Assembly (NCBI RefSeq): GCF_035621135.1 | Contig: NZ_CP141728.1 | Coordinates: 1,426,001 to 1,490,000, forward strand | DNA: 64,000 nucleotides | Direction: 5' to 3' | Source: Sinanaerobacter sp. ZZT-01 | GTDB lineage: Bacteria; Bacillota; Clostridia; Peptostreptococcales; Anaerovoracaceae | Part shown: one piece after another, positions 1-64,000 of the stretch | How the letters are laid out: each line of letters begins with the position of its first letter | How positions within the stretch are numbered: the first letter of the stretch is position 1 | Translations under genes and position numbers: made by a program | Notes under the pieces: generated by a model | Databases searched by the model: none | What the model saw: the letters and a program-made list of their open reading frames with translations, nothing else | What the model was told of the DNA's origin: nothing

Positions 1-864
1 TATCATCAAGTTGAAATGGTTATGCAGCAAGTGAATTTGTACGATACCGTTACTGTAAAATATTACCCGCTTATGGATGAAAAAGCGGAGCAAAGAGAAA
101 ACGAGCAGATTGAAGTGACGACAAACTGCGAGGGACTTTTGACAGATCAAGCAAATTTGGCGTATAAAGCCGCTGCTTTAATGCAGAGTATTTATAACCC
201 CAATTGCAGGATTGCCATTGAATTGGAGAAAAGAATTCCGATCGCTGCTGGGTTGGCAGGAGGAAGTGCCGATGCAGCAGCGGTTATGCTTGCGCTTTCA
301 CAGCTTTGGCATTTGAATTTAAAATTACAGGATCTTTTGCAGCTTGGAGTAAAACTAGGTGCAGATGTTCCTTTTTGTATTATGGGCCAGGTATATAAAA
401 GAAAAGATTTACAATTAAGAGAGAAGGAGCTTGCATCTACTTGTGCATTTGCAGAAGGAATCGGTGAAAAACTTACTCCGCTTCCACCTCTAGATGGCTG
501 GATTCTGCTTTCCAAACCTCCCGTTAATATTTCAACAAAATCGGTATATGATGCGTTTCTTATGGATGAAGTGAAATGCCACCCAAATACTACCGAATTG
601 ATTAGTGGATTAAAGGAAAGAAATTTAAACAAAATACAAAAAAATATGATTAATGTTCTTGAGACGGTTACGTTGAACAAGAATCCAAGCGTTTTAGAGA
701 CCAAACTTTATTTAAAAAGTTTTCAAACAGCCTATCAAGTTTTGATGAGCGGAAGCGGTCCAACTATTTTTTCTTTATATACAAGTAAAAATAAAGCAAA
801 AACAGCATATATTAATAGTAAGAAAAAAAATGAAGATACATATTTAATCAGAACCTTGTCATAA
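1..864 (+). CDS. ispE: 4-diphosphocytidyl-2-C-methyl-D-erythritol kinase (IspE), 5' end outside the window
   Basis: GHMP-family kinase of the MEP isoprenoid pathway; it phosphorylates the 2-hydroxyl of CDP-methylerythritol in the cytoplasm. The frame is open from base 1 and the first residues, YHQVEMVMQQ, match the segment just after the usual IspE N-terminus, so only about 20-25 residues are missing. The GHMP glycine-rich loop is PIAAGLAGGSADAAA (about residues 80-94 of the visible part), and the C-terminal motif is MSGSGPT. Odd feature: between GADVPFCIMG and AFAEGIGEKL, which are nearly adjacent in typical IspE, there are about 15 extra charged residues (YKRKDLQLREKELAS). The frame is intact, so this looks like a loop insertion. 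It is followed by spore genes. Confidence 0.93.
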   Translation, partial: YHQVEMVMQQVNLYDTVTVKYYPLMDEKAEQRENEQIEVTTNCEGLLTDQANLAYKAAALMQSIYNPNCRIAIELEKRIPIAAGLAGGSADAAAVMLALSQLWHLNLKLQDLLQLGVKLGADVPFCIMGQVYKRKDLQLREKELASTCAFAEGIGEKLTPLPPLDGWILLSKPPVNISTKSVYDAFLMDEVKCHPNTTELISGLKERNLNKIQKNMINVLETVTLNKNPSVLETKLYLKSFQTAYQVLMSGSGPTIFSLYTSKNKAKTAYINSKKKNEDTYLIRTLS

Positions 865-931
865 CAAGTCCGCTCTCTACATACACTAAATACAAAGAAA
901 TTTTGATTTTAGTGATACAGGGGGAACGATC

Positions 932-3280
932 ATGGCATATGAAAAAGATCCATACGATTTTGATAAGATTCCAGACTTTGCATTAAAACCGGCACGGCCA
1001 AAAAATGAATTGCCTTTGAAGCAGAAAACGCCTATGCCGATAGATAACGCCTTTGATCCGAGTGTCTACGACAGGCTGTTTTATGACCTTCCGGCAATCA
1101 GTCCGAAAACCGTGGCAGATATGAAGGCAGCTGCGGGAAAACCGATTTCTGAAAGAGAAAAGCTTGAGATGACTGGTGAGAAGGAAAAAGGGACGGAGCA
1201 GAGTAAGGATGAAGAGAAGCAGAAAGAAAATTCTTTAAAGAAAGAAGAAGCTGAAAGTTCTATAAAAAATTCCATTGGAAATGTGCAGGAAAGTATAGAT
1301 GCAGAAACAGTAATGGCAAGGGAATTAGATGCAAAACTGGATGATAAAAAAGAGAATATCGAAGATGAGGTGAAAGAAGCGGCTTCCAAGAAAGGAACTG
1401 CATCGGAAACAGTAGCGAATAAAGAGGAAAAATTGACGCAGGAGGCAGTGGAAAAGAAAGAAGAAGTGGTTACGGAAACAGCAGAAGAAGCAATGCTGGA
1501 AACTGCACGTGAAAAAATACAAATATCACCGACTGTTCCATCTGCAATCATCCCGCAAACTTTGGAAGAAAAGAAAATAGAACGGCCGGCAGAGGCGCCA
1601 AAAGAAAAGCCGTCAGAAAAGCCTATTCCACATAAGGTTCAGCCGGTAGATGCGAACCTTTTGAGCCGCCGCCTAAAGATAACAGATGTAAAATCAAAAC
1701 CACAATTTCGTGTTTTTATTGAAGAAGATATTTTAGTACCTGATGTAAAACCAGATTTAGCCTCCATTCTTTCTATGGATGGGAAATTAAAACTTTCTGA
1801 TAAACAAGTATCAGCAGGTGCCTCAGGTGTGACTGATTTAAAAATAAGTGGCGATTTTATGCTGCAAACCTTATACATACCAGATAAGACACAGGAAAAT
1901 GAACTTGTTGTCGCAATTGATTCCAGGCTGCCATTTAAAGAGAAAGCAGAAATACGTGCAGAGCCGTATTCGGAATTAATTGTTACACCAATGCTGGAAG
2001 CGATTGATTATTCCGTAGTGAATGAAAGAAAATTCCGCGTGAAAGCAACCGTTGGAATTAATGTAAAAGAATATCGTGCAGTCGATGTGCAAATTTTTGA
2101 AGGAATACAAGGAGAAGAGGTACAATTACTAAAAGAAAAAATACATGCAACCGATGTTGCTTTGCGTAAAACAGAAGCGATTGAACTGGAAGAAGACCTT
2201 CCATTAAAAGACAGTATGCCGGAAATTGGCAAAATTCTTCGCTATGATGTAAATGTTGTAGAAAATCATAAGCAAGTCAGTCGAGATAAAGCGGTAATCA
2301 ACGCAACCGTTTATTGCAATGTTATGTATCTGGGTGCTGAGCCTTTTGGTGGCGATATTGAATCTATGGCAGAGGAAGGCGAAGAAGATACACAGAAAGC
2401 AATACCGGTATTCTATCAGGGAAAGACGGACTTCACGCAATTTATCAAATTAGAGGAAGATACTCCTGATTCAGCCGCTCCTTCTGGAAGCAGTGTTTCT
2501 TTTGCCGTCGCTAACGCCAGTGTAAAACCGAAAGAAGATGAGAACGGGCAAGTCAATTCTTTTACATTGGAGCTGACAGCAGATACTACGATTGAAGTTT
2601 ATAAAGACACAGAACAGGAAATTGTAACAGATGTATATCATCATATTAAGGAGATGCAGTATGATACGGATGAAATAAGCCTTATGAATCTTTGTGGCAT
2701 GGGTAATTCTGAAGTATCAGCTAGAGAGATCATTAATGTGCCGGAAAAATACGGCGGCATTGACCGCGTTGTATTTTTATCCGGAAACATTGGAGAAACA
2801 ACATCGCATATTGAAGCGGGAAAAAACATCGTAGAGGGTGCAGTTACTTTAAAGATTATCTGCATTGGAATGGATGAGAATAAAACCCCATTTAGTATAA
2901 AACAGGATTTACCGTTCCGAAGCAGCATAGATATTCCAGGGATTAAGAGTGAGATGGTCGCTGATAATGAAGTTGTGCTAAAAGAGCTTTGGTATGACAA
3001 AATGAATCAAAATCAAATTGAAGTAAATGCGGGAATCTCAGTTTCTTCTAGTGTTATGGATATGGAAAAACATGCATTGATTAAAAATGTATGCTTTGTA
3101 GAATTGCCGGAGCAAAAAGAAAATCAGCCAAGTATGGTGCTATACATCACAAAAGCAGGTGACAATATATGGAAAATTGCAAAAAAATATCGTACAACAA
3201 TTGAAGCAATCAAAAAAATTAACAGCATAGATTACAGTAATGATATCAAACCAGGAACAAAATTATTAATTGTAAAATAA
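932..3280 (+). CDS. SPOCS-domain (DUF3794) and LysM spore morphogenesis protein, SipL-like
   Basis: Large (782 aa) protein with no signal peptide. Residues about 75-240 are low-complexity, very rich in Glu and Lys. Residues about 245-730 carry repeated SPOCS/DUF3794-type segments (for example PVDANLLSRRLKITDVKSKP and the later FRVKATVGINVKEYRAV). The last ~48 residues are a LysM domain (YITKAGDNIWKIAKKY to KPGTKLLIVK). SPOCS plus C-terminal LysM is the architecture of clostridial SipL, which acts with SpoIVA to attach coat to the forespore. The long acidic linker is not part of C. difficile SipL as known to me. Start chosen at ATG 932, with GGGGG at 920-924. spoIIR follows 75 bases later, consistent with a sporulation role. 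Confidence 0.8.
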   Translation: MAYEKDPYDFDKIPDFALKPARPKNELPLKQKTPMPIDNAFDPSVYDRLFYDLPAISPKTVADMKAAAGKPISEREKLEMTGEKEKGTEQSKDEEKQKENSLKKEEAESSIKNSIGNVQESIDAETVMARELDAKLDDKKENIEDEVKEAASKKGTASETVANKEEKLTQEAVEKKEEVVTETAEEAMLETAREKIQISPTVPSAIIPQTLEEKKIERPAEAPKEKPSEKPIPHKVQPVDANLLSRRLKITDVKSKPQFRVFIEEDILVPDVKPDLASILSMDGKLKLSDKQVSAGASGVTDLKISGDFMLQTLYIPDKTQENELVVAIDSRLPFKEKAEIRAEPYSELIVTPMLEAIDYSVVNERKFRVKATVGINVKEYRAVDVQIFEGIQGEEVQLLKEKIHATDVALRKTEAIELEEDLPLKDSMPEIGKILRYDVNVVENHKQVSRDKAVINATVYCNVMYLGAEPFGGDIESMAEEGEEDTQKAIPVFYQGKTDFTQFIKLEEDTPDSAAPSGSSVSFAVANASVKPKEDENGQVNSFTLELTADTTIEVYKDTEQEIVTDVYHHIKEMQYDTDEISLMNLCGMGNSEVSAREIINVPEKYGGIDRVVFLSGNIGETTSHIEAGKNIVEGAVTLKIICIGMDENKTPFSIKQDLPFRSSIDIPGIKSEMVADNEVVLKELWYDKMNQNQIEVNAGISVSSSVMDMEKHALIKNVCFVELPEQKENQPSMVLYITKAGDNIWKIAKKYRTTIEAIKKINSIDYSNDIKPGTKLLIVK

Positions 3281-3354
3281 TATTACCACTTGTATAAAAA
3301 CGCTCTACTTTGGAAAAAATTAAAATAAGAAAATTTCAAAGGAGCGTTTTTATT

Positions 3355-4068
3355 ATGCGGTCAAGGAAAAAGCGAATACAAATATTGTTTTTAGTTTTAC
3401 TTTGCCTGTTTGCCTATACAACATGGAATATACAAAAAAGGATGCAGTCATCTATGAGTAATGAAGATTTTATACGTTTTCATGTCATTGCAAACAGTGA
3501 TAGCGAAGGAGATCAAGCACTAAAAAGAGAAGTGAGAGATCAGCTTCTGAAAAAAATCAATGAAGAACTTGTTCAAGAAGCAATTGCACAAGCGGATGAT
3601 GAGGCAAAAGAAGTTTCATTAACCTTAGGAGATTCGAGAGCTTACATTGAGAGCCATTTAAGAGACATTGAACAGGCGGCAGAAAGTGTGATAAAAGAAG
3701 AAGGATACACATATAAAGTAACCGCTGCACTGGGAAATCGATGGGTGCCGAAAAAAAGCTATGGAAATGTAACTTTTCCAGCTGGTAACTATGAAGCACT
3801 TAATGTAAGTATTGGAGAAGCCGAAGGTCAAAATTGGTGGTGTGTACTTTTTCCACCCTTATGTCTGATCGGAGCACAAGCACCTGAAGAGCTGGATAGT
3901 GACTTAGTTCCGGTAGTCCAGGTTGATCCGAAAGTAGCTCAGATTTATCGCGAGGCTCTAACAGATAAAAAATATAGTGAATTGATTGAAGCAGCAACAG
4001 ATCCAAAAAAGAAACCAAAAACTTTAAAATTAAAATTTAAAACTCTGGAAATGATGAAAATTGATTAA
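3355..4068 (+). CDS. spoIIR: Stage II sporulation protein R
   Basis: SpoIIR is made in the forespore and signals across the septum to activate SpoIIGA, which processes pro-sigma-E in the mother cell. The 237-aa product has one N-terminal membrane segment or uncleaved signal (about residues 8-25), then the family signatures FIRFHVIANSDSEGDQALK, YGNVTFPAGNYEAL and GQNWWCVLFPPLC. An upstream in-frame TTG at 3310 is possible, but ATG 3355 has AAAGGAG at 3338-3344 with correct spacing and gives a normal N-terminus. A strong terminator follows at 4091-4135, so this gene ends its transcription unit. Confidence 0.95.
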   Translation: MRSRKKRIQILFLVLLCLFAYTTWNIQKRMQSSMSNEDFIRFHVIANSDSEGDQALKREVRDQLLKKINEELVQEAIAQADDEAKEVSLTLGDSRAYIESHLRDIEQAAESVIKEEGYTYKVTAALGNRWVPKKSYGNVTFPAGNYEALNVSIGEAEGQNWWCVLFPPLCLIGAQAPEELDSDLVPVVQVDPKVAQIYREALTDKKYSELIEAATDPKKKPKTLKLKFKTLEMMKID

Positions 4069-4090
4069 AGATGGAAATGAATGATTTAAA

Positions 4091-4135
4091 AATCCCCAAT
4101 CTAATGATGTGATTAGATTGGGGATTTTATTTTTT
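4091..4135 (+). terminator. Rho-independent terminator after spoIIR
   Basis: Perfect 15-bp stem: AATCCCCAATCTAAT (4091-4105), 6-base loop, ATTAGATTGGGGATT (4112-4126), then a T-rich run. Confidence 0.95.
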
Positions 4136-4185
4136 GACTATAAGAATTATGAAACTTTTTTATCGTAGTTCGTTTTTTAACATCA

Positions 4186-4205
4186 TTTTCCGAAAAACCG
4201 GAAAA
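4186..4205. promoter_or_regulatory. Candidate sigma-54 activator binding site (inverted repeat)
   Basis: TTTTCCG, six bases, CGGAAAA: a perfect 7-bp inverted repeat about 140 bp upstream of the -24 element at 4341, a normal enhancer distance. The core CCGAAAAACCG recurs inverted at 10546-10556, upstream of another sigma-54 promoter. Assignment to the regulator at 8542-10386 is inference. Confidence 0.45.
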
Positions 4206-4340
4206 AATAGAGGATAAACGAGTATTATGCTAGTAAATGAAACGCAAATAAAAAAGAAAGTTTTTCAGAAGCTCTATTATTTCTAAGCTTCATACAGTTT
4301 ATTTAAAAGCAGTATCATTATTTAGAATATTCAACCAATT

Positions 4341-4355
4341 TGGCATCGATCTTGC
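4341..4355 (+). promoter_or_regulatory. Sigma-54 (-24/-12) promoter for symporter, DD-carboxypeptidase and malY
   Basis: TGGCAT, five bases, TTGC, matching the consensus TGGCAY-N5-TTGC, with GG and GC at the required 10-bp spacing. It is located in non-coding DNA upstream of 4595 and oriented toward it. Confidence 0.82.
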
Positions 4356-4594
4356 TCTTATAATAAACATTGTGAAAAGTATGAGAAAATAATTAACTCA
4401 TAGGATTACAAATCCTGTCTCATGAAAAAGGAGGGATGAAAAAAGATTAAAATGAATGATTTATTTTTTATGGCCGTTGTATTGTCTTAGATTGGGATTG
4501 CGAAATCCAGATTGGATTTCCGCAGGAGTTTATGAAACTTAATCGGAATAATAGACTCTTGGAGGAATAGTATTGATAAAGGGGAGGACTTGTT

Positions 4595-5857
4595 ATGATG
4601 ACCTTAAAAAAGCAAACTTTTTGGAAAAATTATCGATTTCCACTTATATTACTTTCAGGTATTATCATTGGAAGCATAATCGGCCTTATTATGGGGGAAA
4701 AAGCCGTTGTGCTGAAGCCTTTTGGGCAGGTGTTTATTAATTTAATGTTTACTGCCGTTGTCCCTTTAGTTTTTATTACAATAAGCAGTGCGGTTGGAAG
4801 CATGCTGAATATGAAGCGATTGGGAAAGATTTTAGGAAATATGCTCCTAGTATTTTGTGTCACTGGTATCATTGCATCCATTATTATCATTACGGTTGTA
4901 AGCATTTTTCCACCAGCAGCTGGAGCTAATATTGCATTGGAAGCAGCCGAAGAGTTAGAGACGATCGATCTTGGAGAACAGATTGTAAAGGCAATTACTG
5001 TACCGGATTTCGTAGGTCTCTTATCAAAGGCGAATATGCTGCCGTTGATTGTCTTTTCTATTCTGTTTGGATATTGTGTCAGTACGACAGGAGGAGAAGA
5101 AAATAAGGTCGCAAAAGGATTAGACGCTTTATCGAAAATTTTTATGAAACTGATCGGTATCATCATGCTTTATGCTCCTATTGGACTGGGTGCTTATTTT
5201 GCAGCCTTAATCGGCGAATTCGGACCACAGCTTTTAGGTGCTTATATGAAAGCGATGTTGATCTACTATCCGGTTTGTTTTCTTTACTTTATTGTTGCGT
5301 TTGCTGGCTATTCTTATTTCGCAGGAGGAAAAGAAGGAACAACAGCTTGTTTTAGAAACATTATGCCACCGGCTGTTACAGCTTTTGCAACAGGAAGCTC
5401 GATTGCGACACTACCAGTTAACTTAAAAGCTGCACAAAAAATAGGTGTGCCAAAAGATATTCGTGAAATTATATTACCGATTGGCGCGACCATGCATATG
5501 GACGGAACCTGCCTGTCTTCTATCTTGAAGATTTCGTTTTTATTTGGTGTCTTTGGGCAAGAATTTGCAGGCATTGGAACATTTGCAACAGCAATTATCA
5601 TATCAGTTCTCGGTGGAGTTGTCATGTCAGGGGTACCGGGAGGCGGTTTGATTGGAGAAATGCTGATTGTAAATCTTTACGGATTTCCGCCAGAAGCATT
5701 TCCTATTATCGCAACCATTGGTTTTTTAGTCGACCCGCCGGCTACTATGGTAAATGCGTCCGGGGATACGGTTTCTTCGATGATGGTGACAAGACTTGTG
5801 GAAGGAAAAGAGTGGATGAAAAAAAATAGGGAAACGGAAATAGATGAAGTAGCATAG
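4595..5857 (+). CDS. Dicarboxylate/amino acid:cation symporter (DAACS/SLC1 family)
   Basis: 420-aa membrane protein of the GltP/GltPh fold. It shows the HP1 serine-rich loop (FATGSSIATLP), GATMHMDGT of TM7, GVPGGG of HP2, and the TM8 motif DPPATMVNASGD. In GltPh the TM8 motif reads D-M-G-R-T-M-V-N, where the Arg (R397) binds the substrate side-chain carboxylate. Here that Arg is Ala (codon 5741-5743), while the Thr, Asn and Asp of the motif are kept. Loss of the Arg is a mark of carriers for neutral substrates, so a neutral amino acid such as alanine or serine is more likely than glutamate or a C4-dicarboxylate. RBS GGGGAGG lies upstream of ATG 4595. It is first gene of a sigma-54 unit with the genes at 5916 and 7277. 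Confidence 0.88.
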   Translation: MMTLKKQTFWKNYRFPLILLSGIIIGSIIGLIMGEKAVVLKPFGQVFINLMFTAVVPLVFITISSAVGSMLNMKRLGKILGNMLLVFCVTGIIASIIIITVVSIFPPAAGANIALEAAEELETIDLGEQIVKAITVPDFVGLLSKANMLPLIVFSILFGYCVSTTGGEENKVAKGLDALSKIFMKLIGIIMLYAPIGLGAYFAALIGEFGPQLLGAYMKAMLIYYPVCFLYFIVAFAGYSYFAGGKEGTTACFRNIMPPAVTAFATGSSIATLPVNLKAAQKIGVPKDIREIILPIGATMHMDGTCLSSILKISFLFGVFGQEFAGIGTFATAIIISVLGGVVMSGVPGGGLIGEMLIVNLYGFPPEAFPIIATIGFLVDPPATMVNASGDTVSSMMVTRLVEGKEWMKKNRETEIDEVA

Positions 5858-5915
5858 GAATTGCCCAATGAAATAGGAATACAAAATATTGAAACTTATA
5901 ATAATGGAGGATACT

Positions 5916-7253
5916 ATGAATAGAAAAATAATACGCACTACATTATCTTTGATGCTGATTTTGACTTTATTTTGTGGAATGACGACGTTTGCTTTTGCTG
6001 GAAGTTCCTATACAGCAGTGCCTAAAAATGTGGCAGTAGTTATGGATGACAAGACTGAAAACTTTGCAGGATATAACGTAGGGGGGCAGAATTACTTTAG
6101 GCTGAGAGACTTTGCGGAGTTGCTAAATGGAAGTGAAAAACAGTTTAATATTACATATGATAATCAATATAAAGCAATTCAGCTATGGAAAGGAAAGGCG
6201 TATACAGCAAATGGAGAGCAAAAACAGGTAAAAAACCTTATTAACAAAGAGGCACGGTCGATTTCTTCGAAACTTTTACTAGATAACAAACGCATTAAGT
6301 TTACTGCATACAGTATTGAAGGAGAAAGCTATTTCAGATTCTGTGATATCATGCAAATTTTTGACGTATATGCCGCCTATGACTATAGCGCAGAAGCGAT
6401 TCTGATCGACCCGAAAAAAGATTATACCGTACAATTCCAAAATACAGTAGAGAGCGGATATTTTGATTTTTTACACGGGGCACTGCTTGGAAATTCTGAC
6501 ACAGGAGAAATTCTCTATTCAAATAATTCAGATCAAAAAGTATCAATCGCAAGTACATCAAAACTTATGACCTATCTGCTGATTCGAGAAGCGGTAAAAG
6601 AAAAGAAAATTTCTTGGGATGATGAAGTCGTTCTCTCCAAAACAGCTGAAGCCTATTCTCTGTCGGAAGATGGAGTTGTCCCTATGAAAGCGGGACAGAA
6701 AGTTAAATTACAGGATTTGGTAGAAGCTATGCTGATCGTTTCAAGTAACGAATCAGCTACGGCGCTTGCAGAACATTTATATGGATCAGAGGAAAAATTT
6801 ACGCAGCGTATGAACCAGAGAGCGAGCGAATTAGGGCTGCTGAGTGCAGAATTTTATAATCCACATGGCCTTCCTATTTATACCCCGGATGTCCTTTCAT
6901 CAAAGAAGCAGAATCGAATGAGTGCAAAGGACTTATTTGAGTTGAGCCGATACATCATCAACCATTATCCGGAAGTCCTTGCTATTACTGAAAAAGTACA
7001 GCTGTCTGAAGGAAGTTTAAATTTCACAGATGAAAATACCAACCGCTTATTATTCCAAATGGATGGTGTAGACGGATTGAAAACAGGAACGACAAATCGG
7101 GCGGGATGCTGCTTGATTGCGACAATGCCAGTAAAAAATGGTGCTGCAGAAACGAGAATCATTGCCATTGTTTTAGGTGCAGAGGACAGCACAGAACGTG
7201 CGGAAAAAACAGGCGTATTATTACAGTACGGTGAGGAGTATTATAGCCAATAG
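5916..7253 (+). CDS. Secreted D-alanyl-D-alanine carboxypeptidase (peptidase S11) with N-terminal stalk-like domain
   Basis: Penicillin-binding DD-carboxypeptidase that removes the terminal D-Ala from peptidoglycan pentapeptides outside the membrane. The signal peptide is at residues 1-28 (core LMLILTLFCGMTTFAFA). Residues about 30-170 resemble two copies of the copper-amine-oxidase N-terminal 'stalk' fold (NYFRLRDFAELL and SYFRFCDIMQIF). The S11 catalytic domain has Ser213-x-x-Lys216 (STSK), SSNES for the SxN motif and DGLKTGTTNRAG for KTG. ATG 5916 has GGAGG at 5906-5910; the TTG 27 bases upstream has no RBS. The preceding gene ends 58 bases before and malY starts 23 bases after, so this is probably one transcript. 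D-Ala release suits the surrounding D-amino-acid genes. Confidence 0.9.
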   Translation: MNRKIIRTTLSLMLILTLFCGMTTFAFAGSSYTAVPKNVAVVMDDKTENFAGYNVGGQNYFRLRDFAELLNGSEKQFNITYDNQYKAIQLWKGKAYTANGEQKQVKNLINKEARSISSKLLLDNKRIKFTAYSIEGESYFRFCDIMQIFDVYAAYDYSAEAILIDPKKDYTVQFQNTVESGYFDFLHGALLGNSDTGEILYSNNSDQKVSIASTSKLMTYLLIREAVKEKKISWDDEVVLSKTAEAYSLSEDGVVPMKAGQKVKLQDLVEAMLIVSSNESATALAEHLYGSEEKFTQRMNQRASELGLLSAEFYNPHGLPIYTPDVLSSKKQNRMSAKDLFELSRYIINHYPEVLAITEKVQLSEGSLNFTDENTNRLLFQMDGVDGLKTGTTNRAGCCLIATMPVKNGAAETRIIAIVLGAEDSTERAEKTGVLLQYGEEYYSQ

Positions 7254-7276
7254 TTTGATGAAATGGAGCGGATATT

Positions 7277-8458
7277 ATGAAATATAACTTTGATAAAATA
7301 ATTGATCGCAGCGAGCAGCATGCAGCAAAATATGATGAACGCTTCAAAAAATTCGGGCGGGATGATATCATCCCGCTTTGGATTGCCGATATGGATTTTG
7401 AAACAGCACAGCCTATCATAGATGCAGTAAAAAAGCGAGCGAATCAAGGAATTTATGGATATACTTCCCGCCCAAGTTCCTATTACGAATCCATATGTCA
7501 ATGGCAGAGGCGACATCACAATTGGGAGATTGATCCAAATCAAATTAGTTTTGCACCAGGGATTGTTCCGGCGCTATCAGAACTGGTACATGAATTTACG
7601 GAACCGGGAGATGCTGTGCTTATACAGACACCGGTATATCCTGAGTTTTATGATGTCATTGAGGCTTGGAAAGACCGTAAGGTCATAGAAAACCAGCTTA
7701 TCGAAGAAAATGGATCTTACACGATGGATTTTTCAGACTTGGAAGAAAAGTTGAAACGGAAGCCGAAGCTATTTCTATTTTGCAGTCCGCATAATCCGGT
7801 CGGACGGGTATGGAAGAAGGAAGAACTGGAGCGCATGACGGGGTTGTGTATTCGCCATGAGGTACCGATTGTGTCAGATGAAATTCATTCTGACCTTTTG
7901 CTTTGGGGAAGCGAGCATATTCCGACGGCAACGATCTCAAAGGAGGTAGCGGGGCAAACTATCAGCTGTATTTCTTCCACTAAAAGCTTTAACTTGGCTG
8001 GATTACAGGCAGCATCCATTATTTTTCCAAACAAAGAGTGGAAAAATCGTTTTGATTCTTTTTGGGGTGGCTTAGATATTCACAGAAATAATTGTTTTAG
8101 TTTAGTTGCGATAGAAGCAGCGTGTCGTCATGGTGACGAATGGCTGCAACAGCTGCTTGTGTATGTAGAGGAAAACATGTTGTTTGTAAGAGAATTTTTA
8201 CATACAGAAATCCCGGAAATAAAGGTAAGTCTGCCGGAAGCGACCTATTTGCTTTGGCTGGATTGCAGAGAACTGATGGATTATAAAAATTTATGGAGCT
8301 TTATGATTCACGAAGCAAAAATTGGATTAAATAATGGAGCTGATTTTTGCCGCAGTCTCGATGGCTATCTGCGCATGAATGTCGCTTGCCCGCGTGTTGT
8401 TTTGAAGCGTGCGTTAGAGCAGCTTAGAGAAGCAGTTCAACAATTACATATGCGGTAA
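7277..8458 (+). CDS. MalY/PatB-type pyridoxal-phosphate C-S lyase or aminotransferase
   Basis: Fold-type I PLP enzyme of 393 aa. It opens with the MalY-family start (YNFDKIIDRSEQHAAKYD, DDIIPLWIADMDF), has the PLP-binding lysine in SSTKSFNLAGLQAA, SPHNPVGRVW in the cofactor pocket and the C-terminal arginine region GYLRMNVACPR. Relatives include cystathionine or cysteine beta-lyases (E. coli MalY, B. subtilis PatB) and some aminotransferases or racemases; sequence alone does not decide. It would release ammonia and pyruvate or keto acids from amino acids in the cytoplasm. RBS GGAG at 7265; 23 bases after the DD-carboxypeptidase gene. Confidence 0.85.
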   Translation: MKYNFDKIIDRSEQHAAKYDERFKKFGRDDIIPLWIADMDFETAQPIIDAVKKRANQGIYGYTSRPSSYYESICQWQRRHHNWEIDPNQISFAPGIVPALSELVHEFTEPGDAVLIQTPVYPEFYDVIEAWKDRKVIENQLIEENGSYTMDFSDLEEKLKRKPKLFLFCSPHNPVGRVWKKEELERMTGLCIRHEVPIVSDEIHSDLLLWGSEHIPTATISKEVAGQTISCISSTKSFNLAGLQAASIIFPNKEWKNRFDSFWGGLDIHRNNCFSLVAIEAACRHGDEWLQQLLVYVEENMLFVREFLHTEIPEIKVSLPEATYLLWLDCRELMDYKNLWSFMIHEAKIGLNNGADFCRSLDGYLRMNVACPRVVLKRALEQLREAVQQLHMR

Positions 8459-8473
8459 ATGAAATCGGCAGGA

Positions 8474-8502
8474 TTGCTTAAGCAGTAACATTTTGTTATA
8501 AT
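8474..8502 (+). promoter_or_regulatory. Sigma-A promoter of the sigma-54 activator gene
   Basis: TTGCTT (8474-8479), 17 bases, TATAAT (8497-8502), ending 39 bases before the activator start. This suggests that the regulator is expressed from housekeeping RNA polymerase while its neighbours are sigma-54 dependent. Confidence 0.6.
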
Positions 8503-8541
8503 ATTTCTAAGTTAAATCTTTCGCTGCTTAGGAGATAGAAC

Positions 8542-10386
8542 ATGATTGGAAACTCTCAATTGCTCCAGCTCATTACCGATCACTTGGAAGACGGTATCAT
8601 ATTTGTAGACAAAGAGCATAAAATACGTCTTTTTAACCAAAAAGCAAAGGGAATCACGGGGATTATTTTTGATAAATATGCATCCCACGAAGCGGGTAAA
8701 ATTGAAAGCGGAGATATCGTTATTCTTGCAGATAATGCAATCGGAAAGGATGACGGTGATTTATCACCGAAGGACTTATCGCTGCTTAACATTTTGGATT
8801 CGGATATTCGAGCAAATGATTGTATCCTTGGCATTGGTGTTTATGGAAACCCTGAAATTCAGCCTGTTTATAAATATCTTCGCGGTGCGAATTTAAATGA
8901 GGACTTTGTATTAGAAGCAAATTATTTGGGCTTTCAGATTCAGGTGCTGATCGAACCGATTAAGAAAAAGATGCACATTCGAGTAAACGGAGATTCCTAC
9001 AGTGTTTCTTTCTTAGATTCGTTCGGCCATATGGTGATTATCGATGGAAAAAGCGGAAGTATAAAATTTTTTCAGGCGAAAGGTTATACCATAAGAAAAG
9101 AGTCCATTAAAGAAATTTTACATGATCGTGAATTTCTTTCAAAAGGAAGCAAAAGAGAGGACCTTAACGTCATTGGAACGAAGATTGATGACCTTTTTGA
9201 AAAAGGGAAATTGCTTCAAAGCATAGGAACCGTTTTGTCTGGAAAAGAACATCTTATTCCCAATGATTTTTTTGAAATTAATAAACGTTTAGTATTGTGT
9301 TCAATCAGGGCGATTCAGGATGAGCAAGGGATACAAGGCGTTCTTCTTAATATACAGGATGTATCCGAGCTGGAAAAGCTTTTGGATGACCGCAATCAAA
9401 TTTTAATGGAGGTTGAAAAAAGTTATACGAACCGTCCGTCAATGTATGGAGACCTTTCAAAAGATCTCTTTCCTCGTTTTGTCGGTAACAGTCATTTGAT
9501 GGTGCAGCTGAAATATTTAGCGCATAAGGCATCTAAAACAAAATTTAATGTAATCATTACGGGTGAAAGCGGAACCGGAAAATCTTTATTGGCCCGTTTG
9601 ATTCACGAAGAAAATAATAAATCCTCTCCGTTTATAGAAGTGAACTGTAATGCCATTGCACCGACTCTTTTTGAAAGTGAGCTGTTCGGTTATGTAGGAG
9701 GTGCTTTTACCGGAGCACTGTCTTCCGGACGTTCCGGATACTTTGAGAATGCGAATGGAGGTACCATCTTCTTGGATGAAATCGGAGACCTTCCTCTTGA
9801 AATTCAAGTGAAACTTTTATATGTTCTGCAAAATAAGATCATTTATCGAGTAGGTTCTGCAAAGCCGATTCCGATTGATGTCAGAGTCATTGCAGCAACA
9901 AATAAAAATCTTGAGGAGGAAGTAGTAAAGGGAACGTTTCGTCAAGACCTTTACTATCGAATCAATGTATTTCCGATTGTGATTCCGCCTTTGCGTGAGC
10001 ATAAGTCAGACCTTTATATGCTGATTAATAAGATTTTAAATAAAATTTGTGTGCGTTATGATTTATCTCCAAAGCAATTGTCGGGAGAAGCGCTTGATAA
10101 GCTACTCAGGTATAGCTGGCCCGGAAATGTCCGAGAGCTGGAAAATATCATTGAGCGGGCTATTACGCTGTGTGAAACCAATTGGATTTACCCGGAACAC
10201 ATCAATATTAAGGGTTCTTATACGATTGGAACTTCTATGCGTGAACAGATGCAGGAAGCAGAGAAAAAAATATTAAAAGAAGCACTGGTTCGGGCGAACG
10301 GAAATAAGATTCAAGCAATGCAGGATTTAGATATGTCAAAATCCGTTTTTTATGAAAAATTGAAAAAATACTTCATATCAATTTAA
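8542..10386 (+). CDS. PAS-domain sigma-54-dependent transcriptional activator
   Basis: 614-aa bacterial enhancer-binding protein. Two PAS-like sensory segments (about residues 5-60 and 225-285) are separated by a region I do not recognise. The AAA+ domain has Walker A GESGTGKS (from residue 341), the sigma-54 contact loop GAFTGA at 387-392, Walker B with LDE near residue 412 and the sensor/R-finger region DLYYRINVFPI. A Fis-type helix-turn-helix sits at the C-terminus (GNKIQAMQDLDMSKSVFYEK). With no receiver domain, it probably responds to a small ligand. It lies between two of the five -24/-12 promoters in this window and is the only such activator seen, so it is the obvious candidate controller. 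A terminator follows. Confidence 0.93.
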   Translation: MIGNSQLLQLITDHLEDGIIFVDKEHKIRLFNQKAKGITGIIFDKYASHEAGKIESGDIVILADNAIGKDDGDLSPKDLSLLNILDSDIRANDCILGIGVYGNPEIQPVYKYLRGANLNEDFVLEANYLGFQIQVLIEPIKKKMHIRVNGDSYSVSFLDSFGHMVIIDGKSGSIKFFQAKGYTIRKESIKEILHDREFLSKGSKREDLNVIGTKIDDLFEKGKLLQSIGTVLSGKEHLIPNDFFEINKRLVLCSIRAIQDEQGIQGVLLNIQDVSELEKLLDDRNQILMEVEKSYTNRPSMYGDLSKDLFPRFVGNSHLMVQLKYLAHKASKTKFNVIITGESGTGKSLLARLIHEENNKSSPFIEVNCNAIAPTLFESELFGYVGGAFTGALSSGRSGYFENANGGTIFLDEIGDLPLEIQVKLLYVLQNKIIYRVGSAKPIPIDVRVIAATNKNLEEEVVKGTFRQDLYYRINVFPIVIPPLREHKSDLYMLINKILNKICVRYDLSPKQLSGEALDKLLRYSWPGNVRELENIIERAITLCETNWIYPEHINIKGSYTIGTSMREQMQEAEKKILKEALVRANGNKIQAMQDLDMSKSVFYEKLKKYFISI

Positions 10387-10397
10387 ATAATCAGTAG

Positions 10398-10446
10398 ATA
10401 GACGGCTTTATAATAGTTTAAGGGTCGTCTATTTTTATTGTATTTT
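10398..10446 (+). terminator. Rho-independent terminator after the sigma-54 activator
   Basis: ATAGACG (10398-10404) pairs with CGTCTAT (10436-10442), followed by a T run. The loop is long (about 31 bases) and may pair internally, so strength is uncertain. Confidence 0.6.
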
Positions 10447-10545
10447 TTTTCCGAAAAAAAGAACTGGTAGTCCGGATTTTCGTATAAAACATAGAAAATA
10501 ATATGAAAATATGGCAAAAGTGAATCATAAAAGCAACAAAACAGA

Positions 10546-10556
10546 CGGTTTTTCGG
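10546..10556. promoter_or_regulatory. Candidate sigma-54 activator binding site
   Basis: CGGTTTTTCGG is the exact inverse of the core CCGAAAAACCG found at 4190-4200. It is about 43 bp upstream of the -24 element at 10589, close for an enhancer. A weaker relative (CCGAAAAAAA) lies at 10451. Confidence 0.4.
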
Positions 10557-10588
10557 CAATGATTATACAAAAGATTAAAGGAATCAGT

Positions 10589-10603
10589 TGGCATAAGACT
10601 TGC
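10589..10603 (+). promoter_or_regulatory. Sigma-54 (-24/-12) promoter for lysA, serine hydrolase and nhaC-like
   Basis: TGGCAT, five bases, TTGC, with correct GG-to-GC spacing, in the intergenic region and oriented toward lysA about 170 bases away. Confidence 0.82.
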
Positions 10604-10774
10604 GTAAATATTAGGTAATAAGCAGCAATAAAGGATTAAAAGGAAAATTCCCCTGTAAGTATTTGAGGAGGTTTCATTTCAAAGTGCATTTAGGGGGGGA
10701 AGTGAAAAAAATCTTGCTGTTCACAAAAAAGAAGGAGCTTAGGCTATAAAAATTAGAAAAATGAGGGGAAAAAA

Positions 10775-12064
10775 ATGAATAAAGATGTAAAAGCAGGCGT
10801 ATTACATTTTGACGGATGCAATACGGTAGATTTGGCTGAAAAATATGGAACGCCGCTCTATGTGTACTCGGAAAATGGCCTTTTAGAAAAGATGAATGAA
10901 TTAAAAGATGATTTTTTGAAGCCATATCCCAACACACGTGTGGCTTATGCATGCAAGGCTTTTTGCACGAAGGCGCTGTTACAGATTTTGAAGAGAGAAG
11001 GGATGTGTATTGACGTTGTATCCGGAGGGGAACTCTATACAGCGATGGCAGTAGGATATCCGGCGGAAAAGATTGAATTTAACGGAAATAATAAATTACG
11101 CAGTGAAATTGAAATGGCAGTTGACTATGGAATCGGAAGAATCATTATCGACGGACTTCATGAATTGGCATTAATTGATGAAGTGTGCAAAGAAAAGCAG
11201 AAAAAGATGAAGGTGCTGTATCGAATCACACCGGGTGTAAAAAGTGATTCACATGACTATATTGTAACTGGAAAAAAAGACTCTAAATTTGGGATCCCAT
11301 TGGATGATGAGGTGATCTATCCGGCGATTCAGGAAGCAATACAATGTGAATCTGTTGATTTCCTGGGATTTCACTTTCATGTAGGATCTCAAATTTTAGA
11401 TAATCAGTCTCATTTAGCGGCACTCGAGACATTGCTAAACCTTGTAAAGGGAACAAAAGAAAAATTTGGATACGAAATAAGTGAGCTGAACATTGGCGGC
11501 GGCTATGCGATTTGTTACACAGATCAAAACCCAGAAAGGTATGCATATTATCTTGATCCAATGATGAAACGGATTGAGGAATTTTCTAAAGCAAACGGAA
11601 TGAATCGACCGGCGGTCGTTATTGAACCGGGTAGAAGTGTTGTCGGAGAAGCCGGCATCATGCTTTATACCATTGGAGAAATTAAAGACATAAAAGGTAT
11701 CCGGAAATATGTATCTGTAGACGGAGGTATGACTGATAATATTCGCCCTGCGCTCTATCAGGCGGAATATGATGGCGTAATTGCGAATAAGGCAGAAGAA
11801 ACCAAAGATGACTTAGTCACAATTTGTGGGAAATGCTGTGAGTCAGGAGATATTTTGATTCGAGATATTAAAATGCCTGTAGCGAAAAAAGGTGATATTC
11901 TGGCGGTCTTTTCTACCGGTGCATATGGTTATTCCATGGCTTCCAATTATAATAAAAATCCAATACCAGCTGTTGTCTTAGTAAAAGATGGGAAGAGTCA
12001 GTTGATTGTAAAAAGACAGTCTTATGAAGATATGATACAAAATGAATTGTCTTTGGAAGATTAA
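10775..12064 (+). CDS. lysA: Diaminopimelate decarboxylase
   Basis: Fold-type III PLP decarboxylase converting meso-diaminopimelate to L-lysine and CO2. Visible motifs: PLP lysine K61 in VAYACKAF, the histidine-containing FHFHVGSQI, the glycine loop LNIGGGYAI, IEPGRSVVGEAG, the CESGD motif with the catalytic Cys (GKCCESGDIL), and GAYGYSMASNYN. Length 429 aa is typical. Ornithine/arginine-decarboxylase relatives share the fold, but CESGD and the MASNYN end favour LysA. No other lysine-biosynthesis gene except a DapF-like gene is in the window. The sigma-54 promoter and the neighbouring serine hydrolase and carrier suggest a catabolic or recycling role. RBS GGGG upstream of ATG 10775. Confidence 0.92.
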   Translation: MNKDVKAGVLHFDGCNTVDLAEKYGTPLYVYSENGLLEKMNELKDDFLKPYPNTRVAYACKAFCTKALLQILKREGMCIDVVSGGELYTAMAVGYPAEKIEFNGNNKLRSEIEMAVDYGIGRIIIDGLHELALIDEVCKEKQKKMKVLYRITPGVKSDSHDYIVTGKKDSKFGIPLDDEVIYPAIQEAIQCESVDFLGFHFHVGSQILDNQSHLAALETLLNLVKGTKEKFGYEISELNIGGGYAICYTDQNPERYAYYLDPMMKRIEEFSKANGMNRPAVVIEPGRSVVGEAGIMLYTIGEIKDIKGIRKYVSVDGGMTDNIRPALYQAEYDGVIANKAEETKDDLVTICGKCCESGDILIRDIKMPVAKKGDILAVFSTGAYGYSMASNYNKNPIPAVVLVKDGKSQLIVKRQSYEDMIQNELSLED

Positions 12065-12134
12065 TTTAATGCGGTAGAATACTGCTCGCTTTAAAAGCAC
12101 ACCTACATCCCCAGGCTTTTATACAGGAGGAGAT

Positions 12135-12965
12135 ATGTTGAAAGAATATATTGAAAATAAATTAGAAAAATTACAAGGCAAGACAGGTGTTTACTATAAA
12201 AATTTGAAGACACAGGAAGAGTTGCTGATTGCAGAAAATGATTTATTCTTGTCTGCCAGCGTGATAAAGCTATGGGTGATGGGAGAAGCTTTTCATCAAA
12301 TTGAGCAGGGCATTCTATCAAAAGATACAATGATTATTTTAAAAGATTCAGATAAAGTGCCGTCAGGATTGGTAGAAGATTACGCAAGACAAGCAAGAAC
12401 GGGATCTCTTTCAGAGGATATGTTCCCGGAAAGCGGCGTATTGAATTTGCTTCATACAGGAACAGAACTGACGATAGAAGATTTGTATCGGCTTATGATT
12501 ACCGTAAGCGATAATACGGCAACAAATATTTTAATTGATATATTGGGAATGGAAAAAATAAATGCATTTATTTCTTCACTGGGGATGGAAAAGACAAAGC
12601 TGAATCGCATTCTTTTTGATACATCACCTCAAGGAAAGAATTTAGAGAATGTGATATCGCTAAAGGAGACGGGGATGTTTTTTGAAAAAATTTATAAGGG
12701 AGAGCTAATTTCAAGACAAGCAAGCGAAGAGATGTCTGCAATCTTGCAAAATCAGCAATTCAATTATAAAATTCCTTTTTTTCTTCCTCGTATTCCGATT
12801 GGCCACAAAACCGGAGAGGATAATGGGATTACAAATGATGCAGGAATTATTTACAGTGAAATTCCATTTGTTTTATGCTTTGCATCCAACGATACGGAAG
12901 TGTGTTTTGCTGATAGAGTCTGTCAGGAGATTGCAAAGAAAGCATACGATTACACCATTTGTTAA
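12135..12965 (+). CDS. Class A beta-lactamase-like serine hydrolase, cytoplasmic
   Basis: 276-aa serine hydrolase of the beta-lactamase2 (PF13354) type. The active-site triad of motifs is present: Ser42-V-I-Lys45, TVSDNTATN (SDN) and HKTGEDNG (KTG). There is no signal peptide; the protein begins MLKEYIENKLEKLQ, so it should stay in the cytoplasm. The omega-loop position that in true class A enzymes carries Glu166 and Asn170 reads FDTSPQGKNLENVIS, with no clear ExxLN, so efficient deacylation of beta-lactams is doubtful. A role in hydrolysing amides or peptides, perhaps D-configured, is more likely. AGGAGGAG precedes ATG 12135. It lies 70 bases after lysA and 49 before the nhaC-like gene, in the same sigma-54 unit. 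Confidence 0.8.
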   Translation: MLKEYIENKLEKLQGKTGVYYKNLKTQEELLIAENDLFLSASVIKLWVMGEAFHQIEQGILSKDTMIILKDSDKVPSGLVEDYARQARTGSLSEDMFPESGVLNLLHTGTELTIEDLYRLMITVSDNTATNILIDILGMEKINAFISSLGMEKTKLNRILFDTSPQGKNLENVISLKETGMFFEKIYKGELISRQASEEMSAILQNQQFNYKIPFFLPRIPIGHKTGEDNGITNDAGIIYSEIPFVLCFASNDTEVCFADRVCQEIAKKAYDYTIC

Positions 12966-13014
12966 AAATAACATAGGAATAGTTCTTTAATGACTATAAA
13001 GGAGGAATAGTTTT

Positions 13015-14556
13015 ATGGAAAGTATCAGTGTTGGCTGGCTGTCAATTTTGCCGCCAGTTGTTGCGATTATTTTGGCCTTGCTTACAAAAGAAGTGATATC
13101 TTCACTTTTGGTAGGTATTCTAATTGGTGCAGCGACGTATTCTTATACCGTCGGAACTGGATTTGTCGGGATTTTTACGACAACATTTACTCTTATGGGA
13201 GACTCATTAGCAGGAAACATTACAAATGTTATTTTCTTAAGTTTACTTGGTGCCCTGGTCGTGCAGGTTACGGTGGCAGGAGGTGCACAAGCTTACGGTG
13301 TATGGGCTGCGACCAAGATAAAGTCAAGGGTGATGTCGCAGCTTGCAACAGCCTTACTGGGCGTTATTATTTTTATTGATGACTATTTTAACTGTCTTGC
13401 TGTAGGGACAATTATGAAACCGATCACCGATAAATATCAAGTATCCAGAGTAAAATTAGCCTACTTTATAGATTCTACAGCAGCGCCAATCTGTATTATC
13501 GCCCCGGTGTCAAGCTGGGTTGCTGCAGTAGGGTCCAGCTTGGGTGCATCTGGTGTATTTGATAGTGATATGGCTGCATTTTTAGCAACAATTCCTTTTA
13601 ATTTGTATGCACTCCTTACCATTGCAATGGTAATTGTTCTTGCGACAACAAATGTAGGATTTGGACCTATGCGGAAATTTGAAAGGCTGGCAGAGGAAGG
13701 GAATTTGGCTTCCACAGAAAATGACGCAGAGATGGGTGTAAAAATTTGTGAAAAAGGAAAGGTTATGGACCTTGTAATCCCAATCTTGAGTTTAATAATA
13801 TTTTCTGTCTTGGGGATGCTTTATACAGGAGGGCTCTTTACTGGTGAGAGTAGTTCTGTTCAGGAAGCGTTCGGAAATTGTAATTCCTCTCTTTCTTTAG
13901 TTTTAGGAAGCTTTGCAGCTTTAGTTGTTGCGTTCGTTATGTATCTACCAAGAAAGCTGATGACCTTTAATGAGTTTTTTGAAGGTGTGACTCAGGGGGC
14001 GAAAAATATGGTTATGCCGAATATTATCTTGACGTTGGCATGGACCATCGGAGCCGTATGTCGCCAGCTGCTTTCTACGGGCCAATTCGTAGGACATATG
14101 GTAGAAGTAAGCCATTTTCCGCTGGCCTTCCTTCCAATTTTAATTTTCGTTGTCTCTTCGGCGTTGGCTTTTGCGACTGGAACTGCATGGGGAACGTTCG
14201 GAATTCTCATTCCAATTGTTATTATTGTTTTAGAACCTTCTATGGCGACGCAACCGAATTTAATGACTGTATCCCTTGCCGCAGTTCTCGGCGGATCTAT
14301 ATTTGGGGATCACTGTTCGCCGATTTCCGATACTACAATTATGTCCTCAACAGGAGCTGCTTGTGTGCATTTGGATCATGTATCGACACAGATTCCATAT
14401 GCACTGACAACAGCAAGTTGCTGCATCATCGGATATATTGCAGCGGCACTATCAAACTACAGTGTTGTTGTGACTCTGCTAGCGGGATTTGGTTCTCTTT
14501 TCCTAGAACTGTTTCTTTTTAACAAATATTTTGGTAATGGAAAAGTAAAAGCTTAA
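13015..14556 (+). CDS. NhaC-family transporter (Na+/H+ antiporter or amino acid carrier)
   Basis: 513-aa polytopic membrane protein of the NhaC family, with about a dozen hydrophobic segments. Characteristic stretches are IFIDDYFNCLAVG, SWVAAVGSSLG, GTAWGTFGILIPI and GSIFGDHCSPISDTT. The family includes Na+/H+ antiporters, the malate/lactate exchanger MleN and the predicted lysine carrier LysW found with lysine-regulated genes. Directly downstream of lysA, a role in moving lysine, DAP or a related amine is an attractive inference but is not shown by the sequence. RBS AAAGGAGG; last gene before the terminator at 14619. Confidence 0.85.
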   Translation: MESISVGWLSILPPVVAIILALLTKEVISSLLVGILIGAATYSYTVGTGFVGIFTTTFTLMGDSLAGNITNVIFLSLLGALVVQVTVAGGAQAYGVWAATKIKSRVMSQLATALLGVIIFIDDYFNCLAVGTIMKPITDKYQVSRVKLAYFIDSTAAPICIIAPVSSWVAAVGSSLGASGVFDSDMAAFLATIPFNLYALLTIAMVIVLATTNVGFGPMRKFERLAEEGNLASTENDAEMGVKICEKGKVMDLVIPILSLIIFSVLGMLYTGGLFTGESSSVQEAFGNCNSSLSLVLGSFAALVVAFVMYLPRKLMTFNEFFEGVTQGAKNMVMPNIILTLAWTIGAVCRQLLSTGQFVGHMVEVSHFPLAFLPILIFVVSSALAFATGTAWGTFGILIPIVIIVLEPSMATQPNLMTVSLAAVLGGSIFGDHCSPISDTTIMSSTGAACVHLDHVSTQIPYALTTASCCIIGYIAAALSNYSVVVTLLAGFGSLFLELFLFNKYFGNGKVKA

Positions 14557-14618
14557 ATAAGCTATAAATAAGTTTTTTTGTGAAACAACGGATAACGATT
14601 AACGCAGAATACTAGAAG

Positions 14619-14660
14619 GACTGCCGCACTGATTTATGACTGGTGAGGCAGTCTTTTTTT
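14619..14660 (+). terminator. Rho-independent terminator after the nhaC-like gene
   Basis: GACTGCC-g-CAC pairs with GTG-a-GGCAGTC across a 14-base loop, followed by seven T. It separates this unit from the convergent alanine racemase gene. Confidence 0.9.
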
Positions 14661-14666
14661 GGTAAA

Positions 14667-15767
14667 TTATTTAGAAAGGTAAATACGCGGCGGACGGTTT
14701 GCGATTCGGGATACAATTTCATTTTTGTTTGTTCCTGCCAGCTTTGCTGCCTCCTCAATGTCCATAGCGGAATCAGCTCCGTCGCCGTAGATGATTGCAG
14801 AATCACCTTCCTTAGCATTGGGAACATCAGTTAAATCAACCATGCATTGATCCATGCAGATTACCCCGATAATCGGGCAGCGGACACTGTGAATCAGCAC
14901 ATAACCTTTTCCTCTTAAATTTCTAGGATAGCCATCTGCATATCCAAATGGAAGTGTAGCGATCCTGGTATCCTTTTCCGCCTTCCATAAATAATCATAG
15001 CCAACGCCATCTCCTTTTTTTATCTCATGAATTTGAGAAATTCGTGTAAGAAACGTAAGTGCTTGTTGCAATGGAAGAAAACCAGTGTGAAAGCCTTTCA
15101 GACCATAAATCAAAGCACCGGGACGGATCATATTCATATGATACTTTGGAAAATCGACCGCAGAAATACTGTCAGCGATATGTTTGTAGCGGAAGGAAGC
15201 CCCGCCCTTTTCCAGTTCATCAATCACAGCAAGAAAACGGTTATATTGCAGATCATTTTCCTGCTTGTTGACAAGGGCAAGGTGAGAGAAAATGCCTTCA
15301 ATTGTTATTGAATCAAGCTGGCAGATTTTATTCAGTTCATGAACGTTTGACATACCTAAGCGGTGAAATCCAGTATCTACCTTTAGATGAACCTTTGGTT
15401 TTTTGTGAGCTTGTTTTGCCAAGTCATTGAGAAGAGAAGCTTGCTTAAAAGAGACAATTGTCTGTGTAATGTTCTTTTCAATGATATATGGCAGCAGATG
15501 GTCAGGAGTGTGACCTAAAATAAATATCGGATAATCGTGATACGCTTCGCGAAGCTCCAAGGCCTCTGTTAATGTAGCGACGGCCAGATAAGCGGCATTC
15601 TCTTTTATCAGAGCCGGAGCAATTCCAATTGCCCCATGACCATATCCGTTTGCCTTGATCACGGCCATTATCGAAACTTCTTTTCCAATCAGCGTATGAA
15701 TCTCCCTCATGTTTTCTCTGATTGCATCCAAATCGACTTGTACGACGGTATCTCTGAGCAATTCCAC
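14667..15767 (-). CDS. alr: Alanine racemase
   Basis: PLP enzyme interconverting L- and D-alanine. The PLP lysine is K38 in MAVIKANGYGHG. The second catalytic residue, Tyr, lies in GVGYDYLWKA, and the family block NMIRPGALIYGL is present, with the C-terminal metal- or substrate-contact region GVICMDQCMVDLTD. Length 366 aa is standard. The start is GTG at 15767, preceded by AGGAGG. The upstream M20 gene ends three bases before it, so the two are translationally linked and share the minus-strand sigma-54 promoter at 17086-17100. That linkage points to use in alanine catabolism (as for DadX) rather than only in wall synthesis; whether a second alr exists cannot be seen here. Confidence 0.93.
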   Translation of the reverse strand: MELLRDTVVQVDLDAIRENMREIHTLIGKEVSIMAVIKANGYGHGAIGIAPALIKENAAYLAVATLTEALELREAYHDYPIFILGHTPDHLLPYIIEKNITQTIVSFKQASLLNDLAKQAHKKPKVHLKVDTGFHRLGMSNVHELNKICQLDSITIEGIFSHLALVNKQENDLQYNRFLAVIDELEKGGASFRYKHIADSISAVDFPKYHMNMIRPGALIYGLKGFHTGFLPLQQALTFLTRISQIHEIKKGDGVGYDYLWKAEKDTRIATLPFGYADGYPRNLRGKGYVLIHSVRCPIIGVICMDQCMVDLTDVPNAKEGDSAIIYGDGADSAMDIEEAAKLAGTNKNEIVSRIANRPPRIYLSK

Positions 15768-15770
15768 TTT

Positions 15771-16997
15771 TTATTTCCTCCTATCGGTAGCACTTGGCTT
15801 TTTTTCATAATTCAGTAATGCAAATGCAGCGGCTACTTCCATGAGCATACCGGAGCGGATACAAGAATCATCCGGATCATACCATTCACTGTGAAGAGCC
15901 TGTGGTTTTTCGCTGCTCTCCCTCTTAGTTCCCAGATTAAAATAAATTCCTTTAGAAGCATTTGCAAAATAAGAAAAATCCTCAGCGCCCATGCTGGGCT
16001 CGGAAAGGAGGAATAGCTGCTCTTGATTGAAGTGTTGCAGAGCAGCAGATTCCAATATGCTTCCAAGCAGATCATTGTTAATCAATGCCGGGTAGCTGTC
16101 ATGAAAATCCACTGATGCGGTTGCTCCAAAAGCTTGCGCAGTACTTACAGCAATTTGCTCTAACTGTTGTTTCATATAGACTTGTGTTGCTTTATCAAAT
16201 GTACGGATGATACCTTTTAAGTCAGCGTATGGTGGAAGAATGTTATTTTTTGTACCTGCATGGAACTGCCCTATGCTTAAGACGCCCGAATTGGTCGGTG
16301 ATAGGTTGCGGCTGACAATACTCTGCAATGCTGTTACAATGTGGGAAGCTGCTAAGATTGCATCGACACCATCATCTGGATGTGCTCCATGACTTGAAAC
16401 ACCTTCAACACGAATAGAAAATTCTGTTGACGCAGCGTTCATTCTGCCTCGGCAAAACTCGATTGCGCCACTTGGAATGGATGGAGCAACATGCAGTCCG
16501 ATCACCGCTTCTATTTTGGGATTTTCCATACATCCTGCTGCGATCATCCGCTCTGCTCCCCCGATGGTTTCTTCTGCCGGTTGAAAAAAGAATTTTACTG
16601 TACCATGAAATTCGGAGCGCAGGCTCTGCAAAATACGAGCAGTTCCTAACAGAGTAGCCATATGGATATCATGGCCGCAGGCATGCATAACCCCTTCTGC
16701 TACAGAGCGGTGAGGTATTTCCACCTTTTCGCAGATCGGAAGCGCATCCATGTCAGCACGAATTGCAATCGCAGGGAATGCCTGCTTTATGGAAGCTTCT
16801 TTTGTACCGGTCACGGATGCTACAATACCATAACCTGCGACGCCTATTTGATGTGGTATATTCCAGCTGTGGAGATAAGTGCTGATTTTTTCTGCCGTTT
16901 GTTTTTCTTGTTCTGAAAGCTCGGGGTGCTTGTGAAAGTCTCTCCGAATTGTAATGATTTCCTCCAAAATGGCATCAATTTGATTTTCTATGTTCAT
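15771..16997 (-). CDS. M20-family amidohydrolase (amino acid deacylase/carboxypeptidase type)
   Basis: 408-aa cytoplasmic metal-dependent amidohydrolase of the IAA-amino-acid/hippurate hydrolase and N-acetyl-diaminopimelate deacetylase group. Metal ligands are visible in MHACGHDIHMA, FFQPAEETIGGAERM, GLHVAPSIPSG and MGAEDFSYF, and the dimerisation lid lies near residues 180-290. It releases amino acids from N-acyl amino acids or short peptides. Exact substrate is not predictable from sequence; with alr, lysA and dapF-like genes nearby, N-acetyl-DAP or a wall-derived acyl amino acid is plausible. ATG 16997 has GGAGG five bases upstream. First gene of the minus-strand sigma-54 unit. Confidence 0.85.
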   Translation of the reverse strand: MNIENQIDAILEEIITIRRDFHKHPELSEQEKQTAEKISTYLHSWNIPHQIGVAGYGIVASVTGTKEASIKQAFPAIAIRADMDALPICEKVEIPHRSVAEGVMHACGHDIHMATLLGTARILQSLRSEFHGTVKFFFQPAEETIGGAERMIAAGCMENPKIEAVIGLHVAPSIPSGAIEFCRGRMNAASTEFSIRVEGVSSHGAHPDDGVDAILAASHIVTALQSIVSRNLSPTNSGVLSIGQFHAGTKNNILPPYADLKGIIRTFDKATQVYMKQQLEQIAVSTAQAFGATASVDFHDSYPALINNDLLGSILESAALQHFNQEQLFLLSEPSMGAEDFSYFANASKGIYFNLGTKRESSEKPQALHSEWYDPDDSCIRSGMLMEVAAAFALLNYEKKPSATDRRK

Positions 16998-17069
16998 AAT
17001 AACCTCCGTTTAAAGAATCAAAGTCAAAGTTTGTTTACATTGTTCTATAGGAATGTAAAAAGAAGTACT

Positions 17070-17083
17070 ATACTTATAAGTAT
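17070..17083. promoter_or_regulatory. Perfect 14-bp palindrome at the minus-strand start site
   Basis: ATACTTATAAGTAT is self-complementary over 14 bases. It overlaps the expected start of transcription from the minus-strand -24/-12 element, so it could be an operator. It is AT-only apart from two pairs, so chance is possible. Confidence 0.35.
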
Positions 17084-17085
17084 AA

Positions 17086-17100
17086 GCAAACTTTATGCCA
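17086..17100 (-). promoter_or_regulatory. Sigma-54 (-24/-12) promoter for the amidohydrolase and alanine racemase
   Basis: On the minus strand TGGCAT (17100-17095), five bases, TTGC (17089-17086). It points toward the amidohydrolase start at 16997 and is back to back with the plus-strand element at 17122. Confidence 0.8.
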
Positions 17101-17121
17101 AATCAATAGGGGAATTATCTA

Positions 17122-17136
17122 TGGCATAGAATTTGC
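17122..17136 (+). promoter_or_regulatory. Sigma-54 (-24/-12) promoter for the membrane dipeptidase
   Basis: TGGCAT, five bases, TTGC, with correct spacing, about 88 bases upstream of the dipeptidase start codon. Confidence 0.8.
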
Positions 17137-17223
17137 TTAATTAATAAAATAAGGCTTTATGATATAAAGTTGGATAGGAATAATGGTTTACAAAGGTATA
17201 GAAGCTAGCGAAAGGAGAACAAA

Positions 17224-18180
17224 ATGGAGAATACGATGAGAATGATTGATCTGCATTGCGATACGTTATTGAATTGCTATCGTGATGGCCAGTGTGAACT
17301 GCTTGATAATCCAGGGCACATCAGCCTGAGAAAGATGAAAGAAGGGGGGGCGCTTGCACAATTCTTTGCAATCTACATATCCCGTAATGAGATGAAAACC
17401 ATGGATCCCTATGAAATCTTTCAAGAGGTTTACAAAGTTTACCAGATAGAATTGGAAAAAAATAAGGATCTTATTTTACCGGCTTACTGTGCAGCGGATA
17501 TACAAAAAAACATAGAATTAAATAAAATGTCTGCACTTCTTTCCATTGAAGACGGGGTTGTGCTCAGCGATCAAATGGAACGAGTAGAAGAGTTCTACCA
17601 GAAAGGTGTGCGCCTTTTAACGCTCACATGGAACTTTGAAAATACAATCGGGTTTCCTTGCAGTAAGGATGAAAAAGCACATCAAATGGGGTTAAAACCC
17701 TTTGGTATTCATGTGGTAGAAGAGATGAACCGCTTGGGAATGCTGATTGATGTATCCCATCTGTCTGAAGGTGGTTTTTATGATGTAGCAAAGTATTCCA
17801 AGAAACCGTTTGTTGCTTCACATTCCTGTGCACGTGCTTTATGCAATCATCAGAGAAATTTAACGGATGAACAATTAAAAACTTTGGGAGAGAAAGGCGG
17901 CGTAGTCGGTGTAAATTTCTGTGCTTCCTTCTTAAAGGAAGGTGCCAGCCGTTCTATGATTGACGACATCGTTGCACATACGGTATATATGGCGGATAAA
18001 GCCGGTGTGGAAAGCATTGGATTCGGCTCTGATTTTGACGGCATTGATGATGAGCTTGAAATGAAGGATTATTCTGGATATTTAATGCTGTTAAATGCTT
18101 TAAGCAAGCATTTTAAAGCAGTGGAACTAGATAAAATCTGCAATGGCAACGCTATGCGTATCATAAAAGACTGCTTATAG
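17224..18180 (+). CDS. Membrane dipeptidase (peptidase M19, renal dipeptidase family)
   Basis: 318-aa zinc dipeptidase. The binuclear metal site is visible as DLHCDT (residues about 9-14), LSIEDGV (bridging Glu), IDVSH and VASHSCAR, with the closing GFGSDFDGI. M19 enzymes hydrolyse dipeptides and, unusually, accept a D-residue at the C-terminal position, including L-Ala-D-type dipeptides from cell walls. There is no signal peptide, so it acts in the cytoplasm despite the family name. AAAGGAG precedes ATG 17224. It has its own -24/-12 promoter and its own terminator, so it is a single-gene unit. Confidence 0.92.
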   Translation: MENTMRMIDLHCDTLLNCYRDGQCELLDNPGHISLRKMKEGGALAQFFAIYISRNEMKTMDPYEIFQEVYKVYQIELEKNKDLILPAYCAADIQKNIELNKMSALLSIEDGVVLSDQMERVEEFYQKGVRLLTLTWNFENTIGFPCSKDEKAHQMGLKPFGIHVVEEMNRLGMLIDVSHLSEGGFYDVAKYSKKPFVASHSCARALCNHQRNLTDEQLKTLGEKGGVVGVNFCASFLKEGASRSMIDDIVAHTVYMADKAGVESIGFGSDFDGIDDELEMKDYSGYLMLLNALSKHFKAVELDKICNGNAMRIIKDCL

Positions 18181-18196
18181 AGGGCAGAAATTAAAA

Positions 18197-18266
18197 AAGC
18201 AGACATGTTTATACGTCTGCTTAGACTGTAGATAAGGATATCCTCCTTGAGCTACAGTCTTTTTTC
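18197..18266 (+). terminator. Tandem hairpins and terminator after the dipeptidase gene
   Basis: First hairpin AAGCAGAC/GTCTGCTT (18197-18222). Second hairpin AGACTGTAG (18223-18231) with CTACAGTCT (18252-18260), followed by seven T. The second is the terminator. Confidence 0.9.
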
Positions 18267-18277
18267 GTTAAAGAACG

Positions 18278-18868
18278 CTAATTATTTTTTAAAATAGCAA
18301 CGGCTAAAGCCACGGATTGCGTGAGAGAGGCGAGAACAAAAAGTGCAAGACAGGAATAGACGATTGAAGTAATCTTTCTTGAAATCCCATGCCCCGGTAG
18401 TATGGTAAACTGTTTTTCAATGGAAAGGTTTTTTGCTTTTAAGAGTTTATAAAATCCGTCAACACCAACTGGCGAAATTAAACCAAGACGAAAAAACGGA
18501 AGAAAGAAGAGCGCAGATTCGCCGTCCTTCTCATAAAGCGTGATGCCCCGTTTGCCCAAAACTGCCTTTGAAATACGTTGAAAATCAATTTCTTTTGTTT
18601 TTCTTAAGATGCGATTATAATAGATAATTTCGTTATCATTATAAGTTGTGTAGAAAAATTTATATCCGAAGAAAAAGAAAAGACAAATTACCAAATAAAA
18701 GAGATAGAGAAGTAAAGAAGCGCCGACATTATAAGTAGAGGTATAATCATTAATATCAAAAAAAATAACTTCAAGAAATATGGTAAAGCGTGCTGCAATA
18801 AGCAGCATGAGGAGGATTAGAAAAACTTGTTTTGACATGGAAGGATAATAGTATTGAATTTTTTCCAT
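18278..18868 (-). CDS. Hypothetical membrane protein
   Basis: 196 aa, not recognised. Predicted membrane segments are at about residues 14-33, 47-70 and 170-192. The intervening 100 residues are hydrophilic with alternating beta-type sequence (NEIIYYNRILRKTKEIDFQR, then GKRGITLYEKDGESALFF), resembling membrane proteins with a bacterial PH-like domain; this is only a shape argument. ATG 18868 has AGGGG upstream. It stands alone between two sigma-54 units and shares neither promoter. Confidence 0.6.
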   Translation of the reverse strand: MEKIQYYYPSMSKQVFLILLMLLIAARFTIFLEVIFFDINDYTSTYNVGASLLLYLFYLVICLFFFFGYKFFYTTYNDNEIIYYNRILRKTKEIDFQRISKAVLGKRGITLYEKDGESALFFLPFFRLGLISPVGVDGFYKLLKAKNLSIEKQFTILPGHGISRKITSIVYSCLALFVLASLTQSVALAVAILKNN

Positions 18869-18950
18869 TTTTGGTCCCCTTTCTTTTAACTTTATCCTAT
18901 TTTACATATCCGACTTAAAAAAGTAAAGCTGAAAAGAGATTTTTATAAAT

Positions 18951-18968
18951 ATTCCTAAAATTAGGAAT
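18951..18968. promoter_or_regulatory. Inverted repeat upstream of the spmAB-like sigma-54 promoter
   Basis: ATTCCTAA, two bases, TTAGGAAT: a perfect 8-bp inverted repeat about 125 bp upstream of the -24 element at 19093, in the usual enhancer range. The half-site TAGGAAT also occurs at 17048 and 17173 around the divergent promoters. Confidence 0.4.
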
Positions 18969-19092
18969 AGGGGTTCGAAATTCAATACAAAAACAAAGGA
19001 AAAGAAGCAAGATTTTTAGCAGATCTATTTAAAAATCGAAAAAAAAGTAGAAAAAAGAAAGGATGATATGGTAAAAAATTAAAATGGTAATT

Positions 19093-19107
19093 TGGCACGG
19101 AAATTGC
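19093..19107 (+). promoter_or_regulatory. Sigma-54 (-24/-12) promoter for the spmAB-like, ldc and dapF-like genes
   Basis: TGGCAC, five bases, TTGC: the best match to the consensus of the five in this window. The first start codon is 48 bases downstream, after AAGGAGG. Confidence 0.9.
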
Positions 19108-19154
19108 GTATATTGTATAGAGAGATAATTATTTTTTAAGGAGGAATTATTGTT

Positions 19155-19823
19155 ATGATGAATTTTATTTGGGTGGGACTAGTGGCCATCGCAGTAATTG
19201 CCGGAATTTTCACGGGAAATATCACGGCAGTTCAAGAAGCTTTATTTAGTTTCGCAGGTACAGCAGTAGACATTGTAATTGGTTTGGTAGGTGTTATGGT
19301 CTTTTTCACAGGATTTATGTCTGTTATGGAAAAAGCAGGGCTCTGTGAAAAATTAGGAAAGGTAATCGGGCCGGTTATGCGTCTGTTATTCCCTGACGTG
19401 CCGGTAGACCATCCGGCTATGAGTTCTATGGCTTTGTATTTTGCTGCTAATATCTTAGGTATCGGAAATGCAGCAACTCCATTTGGATTAAAAGCAATGG
19501 CCGATTTACAGACATTGAATAAGACGAAGCATATCGCAACAGATGCACAATGTATGCTTCTTGCTATCAGCACAACGTCAATTACTTTAATTCCAGTAAC
19601 GGTATTGGCATTGCGTTCTGCAGTACAAGTAGAAGGTGCTGCAGAGATTGTAGGACCGGTTATCTTAGCTACGACGATTTCCACAATTGTCGGAATAGGA
19701 GCTACAATCATTCTCAAGAGAACAAAAAAGTATAAGCTGGAAAACATCATTGAGAAAGAAAGAGCTGCCGGTACTTTGGAAATTAATGAAGATTATGTCG
19801 GAAATGATCCAATTAAATTATAA
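19155..19823 (+). CDS. SpmA-like nucleoside-recognition (Gate) domain membrane protein
   Basis: 222-aa membrane protein resembling spore maturation protein A. The conserved block ANILGIGNAATPFGLKAM is present and about five hydrophobic segments are visible. In B. subtilis SpmA and SpmB are needed for spore core dehydration and lie in an operon with the DD-carboxypeptidase gene dacB. Related pairs (E. coli YjiH/YjiG) sit beside the isoaspartyl dipeptidase gene iadA. Here the pair sits behind a sigma-54 promoter and ahead of LD-carboxypeptidase and a DapF-like racemase, so a transport role for peptides or amino acids is inferred rather than a sporulation role. ATG 19155 or 19158; RBS AAGGAGG. 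Confidence 0.85.
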   Translation: MMNFIWVGLVAIAVIAGIFTGNITAVQEALFSFAGTAVDIVIGLVGVMVFFTGFMSVMEKAGLCEKLGKVIGPVMRLLFPDVPVDHPAMSSMALYFAANILGIGNAATPFGLKAMADLQTLNKTKHIATDAQCMLLAISTTSITLIPVTVLALRSAVQVEGAAEIVGPVILATTISTIVGIGATIILKRTKKYKLENIIEKERAAGTLEINEDYVGNDPIKL

Positions 19824-19849
19824 ATAGGGAGATAAAGGAGGATATACAC

Positions 19850-20383
19850 ATGACAGAGGTTTTAAATGTAATTTCTACATATGCAATACCGTTAATACTT
19901 TTAGTGATACCTGTGTATGCATTGGCGAAAGGCGTAAAAGTTTATTCCGTATTTACAGAAGGCGCAAAAGAAGGATTAAAAGTTTCCGTAATGATTATCC
20001 CGTATCTGGTATGTATGCTTTGTGCAATCGGTATGTTCCGTGCTTCGGGAGCTATGGATTGGTTGGTAGATATTATTAATCCGGTTACAAACTTGATCGG
20101 TCTGCCTGGAGAAGTTCTGCCGATGGGCATCATGCGTTCTTTCTCCGGCGGCGGTGCAGAAGGTATGATGAGTGATCTTCTTACAACATATGGAACACAA
20201 AGCCAGATCGGAAGAATTGCTTCCGTAGCTCTGGGTTCTACAGAAACCACGTTTTACGTTGTTGCAGTATATTTCGGATGCGTCGGTATTACCAATGTAA
20301 GACACTCCATTATTTCCGGATTGTTAGGAGACTTGGCATCTTTAATTGCTGCTACCGTTATCGTAAATGTTATGTGGTTTTAA
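19850..20383 (+). CDS. SpmB-like nucleoside-recognition (Gate) domain membrane protein
   Basis: 177-aa partner of the preceding gene, 26 bases downstream with AGGAGG. It has the SpmB signatures MRSFSGGGAEGMMSDLL, QIGRIASVALGSTETTFYV and AVYFGCVGITNVRHS, and four to five hydrophobic segments. It probably forms a complex with the SpmA-like protein in the cytoplasmic membrane. The biochemical function of this family is unknown; see the preceding entry for the alternative roles suggested by context. Confidence 0.87.
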   Translation: MTEVLNVISTYAIPLILLVIPVYALAKGVKVYSVFTEGAKEGLKVSVMIIPYLVCMLCAIGMFRASGAMDWLVDIINPVTNLIGLPGEVLPMGIMRSFSGGGAEGMMSDLLTTYGTQSQIGRIASVALGSTETTFYVVAVYFGCVGITNVRHSIISGLLGDLASLIAATVIVNVMWF

Positions 20384-20460
20384 AAGACGCACAATTGTAA
20401 TATAATAAAAAAGTGATCTATAATTTTGCTAATAAAGAACAGGTAAAGAAGAGGATGGGA

Positions 20461-21384
20461 ATGAAGTATCCAAAAAAATTAGAACCGGGAGCAACGCTTG
20501 GGTTGGTTTGCCCGAGCTCCCGCATTTCAGAAGAAAGAGAACGGGAGTGCAAGAACGTTTTGGAAGCGCTTGGCTACCGTGTAAAACTGGCCGATAATTT
20601 AACGGTTGATTATGCCGGATATATGGCCGGAGATGGAGATGTTCGGGGAAAATGGATCAATGCCATGTTTTCAGATCCTGAAGTGGATGCGATTTTCTGC
20701 GTCAGAGGAGGAGACGGCGGAAGCCGGGTTATGGACTATGTAGACTTTGACTTAATTCGGGCCAATCCCAAGATTTTTGTCGGCTACAGTGATGTTACAA
20801 GTCTGCACAATGCAATTACAAAAGAGTGTGGATTCGTGACGTTTCATGGACCGATGGTTTCTTCCAACATGGTAGCGAATTTTGATGAAGAGACAAAAGA
20901 AAGCTTCTTTAAAGCGCTGAATGCAGATGCTTCGTATACGTTTCAGAATCCGAAAGGATATGAAATCGGAGTATTAAAAGAAGGAAAAGCATGCGGTGAA
21001 CTAATTGGAGGAAACCTATCCCTCCTTTCTGCCTCTATAGGTACCTTTTATGAAATGGATACAAAGGGGAAAATTTTATTTATTGAAGAGGTACAGGAGC
21101 CTATGAGTCGAATTGAAAAGCTAACGTACCATCTTCGAAATTCCGGGAAATTAAAGGATTGTGCAGGAATTCTTTTGGGACAGTTTACAGACTGTTTAAA
21201 TAAAGAAGACCCTTCTTATACGGAGTTAGAACTTTACAAAGATGCATTAAAAAATTTAGATATTCCTGTTATATACAACATTCAATCTGGGCATGGATAT
21301 CCGATGATGACTTTACCGATGGGCGGTGTTTGTACATTGGATACGCAAAATAAAAAAATCGAATTTGCAGCTCCAGAGAGGTAA
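20461..21384 (+). CDS. LD-carboxypeptidase (peptidase S66, LdcA/MccF family)
   Basis: 307-aa serine peptidase that cleaves the L,D bond between diaminopimelate and the terminal D-Ala of tetrapeptides, a cytoplasmic peptidoglycan-recycling step; MccF relatives cleave microcin adenylates. The catalytic Ser110 is in FVGYSDVTSL, the Glu in FIEEV and the His in SGHGYPMMTLPMG, all in expected order. Start chosen at ATG 20461 (MKYPKKLEPGATLGL) with AGAGG upstream; in-frame ATG 20455 and GTG 20413 lack good ribosome sites. Third gene of the sigma-54 unit. Confidence 0.88.
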   Translation: MKYPKKLEPGATLGLVCPSSRISEERERECKNVLEALGYRVKLADNLTVDYAGYMAGDGDVRGKWINAMFSDPEVDAIFCVRGGDGGSRVMDYVDFDLIRANPKIFVGYSDVTSLHNAITKECGFVTFHGPMVSSNMVANFDEETKESFFKALNADASYTFQNPKGYEIGVLKEGKACGELIGGNLSLLSASIGTFYEMDTKGKILFIEEVQEPMSRIEKLTYHLRNSGKLKDCAGILLGQFTDCLNKEDPSYTELELYKDALKNLDIPVIYNIQSGHGYPMMTLPMGGVCTLDTQNKKIEFAAPER

Positions 21385-21426
21385 CAAGAGCAAAGATTAT
21401 AAAAATGCAGAAGGAGGCCTTTAGGT

Positions 21427-22266
21427 ATGCAATTTACAAAAATGCAGGGTGCAGGAAATGATTTTATTGTTATGAATAACATAGAATTAAAGCTTCCGCT
21501 GGAAAAGTTTCCGCAAATGGCTAGACGCCTCTGCCAGAGAGGCTTGTCCATTGGAGGAAATGCACTTATGGTCGTGGATCAGCCAACGGCAGGCGGCGAT
21601 TTCAAAATGCGTTTTTATAATGCAGACGGAAGTGTTGCTGAAATGTGTGGAAACGGTGCACGTTGTATTGCACGGTATGCTTATGAAAGTAAACTTGCCG
21701 GTGAAAGCATGAAAATTGAAACCGAAGCGGGCGATGTATTTGCATGGAGGAAAAGCAAACGGTTTTATAAAATAAAGCTGAATACCCCCGAAGTGGTTCG
21801 GCTGGACTATCCGGTTGAAGTAGATGGGAAACGTTATGAATGTTCTTATGTAGAGCTGGGAAATCCCGGATTGCCCCATGCAGTTGTTCGATTGGATGCA
21901 TTTCAAGAAATGCCGCATGAAGAACTGTTTCAATTGGGAAGCCAGCTTCGTTGGCACAGTGCGTTTCCAAAGGGAGCTAACGTAAATTTTTATAAAATCG
22001 TTTCGGAAGACCATATTTTAGAAAAGACTTTTGAAAGAGGTGTCGAGGACTTTACTTTGGCTTGCGGTACCGGTTCAGGCTCTGTCGTTTCTGTTTTGGC
22101 ATTACAAGGTAAGGTAAGCGGTAAAAACATAAAGCTGACCGTACCCGGCGGAGAATTGTTTGTGGATGCTCTGATTGAAAATGGATGTGTCGAGTCGCTG
22201 TATTTAACAGGAGATACAAATATCGTAGCGGCTGGTGAAATCCTTGACGAAGACCTTCTTCTATAA
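21427..22266 (+). CDS. dapF: DapF-fold epimerase: diaminopimelate epimerase or related amino acid racemase
   Basis: 279-aa cofactor-independent racemase. Both catalytic cysteines are present, C74 in AEMCGNGARC and C213 in LACGTGSGS. Diaminopimelate epimerase interconverts LL- and meso-DAP. Two departures from canonical DapF as I know it: the substrate-loop motif usually GNPHxV reads GNPGLPHAVV (residues 145-153), and the usual ERGxGET before the second Cys reads ERGVEDFT. DapF relatives that racemise other amino acids exist, so DAP specificity is not certain. It lies downstream of LD-carboxypeptidase with AGAAGGAGG before ATG. The 3' end touches that of the convergent VanZ/DacA gene, with no terminator visible. 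Confidence 0.8.
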   Translation: MQFTKMQGAGNDFIVMNNIELKLPLEKFPQMARRLCQRGLSIGGNALMVVDQPTAGGDFKMRFYNADGSVAEMCGNGARCIARYAYESKLAGESMKIETEAGDVFAWRKSKRFYKIKLNTPEVVRLDYPVEVDGKRYECSYVELGNPGLPHAVVRLDAFQEMPHEELFQLGSQLRWHSAFPKGANVNFYKIVSEDHILEKTFERGVEDFTLACGTGSGSVVSVLALQGKVSGKNIKLTVPGGELFVDALIENGCVESLYLTGDTNIVAAGEILDEDLLL

Positions 22267-23751
22267 TCAAGGAGTAGCTTGCAGCAGAGCTAAGCTGTCC
22301 TTCCACCTGCCTTCCTGTGTGCTGTTCATGACTACACAAATATATTGTTCATTGTTACGAATTTCAGCAGAGATGAGACAATAGCCCGCATCTACGCTGG
22401 TTCCTGTTTTTATTCCGATGACATCTGCATCAAAATAGGGACTTTGCGGATTGATCAGTTCGTTGCTGTTATAGTAAGTAACATCCTTGCCATTACACCA
22501 AACATTTGAGATAGAGTGACTGCCTGCAATTTCAAGAAGCTCTTTTGATTTACAAAATTCAATAGCGATGCACGCCAGATCGTGAGCAGTGGAGAACTGA
22601 TCCGCTGCATCATAACCGTCTGGCCTGATAAAATTGGAATCAGCTGCCCCTAGTTGGGCAGCTTTTTGATTCATCGCTTCCATAAAAACGGAAAGTGCTT
22701 CATCAATAGAGAGAGAATCATTCCCTGCAATTTTTCTGCCCGTGTATACACCAACCGAATAGGCAGCGTCATTTCCGGAAGGTAAAAGCAGTGCAACGAG
22801 AAGCTGCCTCATTGTCAAGCGGTCTCCTGAAAGGAGCCAGGCTCTGGAAGCGTCTTCTGATATATAATGAATTTCGTCTCCGATTAACACTTCGTCTTCT
22901 AGATTGCTGTAATCTAGGGCTGTCAGTGCAGTAAGCATCTTAGTGGTGCTTGCTGGTGCAATTTTATCCTCACTCGCTTTATCAAATAGAATGGTATTGG
23001 TATTGGTGTTCCACAAAATTGCATTTTGCGCTTCAATCTCTGTTTGAATTGGATTCTCACTGTAGGATGGCTTGGAAGACAGCGATGCTTCTTGTACAAC
23101 AGGTGTGTTGCTGAAAGGCGGCTTGTCTTCTATTTGCGTAAAGCCAATGAAAAAAACTGTGGTAACGGTAAGCAGCGTGAGAATATAAAAGCTTTTAAGG
23201 TCAGGGCGCTTAAAAAAAGAATTAGGTTTTAAGTGAGTTTTTTTCGGTAGAAACTGCGTTAGAATCCGTCCGAGAATATAACCCAAAAATGTTCCGATTA
23301 CATTTAAAATAATGTCATCGATATCCGTCCCTCTTTTTTCAAAAAGCTGAATCAATTCAATAAAAAAAGATAGTTGTGCACCTAGAAAAAGAGTGAGAAA
23401 TAAATTTCGGCACTTTTTTGATATAAGAACTAAGAGCGTTCCAAATGGCACAAATATAAAGATATTACCCCAAAATTGAAGTGGATTTGTTGCTATCGTA
23501 TCTTTTACGTCCAAAGGAACCAAATTGAGATCCGTTCCGATTTCAGAAAAAGAAAAGCCAAAAATAGGGGATATAGTCAGTGAAAATAGGAAGGTTAAAT
23601 AACCACCGAGTAATAAAAATAAAAATCGCTTGCTTGGATCTCGATCAAGATTCTGTTTATGCAAATAAATTTCATAAAAAATTAAAAATAGCCCGGTTAC
23701 TATGAATCCGGGAATTAAGTAGCTTGCAGCGTATGATATATAGTGAAACAT
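22267..23751 (-). CDS. VanZ-domain / D-alanyl-D-alanine carboxypeptidase (S11) fusion
   Basis: 494-aa two-domain membrane protein. Residues 1-165 form a VanZ-type domain with about four membrane helices and its motifs NIFIFVPFGTLLVL and RGTDIDDIILNVIG. A fifth segment (about 188-205) leads to an S11 penicillin-binding carboxypeptidase from about residue 235, with ASTTKML (SxxK), PSGNDAAYSVG (SxN) and GIKTGTSVDAGYC (KTG). VanZ lowers teicoplanin sensitivity by an unknown mechanism; S11 enzymes trim D-Ala from stem peptides. The joining puts a glycopeptide-tolerance domain on an enzyme that acts on the glycopeptide target. GGAGGC precedes ATG 23751. Confidence 0.88.
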   Translation of the reverse strand: MFHYISYAASYLIPGFIVTGLFLIFYEIYLHKQNLDRDPSKRFLFLLLGGYLTFLFSLTISPIFGFSFSEIGTDLNLVPLDVKDTIATNPLQFWGNIFIFVPFGTLLVLISKKCRNLFLTLFLGAQLSFFIELIQLFEKRGTDIDDIILNVIGTFLGYILGRILTQFLPKKTHLKPNSFFKRPDLKSFYILTLLTVTTVFFIGFTQIEDKPPFSNTPVVQEASLSSKPSYSENPIQTEIEAQNAILWNTNTNTILFDKASEDKIAPASTTKMLTALTALDYSNLEDEVLIGDEIHYISEDASRAWLLSGDRLTMRQLLVALLLPSGNDAAYSVGVYTGRKIAGNDSLSIDEALSVFMEAMNQKAAQLGAADSNFIRPDGYDAADQFSTAHDLACIAIEFCKSKELLEIAGSHSISNVWCNGKDVTYYNSNELINPQSPYFDADVIGIKTGTSVDAGYCLISAEIRNNEQYICVVMNSTQEGRWKDSLALLQATP

Positions 23752-23973
23752 GAAAAGCCTCCGTATTTGTTTTCTTTGCTATTGTACCCCAAATATTAAA
23801 AATGTACTTTAATAAAAACTTGCCAATTTATTAAAATTTAATAAATAATATTTGTCATTGTAAATTTAATAAACAATTTCGAAGCAAAGTAAGCATGTAT
23901 TTCAAACGGTTGTGTTCAAACAGAGAGTATATTATACTGGGTTTATAATTTTTTTTAAAGACGAGGTAAGAAA

Positions 23974-25062
23974 ATGGGTTTGAGTAAAAATACAGGAATT
24001 GTTATTGGAAACATGCAAAAGGGCAAAAATAACCTGATTACTGATGTACCAGGAGTAAAGGTTGGACATCTCACTTTATCAAAGGGAGAAATACAGACCG
24101 GTGTAACGGCAATTTTACCGCATGAGGGCAATTTGTTTCGAGAAAAGGTGATGGCAGGAAGCTGTGTGATTAATGGTTTTGGAAAAAGTGTGGGATTGAT
24201 TCAGCTGAACGAGCTGGGAACAATTGAAACACCGATTCTTTTGACAAACACGTTAAGCGTCGGAACCGCAGTTACCGCATTGGTTAAATATATGCTGAAG
24301 CAAAACGAAGACATCGGCGTGAGTACGGGAACAGTCAATTCCCTAGTCATGGAGTGCAATGACGGAAAACTGAATGACATTCGAGGTCTTCATATTAAGG
24401 AAAAGCATGTGACAGATGCATTGGAATCCGCATCGATTATCTTTGAAGAGGGTGCGGTTGGAGCCGGGAGGGGAATGTGCTGCCTGGGTGTAAAAGGAGG
24501 AATCGGATCTGCTTCTAGAGTGCTGCAAATGGATGGAACGCGTTATACCGTCGGAGTCCTTGTTCTATCTAATTTTGGAGAGCGAGGAGATTTGATTCTT
24601 GCGGGAAATCCAGTCGGAAAGTGCATTCGCCAAATGCAAGACGAAGAGAAGACCCAAAAAGAAACTGAAAAGTGCCAGAGTGCATTTGAATCAGGAGAGA
24701 GGGATCAAGGATCTATCATTATGGTAGTTGCAACAGATTTGCCATTAAACGAGCGCCAGCTGAAAAGGACGGCAAAGCGTGCGGGAGCAGGCCTTGCCAG
24801 AACCGGCTCTTTTTACGGAAACGGGAGCGGAGACATTGCAGTTGCTTTTTCCACAACGAACCGAGTTCCTCATTATAGTGAAAAGGATATTCTGGAAACG
24901 AAGATGATATATGATGAGCATCTGGATAGCGTTTTTCGAGCCACAGCGGAAGCGAGTGAAGAAGCAATCCTCAGTTCGCTTTATCACGCGGAAAGCGTCG
25001 TTGGTGTTCGAGGCAGTGTTCGAAAAGGATTAAGAGAATACCTAGATCGTATACAAGAATAG
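23974..25062 (+). CDS. P1/S58-family aminopeptidase, DmpA (L-aminopeptidase/D-esterase) type
   Basis: 362-aa N-terminal nucleophile hydrolase. The family opens with NLITDVPGVKVGHLTL and contains GAVGAGRGMCC and GSGDIAVAFSTTNR. In DmpA the precursor self-cleaves at a Gly-Ser bond and the new N-terminal Ser is the nucleophile; here the equivalent is Gly246-Ser247 in DQGSIIMVVATDLPL. DmpA releases N-terminal L-amino acids from peptides and acts on D-Ala amides and esters; family members BapA hydrolyse beta-peptides. This fits the D-amino-acid theme just upstream, but no -24/-12 element precedes it. A terminator follows. Confidence 0.87.
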   Translation: MGLSKNTGIVIGNMQKGKNNLITDVPGVKVGHLTLSKGEIQTGVTAILPHEGNLFREKVMAGSCVINGFGKSVGLIQLNELGTIETPILLTNTLSVGTAVTALVKYMLKQNEDIGVSTGTVNSLVMECNDGKLNDIRGLHIKEKHVTDALESASIIFEEGAVGAGRGMCCLGVKGGIGSASRVLQMDGTRYTVGVLVLSNFGERGDLILAGNPVGKCIRQMQDEEKTQKETEKCQSAFESGERDQGSIIMVVATDLPLNERQLKRTAKRAGAGLARTGSFYGNGSGDIAVAFSTTNRVPHYSEKDILETKMIYDEHLDSVFRATAEASEEAILSSLYHAESVVGVRGSVRKGLREYLDRIQE

Positions 25063-25069
25063 GAAGAAG

Positions 25070-25102
25070 CACCCTCTGTACCTAAAATTAGAGGGTGTTT
25101 TT
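25070..25102 (+). terminator. Rho-independent terminator after the DmpA-like gene
   Basis: CACCCTCT (25070-25077) pairs with AGAGGGTG (25090-25097), followed by five T. Confidence 0.9.
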
Positions 25103-25359
25103 ATGCCCTCGACTCCTGCTTTTATTTATTGCCACCATTAGAAAGCACTCTTTGGCATTTATCACCATTTATCAATGATTCGTGAAGTTTTTGTGACGGT
25201 GTGTGTAATTCAGATATGTAGGTTTCCATATTTCCGAGAGTATGGTAAACTATAATATAAATCATTTGAGAATGTAGAGAAATGCAAGGTTTGGAAGACT
25301 AAAGATCAGAAGACCTTAAAATAAAAAATAACCATATAAAAACAGGAAGGAATACGTAA

Positions 25360-27219
25360 ATGGAGAAATATACCGAGGTCATTCAAAGAATGAAGCGATG
25401 GCTGGAGTATCCTGACTTGGAAGCTTCACTTCGTGAAGAGCTGCGTTCTTTGGAACAAGAGATAAAAAAAGAGAACGTTGATGAGACTGCGTTGGAAGAG
25501 ATTTATGAACGTTTTTATAAGGAACTTGCGTTTGGAACGGGAGGATTGCGAGGTATTTTAGGTGCCGGAACCAACCGAATGAATATCTATACCGTAGGCA
25601 AGGTGACACAAGGGCTGGCAAACTATATCAATTGTAAAACTTATATAAAAGGAAAAGCAAAGGCTGCTATTTCCTATGACAGCCGAATTTATTCAAAAGA
25701 GTTTGCTGAAAAAGCGGCACAGGTTCTTGCTGCAAACAACATTGATGTGTTTCTTTTTAAAGAATTGATGCCAACACCGATACTCTCTTATGCGGTAAGG
25801 TATTTTGGATGTGCCGGGGGGATAATGATAACAGCGAGCCATAATCCGGCAAAATATAACGGATATAAGGCATATAATGAAAAAGGCTGCCAATTAAATC
25901 TAGAGGAAGCAGAGGCTGTAATCGCTCAGATGAATCAGATTGACCTTTTTTACGGCGTACAAGCTGTCAAGGGCGACTTTGCTGAGCAGCAGGCGGCAGA
26001 GCGGATCGGCCGGATACAATATATTTCAGATGAAGCAGTTACCAAATACATGGAATGTGTCAAGAATGAAAGTACAGGTGTGGACTGCTCGGATTTGTCA
26101 GTCGTCTATACACCGCTGAATGGTACAGGAAACCGTCCGGTGCGCCGCATTTTAAGAGAAATCGGAGTTACGGATATCGAAGTTGTGCCGGAACAGGAGC
26201 ATCCGGATGGAAACTTTCCAACCTGTCCGTATCCGAACCCGGAAAAAATAGAAGCGCTTGAACAAGGACTTGCCTTATGCAAAAAGCGTTGTAGAGAGGC
26301 CGACGAGAGTTTATCGGAAAATTCCGAGGCGATTTCCCGGGACATAGTAAAAAAGCCGGATTTGCTTTTGGCTACAGATCCAGATTGTGACCGTGTTGCA
26401 GCTGCAATACGCATACAAGACGAAGTAGGCGAAGATGCATTTCAATTGTTGAGCGGAAATGAGATTGGTATTTTACTATTGGACTATCTTTGCAGTATGC
26501 GTAAAGATGCGAATAGTAGAAAGAGAGCTGCTCATCCATTGCCAGAACGCCCGATTGTGATTAAAACCATTGTATCAAGCAGGATGATTGAGGTTCTTGC
26601 AGCGCATTATGGGCTGGAATTGATTCAGGTATTAACAGGATTTAAATTTATTGGAGAACAGATTGGATGGTTGGAGGATCGAGGGGAAGCACACCGTTTT
26701 GTTTTTGGCTTTGAGGAAAGCTATGGTTATCTAGCAGGAAGCTATGTGCGAGATAAGGATGCAGTGAATGGTTCCATGCTTCTTTGTGAGATGACGGCGT
26801 ATTATAAAAAACAAGGAAAAACTTTAATCGACCACCTGCAGGATCTGTATCAGCAATTTGGATATTATAAAAATGATCTTTTGGATTTTGCCTTTGAAGG
26901 AGTACATTGCATGCAGGAAATGCAGAGGCTTTTGGAGGGATTGCGAAAGAATCCGCCTGCGATTATCGCAGGCAGTCTGGTTTCTTCGGTTATTGATTAT
27001 GAGAGAGATGAAACGAAACTGCCAAAAGCAAACGTCTTGCAGTATTCGTTACAAGATGGAAGCTGCTTTGTTGTTCGACCTTCCGGGACCGAGCCGAAAT
27101 TAAAAATATATTTCTTCGTGGAAGGAAAAGACTCGGCAGAGGTGAATCATAGATTGGAGAATTTGAAAGAAGACGTTTCAAAATTAGTGCAGAGAAAATT
27201 AGACAGAGTATCCGGCTGA
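25360..27219 (+). CDS. Phosphoglucomutase/phosphomannomutase (alpha-D-phosphohexomutase)
   Basis: 619-aa enzyme interconverting hexose 1- and 6-phosphates. The phosphoserine loop is ITASHNPAKYNGYKAY, the metal loop ATDPDCDRVA, the sugar loop FGFEESYGYLAG and the phosphate loop RPSGTEPKLKIY, all in family order. Length is near B. subtilis PgcA (about 580) with a few internal additions, including about residues 310-330. It supplies glucose-1-phosphate for UDP-glucose and surface glycans. RBS AGGAAGG upstream of ATG 25360; a TATAAT at about 25252 may be its -10 element. Followed by hslO after 37 bases. Confidence 0.93.
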   Translation: MEKYTEVIQRMKRWLEYPDLEASLREELRSLEQEIKKENVDETALEEIYERFYKELAFGTGGLRGILGAGTNRMNIYTVGKVTQGLANYINCKTYIKGKAKAAISYDSRIYSKEFAEKAAQVLAANNIDVFLFKELMPTPILSYAVRYFGCAGGIMITASHNPAKYNGYKAYNEKGCQLNLEEAEAVIAQMNQIDLFYGVQAVKGDFAEQQAAERIGRIQYISDEAVTKYMECVKNESTGVDCSDLSVVYTPLNGTGNRPVRRILREIGVTDIEVVPEQEHPDGNFPTCPYPNPEKIEALEQGLALCKKRCREADESLSENSEAISRDIVKKPDLLLATDPDCDRVAAAIRIQDEVGEDAFQLLSGNEIGILLLDYLCSMRKDANSRKRAAHPLPERPIVIKTIVSSRMIEVLAAHYGLELIQVLTGFKFIGEQIGWLEDRGEAHRFVFGFEESYGYLAGSYVRDKDAVNGSMLLCEMTAYYKKQGKTLIDHLQDLYQQFGYYKNDLLDFAFEGVHCMQEMQRLLEGLRKNPPAIIAGSLVSSVIDYERDETKLPKANVLQYSLQDGSCFVVRPSGTEPKLKIYFFVEGKDSAEVNHRLENLKEDVSKLVQRKLDRVSG

Positions 27220-27256
27220 TGTAATTAGATCAACCGGAAACAATAGGAGAATCAGT

Positions 27257-28180
27257 ATGAGCAAAGCATTGATTGCAATTGATAAAAGTGCATCCTTTCG
27301 CGTTTATTTAGCGATTACAACGTCCATGGCGGAGGAAGCGAGAAAGATACACCAGGCAACGCCGCTTGCCGCGGCAGCATTGGGAAGAGTGCTCACCGGA
27401 ACCGGAATGATGGCACTGATGATGAAGAATGAAAAGGATAAGGTTACCGTTCAATTCAAAGGAGACGGACCGGCAAAGGAAATTTTAGCTACCGCTAAGG
27501 GAAATGGAAGAGTGAAGGGCTATATTTCCAATCCATTTTTAGATTTGCCGTTAAAGGAAAACGGGAAACTGGATGTTGGAGGAGCACTCGGTATCGGAAC
27601 GCTTACCGTAATAAAGGATCTGGGTTTAAAGGAACCGTATGTCGGAAGAATTGATTTAGTTTCAGGAGAAATTGCGGAAGACCTGACTGCGTATTTCTTT
27701 GTGTCAGAGCAGCAGTCATCTTCTGTAGCCTTGGGTGTGAAAATTGGAAAAGATTATGCAATCACAGCTGCAGGAGGCTTGATGATTCAGATGCTGCCGC
27801 AGGGCAAGGAAGAGGCTGTAGACGCATTGGAAACTATGCTGGATAAAATGAAGCCGATCAGTACGCTCATTGAAGAGCAGACAGCAAAGGGTGCAGGAAA
27901 AACTGAAGAAGCGGTCTTACAGGAGCTGTTAACTACGATTTTTTCGGAACTGCCGGAAGAATTTCAAGTCAATCCATTGGAATACAGAGAACTGAGCTGG
28001 GAATGTGACTGCTGTGAAGAACGCTTGGAGCAGGTACTGATGAGCATAGGAAAAAAAGATTTACAAACGATCTTGGAAGAAGATGGACAAGCGGAGCTTG
28101 TATGTCAATTTTGTACAAAAAAATACCAGTTTGATCAATCCCATTTAGAACGCCTGATTGCAGAATTAGATGAAAAATAA
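27257..28180 (+). CDS. hslO: Redox-regulated chaperone Hsp33
   Basis: 307-aa cytoplasmic holdase activated by oxidation. The C-terminal zinc-binding cysteines are present: CDCCEER (CxC motif) near residue 250 and CQFCTKKY (CxxC) near 282. The N-terminal core has TGTGMMALMMKNEKDKV and GGLMIQMLPQGKEE. Length is close to bacterial Hsp33. Start ATG 27257 with GGAG upstream; same strand and close to the phosphoglucomutase gene. Confidence 0.94.
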   Translation: MSKALIAIDKSASFRVYLAITTSMAEEARKIHQATPLAAAALGRVLTGTGMMALMMKNEKDKVTVQFKGDGPAKEILATAKGNGRVKGYISNPFLDLPLKENGKLDVGGALGIGTLTVIKDLGLKEPYVGRIDLVSGEIAEDLTAYFFVSEQQSSSVALGVKIGKDYAITAAGGLMIQMLPQGKEEAVDALETMLDKMKPISTLIEEQTAKGAGKTEEAVLQELLTTIFSELPEEFQVNPLEYRELSWECDCCEERLEQVLMSIGKKDLQTILEEDGQAELVCQFCTKKYQFDQSHLERLIAELDEK

Positions 28181-28380
28181 ATAAAAAAAAGTGAGCGAGA
28201 ACGAAACAAAAAGGCATGATTGCACTTTTCCCACGATACGATATAATGAACGCAAATACTTGGAGAAGCAGCTGGCTTACGAAAGCGTTTGTTAAAATCA
28301 TGCATTTGTTTGCTTACCGCATAGTAAAATGCAAAAATATAGAAGGGATAAATGCAGGAAAAGCTTTGGAGGATATAAAA

Positions 28381-29457
28381 ATGACAACAATAGGCGTTTT
28401 ATTTGGAGGGCGATCCGGGGAACATGAGGTTTCTTTGATGTCAGCAGCATCGGTCATCAAAGCGATTGATAAGACAAAGTATAAAATTGTTATGATAGGC
28501 ATTACCAAGCAGGGGAAATGGTTAAAATATGACGGACCATTTTGCCGTATTGAGGATGGTGGATGGCAGAAAATCGCTGAAACTGCATTAGAGAATGATC
28601 CGCAGAATTATGGATTTACCGTTTTGGGGACAGGGAAAGATTCCTTAAAAGAGCAAATTGACTTTGCATTGCCTATCTTACATGGCCCATACGGAGAAGA
28701 TGGTACGGTGCAGGGATTGTTTGAAATGCTTAATATACCATATGGTGGATGTGGTGTGGCTGCATCCTCAGTTTGTATGGATAAGGGATTGGCAAAGGCA
28801 ATTTTTGCAAAAGAAGGTCTGCCGCAGGTTTGTTATCGTATTGTCTGCAGTGAAGAATTGAAAGAGGAAAAAAATAATATCATTCAAAAATTATCCGATG
28901 AATTAGGTTTTCCGGTCTTTGTAAAACCGGCGAATATGGGATCGAGCGTTGGAATCGGGAAGGCAAAGGATAAAAAAGAATTAGAACAGGCCCTATTTAA
29001 TGCAGCAAAATATGATCGAAGAATCATTGTAGAAGAATACATAGAATGCAGGGAAATTGAAACCGGAGTACTCGGAAATCATAATCCGGAAGTTGCTGCT
29101 GTAGGTGAAATTATTCCTTCTGCTGAATTTTACGATTATCGGGCAAAATACTTTGACGGGGGAAAATCAAAGCTATGTATACCGGCAGATATTACAAAAG
29201 AGCAGACTGAAACCATTCAGGAAATTGCGAAAAAGGCATATCGGGCAACGGATTGCTGCGGATTTGCAAGAGTTGATTTTTTCATCAATAAAAAAACGGG
29301 CAAGATTTATTTGAATGAGATTAATACAATCCCAGGTTTTACAAAATACAGTATGTTTCCTCTCTTATGGGAAGCAGTAGGCGTACCTTATTCCACATTG
29401 ATTGAAAGGATAATTACATTAGGATATGAAAGACATTATGTTAAAAATCATTGGTAA
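28381..29457 (+). CDS. ddl: D-alanine--D-alanine ligase
   Basis: 358-aa ATP-grasp ligase that makes the D-Ala-D-Ala dipeptide for peptidoglycan. Motifs: FGGRSGEHEVSLMSA at the N-terminus, LHGPYGEDGTVQGL, FVKPANMGSSVGI (ATP loop), EFYDYRAKY (omega loop with the Tyr typical of D-Ala ligases rather than D-lactate ligases) and LNEINTIPGFTKYSMFP. The frame is open 55 codons further up, but ATG 28381 has GGAGG eight bases before it and the correct family start (MTTIGVLFGG). It overlaps the following DUF1934 gene. Confidence 0.95.
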   Translation: MTTIGVLFGGRSGEHEVSLMSAASVIKAIDKTKYKIVMIGITKQGKWLKYDGPFCRIEDGGWQKIAETALENDPQNYGFTVLGTGKDSLKEQIDFALPILHGPYGEDGTVQGLFEMLNIPYGGCGVAASSVCMDKGLAKAIFAKEGLPQVCYRIVCSEELKEEKNNIIQKLSDELGFPVFVKPANMGSSVGIGKAKDKKELEQALFNAAKYDRRIIVEEYIECREIETGVLGNHNPEVAAVGEIIPSAEFYDYRAKYFDGGKSKLCIPADITKEQTETIQEIAKKAYRATDCCGFARVDFFINKKTGKIYLNEINTIPGFTKYSMFPLLWEAVGVPYSTLIERIITLGYERHYVKNHW

Positions 29458-29854
29458 ACAGATTACCAGTGAACAGGAAGAGAATGTTTTAGAATTTATC
29501 ACAGAGGGGAAATTTTATAGAAAAGGAAGCTCTGTGTATTTGCTATATAAAGAGAGCGAAGTTTCCGGAATGGAAGGCTGTACCACCTCATTAAAGGTGA
29601 AAGGGGATACCGTTAAAATGCGGCGTTACGGAGAGTCCGTTCCCTTAGATACGGTCATAGAATTTGAAAAAGGAAAACGATTTGAAGGGTATTATGATAC
29701 GCCGTTCGGTGCAGTGGAAATGGAAGTATTGACCAATGAAGTTGAAAATTGTTTACAGGGAGACCTTGGAAAGGGCACTTTGAAAATAGATTACCATATC
29801 AGCTTACGGGGACTGACTGAGGGCAGAAGTAAATTGGATATTGAAATCATATAA
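29426..29854 (+). CDS. DUF1934 (YwiB-like) family protein
   Basis: 142-aa small beta-rich protein (IKIIGKQ-type start, YKESEVSGMEGCTTSLKVKG, YDTPFGAVEMEVLTNEVE, LKIDYHISL) of the calycin-like DUF1934 family; function unknown. The start overlaps ddl by 32 bases (ATG 29426) or 20 bases (ATG 29438); neither has a strong ribosome site, so coupling to ddl translation is likely. Confidence 0.8.
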   Translation: MKDIMLKIIGKQITSEQEENVLEFITEGKFYRKGSSVYLLYKESEVSGMEGCTTSLKVKGDTVKMRRYGESVPLDTVIEFEKGKRFEGYYDTPFGAVEMEVLTNEVENCLQGDLGKGTLKIDYHISLRGLTEGRSKLDIEII

Positions 29855-29920
29855 AATCTATTTTGCGTAAAATATTTTTAAATAAATTTTTAGATGGAAG
29901 AATAGAAAGGAGATGTAAAA

Positions 29921-31411
29921 ATGCATTCGCAAAGGACAAAAAAAGTAGCACGTGTGCTGGCATTATTAGTTGCGTTGGTACTCATACTGACTTCCTTCTC
30001 GTTTGTTATGTATTTTCCGGGGATGTTGGGAGCAGCTGAGTTTTCTGTATATGCTACAGAAAACGAAAAGCAAAGCAGTGCTTATTTGAAGGGTGAATTT
30101 ACCACAATGGAAACCTTGCTCAAAACCATACATAACAATTATAAGGATGAAATTACTTATAAAGAGCTGATTGATGGGGCGTACGAAGGTATTTTTGAGG
30201 CATTGAATGACCCTTATAGTGTCTACTATGCAAATGAGCAGGAGGGAAAAGCGTTTGTACAAAGTGTAAACGGTGCATTTAGTGGAATTGGCGTTGCAGT
30301 AAAGGATGTGGATGGAAAATGCAGCATCACACAGACTTTTTCCGCCTCCCCTGCAAAGGAAGCAGGTATAAAAGCAGGTGACATTGTAACTGCGGTCGAC
30401 GGTGTGAATGTAACCACAAAGACGGTAGATGAGATCGTTGCATTGATGCGTGGAGAGAAGGGAACAAAGGTAAGTATCACGGTAGATCGTGGTGGAAAAA
30501 GCCTGACCTTTGCCCTGACACGAGATGTGATTGGAAGTCTTTGCATCGCGGATAAGATGCTGGACGGAAATATAGGTTATATGCAGATCACAAGCTTTGA
30601 CAGTGATTGCCATAAAGAATTCCGATTGGCTTTGGACCGCCTTTTAAAGGCAGGGGCAAAATCCTTGATTATTGATATTCGTAACAATCTGGGGGGATTG
30701 ATTGGACCGACTGTAGAAATTGCAGATCAGCTGATGAAAGATGGTCCGATCATGTATTTTAAACAAAAAGGCGAAATCGTCGAGATAATAAAGGCAACAG
30801 CTGATGAGCATGTTGATCTGCCAATTGTACTTTTAGTCAATCAAAATTCAGCAAGTGCTTCCGAAATTTTAGCAGGCGCTTTGCAGGATAGCAAAAAGGC
30901 TGTTTTGGTAGGAACAAAAACCTTTGGAAAAGGAGTTGCACAGCAGATCGGAGAACTGAAAAACGGTTCGGAAATTAAGCTCTCTACCTACTATTTTTTA
31001 ACGCCGGATAAAAAGACAATTGATCATATCGGAATTACGCCGGATTATATCGTATATAATGGCAATGAAGAGAAGTCCGATGAACTGAAAGCAAAAGTCA
31101 ATGCGTTTGTTCCGATGATTGAAAAAGTAAAGGCGTCTTTGGGACAGGTCGGATTAAATGTGTACGGCGCACAGCAGAGATTAGAGGTGTTGGGATTTGA
31201 TGTTCCTTTAAGTGCGACGATGGATCAGCAAACTGTCACAGCGATAAAACAGTTTCAGAAAGAAAGAGGTCTATACGCCTATGGCGGATTAGACTATGTG
31301 ACTCTTGCTGCACTGGATCAAGCTGTTTTGGAATATGTTTCATCGACGACGGCTCATGGAAAAGATGACCTGCAACTGAATAAGGCGATTGAGCTTCTAA
31401 AAAGCAAGTAA
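29921..31411 (+). CDS. C-terminal processing peptidase (S41) with PDZ and peptidoglycan-binding domains
   Basis: 496-aa exported serine protease. There is an N-terminal signal or anchor (residues about 10-35), a PDZ domain near 115-190 (SGIGVAVKDVDGKCSI, AGIKAGDIVTAVDGV), the catalytic Ser in NSASASEILAGAL, the Lys in GTKTFGKGVAQ, and a C-terminal peptidoglycan-binding type 1 domain (about 405-450: GAQQRLEVLGFDVPLS, IKQFQKERGLY). This matches B. subtilis CtpA/CtpB architecture; CtpB cuts SpoIVFA in sporulation. Whether this copy acts in sporulation or general wall turnover cannot be told. RBS AAAGGAG. Confidence 0.93.
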   Translation: MHSQRTKKVARVLALLVALVLILTSFSFVMYFPGMLGAAEFSVYATENEKQSSAYLKGEFTTMETLLKTIHNNYKDEITYKELIDGAYEGIFEALNDPYSVYYANEQEGKAFVQSVNGAFSGIGVAVKDVDGKCSITQTFSASPAKEAGIKAGDIVTAVDGVNVTTKTVDEIVALMRGEKGTKVSITVDRGGKSLTFALTRDVIGSLCIADKMLDGNIGYMQITSFDSDCHKEFRLALDRLLKAGAKSLIIDIRNNLGGLIGPTVEIADQLMKDGPIMYFKQKGEIVEIIKATADEHVDLPIVLLVNQNSASASEILAGALQDSKKAVLVGTKTFGKGVAQQIGELKNGSEIKLSTYYFLTPDKKTIDHIGITPDYIVYNGNEEKSDELKAKVNAFVPMIEKVKASLGQVGLNVYGAQQRLEVLGFDVPLSATMDQQTVTAIKQFQKERGLYAYGGLDYVTLAALDQAVLEYVSSTTAHGKDDLQLNKAIELLKSK

Positions 31412-31727
31412 ATGATTAGAGATTACTCAAGGCTTTAAATCAGATTATTAAAAATGGAAAGCATCATGAATTACTGCTCGATGTATTTTTCTTGTTGCAG
31501 ACACTTAAATCATAAAGATTATCTGTATATAAGAAGGCTGTATCAGTTGAATGTTCCTGGTGCTTTTTTGTTGCATGCTCTCTGTTTTTGAATCAAACAA
31601 GAAAGAGCTTTCTCTTAATGAATCATTAAGAGAAAGCTCTTTGCAATTTTTATATTTCTTACAACATCGGGAAAGCCATAGAAGCTACAGAGGGGTATCC
31701 CCTGTATGTCCCGAGTTCCATTTAATG
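31412..31727. other. 316-bp convergent intergenic region
   Basis: No supported gene. It holds the long terminator hairpin at 31602-31642 between the convergent protease and TolC-like genes. A cysteine-containing short open frame near 31455-31590 has no ribosome site and is not called. Confidence 0.5.
31602..31642. terminator. Long perfect hairpin, probable bidirectional terminator
   Basis: A 19-bp perfect stem (AAAGAGCTTTCTCTTAATG and its complement) with a three-base loop, flanked on the plus side by a T-rich stretch. It lies between convergent genes. Confidence 0.8.
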
Positions 31728-33011
31728 TTACAGCGGAAGTCGTGTGGTTCCGACATTAGTGGCATACTTAAATTGATAAATTGCTAAATTGTAATCGTTG
31801 ATTGCCGCAGCTACGCCTAAGCTTGCTTTGTACGAGAGCACTTGTGTCTGCTGTAATTCAGAGAGCGTGCACATACCAGCTTGGTAAGATAGGCTTGTCA
31901 GGCGATAGCCTTCTTTTGCGTAAGTTTCTGTCGATTTTGCAGACTCCAATGCCACTTTTAAATCTTCCAGTTTCGATTTTTGAGTTCGAATATCAATCTC
32001 AATTTGGTTTGGAGCATCTTTCGCTGTCTTTTCTGCTTGAAGGGATGCAACTTGCTGCTTTAGATAAGTCGATGAATTCTTAGGATAGCGGTATGCTAAG
32101 CTTTCCAATAAAATGGCATGTACTTCTTTTGCAAAGTTAGCACCTTTGATTTCGTTCCGATTTTTCAAAGCACTTTGAATGGAATCATCTAAACTGGCTG
32201 TCGGAGCAGGCAGCTCGGTTAAAGTGTCGGTAAAGGTAATTTTTTCCGTTACCGGATATCCAAGCAGAAAATTAAATTTCATCTTCGCTGTTTCTAAGCT
32301 TGTTTCAGCTGCTTGCACATCACTTTTTGCACTTTCTACAGCAGATTGAGCAGAGAGAACATCCTTTTGAGCAACCATCCCCACTTTAAATTGCGTTTCG
32401 GTATTTTTTAGAATTTCTTGCTGTACTTTTAAATTATCCTGCGTAATTTTTAAATTGTCTTGTGCTAAGAGTACACCGGAGTAAATTTGAACAGTGGTGT
32501 ATTCAATTGAATTCAGTTCTGCTTTGTAATTATTTTCACCTTGTTCCTTTGCAAAATCGCGGCGAAGCTTCATGATTTTTTCATTGGTTGCAGTTGCACC
32601 GGCGGCCTCAGCACTGGAACTGGCGGTCATATAATCGGATCGGCTGACACCGGGATAGTTGACATTGAGAAGATATTGAAGCTGATCTAAGCTGTCAAAG
32701 GCTTCCTTGATGCTTTTGACGGATTCGGCGTACCCCTTTGCAATCGATTCATCCGATTGACGGTTTAATTCAGCCGTTTCCGCACTGGTTCCCGTCGTCT
32801 GCATAATTTTAATGGCTTCACTCAGAGACAGCTTGCTTTGAATTGGAACGGTGCTCGCTGAGGAATTTTCTTCTTTAGAGCTGCTTGAAGTCTTGTCGGC
32901 AGTTGCCTCTGCAACAATTGTTGTTTCTTTTGCATCAGCGGCAAAGATGAAAGTGCTGCTGCCGAGAAGCATGGAAGAAATCAGCAATGCGCAAATATAT
33001 TTTTTTTTCAT
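31728..33011 (-). CDS. TolC-like (outer membrane efflux protein family) exported protein
   Basis: 427-aa protein with signal peptide (ICALLISSMLLGSSTFIFAA), a Ser/Thr-rich linker, then the alpha-helical repeat layout of the OEP/TolC family: LSLSEAIKIMQTTG at the N-terminus, long coiled-coil segments (DNLKVQQEILKNTETQFKVG then QKDVLSAQSAVESAKSDVQ) repeated in the second half (YRLTSLSYQAGMCTLSELQQ). A TolC channel is not expected in a cell without an outer membrane, and none of the window's genes suggests one. It is last in the exporter operon with HlyD and two ABC-2 permeases. A paralogue lies at 49836-51029; both end in a similar NVGTxRxxL motif. The second of two in-frame ATGs has the better RBS spacing. 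Confidence 0.8.
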   Translation of the reverse strand: MKKKYICALLISSMLLGSSTFIFAADAKETTIVAEATADKTSSSSKEENSSASTVPIQSKLSLSEAIKIMQTTGTSAETAELNRQSDESIAKGYAESVKSIKEAFDSLDQLQYLLNVNYPGVSRSDYMTASSSAEAAGATATNEKIMKLRRDFAKEQGENNYKAELNSIEYTTVQIYSGVLLAQDNLKITQDNLKVQQEILKNTETQFKVGMVAQKDVLSAQSAVESAKSDVQAAETSLETAKMKFNFLLGYPVTEKITFTDTLTELPAPTASLDDSIQSALKNRNEIKGANFAKEVHAILLESLAYRYPKNSSTYLKQQVASLQAEKTAKDAPNQIEIDIRTQKSKLEDLKVALESAKSTETYAKEGYRLTSLSYQAGMCTLSELQQTQVLSYKASLGVAAAINDYNLAIYQFKYATNVGTTRLPL

Positions 33012-33079
33012 TTTCATTTTCCTCTTTTCTATGCTGGCTATTATTTCCGACCCGAGAGTCGGAAAACTTAATTAATATA

Positions 33080-34249
33080 TTAAAGTTCATTTTTACAAAT
33101 GTCAAGTCTAGATAAATGGTTTTTTCGCATCAGCCGTACCCGGTGTCTGAAAAGCAGGATAGAGATGGTAAGCCAGGCAGCTGCGAAAAGGATACCTCCA
33201 TTTAAATAAGGAAGGATATCATGGAAGCTTGCAGCTTTTAAACAAATCGTACGCAGCGGATTAGCGAAATAGTAAAGCGGCCATACGCATTTTATGATGG
33301 CGGCAAAGTGTGGTGCCATCATGAATTCCGGCCAGATATATCCAGACGTTAAAAGGGTCGGAATCGATAAGAACATACAGAATTGTGCACAATGCGCTTC
33401 ATCGTCAAAGAAGGAAGTGATAAGAATTGCCATTGCAGTCACACCGATTAAAAGTACGATTACGATTGCAAGCAGAGACAAGGTATCACCTCGAAGCGGA
33501 TAGCCAAATCCTTTATTTGCGATTAACAGGCAAAGAAAGAATGATACGGTGCTAAAGCAAATGAGCCGTATGATTTTTTGAACGATTGTGAAATTTGGAA
33601 ACGAGATAGACCCTTGTTTTTCTGCTAAATCATTTTTTAATTGTAATAAGTGTGAACAGATTACACTCAGATAAGTCTGCTGAATGAGTATCCCCAATAT
33701 ACCTGCAAACACGTATAAAAAATAGCCCATTTGCGGGTCATAGAGCATTCGGCTGGTAAAGGAAAGTGCCGTTAAATACTGCTTTGCATCATAGGGAACA
33801 ATGTTACCTCCTTCTAGGATGTTAAGCTGTACACCGATGTCCAGTGTATTGACAATTGTCGTTGCATAAGCCTGAAGATTGTTGCCGATAACGAGATTGC
33901 TCCCGTCCATTAAGACGAGTAAAGAAGGAGCCTGCTTCGCCTTAATATCTTTTTCGAAATGATCTGGAATAATTACACCACCATAAACTTGATTCGATAA
34001 GATCAGATCCTTTAACTCTTCTTGCGTGCTTACATTGCCAAGGACATTTAAGCCCTCATGCTCCGAAAACTGATCAGAAATCATACGTGATGTTGAAGTT
34101 TCATCCAAATCTAAAACGGCGAAAGGGATCTTGTCGACGTAAACTTCACGATAGACATAGCCAAATAATAGTGTAAAGAGAATCGGTAGAGCAAGGACTA
34201 CCAATATATTCTTTACCTTGATAAATGCATTATGAAAGTTGGTAATCAT
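33080..34249 (-). CDS. ABC-2 type permease, YhhJ/YbhR-like (second of pair)
   Basis: 389-aa membrane protein with one N-terminal helix (ILVVLALPILFTLLFGYVY), a large extracytoplasmic domain (residues about 40-165) and five helices at the C-terminal half, typical of ABC-2 permeases of the YhhJ/YbhR group. It shares layout and about the same loop motifs with the adjacent gene. ATG 34249 has GGAG upstream and overlaps the preceding gene by 20 bases; a GTG at 34276 is less likely. No ATPase gene is present in the operon, so the nucleotide-binding subunit must come from elsewhere. Confidence 0.85.
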   Translation of the reverse strand: MITNFHNAFIKVKNILVVLALPILFTLLFGYVYREVYVDKIPFAVLDLDETSTSRMISDQFSEHEGLNVLGNVSTQEELKDLILSNQVYGGVIIPDHFEKDIKAKQAPSLLVLMDGSNLVIGNNLQAYATTIVNTLDIGVQLNILEGGNIVPYDAKQYLTALSFTSRMLYDPQMGYFLYVFAGILGILIQQTYLSVICSHLLQLKNDLAEKQGSISFPNFTIVQKIIRLICFSTVSFFLCLLIANKGFGYPLRGDTLSLLAIVIVLLIGVTAMAILITSFFDDEAHCAQFCMFLSIPTLLTSGYIWPEFMMAPHFAAIIKCVWPLYYFANPLRTICLKAASFHDILPYLNGGILFAAAWLTISILLFRHRVRLMRKNHLSRLDICKNEL

Positions 34250-35369
34250 AGTATCTTTTCTCCACAAATACGACACAAGCTAAAAATAAAAGTTCTACCG
34301 CAATGATCGTACCTAAAGCGGTTAGATGAGGTATAAAATAGGACAGACCGATTTCTTTCAGGCAAAGACTTCGGATACCATCTCCATAATAAGTCAAAGG
34401 CCAAATAACACTAAGCTTTTGTAAAAGCTGAGGCATAGCAATCACAGGGAACGTATACCCGCTTAGAATGCTTGTCGGCAAGATTAGTACGCAGGTAAGC
34501 TGCGTTGCAAACACCCGATCCGGTACGATACGGCCCATGACAAAGCCAAATGCTGTCATTGCAATGGCAAAAAAACAGGTCATGAGAAGTCCTGCCAATA
34601 AGCTGCCGCGATACGGAAGACCAAAAAATACATATTGTATTCCCAGACAAAGAAGCATACTTGCAGCGCCGGCACAGCCCCAGCCGATAATTTTACTTAC
34701 TGATTTAAAAAAGCCGCAGCGTTCTTCTTTTGAGCGGGATAAACCGATGATACCGAAGCCTACCTGCATTAATGCAGCCAGCATACCGGGCAGTAAAAAG
34801 TTTCTGTAATTTTTCGTTGGGTTGAATAAGGCACGGTAGGTTGCGCCGATTGGCTGTATTTGTTTCATGGATTCGGATTCAACGACAGAGAGCTTTCCCT
34901 GATAAATATTCTTCATATAACCCGCTTTGACCGTCAATAAAATTTCAGACAAAGCAGACTTTGCAGAACTGGCAACTGTCATCTGTGAGCCATCATAAAG
35001 CACTTCAACTGTTGGACCATTTCCTTTTAATAAGTTTTTGTTGAATGCTTCCGGAATGATTAAAGCAGCCATTACTTCGCCCGAGTCCAAAGCCTCTTTT
35101 ACTTGTTCGTTGCTTTTGGCATAGTCCTTGATTGTAAGGATTTCACTGTCCGTAATGTATTCCAAAAGTGTTCTGCTGAAATCGGAACGATCGTAGTCAG
35201 CAATCATAATCGGAATGGACTCAATCCGGTTATATCCCATCTCATAACCCAAAGCTATCCCTGTAACAGTAGGAACAATAAGAAAAATCAGTAAAGTCAT
35301 GATCAGTTTCGTATGCCGCAGTTTAAATTGATAAAGACGGTCTGAGATTGACTGAAACAAAGAAATCAT
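34230..35369 (-). CDS. ABC-2 type permease, YhhJ/YbhS-like (first of pair)
   Basis: 379-aa membrane protein with N-terminal helix (LIMTLLIFLIVPTVTGIALG), extracytoplasmic domain to about residue 185, the motif FNPTKNYRNFLLPGMLAAL at the start of the membrane domain, then five helices. It overlaps the HlyD gene by four bases (ATGA) and the next permease by 20. Such permease pairs with a membrane-fusion protein form YbhGFSR-like exporters; substrates are usually drugs or lipids. Function inferred from family and operon. Confidence 0.85.
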   Translation of the reverse strand: MISLFQSISDRLYQFKLRHTKLIMTLLIFLIVPTVTGIALGYEMGYNRIESIPIMIADYDRSDFSRTLLEYITDSEILTIKDYAKSNEQVKEALDSGEVMAALIIPEAFNKNLLKGNGPTVEVLYDGSQMTVASSAKSALSEILLTVKAGYMKNIYQGKLSVVESESMKQIQPIGATYRALFNPTKNYRNFLLPGMLAALMQVGFGIIGLSRSKEERCGFFKSVSKIIGWGCAGAASMLLCLGIQYVFFGLPYRGSLLAGLLMTCFFAIAMTAFGFVMGRIVPDRVFATQLTCVLILPTSILSGYTFPVIAMPQLLQKLSVIWPLTYYGDGIRSLCLKEIGLSYFIPHLTALGTIIAVELLFLACVVFVEKRYYDYQLS

Positions 35370-36373
35370 TGTGCATTACCGGCTTTCTTGGAAAAATCAA
35401 CAACCGCAGTCATGCCGGCAAATACATCGACATCCAGATTGTCAAGAGTGACGGTTACACGGTAAGACAGTATGTCAAATTCTCCATTGTTATTGGTTGC
35501 TCGTTTTGTGGCAAAGTCCGGCTGCTGGCTGATTTTAGTGACCTGTCCGATAAATGTTTTATCTGGATATGCAGTTAACGTGACGGGAACTTCTTGGTTT
35601 AAAGAAACATTGGATAATAAGTTCTCTTCTACGCTGACTTCAATCCAAGGGGTCTTGTTACTGGATAGAGAAGCAAGTGCCATGCCGGTTGAAACGAGTT
35701 CGCCGGACTCCACATTAATAGCAGTAATTGTGCCGTCATCAGGTGCTTTAATGATGCAGTCTTCTAAATATGAGTTGACTTCAGCTAAGGCACCTTCTGC
35801 TTGGGCGACTAAAGCATTTGCAGCGGAGACATCTTCGGAACGAGCTCCTTCTAAAGCCATGTTGTAAGTCTGTTGTGCAGCAGTATACTTTGCATAGGTT
35901 TCATCATAAGTATTTGCCGAAACCGCTCCTTCTTCATACAGCGATTTTACACGGTCATACGTTTTTTGAGCATAATCAAACGCTGCTTTTGCTTGAATAA
36001 CCTCTTGGTTTCTTGCGCCGTTTGCAGCTTTTTCTGCCGTTGCCTTTGCAGCGGCGACAGCACCTTCTGCCTGTAATTTTTTTGCTTCCAATGCGGAACT
36101 GTCAATCTGTAGAAGGGGGTCTCCTTTTTTTACGATATCTCCTTCAGATACAATTACTTTTTCAATATTTCCGGCTATTTTTGAATTTAAAGTAACTTCT
36201 TCAAGTTTAATACTTCCTTGTATTTGAAGCACAGCAGCTTTTTCTTTTGCTTTTGTTGTGGAAGTGACTGTGAAAAATACGAAAACGATAAGAGCAGCAA
36301 TACCAATCAGGATGATGGTCTGAATTAGGCTCTTCTTACTTTTTATTTGTGGTTGTTTTGAACAAGTGTCCAT
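35366..36373 (-). CDS. HlyD-family membrane fusion (periplasmic adaptor-like) protein
   Basis: 335-aa adaptor with one N-terminal membrane helix (LIQTIILIGIAALIVFVFF), a lipoyl/barrel-sandwich half (ITVSEGDIVKKGDPLLQIDS type), an alanine-rich coiled-coil hairpin (residues about 90-195) and the returning half (APDDGTITAINVESGELVS), then a beta-barrel. It connects the cytoplasmic-membrane permeases to the TolC-like protein. AAGGAGA precedes ATG 36373. Divergent from the TetR gene, with 208 bases between. Confidence 0.9.
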   Translation of the reverse strand: MDTCSKQPQIKSKKSLIQTIILIGIAALIVFVFFTVTSTTKAKEKAAVLQIQGSIKLEEVTLNSKIAGNIEKVIVSEGDIVKKGDPLLQIDSSALEAKKLQAEGAVAAAKATAEKAANGARNQEVIQAKAAFDYAQKTYDRVKSLYEEGAVSANTYDETYAKYTAAQQTYNMALEGARSEDVSAANALVAQAEGALAEVNSYLEDCIIKAPDDGTITAINVESGELVSTGMALASLSSNKTPWIEVSVEENLLSNVSLNQEVPVTLTAYPDKTFIGQVTKISQQPDFATKRATNNNGEFDILSYRVTVTLDNLDVDVFAGMTAVVDFSKKAGNAQ

Positions 36374-36516
36374 TTGCGTTTCTCCTTTTATGTGTTATGT
36401 GAATTTTTAATTTACAGTTATAGAAAAGCGGTTGCCTTTTCTATATTATCCTACGAAATTTTAAGGCAATTTAAAATAGATAATCCATACACGATTGTAT
36501 AAAATTTGGACATATT

Positions 36517-36545
36517 TTGTAATTTGTCTAAAGAAGTGTTATAAT
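36517..36545 (+). promoter_or_regulatory. Sigma-A promoter of the TetR gene
   Basis: TTGTAA (36517-36522), 17 bases, TATAAT (36540-36545), 37 bases before the ATG. The divergent exporter promoter must lie just upstream in the same 208-base region, which is where the TetR protein probably binds. Confidence 0.6.
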
Positions 36546-36581
36546 GCCAATAAGAAAAAAATTAAGAATAAGGAGGGCATT

Positions 36582-37154
36582 ATGGCACATTCAGGCGCCA
36601 GCGGCAGGACAAAAAAAGCGCTGTCCGAATCTTTAAAGAAAATGATGAAGCAAAAGCCGCTGAATAAGATCAGCATTCGTGAAATTGTTGAAGACAGCGG
36701 ATTGAACCGGCAAACCTTTTATTATCATTTTAAAGACATCTATGACTTAGTTGAATGGATGTTTGAGCAAGAAGCAATTCGTCTCTTAAAAGAAAACATG
36801 ACCTTCTTAACTTGGGAAGACAGCTGTCTTTATCTGCTGAAATATATTGAGCAGAATTGGGAAGTTTGTACCAGTGCTTTGCATTCATTGGGGCGTTCGC
36901 ACTTAGAATCCTTTTTTTATAAAGACATATACAGCATTCTTCGAAGTGTAATTGACGAAGGTGCTTCCGATTTAATCTTACAAGAAAAATATAAGGATTT
37001 TTTAGCACATTTTTATACCGTTTCTTTTGCTGCGGTATTGATCAGTTGGATGAAGGGCGAAATAAAGCTGACTGCGGAAGAACTGATTGAAATGATTTCG
37101 ATTACAATCAGCAACAATATCCGAAGTGCCATGGAACGGTTTTCCGAAATGTAA
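36582..37154 (+). CDS. TetR-family transcriptional regulator
   Basis: 190-aa repressor-type protein. The N-terminal helix-turn-helix reads SIREIVEDSGLNRQTFYYHF and continues into KDIYDLVEWMF; the C-terminal domain is the DhaS/YxaF-like alpha-helical type. ATG 36582 has a strong AAGGAGGG; the frame extends upstream 29 codons without another ribosome site. Divergent orientation suggests it controls the HlyD-permease-TolC operon. Confidence 0.9.
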   Translation: MAHSGASGRTKKALSESLKKMMKQKPLNKISIREIVEDSGLNRQTFYYHFKDIYDLVEWMFEQEAIRLLKENMTFLTWEDSCLYLLKYIEQNWEVCTSALHSLGRSHLESFFYKDIYSILRSVIDEGASDLILQEKYKDFLAHFYTVSFAAVLISWMKGEIKLTAEELIEMISITISNNIRSAMERFSEM

Positions 37155-37158
37155 ATAG

Positions 37159-37461
37159 TTATTCCAAACTGCAACGTTCTCCGGTAAACGGAAATTTCTT
37201 TAAAGAAAGGGATAAGAACCCGACAAGCGCATCGCCTTCTGAAAGCCCGGTAACCGTGATCAATTTATTCCCGAGCAGGGTATGCATTTCTGTTGTAAAT
37301 GAAAAATGGTTATCGTGTACACTGCCATTTTCAAAGACTGTGTGGGAGGAAAGCATATCAACGCTTCCGGATAAGCTGGAATCACACTGCAAAAGTGTAA
37401 GCGTACCATGCCTGGGACCTAAAGGGCTTTGGAGTGTGATTTTATAGGTGCCGTTTACCAT
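37159..37461 (-). CDS. Small beta-barrel protein resembling the accessory domain of clostridial enoate reductases
   Basis: 100 aa starting MVNGTYKITLQSPLGPRHG, with repeats of LTLLQCDSSLSGSVDM, VHDNHFSFTT and KLITVTGLSEGDALVG. Comparable short repeats occur at the ends of 2-enoate reductase-type flavoproteins of gut Clostridia; a free-standing copy is less usual. Function unknown. ATG 37461 is chosen over an upstream in-frame start because AAAGGA lies before it. Its 3' end is five bases from the convergent TetR gene. Confidence 0.6.
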   Translation of the reverse strand: MVNGTYKITLQSPLGPRHGTLTLLQCDSSLSGSVDMLSSHTVFENGSVHDNHFSFTTEMHTLLGNKLITVTGLSEGDALVGFLSLSLKKFPFTGERCSLE

Positions 37462-37592
37462 ATCGTTTTTAGCATCCTTTCTTGTTTTATTTTCAGATTT
37501 TAGTATAGTAAAAAAACAACCCACTCAAAATAGATAATTTGAGTGGGTTGTATGAATTTTATACAAATATGTTATTTTGTATAAAATTTATA

Positions 37593-38840
37593 TTAGTTCT
37601 TTTTGCTTTTGGAATTGCTTGATTTGGAAGAATAGTTTGAAGAACTGTTTCCGGTATTTTTAGAGTCTCTTTCTGCCTCAGCCGCTGCTTGTTCTTGCTG
37701 CGCATCGGCTTCATTTTCCAACGATTCTTCCGTCATTTTTTTAGAATTATTGCCGGATTGTTCGCTTGTTTTTTCTTCCTTTTCTTGCACATTCTTTTGT
37801 ATTTCTTGCTGTACTTCTTTTTCTTCGTTTTCTTGTATTTTTTCTTGTGTATTTGCTTGCACTTCTTCAGTTGCCTTTTGTTCTACTTTTTCTTGCGGTT
37901 TCTGCTGTACGCTTGCTTTTACTTCTTTCTGCTGCTCCGCTTTCTTTTGTGTTTTCTGTTCTGCTTTTACTTCCGCCTTTGTTTGTGTTTTTTGTTGTGC
38001 GTTTGTTATAGTTGTCTTATTTGTATTTGATGTATTTGAGCTGGAAGTTGTTTCATCGGCAGGATCTTCCTGTTGTAGATCTTCTTCTTCATCGATGCGT
38101 TGTGAAGCTTTCCGATTTTCTTTCATTTCTTTCATAATTTCTTTAACCGGCTGATTGAGCCAGTCTTCCAAGTTTACTTCATCCGGATTTTCTGCGCTGG
38201 CCTGTAATTTTTCTACAAGGTTCAGCTTTCCGGGCGTTACACCTAATTCACGTGCTTTTTTTACACGATTCAGTCCGACACTGGAAGACTCCACAGCGAT
38301 TTCGCCATTTTCTTCATCGGCAGCTTCTTGAGCGGTTTCCTGTAACGTATCTGCTAGTTTGTTCGATTTTTTTTCATTTTTTCCAAAGGTGGCAATGACG
38401 ATACCTCCTTCTTCACTCCCATCAAAATAGCCATTTTTTGAAATTTCCTTTATTGTCTGAGCAATCGCTTTTTCTATGGTGTGATTTTCCATATTTTTAA
38501 AGTTCATTTCTTCTAAAATGTCTTGCCCGTCGTCATTCATTGCTTTTACATCGAGAATACGATCAAATCGATTTAGTGTGTATTCAATAGATGGATTCAC
38601 GTCAAGACTAACGTAGGAATAAGGCGAGCAGTACGCATAGGCGCCGGCACCGCTGATGGCAAAGACTGCAAATACAGCAGCTGCCCATGGAAGTAGCTTG
38701 TGTTTTACTTTCAATCTTGTTTCTTTCATTATAATCACCTGTCCAATCGCATAATTTTTGTTTTTTACTTTGATCATGCGACCATCATCAGATAAGAGCG
38801 CGGCAAATGAACCTTTTATTTCTGTTACCACTGCTTTCAT
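37593..38840 (-). CDS. rsgI: Anti-sigma-I factor RsgI
   Basis: 415-aa single-pass membrane protein. The RsgI N-terminal domain (residues 1-48, VKNKNYAIGQVIIMKE) binds SigI in the cytoplasm. One membrane helix follows (about 50-69, LLPWAAAVFAVFAISGAGAY), then the conserved external segment SYVSLDVNPSIEYTLNRFDR. Residues about 250-415 are low-complexity, rich in Gln, Lys, Glu and Thr, and may extend into the wall. In some clostridia the external domain of RsgI senses polysaccharides; here no carbohydrate-binding domain is visible. Overlaps sigI by four bases (ATGA). Confidence 0.9.
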   Translation of the reverse strand: MKAVVTEIKGSFAALLSDDGRMIKVKNKNYAIGQVIIMKETRLKVKHKLLPWAAAVFAVFAISGAGAYAYCSPYSYVSLDVNPSIEYTLNRFDRILDVKAMNDDGQDILEEMNFKNMENHTIEKAIAQTIKEISKNGYFDGSEEGGIVIATFGKNEKKSNKLADTLQETAQEAADEENGEIAVESSSVGLNRVKKARELGVTPGKLNLVEKLQASAENPDEVNLEDWLNQPVKEIMKEMKENRKASQRIDEEEDLQQEDPADETTSSSNTSNTNKTTITNAQQKTQTKAEVKAEQKTQKKAEQQKEVKASVQQKPQEKVEQKATEEVQANTQEKIQENEEKEVQQEIQKNVQEKEEKTSEQSGNNSKKMTEESLENEADAQQEQAAAEAERDSKNTGNSSSNYSSKSSNSKSKKN

Positions 38841-39550
38841 TTGTTTAACTCCTCTCTGATAAACCGCATATAATCGGCCAGACCGGGATACTCTCCGGAT
38901 AGTATCTCGATGGCTGCTATTATATACTTTCGGTGACGTTCCAATATTTTTCGGGGTACATTTATATTTTTTTCTATTATTTTAATAGGAAGCAGCTTGG
39001 ATTCTTGCAAATGATGTAATAGAAATTCGTTCTTTAATACGTAGCATACCGCTTTTGCACATGATTTTTTTGTTTTTTCTGCTTTTGGTGAACAAGCCGC
39101 AAGGTCAAAAAAGCAAAAACCGTAAGATGAGAAACTTTCATTAACCGTTTCAATTTCTAATTTTAATTCAGACTGCTCCGATTCTTTTGTTTTATTTATA
39201 ATTTCTTTTTGCAATGCGAATGAATGGTCAGATACTCCGGAATAGAAGAGGGCTGGCTCGGCTAGAATTTCAGATTTCCGGCGTGTTTCGCTGCGCAGAT
39301 AGTCGGTTAAGCGTCGCCGTATAACAAGTGAAGAAAAAGAAAGGAAGGAACCTTTTTCCGCATGATAATGATGCACTGCCTGCGAGAAAGCAAGCAGTGC
39401 AATCGACCACTCATCATCACTTTTTGTAATGTATTTATGGGTGACAGAGGATGCACAGTTTAGAATAAAAGGTTCGTATCTTATAATAAGCTCTTCCATT
39501 TTTTGAGTATCGGCCGCTGCTTCTTCTATGCGTGTGTTTAAGTCGTTCAT
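38837..39550 (-). CDS. sigI: RNA polymerase sigma factor SigI
   Basis: 237-aa sigma-70-family factor of the SigI type. Region 2 is at SDDEWSIALLAFSQAVHHYH and the SigI-specific FSSLVIRRRLTDYLR; a C-terminal HTH region ends with SGEYPGLADYMRFI. It is adjacent to its anti-sigma rsgI. SigI of B. subtilis serves in heat stress; in other Clostridia its paralogues control extracellular polysaccharide-acting proteins. ATG 39550 overlaps the stop of the DUF1846 gene (TGATG); the preceding TTG is not needed. Confidence 0.92.
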   Translation of the reverse strand: MNDLNTRIEEAAADTQKMEELIIRYEPFILNCASSVTHKYITKSDDEWSIALLAFSQAVHHYHAEKGSFLSFSSLVIRRRLTDYLRSETRRKSEILAEPALFYSGVSDHSFALQKEIINKTKESEQSELKLEIETVNESFSSYGFCFFDLAACSPKAEKTKKSCAKAVCYVLKNEFLLHHLQESKLLPIKIIEKNINVPRKILERHRKYIIAAIEILSGEYPGLADYMRFIREELNK

Positions 39551-41061
39551 CAACCCAAATACAAGTTGTTGGTAGAATGTTCCGGCTCGCTAGTAGCATC
39601 AATGCCCAAGTCTCGGAAGATTTGGTCGTCTACATCGCTTAATATAGCGGTGCAGTGTGCTTTGCAGCCCTTTAACATTGGCAGTTTTTCCACTGCGGCC
39701 TTTGCGGATGGATTGGTAGTTGCCGATATCGTTAAAGCACTCAGCACTTCTTCGCAGTTCAGAGTGGATTTTTCCTTATGAAGGATGTCTGTTTTCAGAT
39801 ATTGAATGGTTTGAAGTACTTCCGGAGAAATCAATAGCATATCGTCGGGAAAACGAGAGAGATCTTTGATTGCATTTAAGATTAATGCGGCACCGGCGAC
39901 CATTCTTCTGGAGCTTCTGCCGGTTATAATCTTGCCATCGGGAAGCTCAATTGCCATGACAATTACATTTTCGTATTTTTGGTCCAAATTACGTTTGTAT
40001 TCGGCGTAATCTTTTGCCGGTTTGACGACAGTGCGGTCTTCTACCTTAAGATTCAGCTCGTCCATTAAAAGCTTAGAACGGAGAAGGGCATCTTCGTCTA
40101 TGATTCCTTTTTTATAATCACATTGAGAAAGCAGGTATCGGCGAATAATTTCTTGGCAGGAAGCTTCTCGAACAACTTCATCGTCTGTGATGCAAAAACC
40201 GACGCGGTTTACGCCCATATCGGTAGGAGACTTATACTCGGAAGATTCATTCGTAATTTTTTCAATGATTCTTTTTACAACAGGGAAGACTTCTAGGTCA
40301 CGGTTATAGTTTACTGCCATTTGATTATATGCTTCCAAGTGGAAGGAGTCGATCATATTGACGTCACGTAAATCTACAGTCGCAGCTTCATACGCGATAT
40401 TTACCGGATGCTTTAGCGGGATATTCCAAATAGGGAAGGTTTCAAATTTTGCGTAACGAACCTTTCGGTGTCTCTTATGCTCGTGATAAAGCTGATTCAA
40501 ACAAGTAGCAAGCTTTCCGCTTCCCGGTCCCGGACCGTTTACTACGACGATCGGTTTTGTAACCTCGATGTATGGATTAGAACCATAGCCTTCATCGCTT
40601 ACAATTGTGTCAACGTCTGTTGGATATCCTTTTGTATATCCATGTTGGTATGTTTTGATTCCACGGCGTTTTAATTTGTTGATAAATATATTGACAGCCG
40701 GCTCATCCTGATAGCGGGTTACCACAACGCTGTTGATGCGCAGCTGATATTTCCGAAATGTATCGATTAGACGCAGAACCTCTAAATCATAAGTAATGCC
40801 AAAATCTTGACGCGTTTTATTCGTTGTAATATCACCGGCATAAACACAGATGATTATTTCCGCATGCTCCTTCATTCTTTGTAAGAGCTTGATTTTTGCA
40901 TTTTCATCAAAGCCTGGCAGTACACGCATTGCGTGTTTGTCGTGAACCAATTTACCGCCAAATTCAAGATAAAGCCGTTCTCCCTCATTGGAGTTGATTC
41001 GTTCTAAAATGTATTTTGCTTGTTCTTCAATGTACTTGTCTGCATCGAAACCGATTTTCAT
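39550..41061 (-). CDS. DUF1846 (UPF0371) family protein
   Basis: 503-aa conserved cytoplasmic protein of unknown function, found in many Firmicutes and Actinobacteria. Recognised by its start ([14 protein letters not shown]), the block [20 protein letters not shown], which resembles a nucleotide-binding loop, and [19 protein letters not shown] 41061 has GGGGG upstream; the frame continues further up without a ribosome site. It is joined to sigI by a four-base overlap, so it is probably transcribed with the sigma factor, an association I do not know from other organisms. Confidence 0.85.
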
Positions 41062-41429
41062 ATTTGCCCCCATTTCGTACACAATGAAATAAATTGTTTT
41101 AGGCTTGTCACGCAACATAAAACAATTTGAGTGTTTTTTATATTTATATCTTGCTTGAATGCATTCAAACAATATTGCAATTATAGCAGAAAAGTAAAGA
41201 GGCATCAATAAAAAGAGAAGCTCTTTTAAAAAGAAAAATAATTAAAAATAATTTTCTTTTTTGGTACATGAAAGAAAAGAACGGGTATAATAATAAAGCA
41301 AACAATCGCATAAATTTAGTTTGACTGGTTTACGATTTTAGATTTTTAGTCTTCCTATTTTTTATCAGATAAATTTGAAAATTTTATAAAAATTGTTTGA
41401 ATGAAATCATTTATATTGGAGGTGAGATC
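41062..41429. other. 368-bp divergent intergenic region
   Basis: AT-rich; promoter region between the divergent DUF1846 and small hypothetical genes. TATAAT at 41286-41291, with TTGGTA 19 bases upstream, is a marginal plus-strand promoter. Nothing else recognised. Confidence 0.4.
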
Positions 41430-41705
41430 ATGTCCGGGAAGTATAGCTTAGTGAAGGTTATGGAAAAACGAAATAATACGACATCATTGAGCCCGGAACG
41501 AATAGATGTGTGTGTGATCGGTCCTAGAGATGTTATTTATATTGAGCCCTTTTCATCCTTTCAAGATATTGTAAAATTTATGAATGAGCATAGCGAAAGC
41601 ATCTATATGATTCAGGATGATGAAAAAAATGCATTGAAGTTTGAGGAATTCGAACGCCTGTGTTATATCATTGAACAGCGTGCTGTGATCCCTATTACAA
41701 ACTGA
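41430..41705 (+). CDS. Hypothetical protein, 91 aa
   Basis: Not recognised. Starts MSGKYSLVKVMEKRNN after GGAGG at 41418-41422, so it is a real translated gene. No signal peptide or membrane segment; contains IDVCVIGPRDVIYIEP followed by an acidic helical half. It lies upstream of the S-layer region, followed by a terminator. Confidence 0.65.
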   Translation: MSGKYSLVKVMEKRNNTTSLSPERIDVCVIGPRDVIYIEPFSSFQDIVKFMNEHSESIYMIQDDEKNALKFEEFERLCYIIEQRAVIPITN

Positions 41706-41712
41706 TATTAGA

Positions 41713-41775
41713 CCATATTTACAATTGAGAGCCCATTTCATTTCATGGAGGTTCTTAAAGTAAATATGGTTTTTT
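41713..41775 (+). terminator. Terminator after the 91-aa gene
   Basis: CCATATTTAC (41713-41722) pairs with GTAAATATGG (41760-41769), followed by six T; the long loop may fold internally. Confidence 0.7.
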
Positions 41776-41958
41776 ATTTTTCAGAAAATTGATGAAAAGC
41801 GACTTACCCTTTACACTGATTTCAAAAACAGGTTATAATGATTTAAGGAAGGCAACTGCGAGAGAAGTTTTCGCACATATGAGATGTGCATATTTTATAG
41901 GTATATATAAATGTAGAGTTTTGCAGAAATGTAGATCAAGTAAGGGGGAATCAGAAAA

Positions 41959-44325
41959 ATGAACTTAAGAAAAATGACAGCGATTTTACTTTCGGCGGTC
42001 TTAGTGTTTGGAATGGGTGGCATAACCGCAAGTGCACAAACTGTGACGAATACGACAGGGAGCACGGAAAAGAATGCGATCTTTTCCGACATTTCCGGAC
42101 ATTGGGCAAAAAACACGATTGAACAAGCCGTACAGCTTAATATTGTGGGGGGCTATCCCGATGGGACTTTTTTGCCGGACAACCTAATTAAACGAGAAGA
42201 ATTCTATACTTTGGTGAGCAATATACTAACACAGAAGCCGGATATTGCACATACACAGATAAGCTTTACTGATGTCGACCCGATTGAATGGTACGTGGCA
42301 ACAGTGAAAACTGCCGTTGCAGGCGGTATGACAAACGGTTATCCGGATGGCACATTTGGAATTGGGAGAATGATGACCAGACAAGAGGCTGCACAAGTGG
42401 CATCTACGGTCTTGTCTTCTAGCGATGCTGGGACTCAATCCGGCGTGGATACCGTAAAAGATAAAGCGTTGATTGATGAATGGGCTCACGACGCAGTAGA
42501 CTTGATGTTTAAAAAAGGGTATATGAAGGGAGATTCCGAGGGGAATTTTCGACCAACGAATGCAATAACGAGAGCAGAGGCTGTACAACTCCTTTTACAA
42601 ATTAAGAAAAAGGAAGCTGTAATTGTGGGAAAAGGGCAAAGCGGAGAAGATAACTCGAAAGCAACGCAGCAACCTACTATTATCGGCGGCTGTATGAAAT
42701 CCCATTTGCCGCAAACAGTAAACGGGGCGGATGCCAGTCAAGAAGCATTGGATGATCTTCCGGAGGGAGTTTTTAAGCAAGGGAATGGGACGGAAAGTTC
42801 TCCGTATGAGATCACAACACAGGAGCAGCTAAACCATATAAGAGAACATAACCAAGCGGGAATTTATTTTAAGCTGACACAAAACATTGAAATATCATCT
42901 GATTTTGCGATGAGTGCACCACCTATAGGCGAGATCGCGGCGGACTGGCGGAGCGGAAATTGGCAGCCGATTGGAACGAATGAAAAACCGTTTCTTGGGA
43001 ATTTTGATGGGAATCACTTTACGATCTCTGGTTTGAAGATTGACAGTAATTCGGAGAATGACGGAAGAGCTGAAAAAGTGAAAGCAGATGCGGCAGGGCT
43101 GTTCGGATGGACAGCTACATCCAGCCGAATTCAAAATGTCCGGGTTTCTGACAGTGAAATAAAAAATAAAGACGGGCTTTACACAGGAGCGATTGCCGGT
43201 CATGCTGCAGGAACGATTTCAAATTGCAGTGCCGAAAGCTCAACTTATATTGAAGAAGGAAAGAATGCGGGAGGGATTGCAGGATACAGCACAGGTAACT
43301 TAATCAGCTGCACGAGTTATGCAAAAGTAGAGAGCACGGACACCTGCACCGGAGGAATTGTAGGATACTATCATGCAGGCGTACAGACAATCAGCAAGTG
43401 CGAACATCGAGGAAAGGTCAGCGGCAGTCAAAATGTGGGAGGAATTGCAGGTTTTGTCGATGGAGAAGATCTTGCTGTCGTGAATTATGCGCTTCAGGAT
43501 TCCGGAAATTATGGGACTGTGGAAGGAGAAAAAGGAAATACGGGAGGGATTGCCGGATTAATCGACGGGAATCGTGCAAGTATTACTTTACATAATTGTA
43601 CCAATAAGGGAACGGTGAAAGGGAAGTCACTTAGCGGTGGGATTGCAGGCTATGTGAAAGGGAATCCAAGTACCATTGATGCTTGCCTGAATGAGGGGGA
43701 AGTGGAAGGTGCAAATGTTGGCGGTATTGTCGGTGCCAACGAAGGAACGGTTCAGCTTTGCAAAAATGAGGGAAGAGTAGATGGCAATAATCTGATTGGA
43801 GGGATTATTGGATTTCAACAGCAAGAAAAATCTAAGGTAACAAAGTGCTTTAATACAGGTACAATCGGGAAAAACAGCGAAGCGGGAAATATCGGTGGGA
43901 TTGCGGGAGAATCTTCTACCCTGCTCAGTAATAGCTACAATGAGGGAAAGATTTACAGCAATGGTGTTGCCGGTGGTATCATCGGCAAAAACATGGGACG
44001 TGTTTTAAATGTGTATAATTGCGGAGCTGTATCAGAAGATGGAGAAGGGGGAAGCATTGCCGGAAGAAATCTAGGCTCTCTGACCAGCTGTTTTTGGTTG
44101 GAGGACACTGCCGATAAAGATGTTGGGATCAACCAAAACACGTCCGGATTGGAAGATGTATACATGCTTACTGAAGATCAGCTTTCCGGGAAGGTAACGT
44201 TCCGGACCGTAAACGGATATGAGTTAGTTTTGGATATGATGAATACTTATAGAGGAAGCGATGGCAAGGCAATTTGGGAAAAGGGAAGAAATCAATATCC
44301 GCAGCTGGCAGAGATGCAGGATTAA
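41959..44325 (+). CDS. SLH-domain surface protein with GLUG-type repeats
   Basis: 788-aa exported protein. Signal peptide residues 1-26 (ILLSAVLVFGMGGITASA). Three SLH domains span about residues 40-215 (FSDISGHWAKNTIEQAVQ, FTDVDPIEWYVATVKTA, AHDAVDLMFKKGYMKGD) and attach it to wall polymer. Residues about 280-330 are a linker starting ESSPYEITTQEQLNHI. From about 390 to 740 there are repeated GLUG-like units, each with GGIAGY-type cores, predicted to form a beta-solenoid adhesive or enzyme-like stalk. RBS AGGGGGA. No sortase motif. Probable minor surface protein. Confidence 0.87.
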   Translation: MNLRKMTAILLSAVLVFGMGGITASAQTVTNTTGSTEKNAIFSDISGHWAKNTIEQAVQLNIVGGYPDGTFLPDNLIKREEFYTLVSNILTQKPDIAHTQISFTDVDPIEWYVATVKTAVAGGMTNGYPDGTFGIGRMMTRQEAAQVASTVLSSSDAGTQSGVDTVKDKALIDEWAHDAVDLMFKKGYMKGDSEGNFRPTNAITRAEAVQLLLQIKKKEAVIVGKGQSGEDNSKATQQPTIIGGCMKSHLPQTVNGADASQEALDDLPEGVFKQGNGTESSPYEITTQEQLNHIREHNQAGIYFKLTQNIEISSDFAMSAPPIGEIAADWRSGNWQPIGTNEKPFLGNFDGNHFTISGLKIDSNSENDGRAEKVKADAAGLFGWTATSSRIQNVRVSDSEIKNKDGLYTGAIAGHAAGTISNCSAESSTYIEEGKNAGGIAGYSTGNLISCTSYAKVESTDTCTGGIVGYYHAGVQTISKCEHRGKVSGSQNVGGIAGFVDGEDLAVVNYALQDSGNYGTVEGEKGNTGGIAGLIDGNRASITLHNCTNKGTVKGKSLSGGIAGYVKGNPSTIDACLNEGEVEGANVGGIVGANEGTVQLCKNEGRVDGNNLIGGIIGFQQQEKSKVTKCFNTGTIGKNSEAGNIGGIAGESSTLLSNSYNEGKIYSNGVAGGIIGKNMGRVLNVYNCGAVSEDGEGGSIAGRNLGSLTSCFWLEDTADKDVGINQNTSGLEDVYMLTEDQLSGKVTFRTVNGYELVLDMMNTYRGSDGKAIWEKGRNQYPQLAEMQD

Positions 44326-44382
44326 ACTGTATTTAGGTAATGATTGACGTAAAAGCATAACCTTTTTGTAATATCATTGTAA

Positions 44383-44410
44383 TGGACATTTTTTAAGAGA
44401 ACAGTATAAT
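44383..44410 (+). promoter_or_regulatory. Upstream sigma-A promoter of the S-layer gene
   Basis: TGGACA, 16 bases, TATAAT. Weaker spacing than the next promoter. Confidence 0.4.
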
Positions 44411-44513
44411 AATAGATACGAAAATACCTGTAAAGCTTAGAAAAAAATAACGAAATTTGGTGAAAAAAAAGTTGATAATTTTATTACAGTAATATTACAA
44501 TTGCCCCATTTTG

Positions 44514-44543
44514 TTGACGGCAATAAGCGGATAAGGGTATAAT
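44514..44543 (+). promoter_or_regulatory. Main sigma-A promoter of the S-layer gene
   Basis: TTGACG (44514-44519), 18 bases, TATAAT (44538-44543). Leaves a leader of about 140 bases, common for very abundant surface-protein mRNAs. Confidence 0.7.
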
Positions 44544-44605
44544 TCACTGTGATAGAATATGCGACGGGTTACCCGTTAGCGTTTCTATAAATAATGTCAA
44601 ATTAT

Positions 44606-44662
44606 CTTCAGAAGGGGAGGGTGATTTGCGCAAACAATTTACTTATAAGTCCCCTTCAGAAG
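44606..44662 (+). promoter_or_regulatory. Leader stem-loop before the S-layer gene
   Basis: Positions 44606-44618 (CTTCAGAAGGGGA) pair with 44650-44662 (TCCCCTTCAGAAG) at 12 of 13 positions across a 31-base loop that contains TTGCGCAA. It could protect the mRNA 5' end or gate translation. Confidence 0.5.
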
Positions 44663-44688
44663 AAAATACCTTAAAGGAGGAATTTTAA
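44626..44688 (+). CDS. Possible 20-codon leader peptide upstream of the S-layer gene
   Basis: TTG-start frame after GGGGAGG at 44614-44620 (spacing 5), encoding a charged peptide (MRKQFTYKSPSEENTLKEEF) and ending TAA two bases before the S-layer ATG. Its last codons contain the S-layer ribosome site, so translation could be coupled. Chance is quite possible; listed because of the precise placement. Confidence 0.25.
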   Translation: MRKQFTYKSPSEENTLKEEF

Positions 44689-44689
44689 G

Positions 44690-47600
44690 ATGAAGAAAGT
44701 ACTTTCATTAGTATTAGTTCTTACACTGGTACTTGGAAGCTTTGGATTCGCATTCGCAGACACTACAACGACTGCGAAAACAACTGCAACTCCTACAGAT
44801 GTAGTTGGTACCGAATTCGAAGGTGCTGTAACAGCATTATCTGCTCTTGGAGTAGTTAGCGGTTACGAAGATGGCACATATAAACCTGCCAATATCGTAA
44901 CTAGAGCTGAAATGGCAAAATTAATCATTGCTGAATTGGGATTGGAGGCAAATGCAACCGGTTCTAAGAGCACATTCAAAGATATGTCCGGTTACGGCTG
45001 GGCAGAGGGCTATATCGGATATGCTCAGAGCTTAGGAATTGTCAGTGGTTACGGTGACGGAACCTTCAAGCCTGGCAAGACTGTATCCTATGATGAAGCG
45101 CTGACTATGATTGTAAGTGCTCTCGGATACACAAAAGATTGCAAAGAAATGAATGGAAGCTGGCCTGCAATCTATGTGCAGAAAGCTAGAGTGTTGGGAT
45201 TGACTGATGATGTAAAAGCTGGTGGTGCTGTTGGAGCGAACAGAGGCGACGTTGCAATCTACCTTTACAACATGCTGACTGCTGACATGGGTTATGCTGA
45301 TGCTGATGGTGTATACCAGAATAAGAAAGATAAAGACAGCAAAAACGTCAAAGTAATTACTAACTTAGACGCAGAAGAGTCTTCTGATGGTGTAGAAGGT
45401 TATTCTGTTATCACAAAGTCTGATGCTGATGATGCTTTAGTAAACATCAAAGCTTATATCGGAGCTTGCGCAAAGACTTTCAAAATGACTAAGGGTAAGA
45501 ACGATGGAAAGATTATTGCTATCTCTGATGTAAAATCTGACTTCATTACTGGTGAGTTTAAAGATGCAGATAAAGTGATTAAGACTGCAGACGGAACTGA
45601 GTACAAATTAGATGATATATATAAGAATGGTGTAGAAGGAACTTCTTCTGAAAAATTCTTTAAGTCTGATTATACTGCTTCTGAGTTTGTAAATGGCGAT
45701 ACTGCTTCTTCAAGAGATACTACTATCTTAAGAGATGGAAAGACAATTGATACTTCAGAAGATGGTACTTTTGTAACAATCGCAGCAGACCTTTCCGGTA
45801 AAACTGTAAAAGGTATTTACTCTGTTGCTAAGTGGAGTGTTGATAATGCAGAGACCGTAGACGCTGATGATATTAAAGCAATCAAAAGTAATAAATCTTT
45901 ATTAGGAAAAGACTTTACTGAAGATGACAATGATGATATTGATACGAATTCTTTTGAATTAGTTGGTGTAAAATCATTAAATGACATCAAAGAAGGTCAC
46001 ATTGTATATGTTTATACAGGCGGATCTGATAAAGAAATTACGAGAGTAGCAGTAGGAACGGAGACTGTCAAAGGTGAGATTACTAAAAAGAAAGAATCCA
46101 CTCGTGATAACAAAGTAACTATTGATGGGAAAGAATATCAGTTTGCACAGGATAAGTTAAATAAAAATGGAATTACAAGTGCTGAAGTAGATGCAGATGA
46201 TGTTGATACTGAAGATGAAGTAGAATTTTATTTAGATGCTTATGGCTATATCTATGATTACAAAGCAATTTCTGGAAGTGCAGATAACTTTGCGATTGTA
46301 TTGGATTTAAGCACTGGTAATACCGGAAGAATTGATGAAAAGCATCAGATCAAGTTGTTCTTGGCAGATGGCACAGACAAGGTATTTAACGTAGACGATG
46401 ATTTATTCGGAAGTGACGCAAACGACAGAGTTAGTGGCGTTACGGATAAGAATAAATGGGATGACACATTAACTGCTGGAGCTATTGTTAAATATGGCGT
46501 TGATAAAGATGGCGTTATCGATTCATTTGAAGATTTAACAATTGCTACTGGCAAGAATTATGACAATTCAAAAGCAACTCCTAATAATGCACCTAAATCT
46601 GATATTACGAAGAGTGGCTATTATGCTGGACGTGAGATTGCGAAAAATGCAGTAATCTACACTTATGAAGAAAAAGCTGAAAACTCAACAAGCGTTGATA
46701 GCTTGAACAAACGTAATGATGATGACAAGTATGGAGTTACTACATTAGAGAAAGTATTAGATAGTAAAGATATTTATGCTGCTTTCGTTACTGAAAAAGG
46801 CAAAATTGTTTCTATGTTAATCTATGATTATGCTGCTTCTGATGCGATCTATGGTGTGGCAACTGAATACAGCAAGACTGTTGATTCTGACTATGAAATC
46901 AAGATGCTTTCAAATGACGCTAAGGCAGAAAAGACATACAAAGCAACTTCAAAGGCTAAGGGCAACTTAGTTAAAGACTATGCTACTGCAGATGCGAATG
47001 CCGGAATGAAATTGATGAAGATGAAGTTCAATGCAAACGGCGAATTAAGCGATTTAGTTCAGGTTTGGAATGGAACTAAGATCATTGATACTGACGATAC
47101 AATGACAGTTGGTGCAATTGAAGGGATTCAGACTGGCGATTATAGCTATAAGAATCGTATCTTTGAAGTCAAAACCGGTGCAGCTGTTAAGGGAATCTTT
47201 GAAAATCCAAAATATCCACGTGTAAGTGTTGATAGAAATGCAACAATCTTATATAATGATGGAAAAGATTGGAAATATGGAACAGATAACAAGCTAGAGA
47301 ATTTGCCTGCAGGTTCTTCCGTATGGTTCTATGACACTAAGGATGACAACAATGATGACTTAATGGATATCGTTGTTATCTACAAGAAGGATGATGGAAC
47401 TACTTCCAACCCTTCAACTGGTGATATATCGATGGAAAACGATCAAGCTTCTGTTGAAATCGTAACAAATCAGTCAAAGGATGATTTCTCTGGACTTTAT
47501 GTTAATGGAAACCTTATTGAAGAAAAGGTCTTAGTTATAACTGACAATAGAGTAATTATTTCTGATACTACTAAGTTTACGACTGGAGACAATGAAGTTA

Positions 47601-48196
47601 AGGTATACTATAAATCTGCACTTGTTACAAGAAATGTTGTGAAGAAGCCTTCTACAACTGAGATTGAGGAACAAACTAAAGTAGAAGAGTATGAAGCTCT
47701 AGCATTAGATGATGATGCAAACATTAAGATTGCAGTAGATGCAACAGCTCCTGATCTAACTGGAGTACAGGATGGAACCTTTAAAACAGATCTTCAGAAG
47801 AGAATTGATGCGAAAGCAGCATTGATTAAGAAGGCTGCTACGGTTGCTACTGTGGTAGTTGCTAATGTGACTGTTGACAAGGCTGATGCTAGCACTGTAA
47901 ATGCAAAAGCAACTTTAAAGAATGCAGCTGGTGTAGAGCTTGACACAGTATTAGCAGGTACCTATGGTGTAACTTATGCTTGGACAGTAGAAGCGGTTGC
48001 GCAAGGAACTTCTGATGCAGCAGTAGAGGCAACAACTGGAATGCTGGTATTAGCTAACGAGAATACTGATACTGTAACTGCTACAGTAACTAATGTTGCT
48101 GGTGTTGATGCTGGTGATAACTGGACAGTTAAGGTAGTGGTAGATCAAGCAGGAATTGGAACTACGAACACTACAGCAACAGTTACTGCTAAATAA
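44690..48196 (+). CDS. SLH-domain protein, probable major S-layer protein
   Basis: 1168-aa exported protein. Signal peptide residues 1-23 (LSLVLVLTLVLGSFGFAFA). SLH domains lie between about residues 40 and 210 (VTALSALGVVSGYEDGTYKP, AEGYIGYAQSLGIVSGYGDG, MNGSWPAIYVQKARVLGL). The rest is Asp, Lys, Thr and Ser rich with almost no Cys (a single one at about 257 and another in the SLH region), and the last ~90 residues look like an Ig-like fold (GVTYAWTVEAVAQGT). Third-base choice is biased and repetitive (GCT, GAT, ACT, GTA), as in very highly expressed genes. Tandem promoters, long leader, AAAGGAGG and a strong terminator support abundant expression. Confidence 0.87.
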   Translation: MKKVLSLVLVLTLVLGSFGFAFADTTTTAKTTATPTDVVGTEFEGAVTALSALGVVSGYEDGTYKPANIVTRAEMAKLIIAELGLEANATGSKSTFKDMSGYGWAEGYIGYAQSLGIVSGYGDGTFKPGKTVSYDEALTMIVSALGYTKDCKEMNGSWPAIYVQKARVLGLTDDVKAGGAVGANRGDVAIYLYNMLTADMGYADADGVYQNKKDKDSKNVKVITNLDAEESSDGVEGYSVITKSDADDALVNIKAYIGACAKTFKMTKGKNDGKIIAISDVKSDFITGEFKDADKVIKTADGTEYKLDDIYKNGVEGTSSEKFFKSDYTASEFVNGDTASSRDTTILRDGKTIDTSEDGTFVTIAADLSGKTVKGIYSVAKWSVDNAETVDADDIKAIKSNKSLLGKDFTEDDNDDIDTNSFELVGVKSLNDIKEGHIVYVYTGGSDKEITRVAVGTETVKGEITKKKESTRDNKVTIDGKEYQFAQDKLNKNGITSAEVDADDVDTEDEVEFYLDAYGYIYDYKAISGSADNFAIVLDLSTGNTGRIDEKHQIKLFLADGTDKVFNVDDDLFGSDANDRVSGVTDKNKWDDTLTAGAIVKYGVDKDGVIDSFEDLTIATGKNYDNSKATPNNAPKSDITKSGYYAGREIAKNAVIYTYEEKAENSTSVDSLNKRNDDDKYGVTTLEKVLDSKDIYAAFVTEKGKIVSMLIYDYAASDAIYGVATEYSKTVDSDYEIKMLSNDAKAEKTYKATSKAKGNLVKDYATADANAGMKLMKMKFNANGELSDLVQVWNGTKIIDTDDTMTVGAIEGIQTGDYSYKNRIFEVKTGAAVKGIFENPKYPRVSVDRNATILYNDGKDWKYGTDNKLENLPAGSSVWFYDTKDDNNDDLMDIVVIYKKDDGTTSNPSTGDISMENDQASVEIVTNQSKDDFSGLYVNGNLIEEKVLVITDNRVIISDTTKFTTGDNEVKVYYKSALVTRNVVKKPSTTEIEEQTKVEEYEALALDDDANIKIAVDATAPDLTGVQDGTFKTDLQKRIDAKAALIKKAATVATVVVANVTVDKADASTVNAKATLKNAAGVELDTVLAGTYGVTYAWTVEAVAQGTSDAAVEATTGMLVLANENTDTVTATVTNVAGVDAGDNWTVKVVVDQAGIGTTNTTATVTAK

Positions 48197-48219
48197 TTCA
48201 GTCTATAATGGTTACAGTG

Positions 48220-48404
48220 TTTATCGCTTAACTTAATAGCTTAAAAAAATCTGACTTTGTCAGAAAAGAAAACCCCCTTGGATTATTCCAAGGGGGTTTT
48301 GATTTATAGCAAATTAAAAAGGGAATAGGAAGAATTGAGACAAAGATGAGAGAATATTAGCACTTTTATGTGATACTATGCTATTAAGTTAAGTAAGCGA
48401 TAAA
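48220..48404. repeat. Inverted-repeat pair flanking the S-layer terminator
   Basis: The left arm at 48220-48240 (TTTATCGCTTAACTTAATAGC) is written here only in part elsewhere: its complement at 48380-48404 matches all 21 positions apart from a four-base insertion (TAAG). The pair encloses about 140 bases with the terminator. No transposase or target-site duplication is seen. Confidence 0.5.
48269..48300 (+). terminator. Terminator of the S-layer gene
   Basis: AAAACCCCCTTGG (48269-48281), six-base loop, CCAAGGGGGTTTT (48288-48300): perfect 13-bp stem. Confidence 0.95.
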
Positions 48405-48644
48405 AGCTGCATAACTTTATAGGAGACGTTCTGTATTTGCAGGAGGTCTTTTTTATTTTTTTGAATCTTGTGGAAAAAGCCTCTGCAATGGTTCTATATA
48501 AAGGGGGGAGATTTAAATGCAAATATATTGAGATGCTGGTTTTGAGTATTCGTTATTACTTAAGTAGGTTATTTTTAAAAATGCTGCAAAAATAGTAAAT
48601 CGAGTTATTTTGTGCAGCGTAAAGGAAAGAAAAGAGGTATAAAA

Positions 48645-49763
48645 ATGAAAAATGAAATGAGTGAGCTTGAAGCAATGGCATTGACGATGCATTATTATGC
48701 ATATCTCAATGAACAGGATGTGGTAGAAACCATCGTTGCTCTGCCGTCCGTAATATCTCATCCGCAGTATATTGCGATTCCCAGCAATGATGAGTCATTA
48801 ATAGGTAAAAAGTACAATAGAGAAACTGGAGAGTTCGAAGATGTGATGTTTTACTATGCTGTGTTGGATGAGCAAGATATCGTAGTTCAAGTTGTAGCAT
48901 TGGAGTCAAAAGTAACAGATGAGAAGAAGATTGAAATTCCAAGCTATGATCAGTCATTAGTGGGGAAGTGGTATAATCGAAAAAATGGTACATTCAGCGA
49001 GCCGCCTATTCATGTTATTGCGAAAGCGAATACAGGTGAAATTAATACACTAAAAGCGGATGGTTCACCGGAAGATAAGTGGCTTCATACGGAGCTTTCT
49101 GACTTAAGAACAAAGATTTCAAAAGATGACCAAGCTCTCTATACTGAGCTAGGCAAGGTACGAACAGAGATATCAAAAGGGGATACAGCGCTTCATAAAG
49201 TGCTTGATATTCTAGATACAAGAATTACGGAAGTGGATAGAGGAAGCTTTGGTGGATATAAGACAAGGTTTGACCTAGATGATAATCAATTAATAACATC
49301 TGAGTGGGTTGATGATGGAAAGCGTTTGACATTTAATTTTGATACGGGGATTCCGGGATATTTTCCAAAGATGATTCGATTGATTAAAACCTATAATAGG
49401 AGGGATCAGCTTGTAGCGGATATTTATATAGTAAAAAATGCAAATGGTTCAGTAAAGACAGCATATGTGGATGCTGATTACATTGGAATTAGATCCGGCA
49501 AGCCAAACGTAGAAGAGAGACAGCTATACCATGCGCAGGGTGCTGACCGCTCTGATATCTTCACTGTAGGTTATGGAGACGATAGCAAATATTACAATGC
49601 GGGAGGTCAATATTTTGTACAGAAGATAAATCATTTATCAGATGGAAAAGTAAAAATTGGGAAGTTTTCTTATGATAAGAACTCGATTTCATTTACAATT
49701 TTACCTTCATCAGATATGGTAGGTATCTACACAGAAGTCAGCATGAGAGGTTATGTCTATTAG
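48645..49763 (+). CDS. Orphan protein with two ~50-residue repeats and a coiled coil
   Basis: 372 aa, not recognised. Residues about 16-65 and 68-117 are two copies of one unit: YYAYLNEQDVVETIVALP to YNRETGEFED, and YYAVLDEQDIVVQVVALE to YNRKNGTFSE. Units beginning with YAVLDE occur in phage tail-fibre and tail-assembly proteins. Residues about 140-200 form a coiled coil (heptads LHTELSDLRTKISK, LYTELGKVRTEISK). The C-terminal ~170 residues are beta-rich and close with a compact YTEVSMRGYVY. No signal peptide. ATG 48645 has AAGAGG; no phage genes are adjacent. It sits between S-layer genes and could be a phage-derived surface or tail-like component exported another way. Confidence 0.65.
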   Translation: MKNEMSELEAMALTMHYYAYLNEQDVVETIVALPSVISHPQYIAIPSNDESLIGKKYNRETGEFEDVMFYYAVLDEQDIVVQVVALESKVTDEKKIEIPSYDQSLVGKWYNRKNGTFSEPPIHVIAKANTGEINTLKADGSPEDKWLHTELSDLRTKISKDDQALYTELGKVRTEISKGDTALHKVLDILDTRITEVDRGSFGGYKTRFDLDDNQLITSEWVDDGKRLTFNFDTGIPGYFPKMIRLIKTYNRRDQLVADIYIVKNANGSVKTAYVDADYIGIRSGKPNVEERQLYHAQGADRSDIFTVGYGDDSKYYNAGGQYFVQKINHLSDGKVKIGKFSYDKNSISFTILPSSDMVGIYTEVSMRGYVY

Positions 49764-49774
49764 TTTAGTTATAT

Positions 49775-49822
49775 AAAAAAACAGCGATTGATAACTTGTT
49801 TTATCAATCGCTGTTTTTTTTA
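49775..49822. terminator. Bidirectional terminator
   Basis: A-run plus ACAGCGATTGATAA pairs with TTATCAATCGCTGT plus T-run across a six-base loop; works for the convergent orphan and TolC-like genes. Confidence 0.92.
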
Positions 49823-49835
49823 AGCTGAACTTGTA

Positions 49836-51029
49836 TTATAGATCAATTCTCTGTGTACCGACATTTTGTGCATATTGATAAGTGTAGATGGATAGATCAT
49901 AGGCAGTGATTGCAGCTGCGACGCTTTGATTTGCTTCAAAAGCCTTTAACTGTGCTTCTTGCACATCGGTTAAGGTCTTGACGCCTGCATTATATGAAAT
50001 CATGGCTAGATGGTAAGAGTCTTCTGCCAACACCTTCGATGCCTTTGCAGAATCTAAAGCACTTTTTTTTGATTGTATGTCCATGTAAGCCGATCGAATC
50101 TCTTTTTCAATTTCCAATGGTTTTTGTTCTAATGCCTGTTCCATATTTGAGAGAGCAATCTTTTGCTTTGCATACTTAGAGGATGCTGTCGAAATAGTAT
50201 ATTTCATACTCTCTAACAGTATTTTCTGTACTTCTAGCCCTAAGGCTGCATTTTTAATTTCCATTCGTTTTGAAAGACCGTTATCGATTGCAGAAGAGAG
50301 AGCTTCTTTTGGCTCATCCAACTCCTTTAATGTGTCGGAAAAAGTAACCTTTTGCATCAATGGATATCCCATATCGAGATTAAAATTCATTTTTAGGTCT
50401 TTTAAAGTGGCATCAGCATCCTTTATATTAAATTCTGCAGATAGGATGCTTGCTTTGGCAGAGTCCAAATCATTTTTAGAAACAAGGCCTAGGTCAAATT
50501 TTTTTTGAGTGGTTTCCAAAATACTTTTTTGAATTTTTAAATTGTCCTGAGAGGACTTCAAAATGTCTTCTGCCTGCAATATCTTATAGTAAGAAGTGAT
50601 TGTATCGCTTTCGATTTTATTCATTTCAGCCGCGTAGTTGTTTTCTAAATTAGCTTTTGCAAAATCTCTTTTTAACTCTGCAACCTTTTTTTCGATTTTG
50701 CTGTCTCTGCTGTCGCCCCATATGTCAGAGTTATCACTGTAGTCATTGATGGTATCGCGAAATGATTTTATACTTTCCGTATAACCACTGGAGAGTGCTT
50801 TATCATAATCTTTGTTATTTTTCGCTGTTTCTGCACGAACTCCTTCTGTCTGCATGTGTTTGACAGCTTCGGAGAGAGAGAGTTTAATAGAGGTGCCGAC
50901 AAAATCCATCGTTGGTGCAATTGACACAGCAGTATTAGTATCCGGCAGAGCTTCTGCCGCAAAGCAGAATAGACTGCTTGTTGTTAAAAGGGATACAGAT
51001 AAAAGCATAATAATTAATTTTCTTTTCAT
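49836..51029 (-). CDS. TolC-like (outer membrane efflux protein family) exported protein, paralogue
   Basis: 397 aa with signal peptide (IIMLLSVSLLTTSSLFCFAA), N-terminal LSLSEAVKHMQTEGVRAETA and two halves of long coiled coil (DNLKIQKSILETTQKKFDLG, then KVLAEDSYHLAMISYNAG). It is clearly related to the protein at 31728-33011 and has the same C-terminal NVGTQR pattern, but it stands without exporter genes. It follows an SLH-protein gene by 18 bases on the same strand, so the two are probably made together. A wall-embedded or S-layer-associated channel or spacer is possible; no function is known. Confidence 0.78.
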   Translation of the reverse strand: MKRKLIIMLLSVSLLTTSSLFCFAAEALPDTNTAVSIAPTMDFVGTSIKLSLSEAVKHMQTEGVRAETAKNNKDYDKALSSGYTESIKSFRDTINDYSDNSDIWGDSRDSKIEKKVAELKRDFAKANLENNYAAEMNKIESDTITSYYKILQAEDILKSSQDNLKIQKSILETTQKKFDLGLVSKNDLDSAKASILSAEFNIKDADATLKDLKMNFNLDMGYPLMQKVTFSDTLKELDEPKEALSSAIDNGLSKRMEIKNAALGLEVQKILLESMKYTISTASSKYAKQKIALSNMEQALEQKPLEIEKEIRSAYMDIQSKKSALDSAKASKVLAEDSYHLAMISYNAGVKTLTDVQEAQLKAFEANQSVAAAITAYDLSIYTYQYAQNVGTQRIDL

Positions 51030-51047
51030 TTAAGTCCTCTTTCTATT

Positions 51048-52274
51048 TTATTTTTGAACTGTCATCTGCGTCAATTTTGCAATATCGTTTGCATCATCGG
51101 CATCAATAATGACAACAATATTTGCAACATCGTTTGTATCATCGGTTACGTCAAACATCCGGAGTTTTGTACCTTTTGAAATATGATTTAAATTTGAAGC
51201 TTCGTAAGCATCAATGGATTTTTTGTTAAACGATGCACCATAAAAACTAGCGTCACGCACGATAGTAAATTTAGAGCCATCCTTTGCGGTGATGACATGA
51301 CCATCTCGTTCAGCAACTTCGATCCACTTGCCGCCGGTAAGATCGGAATAGTATTTTAAACCGCTTCCTCCTGTGTTAATTTTCGTTATTACACCGTTAT
51401 TTATCTTCAATGTATAAGGAGTGCCATCAAAGGAGATGGAATCTATGTTGCATTTTCCATTCGTGTTTAAGTATAAAATATCGTCCCCAAAAAGAAATTC
51501 AATTTCCTGCACGGATTCTTTATCTTTATTTACTACCTTTGCGGAACTTAAGATCATTCCAATTGCATAACCACTGTAGTCCTTCAATTTTCCGGCTTTA
51601 CTTGGCGATTTGTCCGTATCAGGTTCGTTTTTGCTTGTATCAGTGGATGTTTGCGTATCCGTTTGTTTCAAAAGGGATTCCAAAACAGAATTTATCATAA
51701 GTGCGACATTGCCTCTAGTCGCAGGCTGCTTGGTATCAAATTGAGAAAGATCAGATGTAATTCCTTTGAAAATACCAAGCTCGTCCGCTTTGCTTCGGTA
51801 GTTTTCAGGCCATTTTCCTTGCAGGTCTTGCGCTTTGTATCCTAAAGCATTTACGAGCAAAGCGCACATTTCGTTATAAGTGACATTGTTTCCAGGTCTA
51901 AAGGTATTATTTCCGTAGCCTTTCGCAATGCCTTTCGCAGTTACATAATTGATGTAATTTTTCGCCCAATCATATCCCTGCATATCATTAAAGCTGCTTT
52001 TCATCGCACTTTTAAGAACCAAATCCGTTGCATTCATGCTTCTAACAATTAGAATGCAAGACTCCGCTCGGGTAATCTTGTTTTCAGGCTTAAAATTCCC
52101 GTCTTCATAGCCGCTGATAATTTCTTTTGAAATAAGGTTCTTGACTGCGGCTTCATAATTGGTTCCTTTTACATCTCGTGGTAAGGTTTCTTTGGAAAGA
52201 TCGTCTGCAAAGACAGTGAGACTACCCGATAATACGAGTGCCAGTATTAGTATAAAAGATGTTATTTTTTTCAT
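51048..52274 (-). CDS. SLH-domain surface protein
   Basis: 408-aa exported protein. Signal peptide residues 1-23 (SFILILALVLSGSLTVFA). SLH domains at about 36-80 (NLISKEIISGYEDGNFKPEN), 95-140 (KNYINYVTAKGIAKGYGNNT) and 150-200 (NYRSKADELGIFKG). Residues about 205-235 are a Ser/Thr/Asp linker and 235-408 a domain I do not recognise, with low Cys and many beta-type segments. RBS AAAGGGGG before ATG 52274. The 18-base gap to the TolC-like gene suggests that the S-layer anchor and the TolC-like protein work together. Confidence 0.83.
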   Translation of the reverse strand: MKKITSFILILALVLSGSLTVFADDLSKETLPRDVKGTNYEAAVKNLISKEIISGYEDGNFKPENKITRAESCILIVRSMNATDLVLKSAMKSSFNDMQGYDWAKNYINYVTAKGIAKGYGNNTFRPGNNVTYNEMCALLVNALGYKAQDLQGKWPENYRSKADELGIFKGITSDLSQFDTKQPATRGNVALMINSVLESLLKQTDTQTSTDTSKNEPDTDKSPSKAGKLKDYSGYAIGMILSSAKVVNKDKESVQEIEFLFGDDILYLNTNGKCNIDSISFDGTPYTLKINNGVITKINTGGSGLKYYSDLTGGKWIEVAERDGHVITAKDGSKFTIVRDASFYGASFNKKSIDAYEASNLNHISKGTKLRMFDVTDDTNDVANIVVIIDADDANDIAKLTQMTVQK

Positions 52275-52451
52275 TTTTATCCCCCTTTAATTTAAGATAA
52301 TTCATTAAGATTAAGATCATAATATGTAGCCTAATTATATCCTTCTTAGCTTTTTATTTCAATAATATGCCCATGATTGTAAGAAAAAAGAAATGTTTTG
52401 TTGATAAATTAGAAAGAATTGAATCAGAAGTATAGTGAAAGGCGAAATGAC

Positions 52452-52480
52452 TTGACGAAGTATTGAATTTAGAATAAAAT
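52452..52480 (+). promoter_or_regulatory. Sigma-A promoter of the glycan locus regulator
   Basis: TTGACG (52452-52457), 17 bases, TAAAAT (52475-52480). Confidence 0.7.
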
Positions 52481-52507
52481 TGCATTGTTCATTTAATGAA
52501 CGATGCA
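52481..52507. promoter_or_regulatory. 27-bp palindrome over the transcription start, likely operator
   Basis: Two 13-base arms around a single T (TGCATTGTTCATT at 52481-52493, AATGAACGATGCA at 52495-52507), complementary at 12 of 13 positions. It directly abuts the -10 element and is 30 bases before the winged-helix gene, the placement of an autorepressor site. Confidence 0.65.
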
Positions 52508-52536
52508 CGAAGCGATAGCTACAGTTACGGAGAAAA

Positions 52537-53043
52537 ATGATGAAAGATGAATTGGAAATTTTGAAGCTAATAGAGGAAAAACCATATCTATCTCAGCGAA
52601 AAATAGCGGAGGAAATAGGAATCTCTTTAGGGCAAGTGAATTTTTTAATTAAGAAGTGTGTAAAGAAGGGCTTCATAAAGATAGAACAGCAGACGGCTAA
52701 GTCTTTGAGATATAATTTGACACCAAAAGGTATGAAAGAGAAAGCGGAAAGGACGCTGCAGTATATAAAGAATTCTTATGGCACGGTGATAAAATTAACA
52801 GAGAAAATTCGAACGCTATCAGACTTTTATCAAAAGCTGGGAAAGAAAATTTACATAGTGGGGCCGGAAGATGAGGTAATGGAAATCGTAAAATTGGCCT
52901 TGAAAGAATATTCCATGGCAGAGGTGAATTTAAATCAAGGAGTAATTTTTTATTGGAGAGAGGAAAGCATAAGCAAATGGAAGGAAAAAGATACAGGATT
53001 GCGTGCAGAATCAGAGATAGAATTTGTAAATATTTTGAGGTGA
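52537..53043 (+). CDS. Winged-helix (MarR-like) regulator of the EPS-locus type
   Basis: 168 aa. The N-terminal winged helix reads PYLSQRKIAEEIGISLGQVN and continues with IKKCVKKGFIKIEQQ; this start is shared by 'EPS-associated MarR-family' regulators at the head of polysaccharide gene clusters. The C-terminal half (about 100-168) is unassigned and may bind a ligand. ATG 52537 or 52540 (better spacing from GGAG). It begins the surface-glycan operon and likely binds the palindrome just upstream. The next gene starts five bases after its stop. Confidence 0.75.
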   Translation: MMKDELEILKLIEEKPYLSQRKIAEEIGISLGQVNFLIKKCVKKGFIKIEQQTAKSLRYNLTPKGMKEKAERTLQYIKNSYGTVIKLTEKIRTLSDFYQKLGKKIYIVGPEDEVMEIVKLALKEYSMAEVNLNQGVIFYWREESISKWKEKDTGLRAESEIEFVNILR

Positions 53044-53048
53044 GGTAA

Positions 53049-54569
53049 ATGCGTGGGATAAAAAGAACAGCGGCACAGACAGCTGTTTTAATGGCAGGAT
53101 TGACCTTAGGGTCAAAGCTGCTTGGTTTTATTAGGGAAATGGTTATGGCAAGTGCGTTTGGAACCAGTTATGTGACAGATGCTTATGTACTCTCTACTGC
53201 TATTCCGACGATTGTTTTTGGAGGGTTATTTGGAGCTGTTGCTACGGCTTATATACCATTATTTTCGGAAGTGACAGAGCATCGAGGGAAGAAGGAAGCC
53301 GATTTATTTACCAGCCAAATCCTAAATTTATTATTTATTATATCGATTATATCTTCTATTTTTGGTTTTTTCTTTTCCGATATGATTATTAAAATTTGTG
53401 CACCGGGGTTTACGGGAGAAACGGCAAAATTAGCGAGCTTTTTTGTCAAAGCCACTTTTTCGTACATTATATTTACCTCTACAGCAAGCTTGTTAGATTC
53501 CTATTTACAGTATAAGGGATATTTTTTACTTCCAATTATATCGGGCTATATGCAGAATGTTTTTGTGATCGGATGCATTGTAATTAGTGCGTTATACCAA
53601 TATTACTTTTTGGCATTTGGATTGCTAATTGGCTGTTTTGTTCGCTTTTTAATTGTGTTTTTCTTTGCTGTGAAAAAAGGATTTCGCTATTCTTTTGATC
53701 TTCATTTTAAAGATAGAGCAAGAAGCATTATGATCCTAGCACTTCCTGTTTTCATTGGAAGTTATATTAATCAGATTAATTTGTTTGTAGATAAATCGCT
53801 GGCATCTCAATTACCGGAAGGAAGCGCCTCTGCCTTGAATTATGGGTATCTCCTTGTAGGAATTGTGACGGGCCTCACTATTTCGATTATTACGACAGTA
53901 ATCTATCCAAAGCTGACACAGGCAAAGACCTTAGGACAGTGGAGCCGATTTGAAGAGATGATTTGCACGGGTATCAATCTGATATTGATCATTGCGCTAC
54001 CCTGCACGTTTGGGGGAGTAGTGTATAGTAGCACCATTGTGCAAATTGTATACGAAAGAGGTGCTTTTGATTCAAATGCAACGATGCTTACACAAACCAC
54101 TTTTCTCTTTTATATAGGTGGACTTTTATTTTTTGCTTTGGCAGAATTTTTTACGAGAGTGTTTTACTCAATGAAAGATACAAAGAGTACGCTATTAGCC
54201 GGGGCGGCGGCAGTGATTGTTAATATAACATTAAATTTAATTTTAGTACGTTACTTAGCACATGGTGGATTGGCTTTGGCAACAAGTATATCAAGCGCTT
54301 GTAATGTAGCGGTCATGTTCATTATTTTTAGAAAAAAATACAATGAGATATGTTTGATTGAATCTTGGTCAAAATTGTATAAAATTGCTGGAAGTGCTAT
54401 AATAGCAACAGGGATATCTTATGCAATTTATTATTTGCTTGTTTCAACGATTTGGATGCCACGTATGATATACTTTGGCCTGGCTGCAATGGTAGACGGA
54501 ATAGTGTATATTGGATTGTTGAGTTTGTTTAGGATTGAAGAAGTGAAGATGATTCGTCAAGTGTTGTAA
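53049..54569 (+). CDS. MurJ/MVIN-type lipid-linked oligosaccharide flippase
   Basis: 506-aa membrane protein with about 14 hydrophobic segments. Family start: TLGSKLLGFIREMVMASAFG and TDAYVLSTAIPTIVFGGLFG; also KSTLLAGAAAVIVNITLNL. MurJ flips lipid II; MVIN-family members in glycan clusters flip other undecaprenyl-linked sugars. Its position between a glycan regulator and glycosyltransferases favours the second use, but sequence does not distinguish them. Starts ATG 53049 with GAGGT upstream. Confidence 0.85.
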   Translation: MRGIKRTAAQTAVLMAGLTLGSKLLGFIREMVMASAFGTSYVTDAYVLSTAIPTIVFGGLFGAVATAYIPLFSEVTEHRGKKEADLFTSQILNLLFIISIISSIFGFFFSDMIIKICAPGFTGETAKLASFFVKATFSYIIFTSTASLLDSYLQYKGYFLLPIISGYMQNVFVIGCIVISALYQYYFLAFGLLIGCFVRFLIVFFFAVKKGFRYSFDLHFKDRARSIMILALPVFIGSYINQINLFVDKSLASQLPEGSASALNYGYLLVGIVTGLTISIITTVIYPKLTQAKTLGQWSRFEEMICTGINLILIIALPCTFGGVVYSSTIVQIVYERGAFDSNATMLTQTTFLFYIGGLLFFALAEFFTRVFYSMKDTKSTLLAGAAAVIVNITLNLILVRYLAHGGLALATSISSACNVAVMFIIFRKKYNEICLIESWSKLYKIAGSAIIATGISYAIYYLLVSTIWMPRMIYFGLAAMVDGIVYIGLLSLFRIEEVKMIRQVL

Positions 54570-54574
54570 GAGAA

Positions 54575-54956
54575 ATGAAGTGTTGCTATCATAAAAACAA
54601 GCAGGTCTGTCACATATACGTAGAAGAAGGAGTGTTACCATATTATTCGCCTTATGTTGAAAATAAAGGTTTATCATCAAATTTCAAGAGAGAGCATCAA
54701 GGTAAGCATAGATATTAAAGATATGAAGCAAATTGAAAAAAATGTGGCTTTAGAAGCTGTTTTGGCTAGAAATATAGATAAATTTGTTAATGTTATTGGT
54801 ATGACTACTACAGTGTTGCAAATGGCTGCTTTTTTAGGAATTAAAACCATATCTTTAATAAGAATGTGTGAAATTGATTACCAGACTGAAATTGAGAAAT
54901 TCTTTAGTAATATAGGCATCGAGATGCCAACTAATATGAGTGAGATTATTATTTAA
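54575..54956 (+). pseudogene. Remnant of a glycosyltransferase/polysialyltransferase-like gene, frameshifted
   Basis: Two overlapping frames carry pieces of one protein. The first frame (54575-54718) encodes CHIYVEEGVLPYYSPYVENK and then stops. The second (open from 54654 to 54956) encodes the C-terminal part with KFVNVIGMTTTVLQMAAFLG and IKTISLIRM, like the end of polysialyltransferase/CMP-sugar glycosyltransferase-like proteins. The N-terminal two thirds is missing. No ribosome site fits either frame. Confidence 0.55.
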
Positions 54957-54972
54957 CGAAAGGGGAGATTCA

Positions 54973-55374
54973 ATGGTTATTTTTATTCGGTGCAATGATA
55001 TTAAGCCGGACCCTCGTCTTCAGAAATATATTGATTATTTAGATTCTATAAAGATGGGCTATAAAATTATTGCTTGGGATAGATTAGGAAAAGGCTTTTA
55101 TGATACTGATTCCATACTTTATTATAGGAAACTTTGCCCTTTTGGAAGAGGATTGAAAAATCTTTTAAAAAAAATAGGGTGGATGTTCTTTGTTATAAAG
55201 AATTTGTCAGAGCAAAATTTGTTAGGCATTGAGGAAAAAATTGAATGGTGTGTTACTAATAATGAAGAGTTAAGACGGATGGGGGTAAATGCTAAATTAT
55301 TATGGGATTCAAAATTTGTAAGTATGATTGATTCTTTTATGAATACGCAGTATCGGAAGATGATAGATTTATGA
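54973..55374 (+). pseudogene. Internally deleted glycosyltransferase (GT4-like) remnant
   Basis: 133-aa frame with RBS AAAGGGGAG. The first ~75 residues look like the N-terminus of capsular glycosyltransferases (MVIFIRCNDIKPDPRLQKYI, YKIIAWDRLGKG). The last ~50 resemble their extreme C-terminus (IEWCVTNNEELRRMGVNAKL). The central donor-binding region (about 200 residues) is missing, so it cannot be an active transferase. A fused in-frame deletion is the simplest explanation. The next 120 bases up to galE are non-coding debris. Confidence 0.6.
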
Positions 55375-55496
55375 TAGGTACAGGAATACAGAGAGGAAAA
55401 GAATCAAATCACTTATTTGTAGTTACGGCTTAGATAAAAATAAAATTTTGAGCAAATTACATTGTTATATTAGAGCCATCTTGGGGGAAAAGCTTT

Positions 55497-56510
55497 ATGT
55501 CAATCTTAGTTACCGGTGCGACCGGATACATAGGCAGTCATACATGTGTATGCCTTTTAGAGAAAGGGTATGAAGTGGTGATGCTGGACAATTTATCGAA
55601 TAGTAAGAAATCAGTTTGCGATCGGATCTCTAGAATAGCCGGAAAGCGTTCTGCATTTTATTCTTGTGATATGTGCGATAAGAAAGCTTTGGATTGGGTA
55701 TTTGAACAACATAAAATAGATGCAGTGATTCATTTTGCGGGGTTAAAAGCTATAGGTGAATCGGTACAAGAGCCACTGCGCTATTATCAAAATAATATTG
55801 TATCAACGTTGAATTTATTGGAATCTATGAATAAGCATAGCGTAAAGACATTGGTATTCAGTTCATCTGCGACTGTATATGGAGAAGCACCTACATTACC
55901 GATTAGAGAAGACTTTCCGCTGTCGGCTACCAATCCATATGGGGCGACGAAACTGATGGTGGAGCAGATTTTAAAAGATGTCTATTGTGCAGACCAAGAA
56001 TGGAAGATTGCTTTGCTTAGATACTTTAATCCGGTTGGCGCGCATGCAAGTGGATTGATTGGAGAGGATGCAGAAGGAATACCGAATAACTTAGTTCCAT
56101 ATGTCATTAATGTAGCACTAGGAAAAACTTCTAAATTAAAGATTTTTGGCAAAGACTATCCTACGAAAGATGGAACCGGTGTCAGAGATTATATTCATGT
56201 AATGGATTTGGCAGAAGCGCATCTTGCAGCATTGGAAGCTTTAGAGAAAAAAGGCGGCTTGCATACTTATAACCTTGGAACTGGAAAAGGCTATAGTGTG
56301 CTGGACGTTATTGATACGTTTGAAAAAGTGAATGGAAAAGTGATACCTTATGAATTTGTTGCGCGTAGATGGGGGGATATTGCGACTTGCTATGCTGATT
56401 CTACGAAAGCACAGGAAGAGCTTGGATGGTACGCTGTTCGAACATTAGAAGATATGTGCAAAGATGCTTGGAACTTTGCAGTATCAAATCTAGGGAGAAA
56501 TGAATCGTGA
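55497..56510 (+). CDS. galE: UDP-glucose/UDP-N-acetylglucosamine 4-epimerase
   Basis: 337-aa short-chain dehydrogenase-type epimerase. NAD site VTGATGYIGSHT, catalytic Ser in FSSSATVYGE and YxxxK in NPYGATKLMVEQ; substrate region VRDYIHVMDLAEAH. Such enzymes make UDP-Gal and often UDP-GalNAc; in pgl-type loci the neighbouring epimerase (Gne) supplies UDP-GalNAc for PglA. RBS GGGGGA upstream. It overlaps the following glycosyltransferase by four bases. Confidence 0.92.
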   Translation: MSILVTGATGYIGSHTCVCLLEKGYEVVMLDNLSNSKKSVCDRISRIAGKRSAFYSCDMCDKKALDWVFEQHKIDAVIHFAGLKAIGESVQEPLRYYQNNIVSTLNLLESMNKHSVKTLVFSSSATVYGEAPTLPIREDFPLSATNPYGATKLMVEQILKDVYCADQEWKIALLRYFNPVGAHASGLIGEDAEGIPNNLVPYVINVALGKTSKLKIFGKDYPTKDGTGVRDYIHVMDLAEAHLAALEALEKKGGLHTYNLGTGKGYSVLDVIDTFEKVNGKVIPYEFVARRWGDIATCYADSTKAQEELGWYAVRTLEDMCKDAWNFAVSNLGRNES

Positions 56511-57619
56511 AAAGAGTATTACTGGTAAGCAATAACGGACAAGGATTTTATAATTTTAAAAAAGAATTACTAGAGGTACTTTTAACGCAAGGGTTGGAGG
56601 TTCATTTTTCGGTGCCTAATTATGAGAAGCTTGTGAGATTAGTAAATGCAGGTGCTTTTTATCATGAATTGAAAGTAGATCGAAGAGGAATGAATCCTTT
56701 AAAAGACCTTGACCTTATCTTACAGCTAAAAAATGTATATAAAGAAGTAAACCCCGATATTATGATCCTACATACGATTAAACCTAATATATATGGGAGC
56801 TGCCTTGCGATGTGGATGGGCAAACCGTATATGAATAATATTACAGGACTAGGAAGTGCTTTACAGGAAGATAATCTTTTGGCTAAGGTTATTAGAAAGA
56901 TGTATCGCTTTGCACTTAAAGAGACAAAAGCTGTTTTTTTTGAGAATGTAGGAAATCGCGACTACTTTCAAAAATATGAAATTGCGCAAGAAGACAAGTA
57001 TATTGTGGTACCGGGCGCCGGTGTAAATACAAGCCATTATGCACGACAAAAAAAATTTCCTGAATATAAATCTTCAGGAAAGAATGTTTGCTTTCTCTAC
57101 ATCGCTCGTGTTATGAAGGATAAGGGTATTGAAGAATATTTAAAAGCTGCCGAGGCGGTAAAAAAACGTTATCCGGAAGTACGATTTCAGATTTTAGGTT
57201 ATTATGATGAAGATCGTTACAAGCTCAAAGTAGAGCAAATGGAAGCAGACGGTATATTGGAATATTTGGGCGTTTCACATGATACAAGGCTGCAGATGTC
57301 GCAAGCGGATTGCATTGTATTACCGTCCTATCATGAAGGAATGTCAAATGTTCTATTAGAGGGCGCTTCGTTTGGACTTCCGCTGATTACATCAAATGTT
57401 TATGGTTGTAAGGAAGCGGTGGAAGAGGGAGTCACGGGATTTCTATGCGAACCGAGGGATGCAAAGAGCTTAGAACTGGCTTTAGAAAAGTTCCTATTAC
57501 TGTCAGAGGAAGAGCGAATGGAAATGGGAAAGCTGGGTAGAAAAAAGATGATTGAAAATTTTGACCGAAAAATTGTAATGAAGCAATACCTAAAGTGCAT
57601 AGAATCTTTAATAAAATGA
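56507..57619 (+). CDS. GT4-family glycosyltransferase, PglA-like
   Basis: 370 aa, GTG start overlapping the galE stop. N-terminal domain: LLVSNNGQGFYNFKKELLEV and VDRRGMNPLKDL, then LHTIKPNIYGSCLAMW and NNITGLGSALQ. C-terminal GT-B domain: CFLYIARVMKDKGIEEYLKA, with the donor motif SYHEGMSNVLLEGASFGLPL. The RRGMNP and LHTIKPN blocks match the type that includes PglA (alpha-1,3-GalNAc transferase acting on undecaprenyl-PP-bacillosamine). Substrate assignment is by family and neighbours. Confidence 0.83.
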   Translation: MKRVLLVSNNGQGFYNFKKELLEVLLTQGLEVHFSVPNYEKLVRLVNAGAFYHELKVDRRGMNPLKDLDLILQLKNVYKEVNPDIMILHTIKPNIYGSCLAMWMGKPYMNNITGLGSALQEDNLLAKVIRKMYRFALKETKAVFFENVGNRDYFQKYEIAQEDKYIVVPGAGVNTSHYARQKKFPEYKSSGKNVCFLYIARVMKDKGIEEYLKAAEAVKKRYPEVRFQILGYYDEDRYKLKVEQMEADGILEYLGVSHDTRLQMSQADCIVLPSYHEGMSNVLLEGASFGLPLITSNVYGCKEAVEEGVTGFLCEPRDAKSLELALEKFLLLSEEERMEMGKLGRKKMIENFDRKIVMKQYLKCIESLIK

Positions 57620-57635
57620 GTTGCAGAGGAATAAA

Positions 57636-58259
57636 ATGAAAAACACAGTAAAACGTCTATTTGACTTGATTGTTTCGGCAGGTATGTTGATGATTCTGTC
57701 TCCGATTTTGCTTGTACTATATGTCTTGTGTAAAATAAAATTAGGGTCGCCGGCTATCTTTGCTCAAGAACGCCCCGGATTAAATGGGAAAGTATTCAAA
57801 ATGTATAAATTTCGTTCTATGACCGAAGAAAAGGATGCAGAGGGGAATTTACTGCCGGATGAAATAAGGTTAACAACTTTTGGGAAAAAACTGCGAGCAA
57901 CCAGTTTGGATGAGCTTCCGGAGCTGATCAATATCTTAAAGGGAGAGATGAGCTTTGTAGGCCCTAGACCTTTACTGGTGAAGTATTTACCCCTCTACTC
58001 GAACGAGCAGGCAAGACGTCATGAAGTAAAACCCGGTCTAACCGGATGGGCACAAGTCAATGGCCGCAATGCCATTGATTGGAATCAGAAATTTGAACTG
58101 GATTTATGGTATGTAGACCATTGGTCATTAACTTTAGATTTTAAAATCCTGTGCATGACTGTGGCAAAGGTAATAAAGCGGGATGGCGTTAGTGCAGAGG
58201 GGCAGGCCACTATGGGTGAATTTCTGGGAAATAAAAAGGGGGGAGAGGATCATACGTGA
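57636..58259 (+). CDS. Phosphoglycosyl transferase (bacterial sugar transferase), PglC-like
   Basis: 207-aa monotopic initiating enzyme that moves a phospho-sugar from UDP to undecaprenyl phosphate. One N-terminal membrane segment (LIVSAGMLMILSPILLVLYVL), then MYKFRSM, DELPELINILKGEMSFVGPRP with the Asp-Glu catalytic pair, and KPGLTGWAQVNGRN. Short, PglC-like form without the WcaJ membrane extension. ATG 57636 has GAGGA upstream. Overlaps the next gene by four bases. Confidence 0.9.
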   Translation: MKNTVKRLFDLIVSAGMLMILSPILLVLYVLCKIKLGSPAIFAQERPGLNGKVFKMYKFRSMTEEKDAEGNLLPDEIRLTTFGKKLRATSLDELPELINILKGEMSFVGPRPLLVKYLPLYSNEQARRHEVKPGLTGWAQVNGRNAIDWNQKFELDLWYVDHWSLTLDFKILCMTVAKVIKRDGVSAEGQATMGEFLGNKKGGEDHT

Positions 58260-58900
58260 CACAAAAATTGATTATTGTAGGTGCTGGCGGAAACAGTAAG
58301 GTGATTCTGGACTCTATTTTTGCCAGAAAACAGATTTTAGGTGAGGAATTAGAAATTATAGGATTTTTAGATGACGATTGTGCGAAAAAAGAAATGGGAG
58401 GGTATCCCATTTTAGGTGGTCTTTCTAAGATAGAAGATTTTTCAGATGAAAAGAACATTGCATTTGTCGATGGAATCGGTGCAAATTCGATACGAAAAAA
58501 TCTGTATGAAAAATATTTAAGCGCATCATGGTATACGCTGGTTCATCCAAGCGCAATCCTGGGAAGTCATGTGGAGCTTGGTGAAGGAACCGTTGTAATG
58601 CCCGGTGTTATTATCAACGTAGATACAAAAATTGGAAAAAAATCATTGATTAATACGGGCACAATTTTGGAACACGATAATAAAGTAGATGATTTTGTGC
58701 ATATTGCTTCGGGTGTGACCACCGCGGGAAATGTTCAGATAGGAGAATTGACCATGCTTGGTACTGGGACAAAGGTAATACAGGGCGTACGGATCGGTCA
58801 AGGTACAATGATTGGTGCAGGAAGTGTTATAATCTCAGCTATCCCGGATCACTGTACAGCTGTTGGTGTTCCTGCTAGAGTGATAAAGAAAAAAGAATAA
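58256..58900 (+). CDS. Sugar N/O-acyltransferase of the PglD/NeuD type
   Basis: 214 aa with N-terminal Rossmann-like domain (IIVGAGGNSKVILDSIF, IIGFLDDD) and C-terminal left-handed beta helix of hexapeptide repeats (LGEGTVVMPGVIINVDTKIG, ENKVDDFVHIASG). PglD acetylates the 4-amino group of the UDP sugar made by PglE. GTG start overlaps the pglC-like stop. In C. jejuni pglD also lies between pglC and pglE. Confidence 0.88.
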   Translation: MTQKLIIVGAGGNSKVILDSIFARKQILGEELEIIGFLDDDCAKKEMGGYPILGGLSKIEDFSDEKNIAFVDGIGANSIRKNLYEKYLSASWYTLVHPSAILGSHVELGEGTVVMPGVIINVDTKIGKKSLINTGTILEHDNKVDDFVHIASGVTTAGNVQIGELTMLGTGTKVIQGVRIGQGTMIGAGSVIISAIPDHCTAVGVPARVIKKKE

Positions 58901-58912
58901 GGAGCGTCGAGA

Positions 58913-60076
58913 ATGAAAAAAGAGATTCCGTTAAGTGTACCTAATTTAGATATCGAAACTTTAGAAAATCTTCGAGAATGCATTGAATCAGGGTGGGTGT
59001 CTACGGGCGGTAGATTTATTGCAGAATTTGAAGAAAAAACTGCGAAGTATGTGGGAGTAAGCGAAGCAGTAGCGATGCAGAGTGGCACGGCTGCTTTACA
59101 TACGGCATTACGTGTGCTTGGTGTACAATCAGGCGATGAAGTCATTGTGCCGACGCTTACTTTTATTGCAGCGGTAAATCCTGTTATCTACATGGGAGCA
59201 TCTCCTGTTTTTATGGATTGTGATGATACCTTGTGCTTGGATGCAGAAAAGCTTGAGCAATTTTGTGAGGAAGAATGTGACTTAGTCGAAGACGAGCTTC
59301 GAAATCGAAGAACAGGAAACAAAGTTGCGGCAGTCATTCCGGTTCATGTTTTTGGAAATCTATGTGATATGGAACGAATTATGGAAGTTGCACAGAAATA
59401 CCATTTGAAGGTCTTAGAGGATGCAACAGAAGCACTCGGAAGCTATTACAAAAAGGGCAGATACGCAGGCTGTTTTGCCGGGACTATAGGAGATATGGGT
59501 GCCTATTCTTTCAATGCAAACAAGATTATTACAACCGGCGGCGGCGGGATGCTTGTTTCAAACAATAAGAAGCTTTTGAATCATGCCAGATATTTAGGCG
59601 TACAAGCCAAAAATGACACCTTATATTTTGTGCACGATGAGGTGGGCTATAATTATCGGATGCTAAATTTGCAGGCAGCTCTTGGTGTAAGCCAGCTTGA
59701 TCAATTAGAGACATTTATAAAAACAAAAATCGATAATTATAATCGATATAAGAAAAGACTAAATCAAGCTGAGGGACTTCGTATATTAGAATTTAACGAT
59801 GAATCGAGAACAAATCACTGGTTTTACTCTCTTTTGGTGGGAGAAGAAACCTTTGGTGAAAGCCGGAACCAATTAATGCATCGTTTAATTGATGAGGGGA
59901 TACAGTGCAGACCGGTTTGGAAACTGATTCATACACAAAGACCTTATTTGGACTGCCAAGCTTATAAAATAGAAAAAGCCGTAGATTATGCGGAGCACAT
60001 ATTAAATCTGCCTTGTTCGACCAATTTAACAGAAGAAGAGGTCGCCTATGTGTGCGATCGGATTCAGATGAAATAA
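58913..60076 (+). CDS. DegT-family aminotransferase, PglE/LegC-like
   Basis: 387-aa PLP aminotransferase acting on UDP-4-keto-6-deoxy sugars. It begins IPLSVPNLDIETLENLREC, the LegC/PglE start, with STGGRFIAEFEE, the PLP lysine in FNANKIITTGGGGM and GYNYRMLNLQAALGV. Last gene of the plus-strand glycan unit. The dehydratase that would supply its substrate (PglF type) is not in the window. A bidirectional terminator follows. Confidence 0.9.
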   Translation: MKKEIPLSVPNLDIETLENLRECIESGWVSTGGRFIAEFEEKTAKYVGVSEAVAMQSGTAALHTALRVLGVQSGDEVIVPTLTFIAAVNPVIYMGASPVFMDCDDTLCLDAEKLEQFCEEECDLVEDELRNRRTGNKVAAVIPVHVFGNLCDMERIMEVAQKYHLKVLEDATEALGSYYKKGRYAGCFAGTIGDMGAYSFNANKIITTGGGGMLVSNNKKLLNHARYLGVQAKNDTLYFVHDEVGYNYRMLNLQAALGVSQLDQLETFIKTKIDNYNRYKKRLNQAEGLRILEFNDESRTNHWFYSLLVGEETFGESRNQLMHRLIDEGIQCRPVWKLIHTQRPYLDCQAYKIEKAVDYAEHILNLPCSTNLTEEEVAYVCDRIQMK

Positions 60077-60083
60077 AAAATGT

Positions 60084-60125
60084 AAAAAACGCTTCTGCCG
60101 GTATTATCTGGAAAAAGCGTTTTTT
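60084..60125. terminator. Bidirectional terminator
   Basis: AAAAAACGCTT (60084-60094) pairs with AAGCGTTTTTT (60115-60125), with a further inner pairing; lies between the convergent aminotransferase and ligase genes. Confidence 0.85.
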
Positions 60126-60154
60126 ATTTTTAACACATGATTAACAATCATCTT

Positions 60155-62134
60155 TTATTCATTTTTAGCTTTCTTTTGAAGCATAAGATTAACTGAAATG
60201 CCGGTTCCTAAAAGACCGTAAAACATTGGCATAACAGAAACACTGCTGTCGTTCACCAATGCAGAGGTCAAAAATCCGCAGATACCAAAAAAGATTCCGG
60301 CTCCAACATAGGTGAGGAAGTCCGTTTCAAATTTACTTCTAAAATACAGTTTAAAGCTTTGCAGAAGATAAATTCCAAAAAGTGATAAGAGTGCGATGAG
60401 AGAAAGAGCACCGGTTCCAATGATTATACCCATATACATATTATGCGGTTTATCCACGACCAGATTTACATTCCACCCAATATTGTATTTATTGGTGTAA
60501 TCGTAATGAGGGTAATAGATACAATATGTGTCGGCTCCTCTGCCTAGAAGCAAGGTATCCTTCATCATAGGGATTGTCTTTGACCAAATGTATCCACGCC
60601 CATTTCCAAAAAGTAGATTGTTTTCAAAGCCTATTGATGGAACTTTATCCAAATTTACCAAATTCCCTTTCGCATTTTGGTAATAAACTTGATCTTCCAT
60701 AATAGCGAATGGCCACTGCATTTCTTGTGTATTGACAATAACGTAATAATTCCCATTTGTAAGGGTCGGTGTTATGGTGGCAAAATCGTAAAAACGAGGG
60801 TCATCGATTGCGAAATTTTTTCCATTTGGAATCAAAGCAATTTTTTTTCCATCTTTATCCAATAACTCCAGGCTGTCAATATCAGCTCCAGCCATAATTA
60901 CATGTATTTTCATCAGGTTTCCATTTATAGAGAAGATGATGTCGTGTTTTTGAGTTTGAATATAATCAATTTTAGCTTTTTCACTTCCCGGAATAACATC
61001 TGTATTATCTAAGTCTACATTGTTATCTTGTGAAATATTGGCGGCACTTTCGCGAGATTCTGTATGAGTGATTCCTTTTACGGTACTTGTAAGTTCAGGA
61101 ATCCAGCGTTGGTAAGTAGTTCCTATTATAAGTAAGGAAATAATAAATAGAATCGCAATTGGTTTTTTCCATCGCAGAATTTTCTTATTCAGTACGATCA
61201 GTCCCATGATTCCAATAGTGGCGAGACCTAAAAGACCACCGGAGGATGCAGATCCGATTATATTAAAAATAAGGAGCGCAAAAAGGGCAGCCCATATAAT
61301 TTTTTTATAGTTTTTTTCTTCATTGTTCATATTCATTGAATAAAGGAATAGCATTCCAAATAAAGGAATCAGTAATGTCAAATAAAAAGAGACGTAATTG
61401 ATATTGTACAGTGTTTGATAGATTTCTTTAGCTTTAAAGTTGAAGATTAAAGAATCTACGCTGTCCCAGGAACGGCTCGGCGTAATTAACATTTTTCCGA
61501 TATTTGTCTGAAAAAAATCATGACCCCATGCTTGACTCAGTCCGACCAGACTGAGCAAAGTACTGGAAACCGCTAATGAGTAGATCATCCATTTTACAGC
61601 TTTTTCTGAATTAATTGCATTTATTATATAAAAGAGGAGGAGCATATAGCAGAGAAGCGGCAGTGTCCCTTCAAAACGAGCGTTCCAGCCCAAGAGTGAA
61701 AATTCCTTATACTCGCTCCCCAGATAGGAACTAAAAACAAAGAAAGAATAAGCGGCTATAGGGATATAAGCAAAGCAGCGCTTGATTGTCATAGATTGTG
61801 TGATAATTTTATATAGAAGAATAAGCAGAACGAAAATGGCGCATCCCAAGATAGCTATCATTTTATAGTAGCTGAAAAAATCCGTCAGACTAGAATCGCC
61901 GGCAGACCAAAAAAATTGAGACATGTTACGTTTATATTCGTGCATTCGTACAATTAAGATAACCACTGATGTAAAAAAGATAGCAGGAATCATCTGAAAC
62001 CAGTGAGTTGCGGTTAGATTCCCTTGCTTCATAGACCAAAGACAGTCTTCGGGCGTTTCCAAAACTTTTGAAGAACGTTTTTTATTCTTTTTTTTCTCTT
62101 CCGATATATTTATATTTTTTTTATCTTTTGCCAT
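60155..62134 (-). CDS. O-antigen ligase/O-oligosaccharyltransferase-like (Wzy_C-type) membrane protein
   Basis: 659-aa protein with a basic cytoplasmic N-terminus, about 12 hydrophobic segments and an unusually large outside domain (residues about 355-575). The ligase signature region is at LLLGRGADTYCIYYPHYDY and VVDKPHNMYMGIIIGTGAL, matching the H-N-x-x-L/M element of O-antigen ligases. Such proteins join glycan chains to lipid or protein (PglL/PglO types). Next to a pgl-like set and S-layer genes it could move the lipid-linked glycan to the S-layer; inference. ATG 62134 has GGGAGG at spacing 5. Confidence 0.8.
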   Translation of the reverse strand: MAKDKKNINISEEKKKNKKRSSKVLETPEDCLWSMKQGNLTATHWFQMIPAIFFTSVVILIVRMHEYKRNMSQFFWSAGDSSLTDFFSYYKMIAILGCAIFVLLILLYKIITQSMTIKRCFAYIPIAAYSFFVFSSYLGSEYKEFSLLGWNARFEGTLPLLCYMLLLFYIINAINSEKAVKWMIYSLAVSSTLLSLVGLSQAWGHDFFQTNIGKMLITPSRSWDSVDSLIFNFKAKEIYQTLYNINYVSFYLTLLIPLFGMLFLYSMNMNNEEKNYKKIIWAALFALLIFNIIGSASSGGLLGLATIGIMGLIVLNKKILRWKKPIAILFIISLLIIGTTYQRWIPELTSTVKGITHTESRESAANISQDNNVDLDNTDVIPGSEKAKIDYIQTQKHDIIFSINGNLMKIHVIMAGADIDSLELLDKDGKKIALIPNGKNFAIDDPRFYDFATITPTLTNGNYYVIVNTQEMQWPFAIMEDQVYYQNAKGNLVNLDKVPSIGFENNLLFGNGRGYIWSKTIPMMKDTLLLGRGADTYCIYYPHYDYTNKYNIGWNVNLVVDKPHNMYMGIIIGTGALSLIALLSLFGIYLLQSFKLYFRSKFETDFLTYVGAGIFFGICGFLTSALVNDSSVSVMPMFYGLLGTGISVNLMLQKKAKNE

Positions 62135-62294
62135 GGTAGCCTCCCGCAATTTATATCTATTTCTAAACATAGATATTTAATAGATCTTATTATATAAGAA
62201 TACTTATACTGGAACAAGGGTATTTCAGTGAATTATAATAGAAGCTGCTTATTTTTGGAATTTTTGGTTACACTACCGGCAGGAGGTGAAATAA

Positions 62295-62531
62295 ATGAGT
62301 AAAAATTATCACGATGGTATCGACAGAGGTGAGATGACCTCAAGACAGAATGGAAATCTGACCCGTGCAATGGTAGAGCAGGCAGAGCAGGGCATGAAGG
62401 CTCAGGAAGCACAAACCGTTGAGTTTGCGAAGGAATTAGCCGATGAGGAATGCATTCCAAACGCACTGCCTCATCAAAATTTAGGTCATAATTCCAAGAA
62501 GACCGGACTTGGCCCAAATACAAAGAGGTAG
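62295..62531 (+). CDS. Small hydrophilic protein, C-terminus like the CPC_1213 family
   Basis: 78 aa after AGGAGG at 62280. No signal peptide, hydrophobic segment or cysteine cluster; rich in Glu, Gln and Asn. The end (HNSKKTGLGPNTKR) resembles the tail of short clostridial CPC_1213-family proteins as I remember them. A small soluble spore protein would suit the composition, but I cannot confirm it. Monocistronic in appearance. Confidence 0.6.
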   Translation: MSKNYHDGIDRGEMTSRQNGNLTRAMVEQAEQGMKAQEAQTVEFAKELADEECIPNALPHQNLGHNSKKTGLGPNTKR

Positions 62532-62565
62532 TTAAAATTAAGTATAGAAAAGCATAGATTTGCAA

Positions 62566-63747
62566 TTAGATTTTAGACTGATTTTCTGCATATGGAGAGT
62601 AATAGCAAAGCTCCGTATATTTTGCGGTTTCATATCCGTGATTGAGAATTAGGTTAAAATCCTCTTCTGACGGTGATTTCAAAGTAGTTGGATAATGCTT
62701 TACACGTTCAATTTCTTTCTCACTTAACATGGGTAGTGTGCCGCTTTTGAAGGCTGGAAGTGAACTGGAAGAAAAGGCAAAGATATGCTTTTTTTTGCTT
62801 CCGATTTGTACATAATATCCTTTTTGGGTACGCAGAAAGTAATCAATGACGTCACGACTTCGAAGAGATACGACCTGATCCATGTTTATGCCCAAAAGCT
62901 GCCGTAGATTGCGCGGAGAAAAAAGATTATCCCATTTTCGGTAGGATGATGGAGAGGAAGCGTTGCTGACAATCAGAAAGTCCAGATCACCTGTAAGATG
63001 GCCGCCGTCCGAAATTTTATAAAGAGCTTCCAGTCCTAAATTATCATAGACACCACCGTCCCATAGATGGAGATATTTCCAATCTTTTAAAGCAGGGGAT
63101 GGAAGAGAAGAACTGTGACTTTCTGTTTTTTTCAGCAGGGTTGCCCATTGGTAATCATCAATAGAGAGCTTGTATGCCCCGATGAGTACCGGAAAACCTG
63201 CGGAAGCGGAGATGGCATCTGAAATGGACATTTGTGGGTGGGAAACATAGCCGATTTTGTAGTCTCCCATCTGTTTTTGATTAATACGGAAATTATTGCC
63301 TGTCTCAAACGTCGTGCAGTTGATGGACCACAACGGAGTGAGTGGCAAATCACAGATTTGTCCGCGAACACCCCATTTTTTTTCAATAACATGAGCCAGA
63401 ACATTTACTTTTTGATTCCATTTCCATGGTGTTTCAATCAGTGAAAAAATGGAATCTTGTTGAATATTATTATTTAATATAGTATCTCGTACCTTAGGGA
63501 GTGTTCTTCCAAGGTAAAGACAGCTGTCCGGCCAGCGGTAGTGATTTCTTGCATAAATAAGACCGATTGCTAAGCTGGCACCGGAAACAGACGAAATATG
63601 CCGGATGTTTTCTAATTCATTGTTTTCTGCGAGCCATTTCAGTACACCTAAGTGAAAAATGGCAGCACGAATACCGCCGCCTGAAAGTGAAATGCCGATA
63701 TTTTGGTTACCTACACTGCGTCTCATAGCGATTCGATGGTTTCCCAT
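62566..63747 (-). CDS. Patatin-like phospholipase
   Basis: 393-aa acyl hydrolase. Oxyanion loop ISLSGGGIRAAIFHLGVL at residues about 18-35; nucleophile Ser in SVSGASLAIGL (the GxSxG position reads SxSGA, closer to the GLSGS of cytosolic PLA2 than to GTSAG); catalytic Asp in LWDGGVYDNLGLEAL. No signal peptide, so it acts in the cytoplasm. RBS GGGGGAAT before ATG 63747. No obvious partner gene. Confidence 0.87.
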   Translation of the reverse strand: MGNHRIAMRRSVGNQNIGISLSGGGIRAAIFHLGVLKWLAENNELENIRHISSVSGASLAIGLIYARNHYRWPDSCLYLGRTLPKVRDTILNNNIQQDSIFSLIETPWKWNQKVNVLAHVIEKKWGVRGQICDLPLTPLWSINCTTFETGNNFRINQKQMGDYKIGYVSHPQMSISDAISASAGFPVLIGAYKLSIDDYQWATLLKKTESHSSSLPSPALKDWKYLHLWDGGVYDNLGLEALYKISDGGHLTGDLDFLIVSNASSPSSYRKWDNLFSPRNLRQLLGINMDQVVSLRSRDVIDYFLRTQKGYYVQIGSKKKHIFAFSSSSLPAFKSGTLPMLSEKEIERVKHYPTTLKSPSEEDFNLILNHGYETAKYTELCYYSPYAENQSKI

Positions 63748-63829
63748 AGGATTCCCCCTTGCCCTTCTTACTCTTTTATTTTAAAATAATAGAAGTTACA
63801 AAAATCAGATTTAGAAGGGATTTCCTCTG

Positions 63830-64000
63830 ATGTTATTTAACTCCTTTAATTTTTTACTTTTTTTCCCGATTGTAACGGGAATCTATTACTTGATACCACA
63901 TAAGTTTCGCTATTTGTGGCTGCTTTTCGCAAGCTACTATTTTTATATGTCTTGGAATCCTAAATATGCCTTACTTATCGCAACATCGACGCTGCTTACT
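63830..64000 (+). CDS. MBOAT-family O-acyltransferase (AlgI-like), 3' end outside window
   Basis: Frame open to the last base, 57 residues visible. It starts MLFNSFNFLLFFPIVTGIYY and contains KFRYLWLLFASYYFYMSWNP, the usual opening of AlgI/DltB-like membrane-bound O-acetyltransferases, which add acetyl groups to extracellular glycans. ATG 63830, RBS GAAGGG. Acetylation of the surface glycan made by the preceding locus is plausible. Confidence 0.85.
   Translation, partial: MLFNSFNFLLFFPIVTGIYYLIPHKFRYLWLLFASYYFYMSWNPKYALLIATSTLLT

Follow-up and report, generated by a model that had tools for sequence, protein, structure and literature searches.

Gene content of the locus

The window analysed here is a 64,000-nucleotide stretch of the genome of Sinanaerobacter sp. 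ZZT-01, in which the genes of interest lie between positions 4341 and 22266. On the plus strand, an SDF-family symporter (4595-5857, family match), which may import an amino acid derived from walls, is followed by a secreted S11 DD-carboxypeptidase with a signal-peptide-like N-terminus (5889-7253, family match), a PatB/MalY-type C-S lyase (7277-8458; TIGR04350, 466 bits, cut-off 340) and a sigma-54 activator (8542-10386). Next on this strand are the diaminopimelate (DAP) decarboxylase LysA (10775-12064; TIGR01048, 450.9 bits, cut-off 297.9), a Beta-lactamase2-family serine hydrolase in which no signal peptide was seen (12135-12965) and an NhaC-family carrier (13015-14556), the latter two identified by family match. 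The minus strand encodes alanine racemase (Alr, 14667-15767; TIGR00492, 332 bits, cut-off 168), an M20 amidohydrolase (15771-16997; TIGR01891, 341 bits, cut-off 154) and, beyond an M19 dipeptidase on the plus strand (17224-18180, family match), a conserved membrane protein (18278-18868) which neighbour comparison found to be recurrent in relatives. The cluster ends on the plus strand with two adjacent short membrane proteins (19155-20383), an S66 LD-carboxypeptidase of the YkfA/LdcA/MccF family (20413-21384) and the DAP epimerase DapF (21427-22266; TIGR00652, 207 bits, cut-off 114.65). Both Cys-Gly motifs of DapF are present and align with those of the solved DapF 1bwz; the cysteines of these motifs are catalytic. 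The two short membrane proteins match Gate (PF07670), a family wider than SpmAB; we take them to be SpmA-like and SpmB-like, and they form a candidate two-part importer. An SpmA-like query against PDB sequences returned a single chance-level match (E 0.38).

These assignments, made with Pfam and NCBIfam, confirm the gene identities proposed in a sequence-only reading of the same DNA, except that its “DapF-like racemase” is DapF proper, and its serine hydrolase could be placed in the Beta-lactamase2 family. Elsewhere in the window, sipL and spoIIR occupy 932-4068 and a D-Ala-D-Ala ligase lies at 28216-29457; seven proteins encoded at 31728-39553 gave no match in Padloc. Riboswitches in the P1 or P2 leaders were considered and dismissed, as the window had no Rfam match at gathering thresholds.

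Sigma-54 promoters

Five exact matches to TGGCAY-N5-TTGC are found at the locus: P1 (4341-4355, plus strand), P2 (10589-10603, plus), the back-to-back pair formed by P3 on the left (17086-17100, minus) and P4 on the right (17122-17136, plus), which are 21 bp apart, and P5 (19093-19107, plus). They coincide in position and strand with the five sites listed in the sequence-only reading, which had each of them aimed at a gene start; indeed, all are correctly oriented, with gene starts 47-239 bp ahead. The target genes are preceded by -24/-12 elements whose GG and GC stand at the fixed distance. The window contains six exact matches versus 0.33 expected (s.d. 0.59; maximum 2 among 100 shuffles). 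The sixth, at 53611 on the plus strand, falls within the MurJ reading frame (53049-54569) and was set aside as a chance occurrence. One-mismatch matches number 15 versus 9.0 expected, a count reached by three shuffles, and with so weak an excess only the exact matches carry information.

The whole genome contains 34 exact matches, versus 10 with the reversed pattern, and 27 of the 34 lie no more than 12 kb from one of the genome's approximately 20 sigma-54 activator genes. The activator at 8542-10386 has five exact matches nearby, and any other activator has at most two. When the matches were placed at random 2000 times, five of the 34 fell inside one 16-kb stretch in about 0.1% of cases.

The activator and its predicted binding site

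The protein encoded at 8542-10386 on the plus strand combines an AAA+ domain (PF00158) with a DNA-binding Fis-type HTH (PF02954), as is typical of a cognate sigma-54 activator, and scores 369.3 bits against the PrdR model, under the curated cut-off of 795. A full-length structure model was too weak to be used (mean pLDDT 48.6). With a model of the N-terminus (mean pLDDT 67.2), Foldseek returned no match at E 0.001 or better, while VIA-align 2 returned PAS domains (best Z 11.2, rmsd 3.3 over 103 residues), the alignment ending at model positions 4 and 274. The N-terminus can therefore be read as one PAS domain split by a beta-rich insertion, the latter modelled only in its context and not assigned a fold. 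The sequence-only reading had also recognized a PAS-type activator.

Upstream of P1, P2 and P5 we found a palindromic motif, frequently in two copies exactly 21 bp apart, as a predicted activator site. The site 155 bp upstream of P1 (4186-4205, score 21.2) reads TTTTCCGAAAAACCGGAAAA, and its identical 20 bases precede lysA-dapF-SDF in the same-genus genome L085. Two predicted sites 21 bp apart lie upstream of P2 (10447-10487), a weak one at 10447 (10.9) and another at 10468 (15.8), and the site 143 bp upstream of P5 (18950-18969, score 22.2), which is 1.8 kb from P3/P4, reads TATTCCTAAAATTAGGAATA. Within the window, scores of at least 15 occur solely at P1, P2 and P5. Beyond it the genome has 28 sigma-54 sites, and the 24 loci retrieved for them contain no score of 14 or above. 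The log-likelihood of the motif is 161 versus a maximum of 48 among 8 shuffled sets. The upstream sequences scored are those from which the motif was built; independent checks are its spacing and its occurrence in L108 and L109, both of which carry it and were left out of motif building. Among 22 loci, 14 doublings at 21 bp were counted, whereas 10 shuffles gave none at that distance. In relatives, 19 sites face LysA, DapF, Gate, S66 or Beta-lactamase2 genes, and 18 of these have a score of at least 10 no more than 260 bp away, while at the M19- or M15-facing sites the score stays under 9 in five of six cases and reaches 10.1 in the sixth.

Conservation in relatives

We compared 20 loci of full-length activator relatives and scored eight core families. 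At least one core family is present in 18 of the 20 loci, at least two in 16, and at least three in 12; L084 and L095 have none, and L096 and L098 only one. The search for the same sites in other genomes, which the sequence-only reading had suggested as a check, yielded 31 sigma-54 sites in these loci, versus 0-2 in 10 shuffles. The SDF symporter adjoins LysA or DapF in L085, L094 and L109, and Opp-type permeases, which are importers, follow two motif copies in the relatives' loci. An M15 D-Ala-D-Ala dipeptidase is encoded in seven of the 20 loci and also in L108. The loci of L108 and L089 add an M55 D-aminopeptidase, a member of the DppA family; DppA of B. subtilis is under CodY control. In a scan of named genomes, L108 and L109 were the only ones among the 80 loci listed to match nearly the whole activator, the rest being mostly AAA+-only matches; a strain of Emergencia and a metagenome-assembled genome of Anaerovorax odorimutans, both from Anaerovoracaceae, are the carriers known by name.

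One regulon or several

The proposal that a single sigma-54/activator regulon joins these genes is upheld for most of them by the recurrence of core families, promoters and activator sites; for P3/P4, no activator site was found within 600 bp of the pair (best score 2.2). Back-to-back pairs occur in seven of 23 sequences and not at all in shuffles, and at five of the six other pairs no site scoring at least 13 is present within 600 bp. At the pair in L091, the non-coding flanks measure about 25 bp per side, with gene starts set by eye, so that a conventional upstream site would hardly fit. Since the genome encodes so many activators, it is quite possible, although in our judgement somewhat short of an even chance, that two regulons overlap here, with the 8542-10386 activator serving P1, P2 and P5, and a different one serving P3/P4 in front of M20-Alr and M19. 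Against this, the pair is found in the same cluster in all seven sequences that bear it, and the nearest site scoring at least 13 is 1.8-3.1 kb away in six of them and 315 bp away in L091, although conserved gene order alone would suffice to produce such distances. Nor did a second shared palindrome emerge beside the pairs: one candidate (61, versus at most 32 in shuffles) was dropped because its matches are mostly conserved coding sequence at the M19 start, encoding Asp-Met-His-Cys-Asp. P3/P4 may use either a distant site or another activator.

The purpose of the regulon could also be biosynthetic, with sigma-54 driving the last steps towards the meso-DAP, lysine and D-alanine that the cell puts into its own wall, and with hydrolases that recycle the products of its own turnover. 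DapF and LysA are the sole copies above cut-off in this genome, the other PF01678 match being a PhzF-type protein and the other TIGR01048 match falling under the cut-off, so that catabolic paralogues beside separate biosynthetic enzymes can be rejected here. As no match to the meso-DAP dehydrogenase Ddh was found in this genome, any meso-DAP made de novo would have to come through DapF; a Ddh bypass was likewise rejected, with a match in just one of 21 genomes. Together with the two dapB copies, this means that the single DapF and LysA must also serve any de novo meso-DAP and lysine supply in this genome. The D-Ala-D-Ala ligase in the window fits a biosynthetic role as well, and Francke 2011 (PMC3162934), in the portion relevant here, proposes sigma-54 control of peptidoglycan building blocks including alanine, DAP or lysine. 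We nevertheless regard a biosynthetic regulon as unlikely, given the repeated presence in the locus of importers and of peptidases acting on D-amino acids, and given that 17 of 38 activator-bearing genomes, from eight genera, lack a dapB match (one profile at 1e-10, draft genomes) and yet all keep lysA, compared with 20 of 51 dapB-less genomes devoid of the activator (raw counts, uncorrected for phylogeny). Among 21 genomes tested, DapF is kept in nine of the ten that are dapB-less. Retention of lysA in all 17 favours scavenging of foreign DAP, and some family members seem, judging from their gene content, to retain the activator system while missing the normal lysine route. The stem-peptide breakdown suggested earlier is strengthened by these genomes and by the M15, M55 and importer genes of relatives, but in Sinanaerobacter the sole DapF and LysA indicate that the regulon is perhaps not purely catabolic. 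Finally, it is highly improbable that SpmAB and the DD-carboxypeptidase belong to a spore-maturation or cortex module together with the adjoining sipL and spoIIR: the promoters are of the sigma-54 type rather than sporulation sigma sites, LysA, DapF, Alr, M19 and M20 are not known as cortex genes, and sipL/spoIIR are neighbours only in L085 among 20 stretches. The adjacency itself speaks for such a module, as does the location of B. subtilis spmA/spmB downstream of dacB, reported in the pertinent part of PMC13188902.

Relation to known systems

In the part of PMC13188902 describing dacB-spmA-spmB, an SpmA/SpmB pair accompanies a wall-peptide carboxypeptidase, as here, but in our case an LD-carboxypeptidase and DapF or LysA stand behind a sigma-54 promoter. 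The B. subtilis Dpp-YkfABCD system, as outlined in the relevant portion of PMC2954226, similarly clusters a YkfA-type LD-carboxypeptidase, represented here by the S66 protein, with peptide-uptake genes for murein-peptide use. The present locus differs in its sigma-54 promoters and dedicated activator, and in the inclusion of DapF, LysA, Alr, M19, M20 and SpmAB-like proteins; moreover, neither a YkfB-type Ala-Glu epimerase nor a YkfC/MpaA-type gamma-D-Glu-DAP endopeptidase was seen among 20 window proteins or the neighbour proteins scanned.

Clostridial sigma-54 amino-acid regulons, such as those of PrdR, OrdR, XcyR and others, are treated in Nie 2019 (PMC6615313), and the sections concerned describe the same combination of a local activator with a Fis-type HTH, TTGGCAT-N5-TTGCT promoters and amino-acid catabolism, with upstream activator sites mostly 100-250 bp away, again as in our locus. 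In these sections the OrdR group contains nhaC and the XcyR group malY. A difference from our locus is that 65% of the activators treated there control a single operon. The palindrome found here is unlike the TGT-N10-12-ACA of 15 of those groups, the only type with which it was compared. Table 1 of that paper lists lysA, dapF, alr, LD-carboxypeptidase or spmAB in none of its 39 groups. Francke 2011 (PMC3162934) ties sigma-54 generally to peptidoglycan precursors including alanine and DAP/lysine, but its section 8 describes no activator, site or operon like the present ones. Literature searches listed no report of a similar regulon. Main-text word counts were zero for diaminopimelate in PMC9130780 (where “lysa” occurs solely inside “Lysates”), for lysA, dapF and diaminopimelate in PMC12069270, and for peptidoglycan, diaminopimelate, lysA and carboxypeptidase in PMC12316311. 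In agreement with the earlier remark that no sigma-54 system is known to join these steps, the regulon is new, while sigma-54 regulons as a kind are already known.

Proposed mechanism and implications

Overall, the locus is probably a sigma-54 regulon for uptake and dismantling of peptidoglycan stem peptides. The existence of the regulon is well supported by sequence comparison, and its catabolic reading is likely. From the sites, the activator motif and the conserved gene set, all obtained by comparison, we infer the causal link between activator and promoters, the substrates, the direction of flux and the ligand. The activator would bind its palindromic site, often doubled at 21 bp and mostly located 50-170 bp upstream of the -24/-12 promoters, and would open sigma-54 polymerase at P1 (SDF-S11-PatB), P2 (LysA-Beta-lactamase2-NhaC) and P5 (SpmAB-S66-DapF), while P3/P4 would be driven by looping from the 18950 site, or by another activator. 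The ligand of the split PAS may be a compound of the pathway, for instance DAP or a D-amino acid. DD-/LD-carboxypeptidases and dipeptidases, both secreted and cytoplasmic, would free D-Ala, L-Ala and DAP; stereoisomers would be interconverted by Alr and DapF, and LysA would convert meso-DAP to lysine. Where a genome also makes DAP de novo, as this one likely does, the same DapF and LysA would have a biosynthetic role too, and in relatives without dapB they would act on scavenged DAP alone.

A more far-reaching scenario, which we consider doubtful, combines these elements into a family-wide sigma-54 system for living on the walls of other bacteria: dapB-less lineages would be obligate wall scavengers with no other source of DAP and lysine, the SpmAB-like pair would take up an amino acid or peptide released from walls, which would at the same time account for the role of SpmAB in spores, and the facing -24 elements of P3/P4 would act as a competition switch, with two mutually exclusive sigma-54 polymerases served by one enhancer 2-3 kb away.

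The activator, its DNA site and the promoter set are now defined and directly testable, the SpmAB-like proteins gain a substrate context, and the compact back-to-back pair may provide a model for sigma-54 activation without a nearby enhancer. If the catabolic reading is correct, the peptidoglycan of dead neighbours would give these anaerobes a regulated supply of amino acids, and its scavenging could explain the loss of DAP synthesis.

Sigma-54 sites in the window and the genome

The five TGGCAY-N5-TTGC elements of the sequence-only reading, at 4341 (P1), 10589 (P2), 17122 (P4) and 19093 (P5) on the plus strand and 17086 (P3) on the minus strand, are indeed present, and the window contains six exact matches against 0.33 expected from shuffles; with one mismatch allowed, the excess is small (15 matches versus 9.0). 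The gene identities named earlier also hold in profile matches, with P1 facing SDF-S11-PatB, P2 LysA-Beta-lactamase2-NhaC, P3 M20 and alanine racemase (Alr), P4 M19, and P5 the SpmA-like/SpmB-like pair, S66 and DapF (S and M numbers denote peptidase families). Genome-wide (3.37 Mb), the exact pattern occurs 34 times and the reversed pattern 10 times. Of the 22 entries in the activator-family list for this genome, 20 exceed 200 bits, and the two at its end match AAA+ weakly. No more than 12 kb separates 27 of the 34 sites from one of those 20 sigma-54 activators; five belong to the activator encoded at 8542-10386 (plus strand), every other activator having at most two.

The sixth exact match, at 53611-53625 inside the MurJ frame, is probably due to chance. 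Directly after DapF and convergent with it, a gene at 22267-23751 (minus strand) encodes a VanZ domain fused to a VanY-D-like DD-carboxypeptidase, and its start has no exact sigma-54 site nearby. About 5.5 kb before the window, locus L190 (6990-11040) carries another sigma-54 activator together with genes for arginase and NhaC and a separate promoter of its own.

Activator relatives and their neighbourhoods

Among 197 genomes of the same family, 38 (our own included) have a best activator match at or below 1e-100, of partial length in four (G184, G106, G069 and G128). We inspected 20 stretches around full-length relatives (44-58% identity) for eight core families, and found at least one in 18, at least two in 16 and at least three in 12. 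LysA and DapF were each present in 14 stretches, S66 in 12, SpmB-like in 11, SpmA-like in 10, Alr in 8, M19 in 7 and M20 in 6; SDF, S11, PatB, Beta-lactamase2 and a membrane protein of unknown function are also recurrent. None of the eight was found in loci L084 and L095, and one each in L096 and L098; in L095 and L096 a contig end is close to the activator, and the genome carrying L096 (G169) yielded no DapF match. Two loci come from named carriers, L108 from Emergencia sp. 1XD21-10 and L109 from an Anaerovorax odorimutans MAG, both Anaerovoracaceae.

Similarity places an M15 D-Ala-D-Ala dipeptidase near the activator in 7 of the 20 stretches and in L108, with two of these confirmed by Pfam; an M55 D-aminopeptidase lies there in L108 and L089. 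L098 contains an Opp-type permease pair and ATPase with two activator sites (the palindromic motif described below) and one sigma-54 site, which extends across the predicted start of the first permease gene, as well as a gamma-glutamyltranspeptidase at a separate sigma-54 site without an activator site; L092 encodes an ABC importer whose binding protein is of the amino-acid type.

The SpmAB-S66 unit occurs twice in one genome (L092, 3487-12589), with activator sites upstream of the sigma-54 site for one copy only. A second LysA type, 39-41% identical to that of the window, occupies the same neighbourhood in L092, L093, L097, L100, L101 and L102, and in L102 (794-4196) an activator-type site at 569 lies upstream of a DcuC carrier, an M15 dipeptidase and a LysA gene that is divided between two reading frames.

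Promoters and the activator site in relatives

The sigma-54 sites recur in other genomes: the 20 activator loci contain 31 exact sites, against 0-2 in 10 shuffles. Nineteen are directed at LysA, DapF, the SpmA-like/SpmB-like pair, S66 or Beta-lactamase2 and six at M19 or M15; the remaining six face the Opp permease, gamma-glutamyltranspeptidase, the activator's own gene or no clear target. Expectation-maximisation on 36 upstream stretches, the window's five among them, yielded a single palindromic motif, tnnTCCtnAWWTnaGGAnna (log-likelihood 161 versus at most 48.3 in 8 shuffled sets). It scores at least 10 within 260 bp of 18 of the 19 sites of the first group, the remaining one (L087) having two matches about 630-650 bp upstream; at M19/M15-facing sites it scores below 9 in five of six and 10.1 in one. 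In 22 loci, 14 motif pairs (score at least 9) are exactly 21 bp apart, about two helical turns, a spacing absent from 10 shuffles. L108 and L109, left out of motif building, score 17.4 and 16.5, 21 bp apart and about 650 bp upstream of the SpmA-like promoter, and 17.0, 48 bp upstream of a sigma-54 site, respectively.

In the window, no motif scores 15 or more except those preceding P1, P2 and P5; 20 shuffles gave 0.4 such scores on average and never more than 2. Loci around 30 of the 34 genomic sigma-54 sites were scored, and the 24 outside the window contain no motif of at least 14 (best 13.9). The P1 activator site is identical to one upstream of lysA-dapF-SDF in a same-genus genome (L085). 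That locus also has a strong activator-type site (19.7; 5314-5333) between the activator gene and spoIIR, without an adjacent exact sigma-54 site.

P3 and P4 diverge, with their -24 ends 21 bp apart. A relaxed search that accepted either pyrimidine at the first and fourth bases found such back-to-back pairs in 7 of 23 sequences (the window, L083, L087, L089, L091, L097 and L108, with gaps of 21, 13, 25, 40, 1, 2 and 25 bp), always between M19 and M20 or M15, and none in 20 shuffles of the whole set or in the other fetched sigma-54 loci of the window's genome. No activator site scoring at least 13 lies within 600 bp of a pair, bar one at 315 bp in L091; otherwise the next precedes the SpmA-like gene at a distance of 1.8-3.1 kb, which is not independent evidence because gene order is conserved. 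At gaps of 1-2 bp two polymerases would overlap and may exclude each other.

The activator protein

Pfam identifies an AAA+ domain and a Fis-type HTH, with weak PAS matches below cut-off at 9-38 and 204-276. The predicted structure of residues 1-301, built from three sequences (mean pLDDT 67.2), yielded no Foldseek match at 0.001, and aligns with PAS domains over about 100 residues ending at positions 4 and 274 (Z about 11). From this model, we read the N-terminus as one PAS domain, apparently split by a beta-rich insertion of about 130-150 residues, and many of the family's invariant residues fall in the inserted stretch.

Comparison with known systems

None of the 39 clostridial activator groups reconstructed by Nie 2019 (PMC6615313) includes these regulon genes in its Table 1, and six words such as diaminopimelate and peptidoglycan are absent from its main text. 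The nearest pathway in the sources compared is B. subtilis Dpp-YkfABCD (PMC2954226); a 2012 account gives no known activity for SpmA and SpmB (PMC3533761), and Francke 2011 (PMC3162934) draws a general connection between sigma-54 and wall precursors. On the basis of these comparisons, we regard the regulon at this locus as a new one of a known kind.

Catabolic, biosynthetic or both

Judged by family function, S11, S66, M15 and M55 enzymes would remove D-Ala, M19 would cleave dipeptides, Alr would act as a racemase, and DapF and LysA would convert DAP to lysine. In a simple hydropathy scan S11 is the sole enzyme with a signal-peptide-like start; the others look cytoplasmic, and import would therefore be needed, for which the SDF, NhaC and SpmAB-like genes, and in relatives also ABC transporter genes, are candidates. 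Speculatively, one carrier may be shared by DAP and cystine, and PatB may act on lanthionine-like compounds.

In the window's genome, a single copy each of DapF and LysA exceeds the cut-off, Ddh has no match and dapB is present twice. Any de novo route must therefore also depend on this DapF and LysA, which is a difficulty for the purely catabolic form of the original reading. Among the 197 genomes, dapB was matched in 129 and lysA in 144. A dapB match, judged by one profile that could miss more diverged genes since some match at just 1e-17 to 1e-32, is absent from 17 of the 38 activator genomes. These 17 span 8 genera, and 15 of them are listed as at least 90% complete. All 17 retain lysA, versus 20 of 51 genomes with neither activator nor dapB (Fisher p 6e-6, uncorrected for phylogeny); with dapB present, lysA occurs in 21/21 genomes with the activator versus 86/108 without. 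At 1e-50 lysA is matched in all 38, with G106 just under the curated cut-off. Among the stretches inspected, those of four genomes without a dapB match (G072, G116, G156 and G173) have LysA and/or DapF in apparent operons preceded by activator sites, weak ones in G072, as well as by a sigma-54 site. Overall, these genomic comparisons favour scavenging as the common denominator across the activator relatives.
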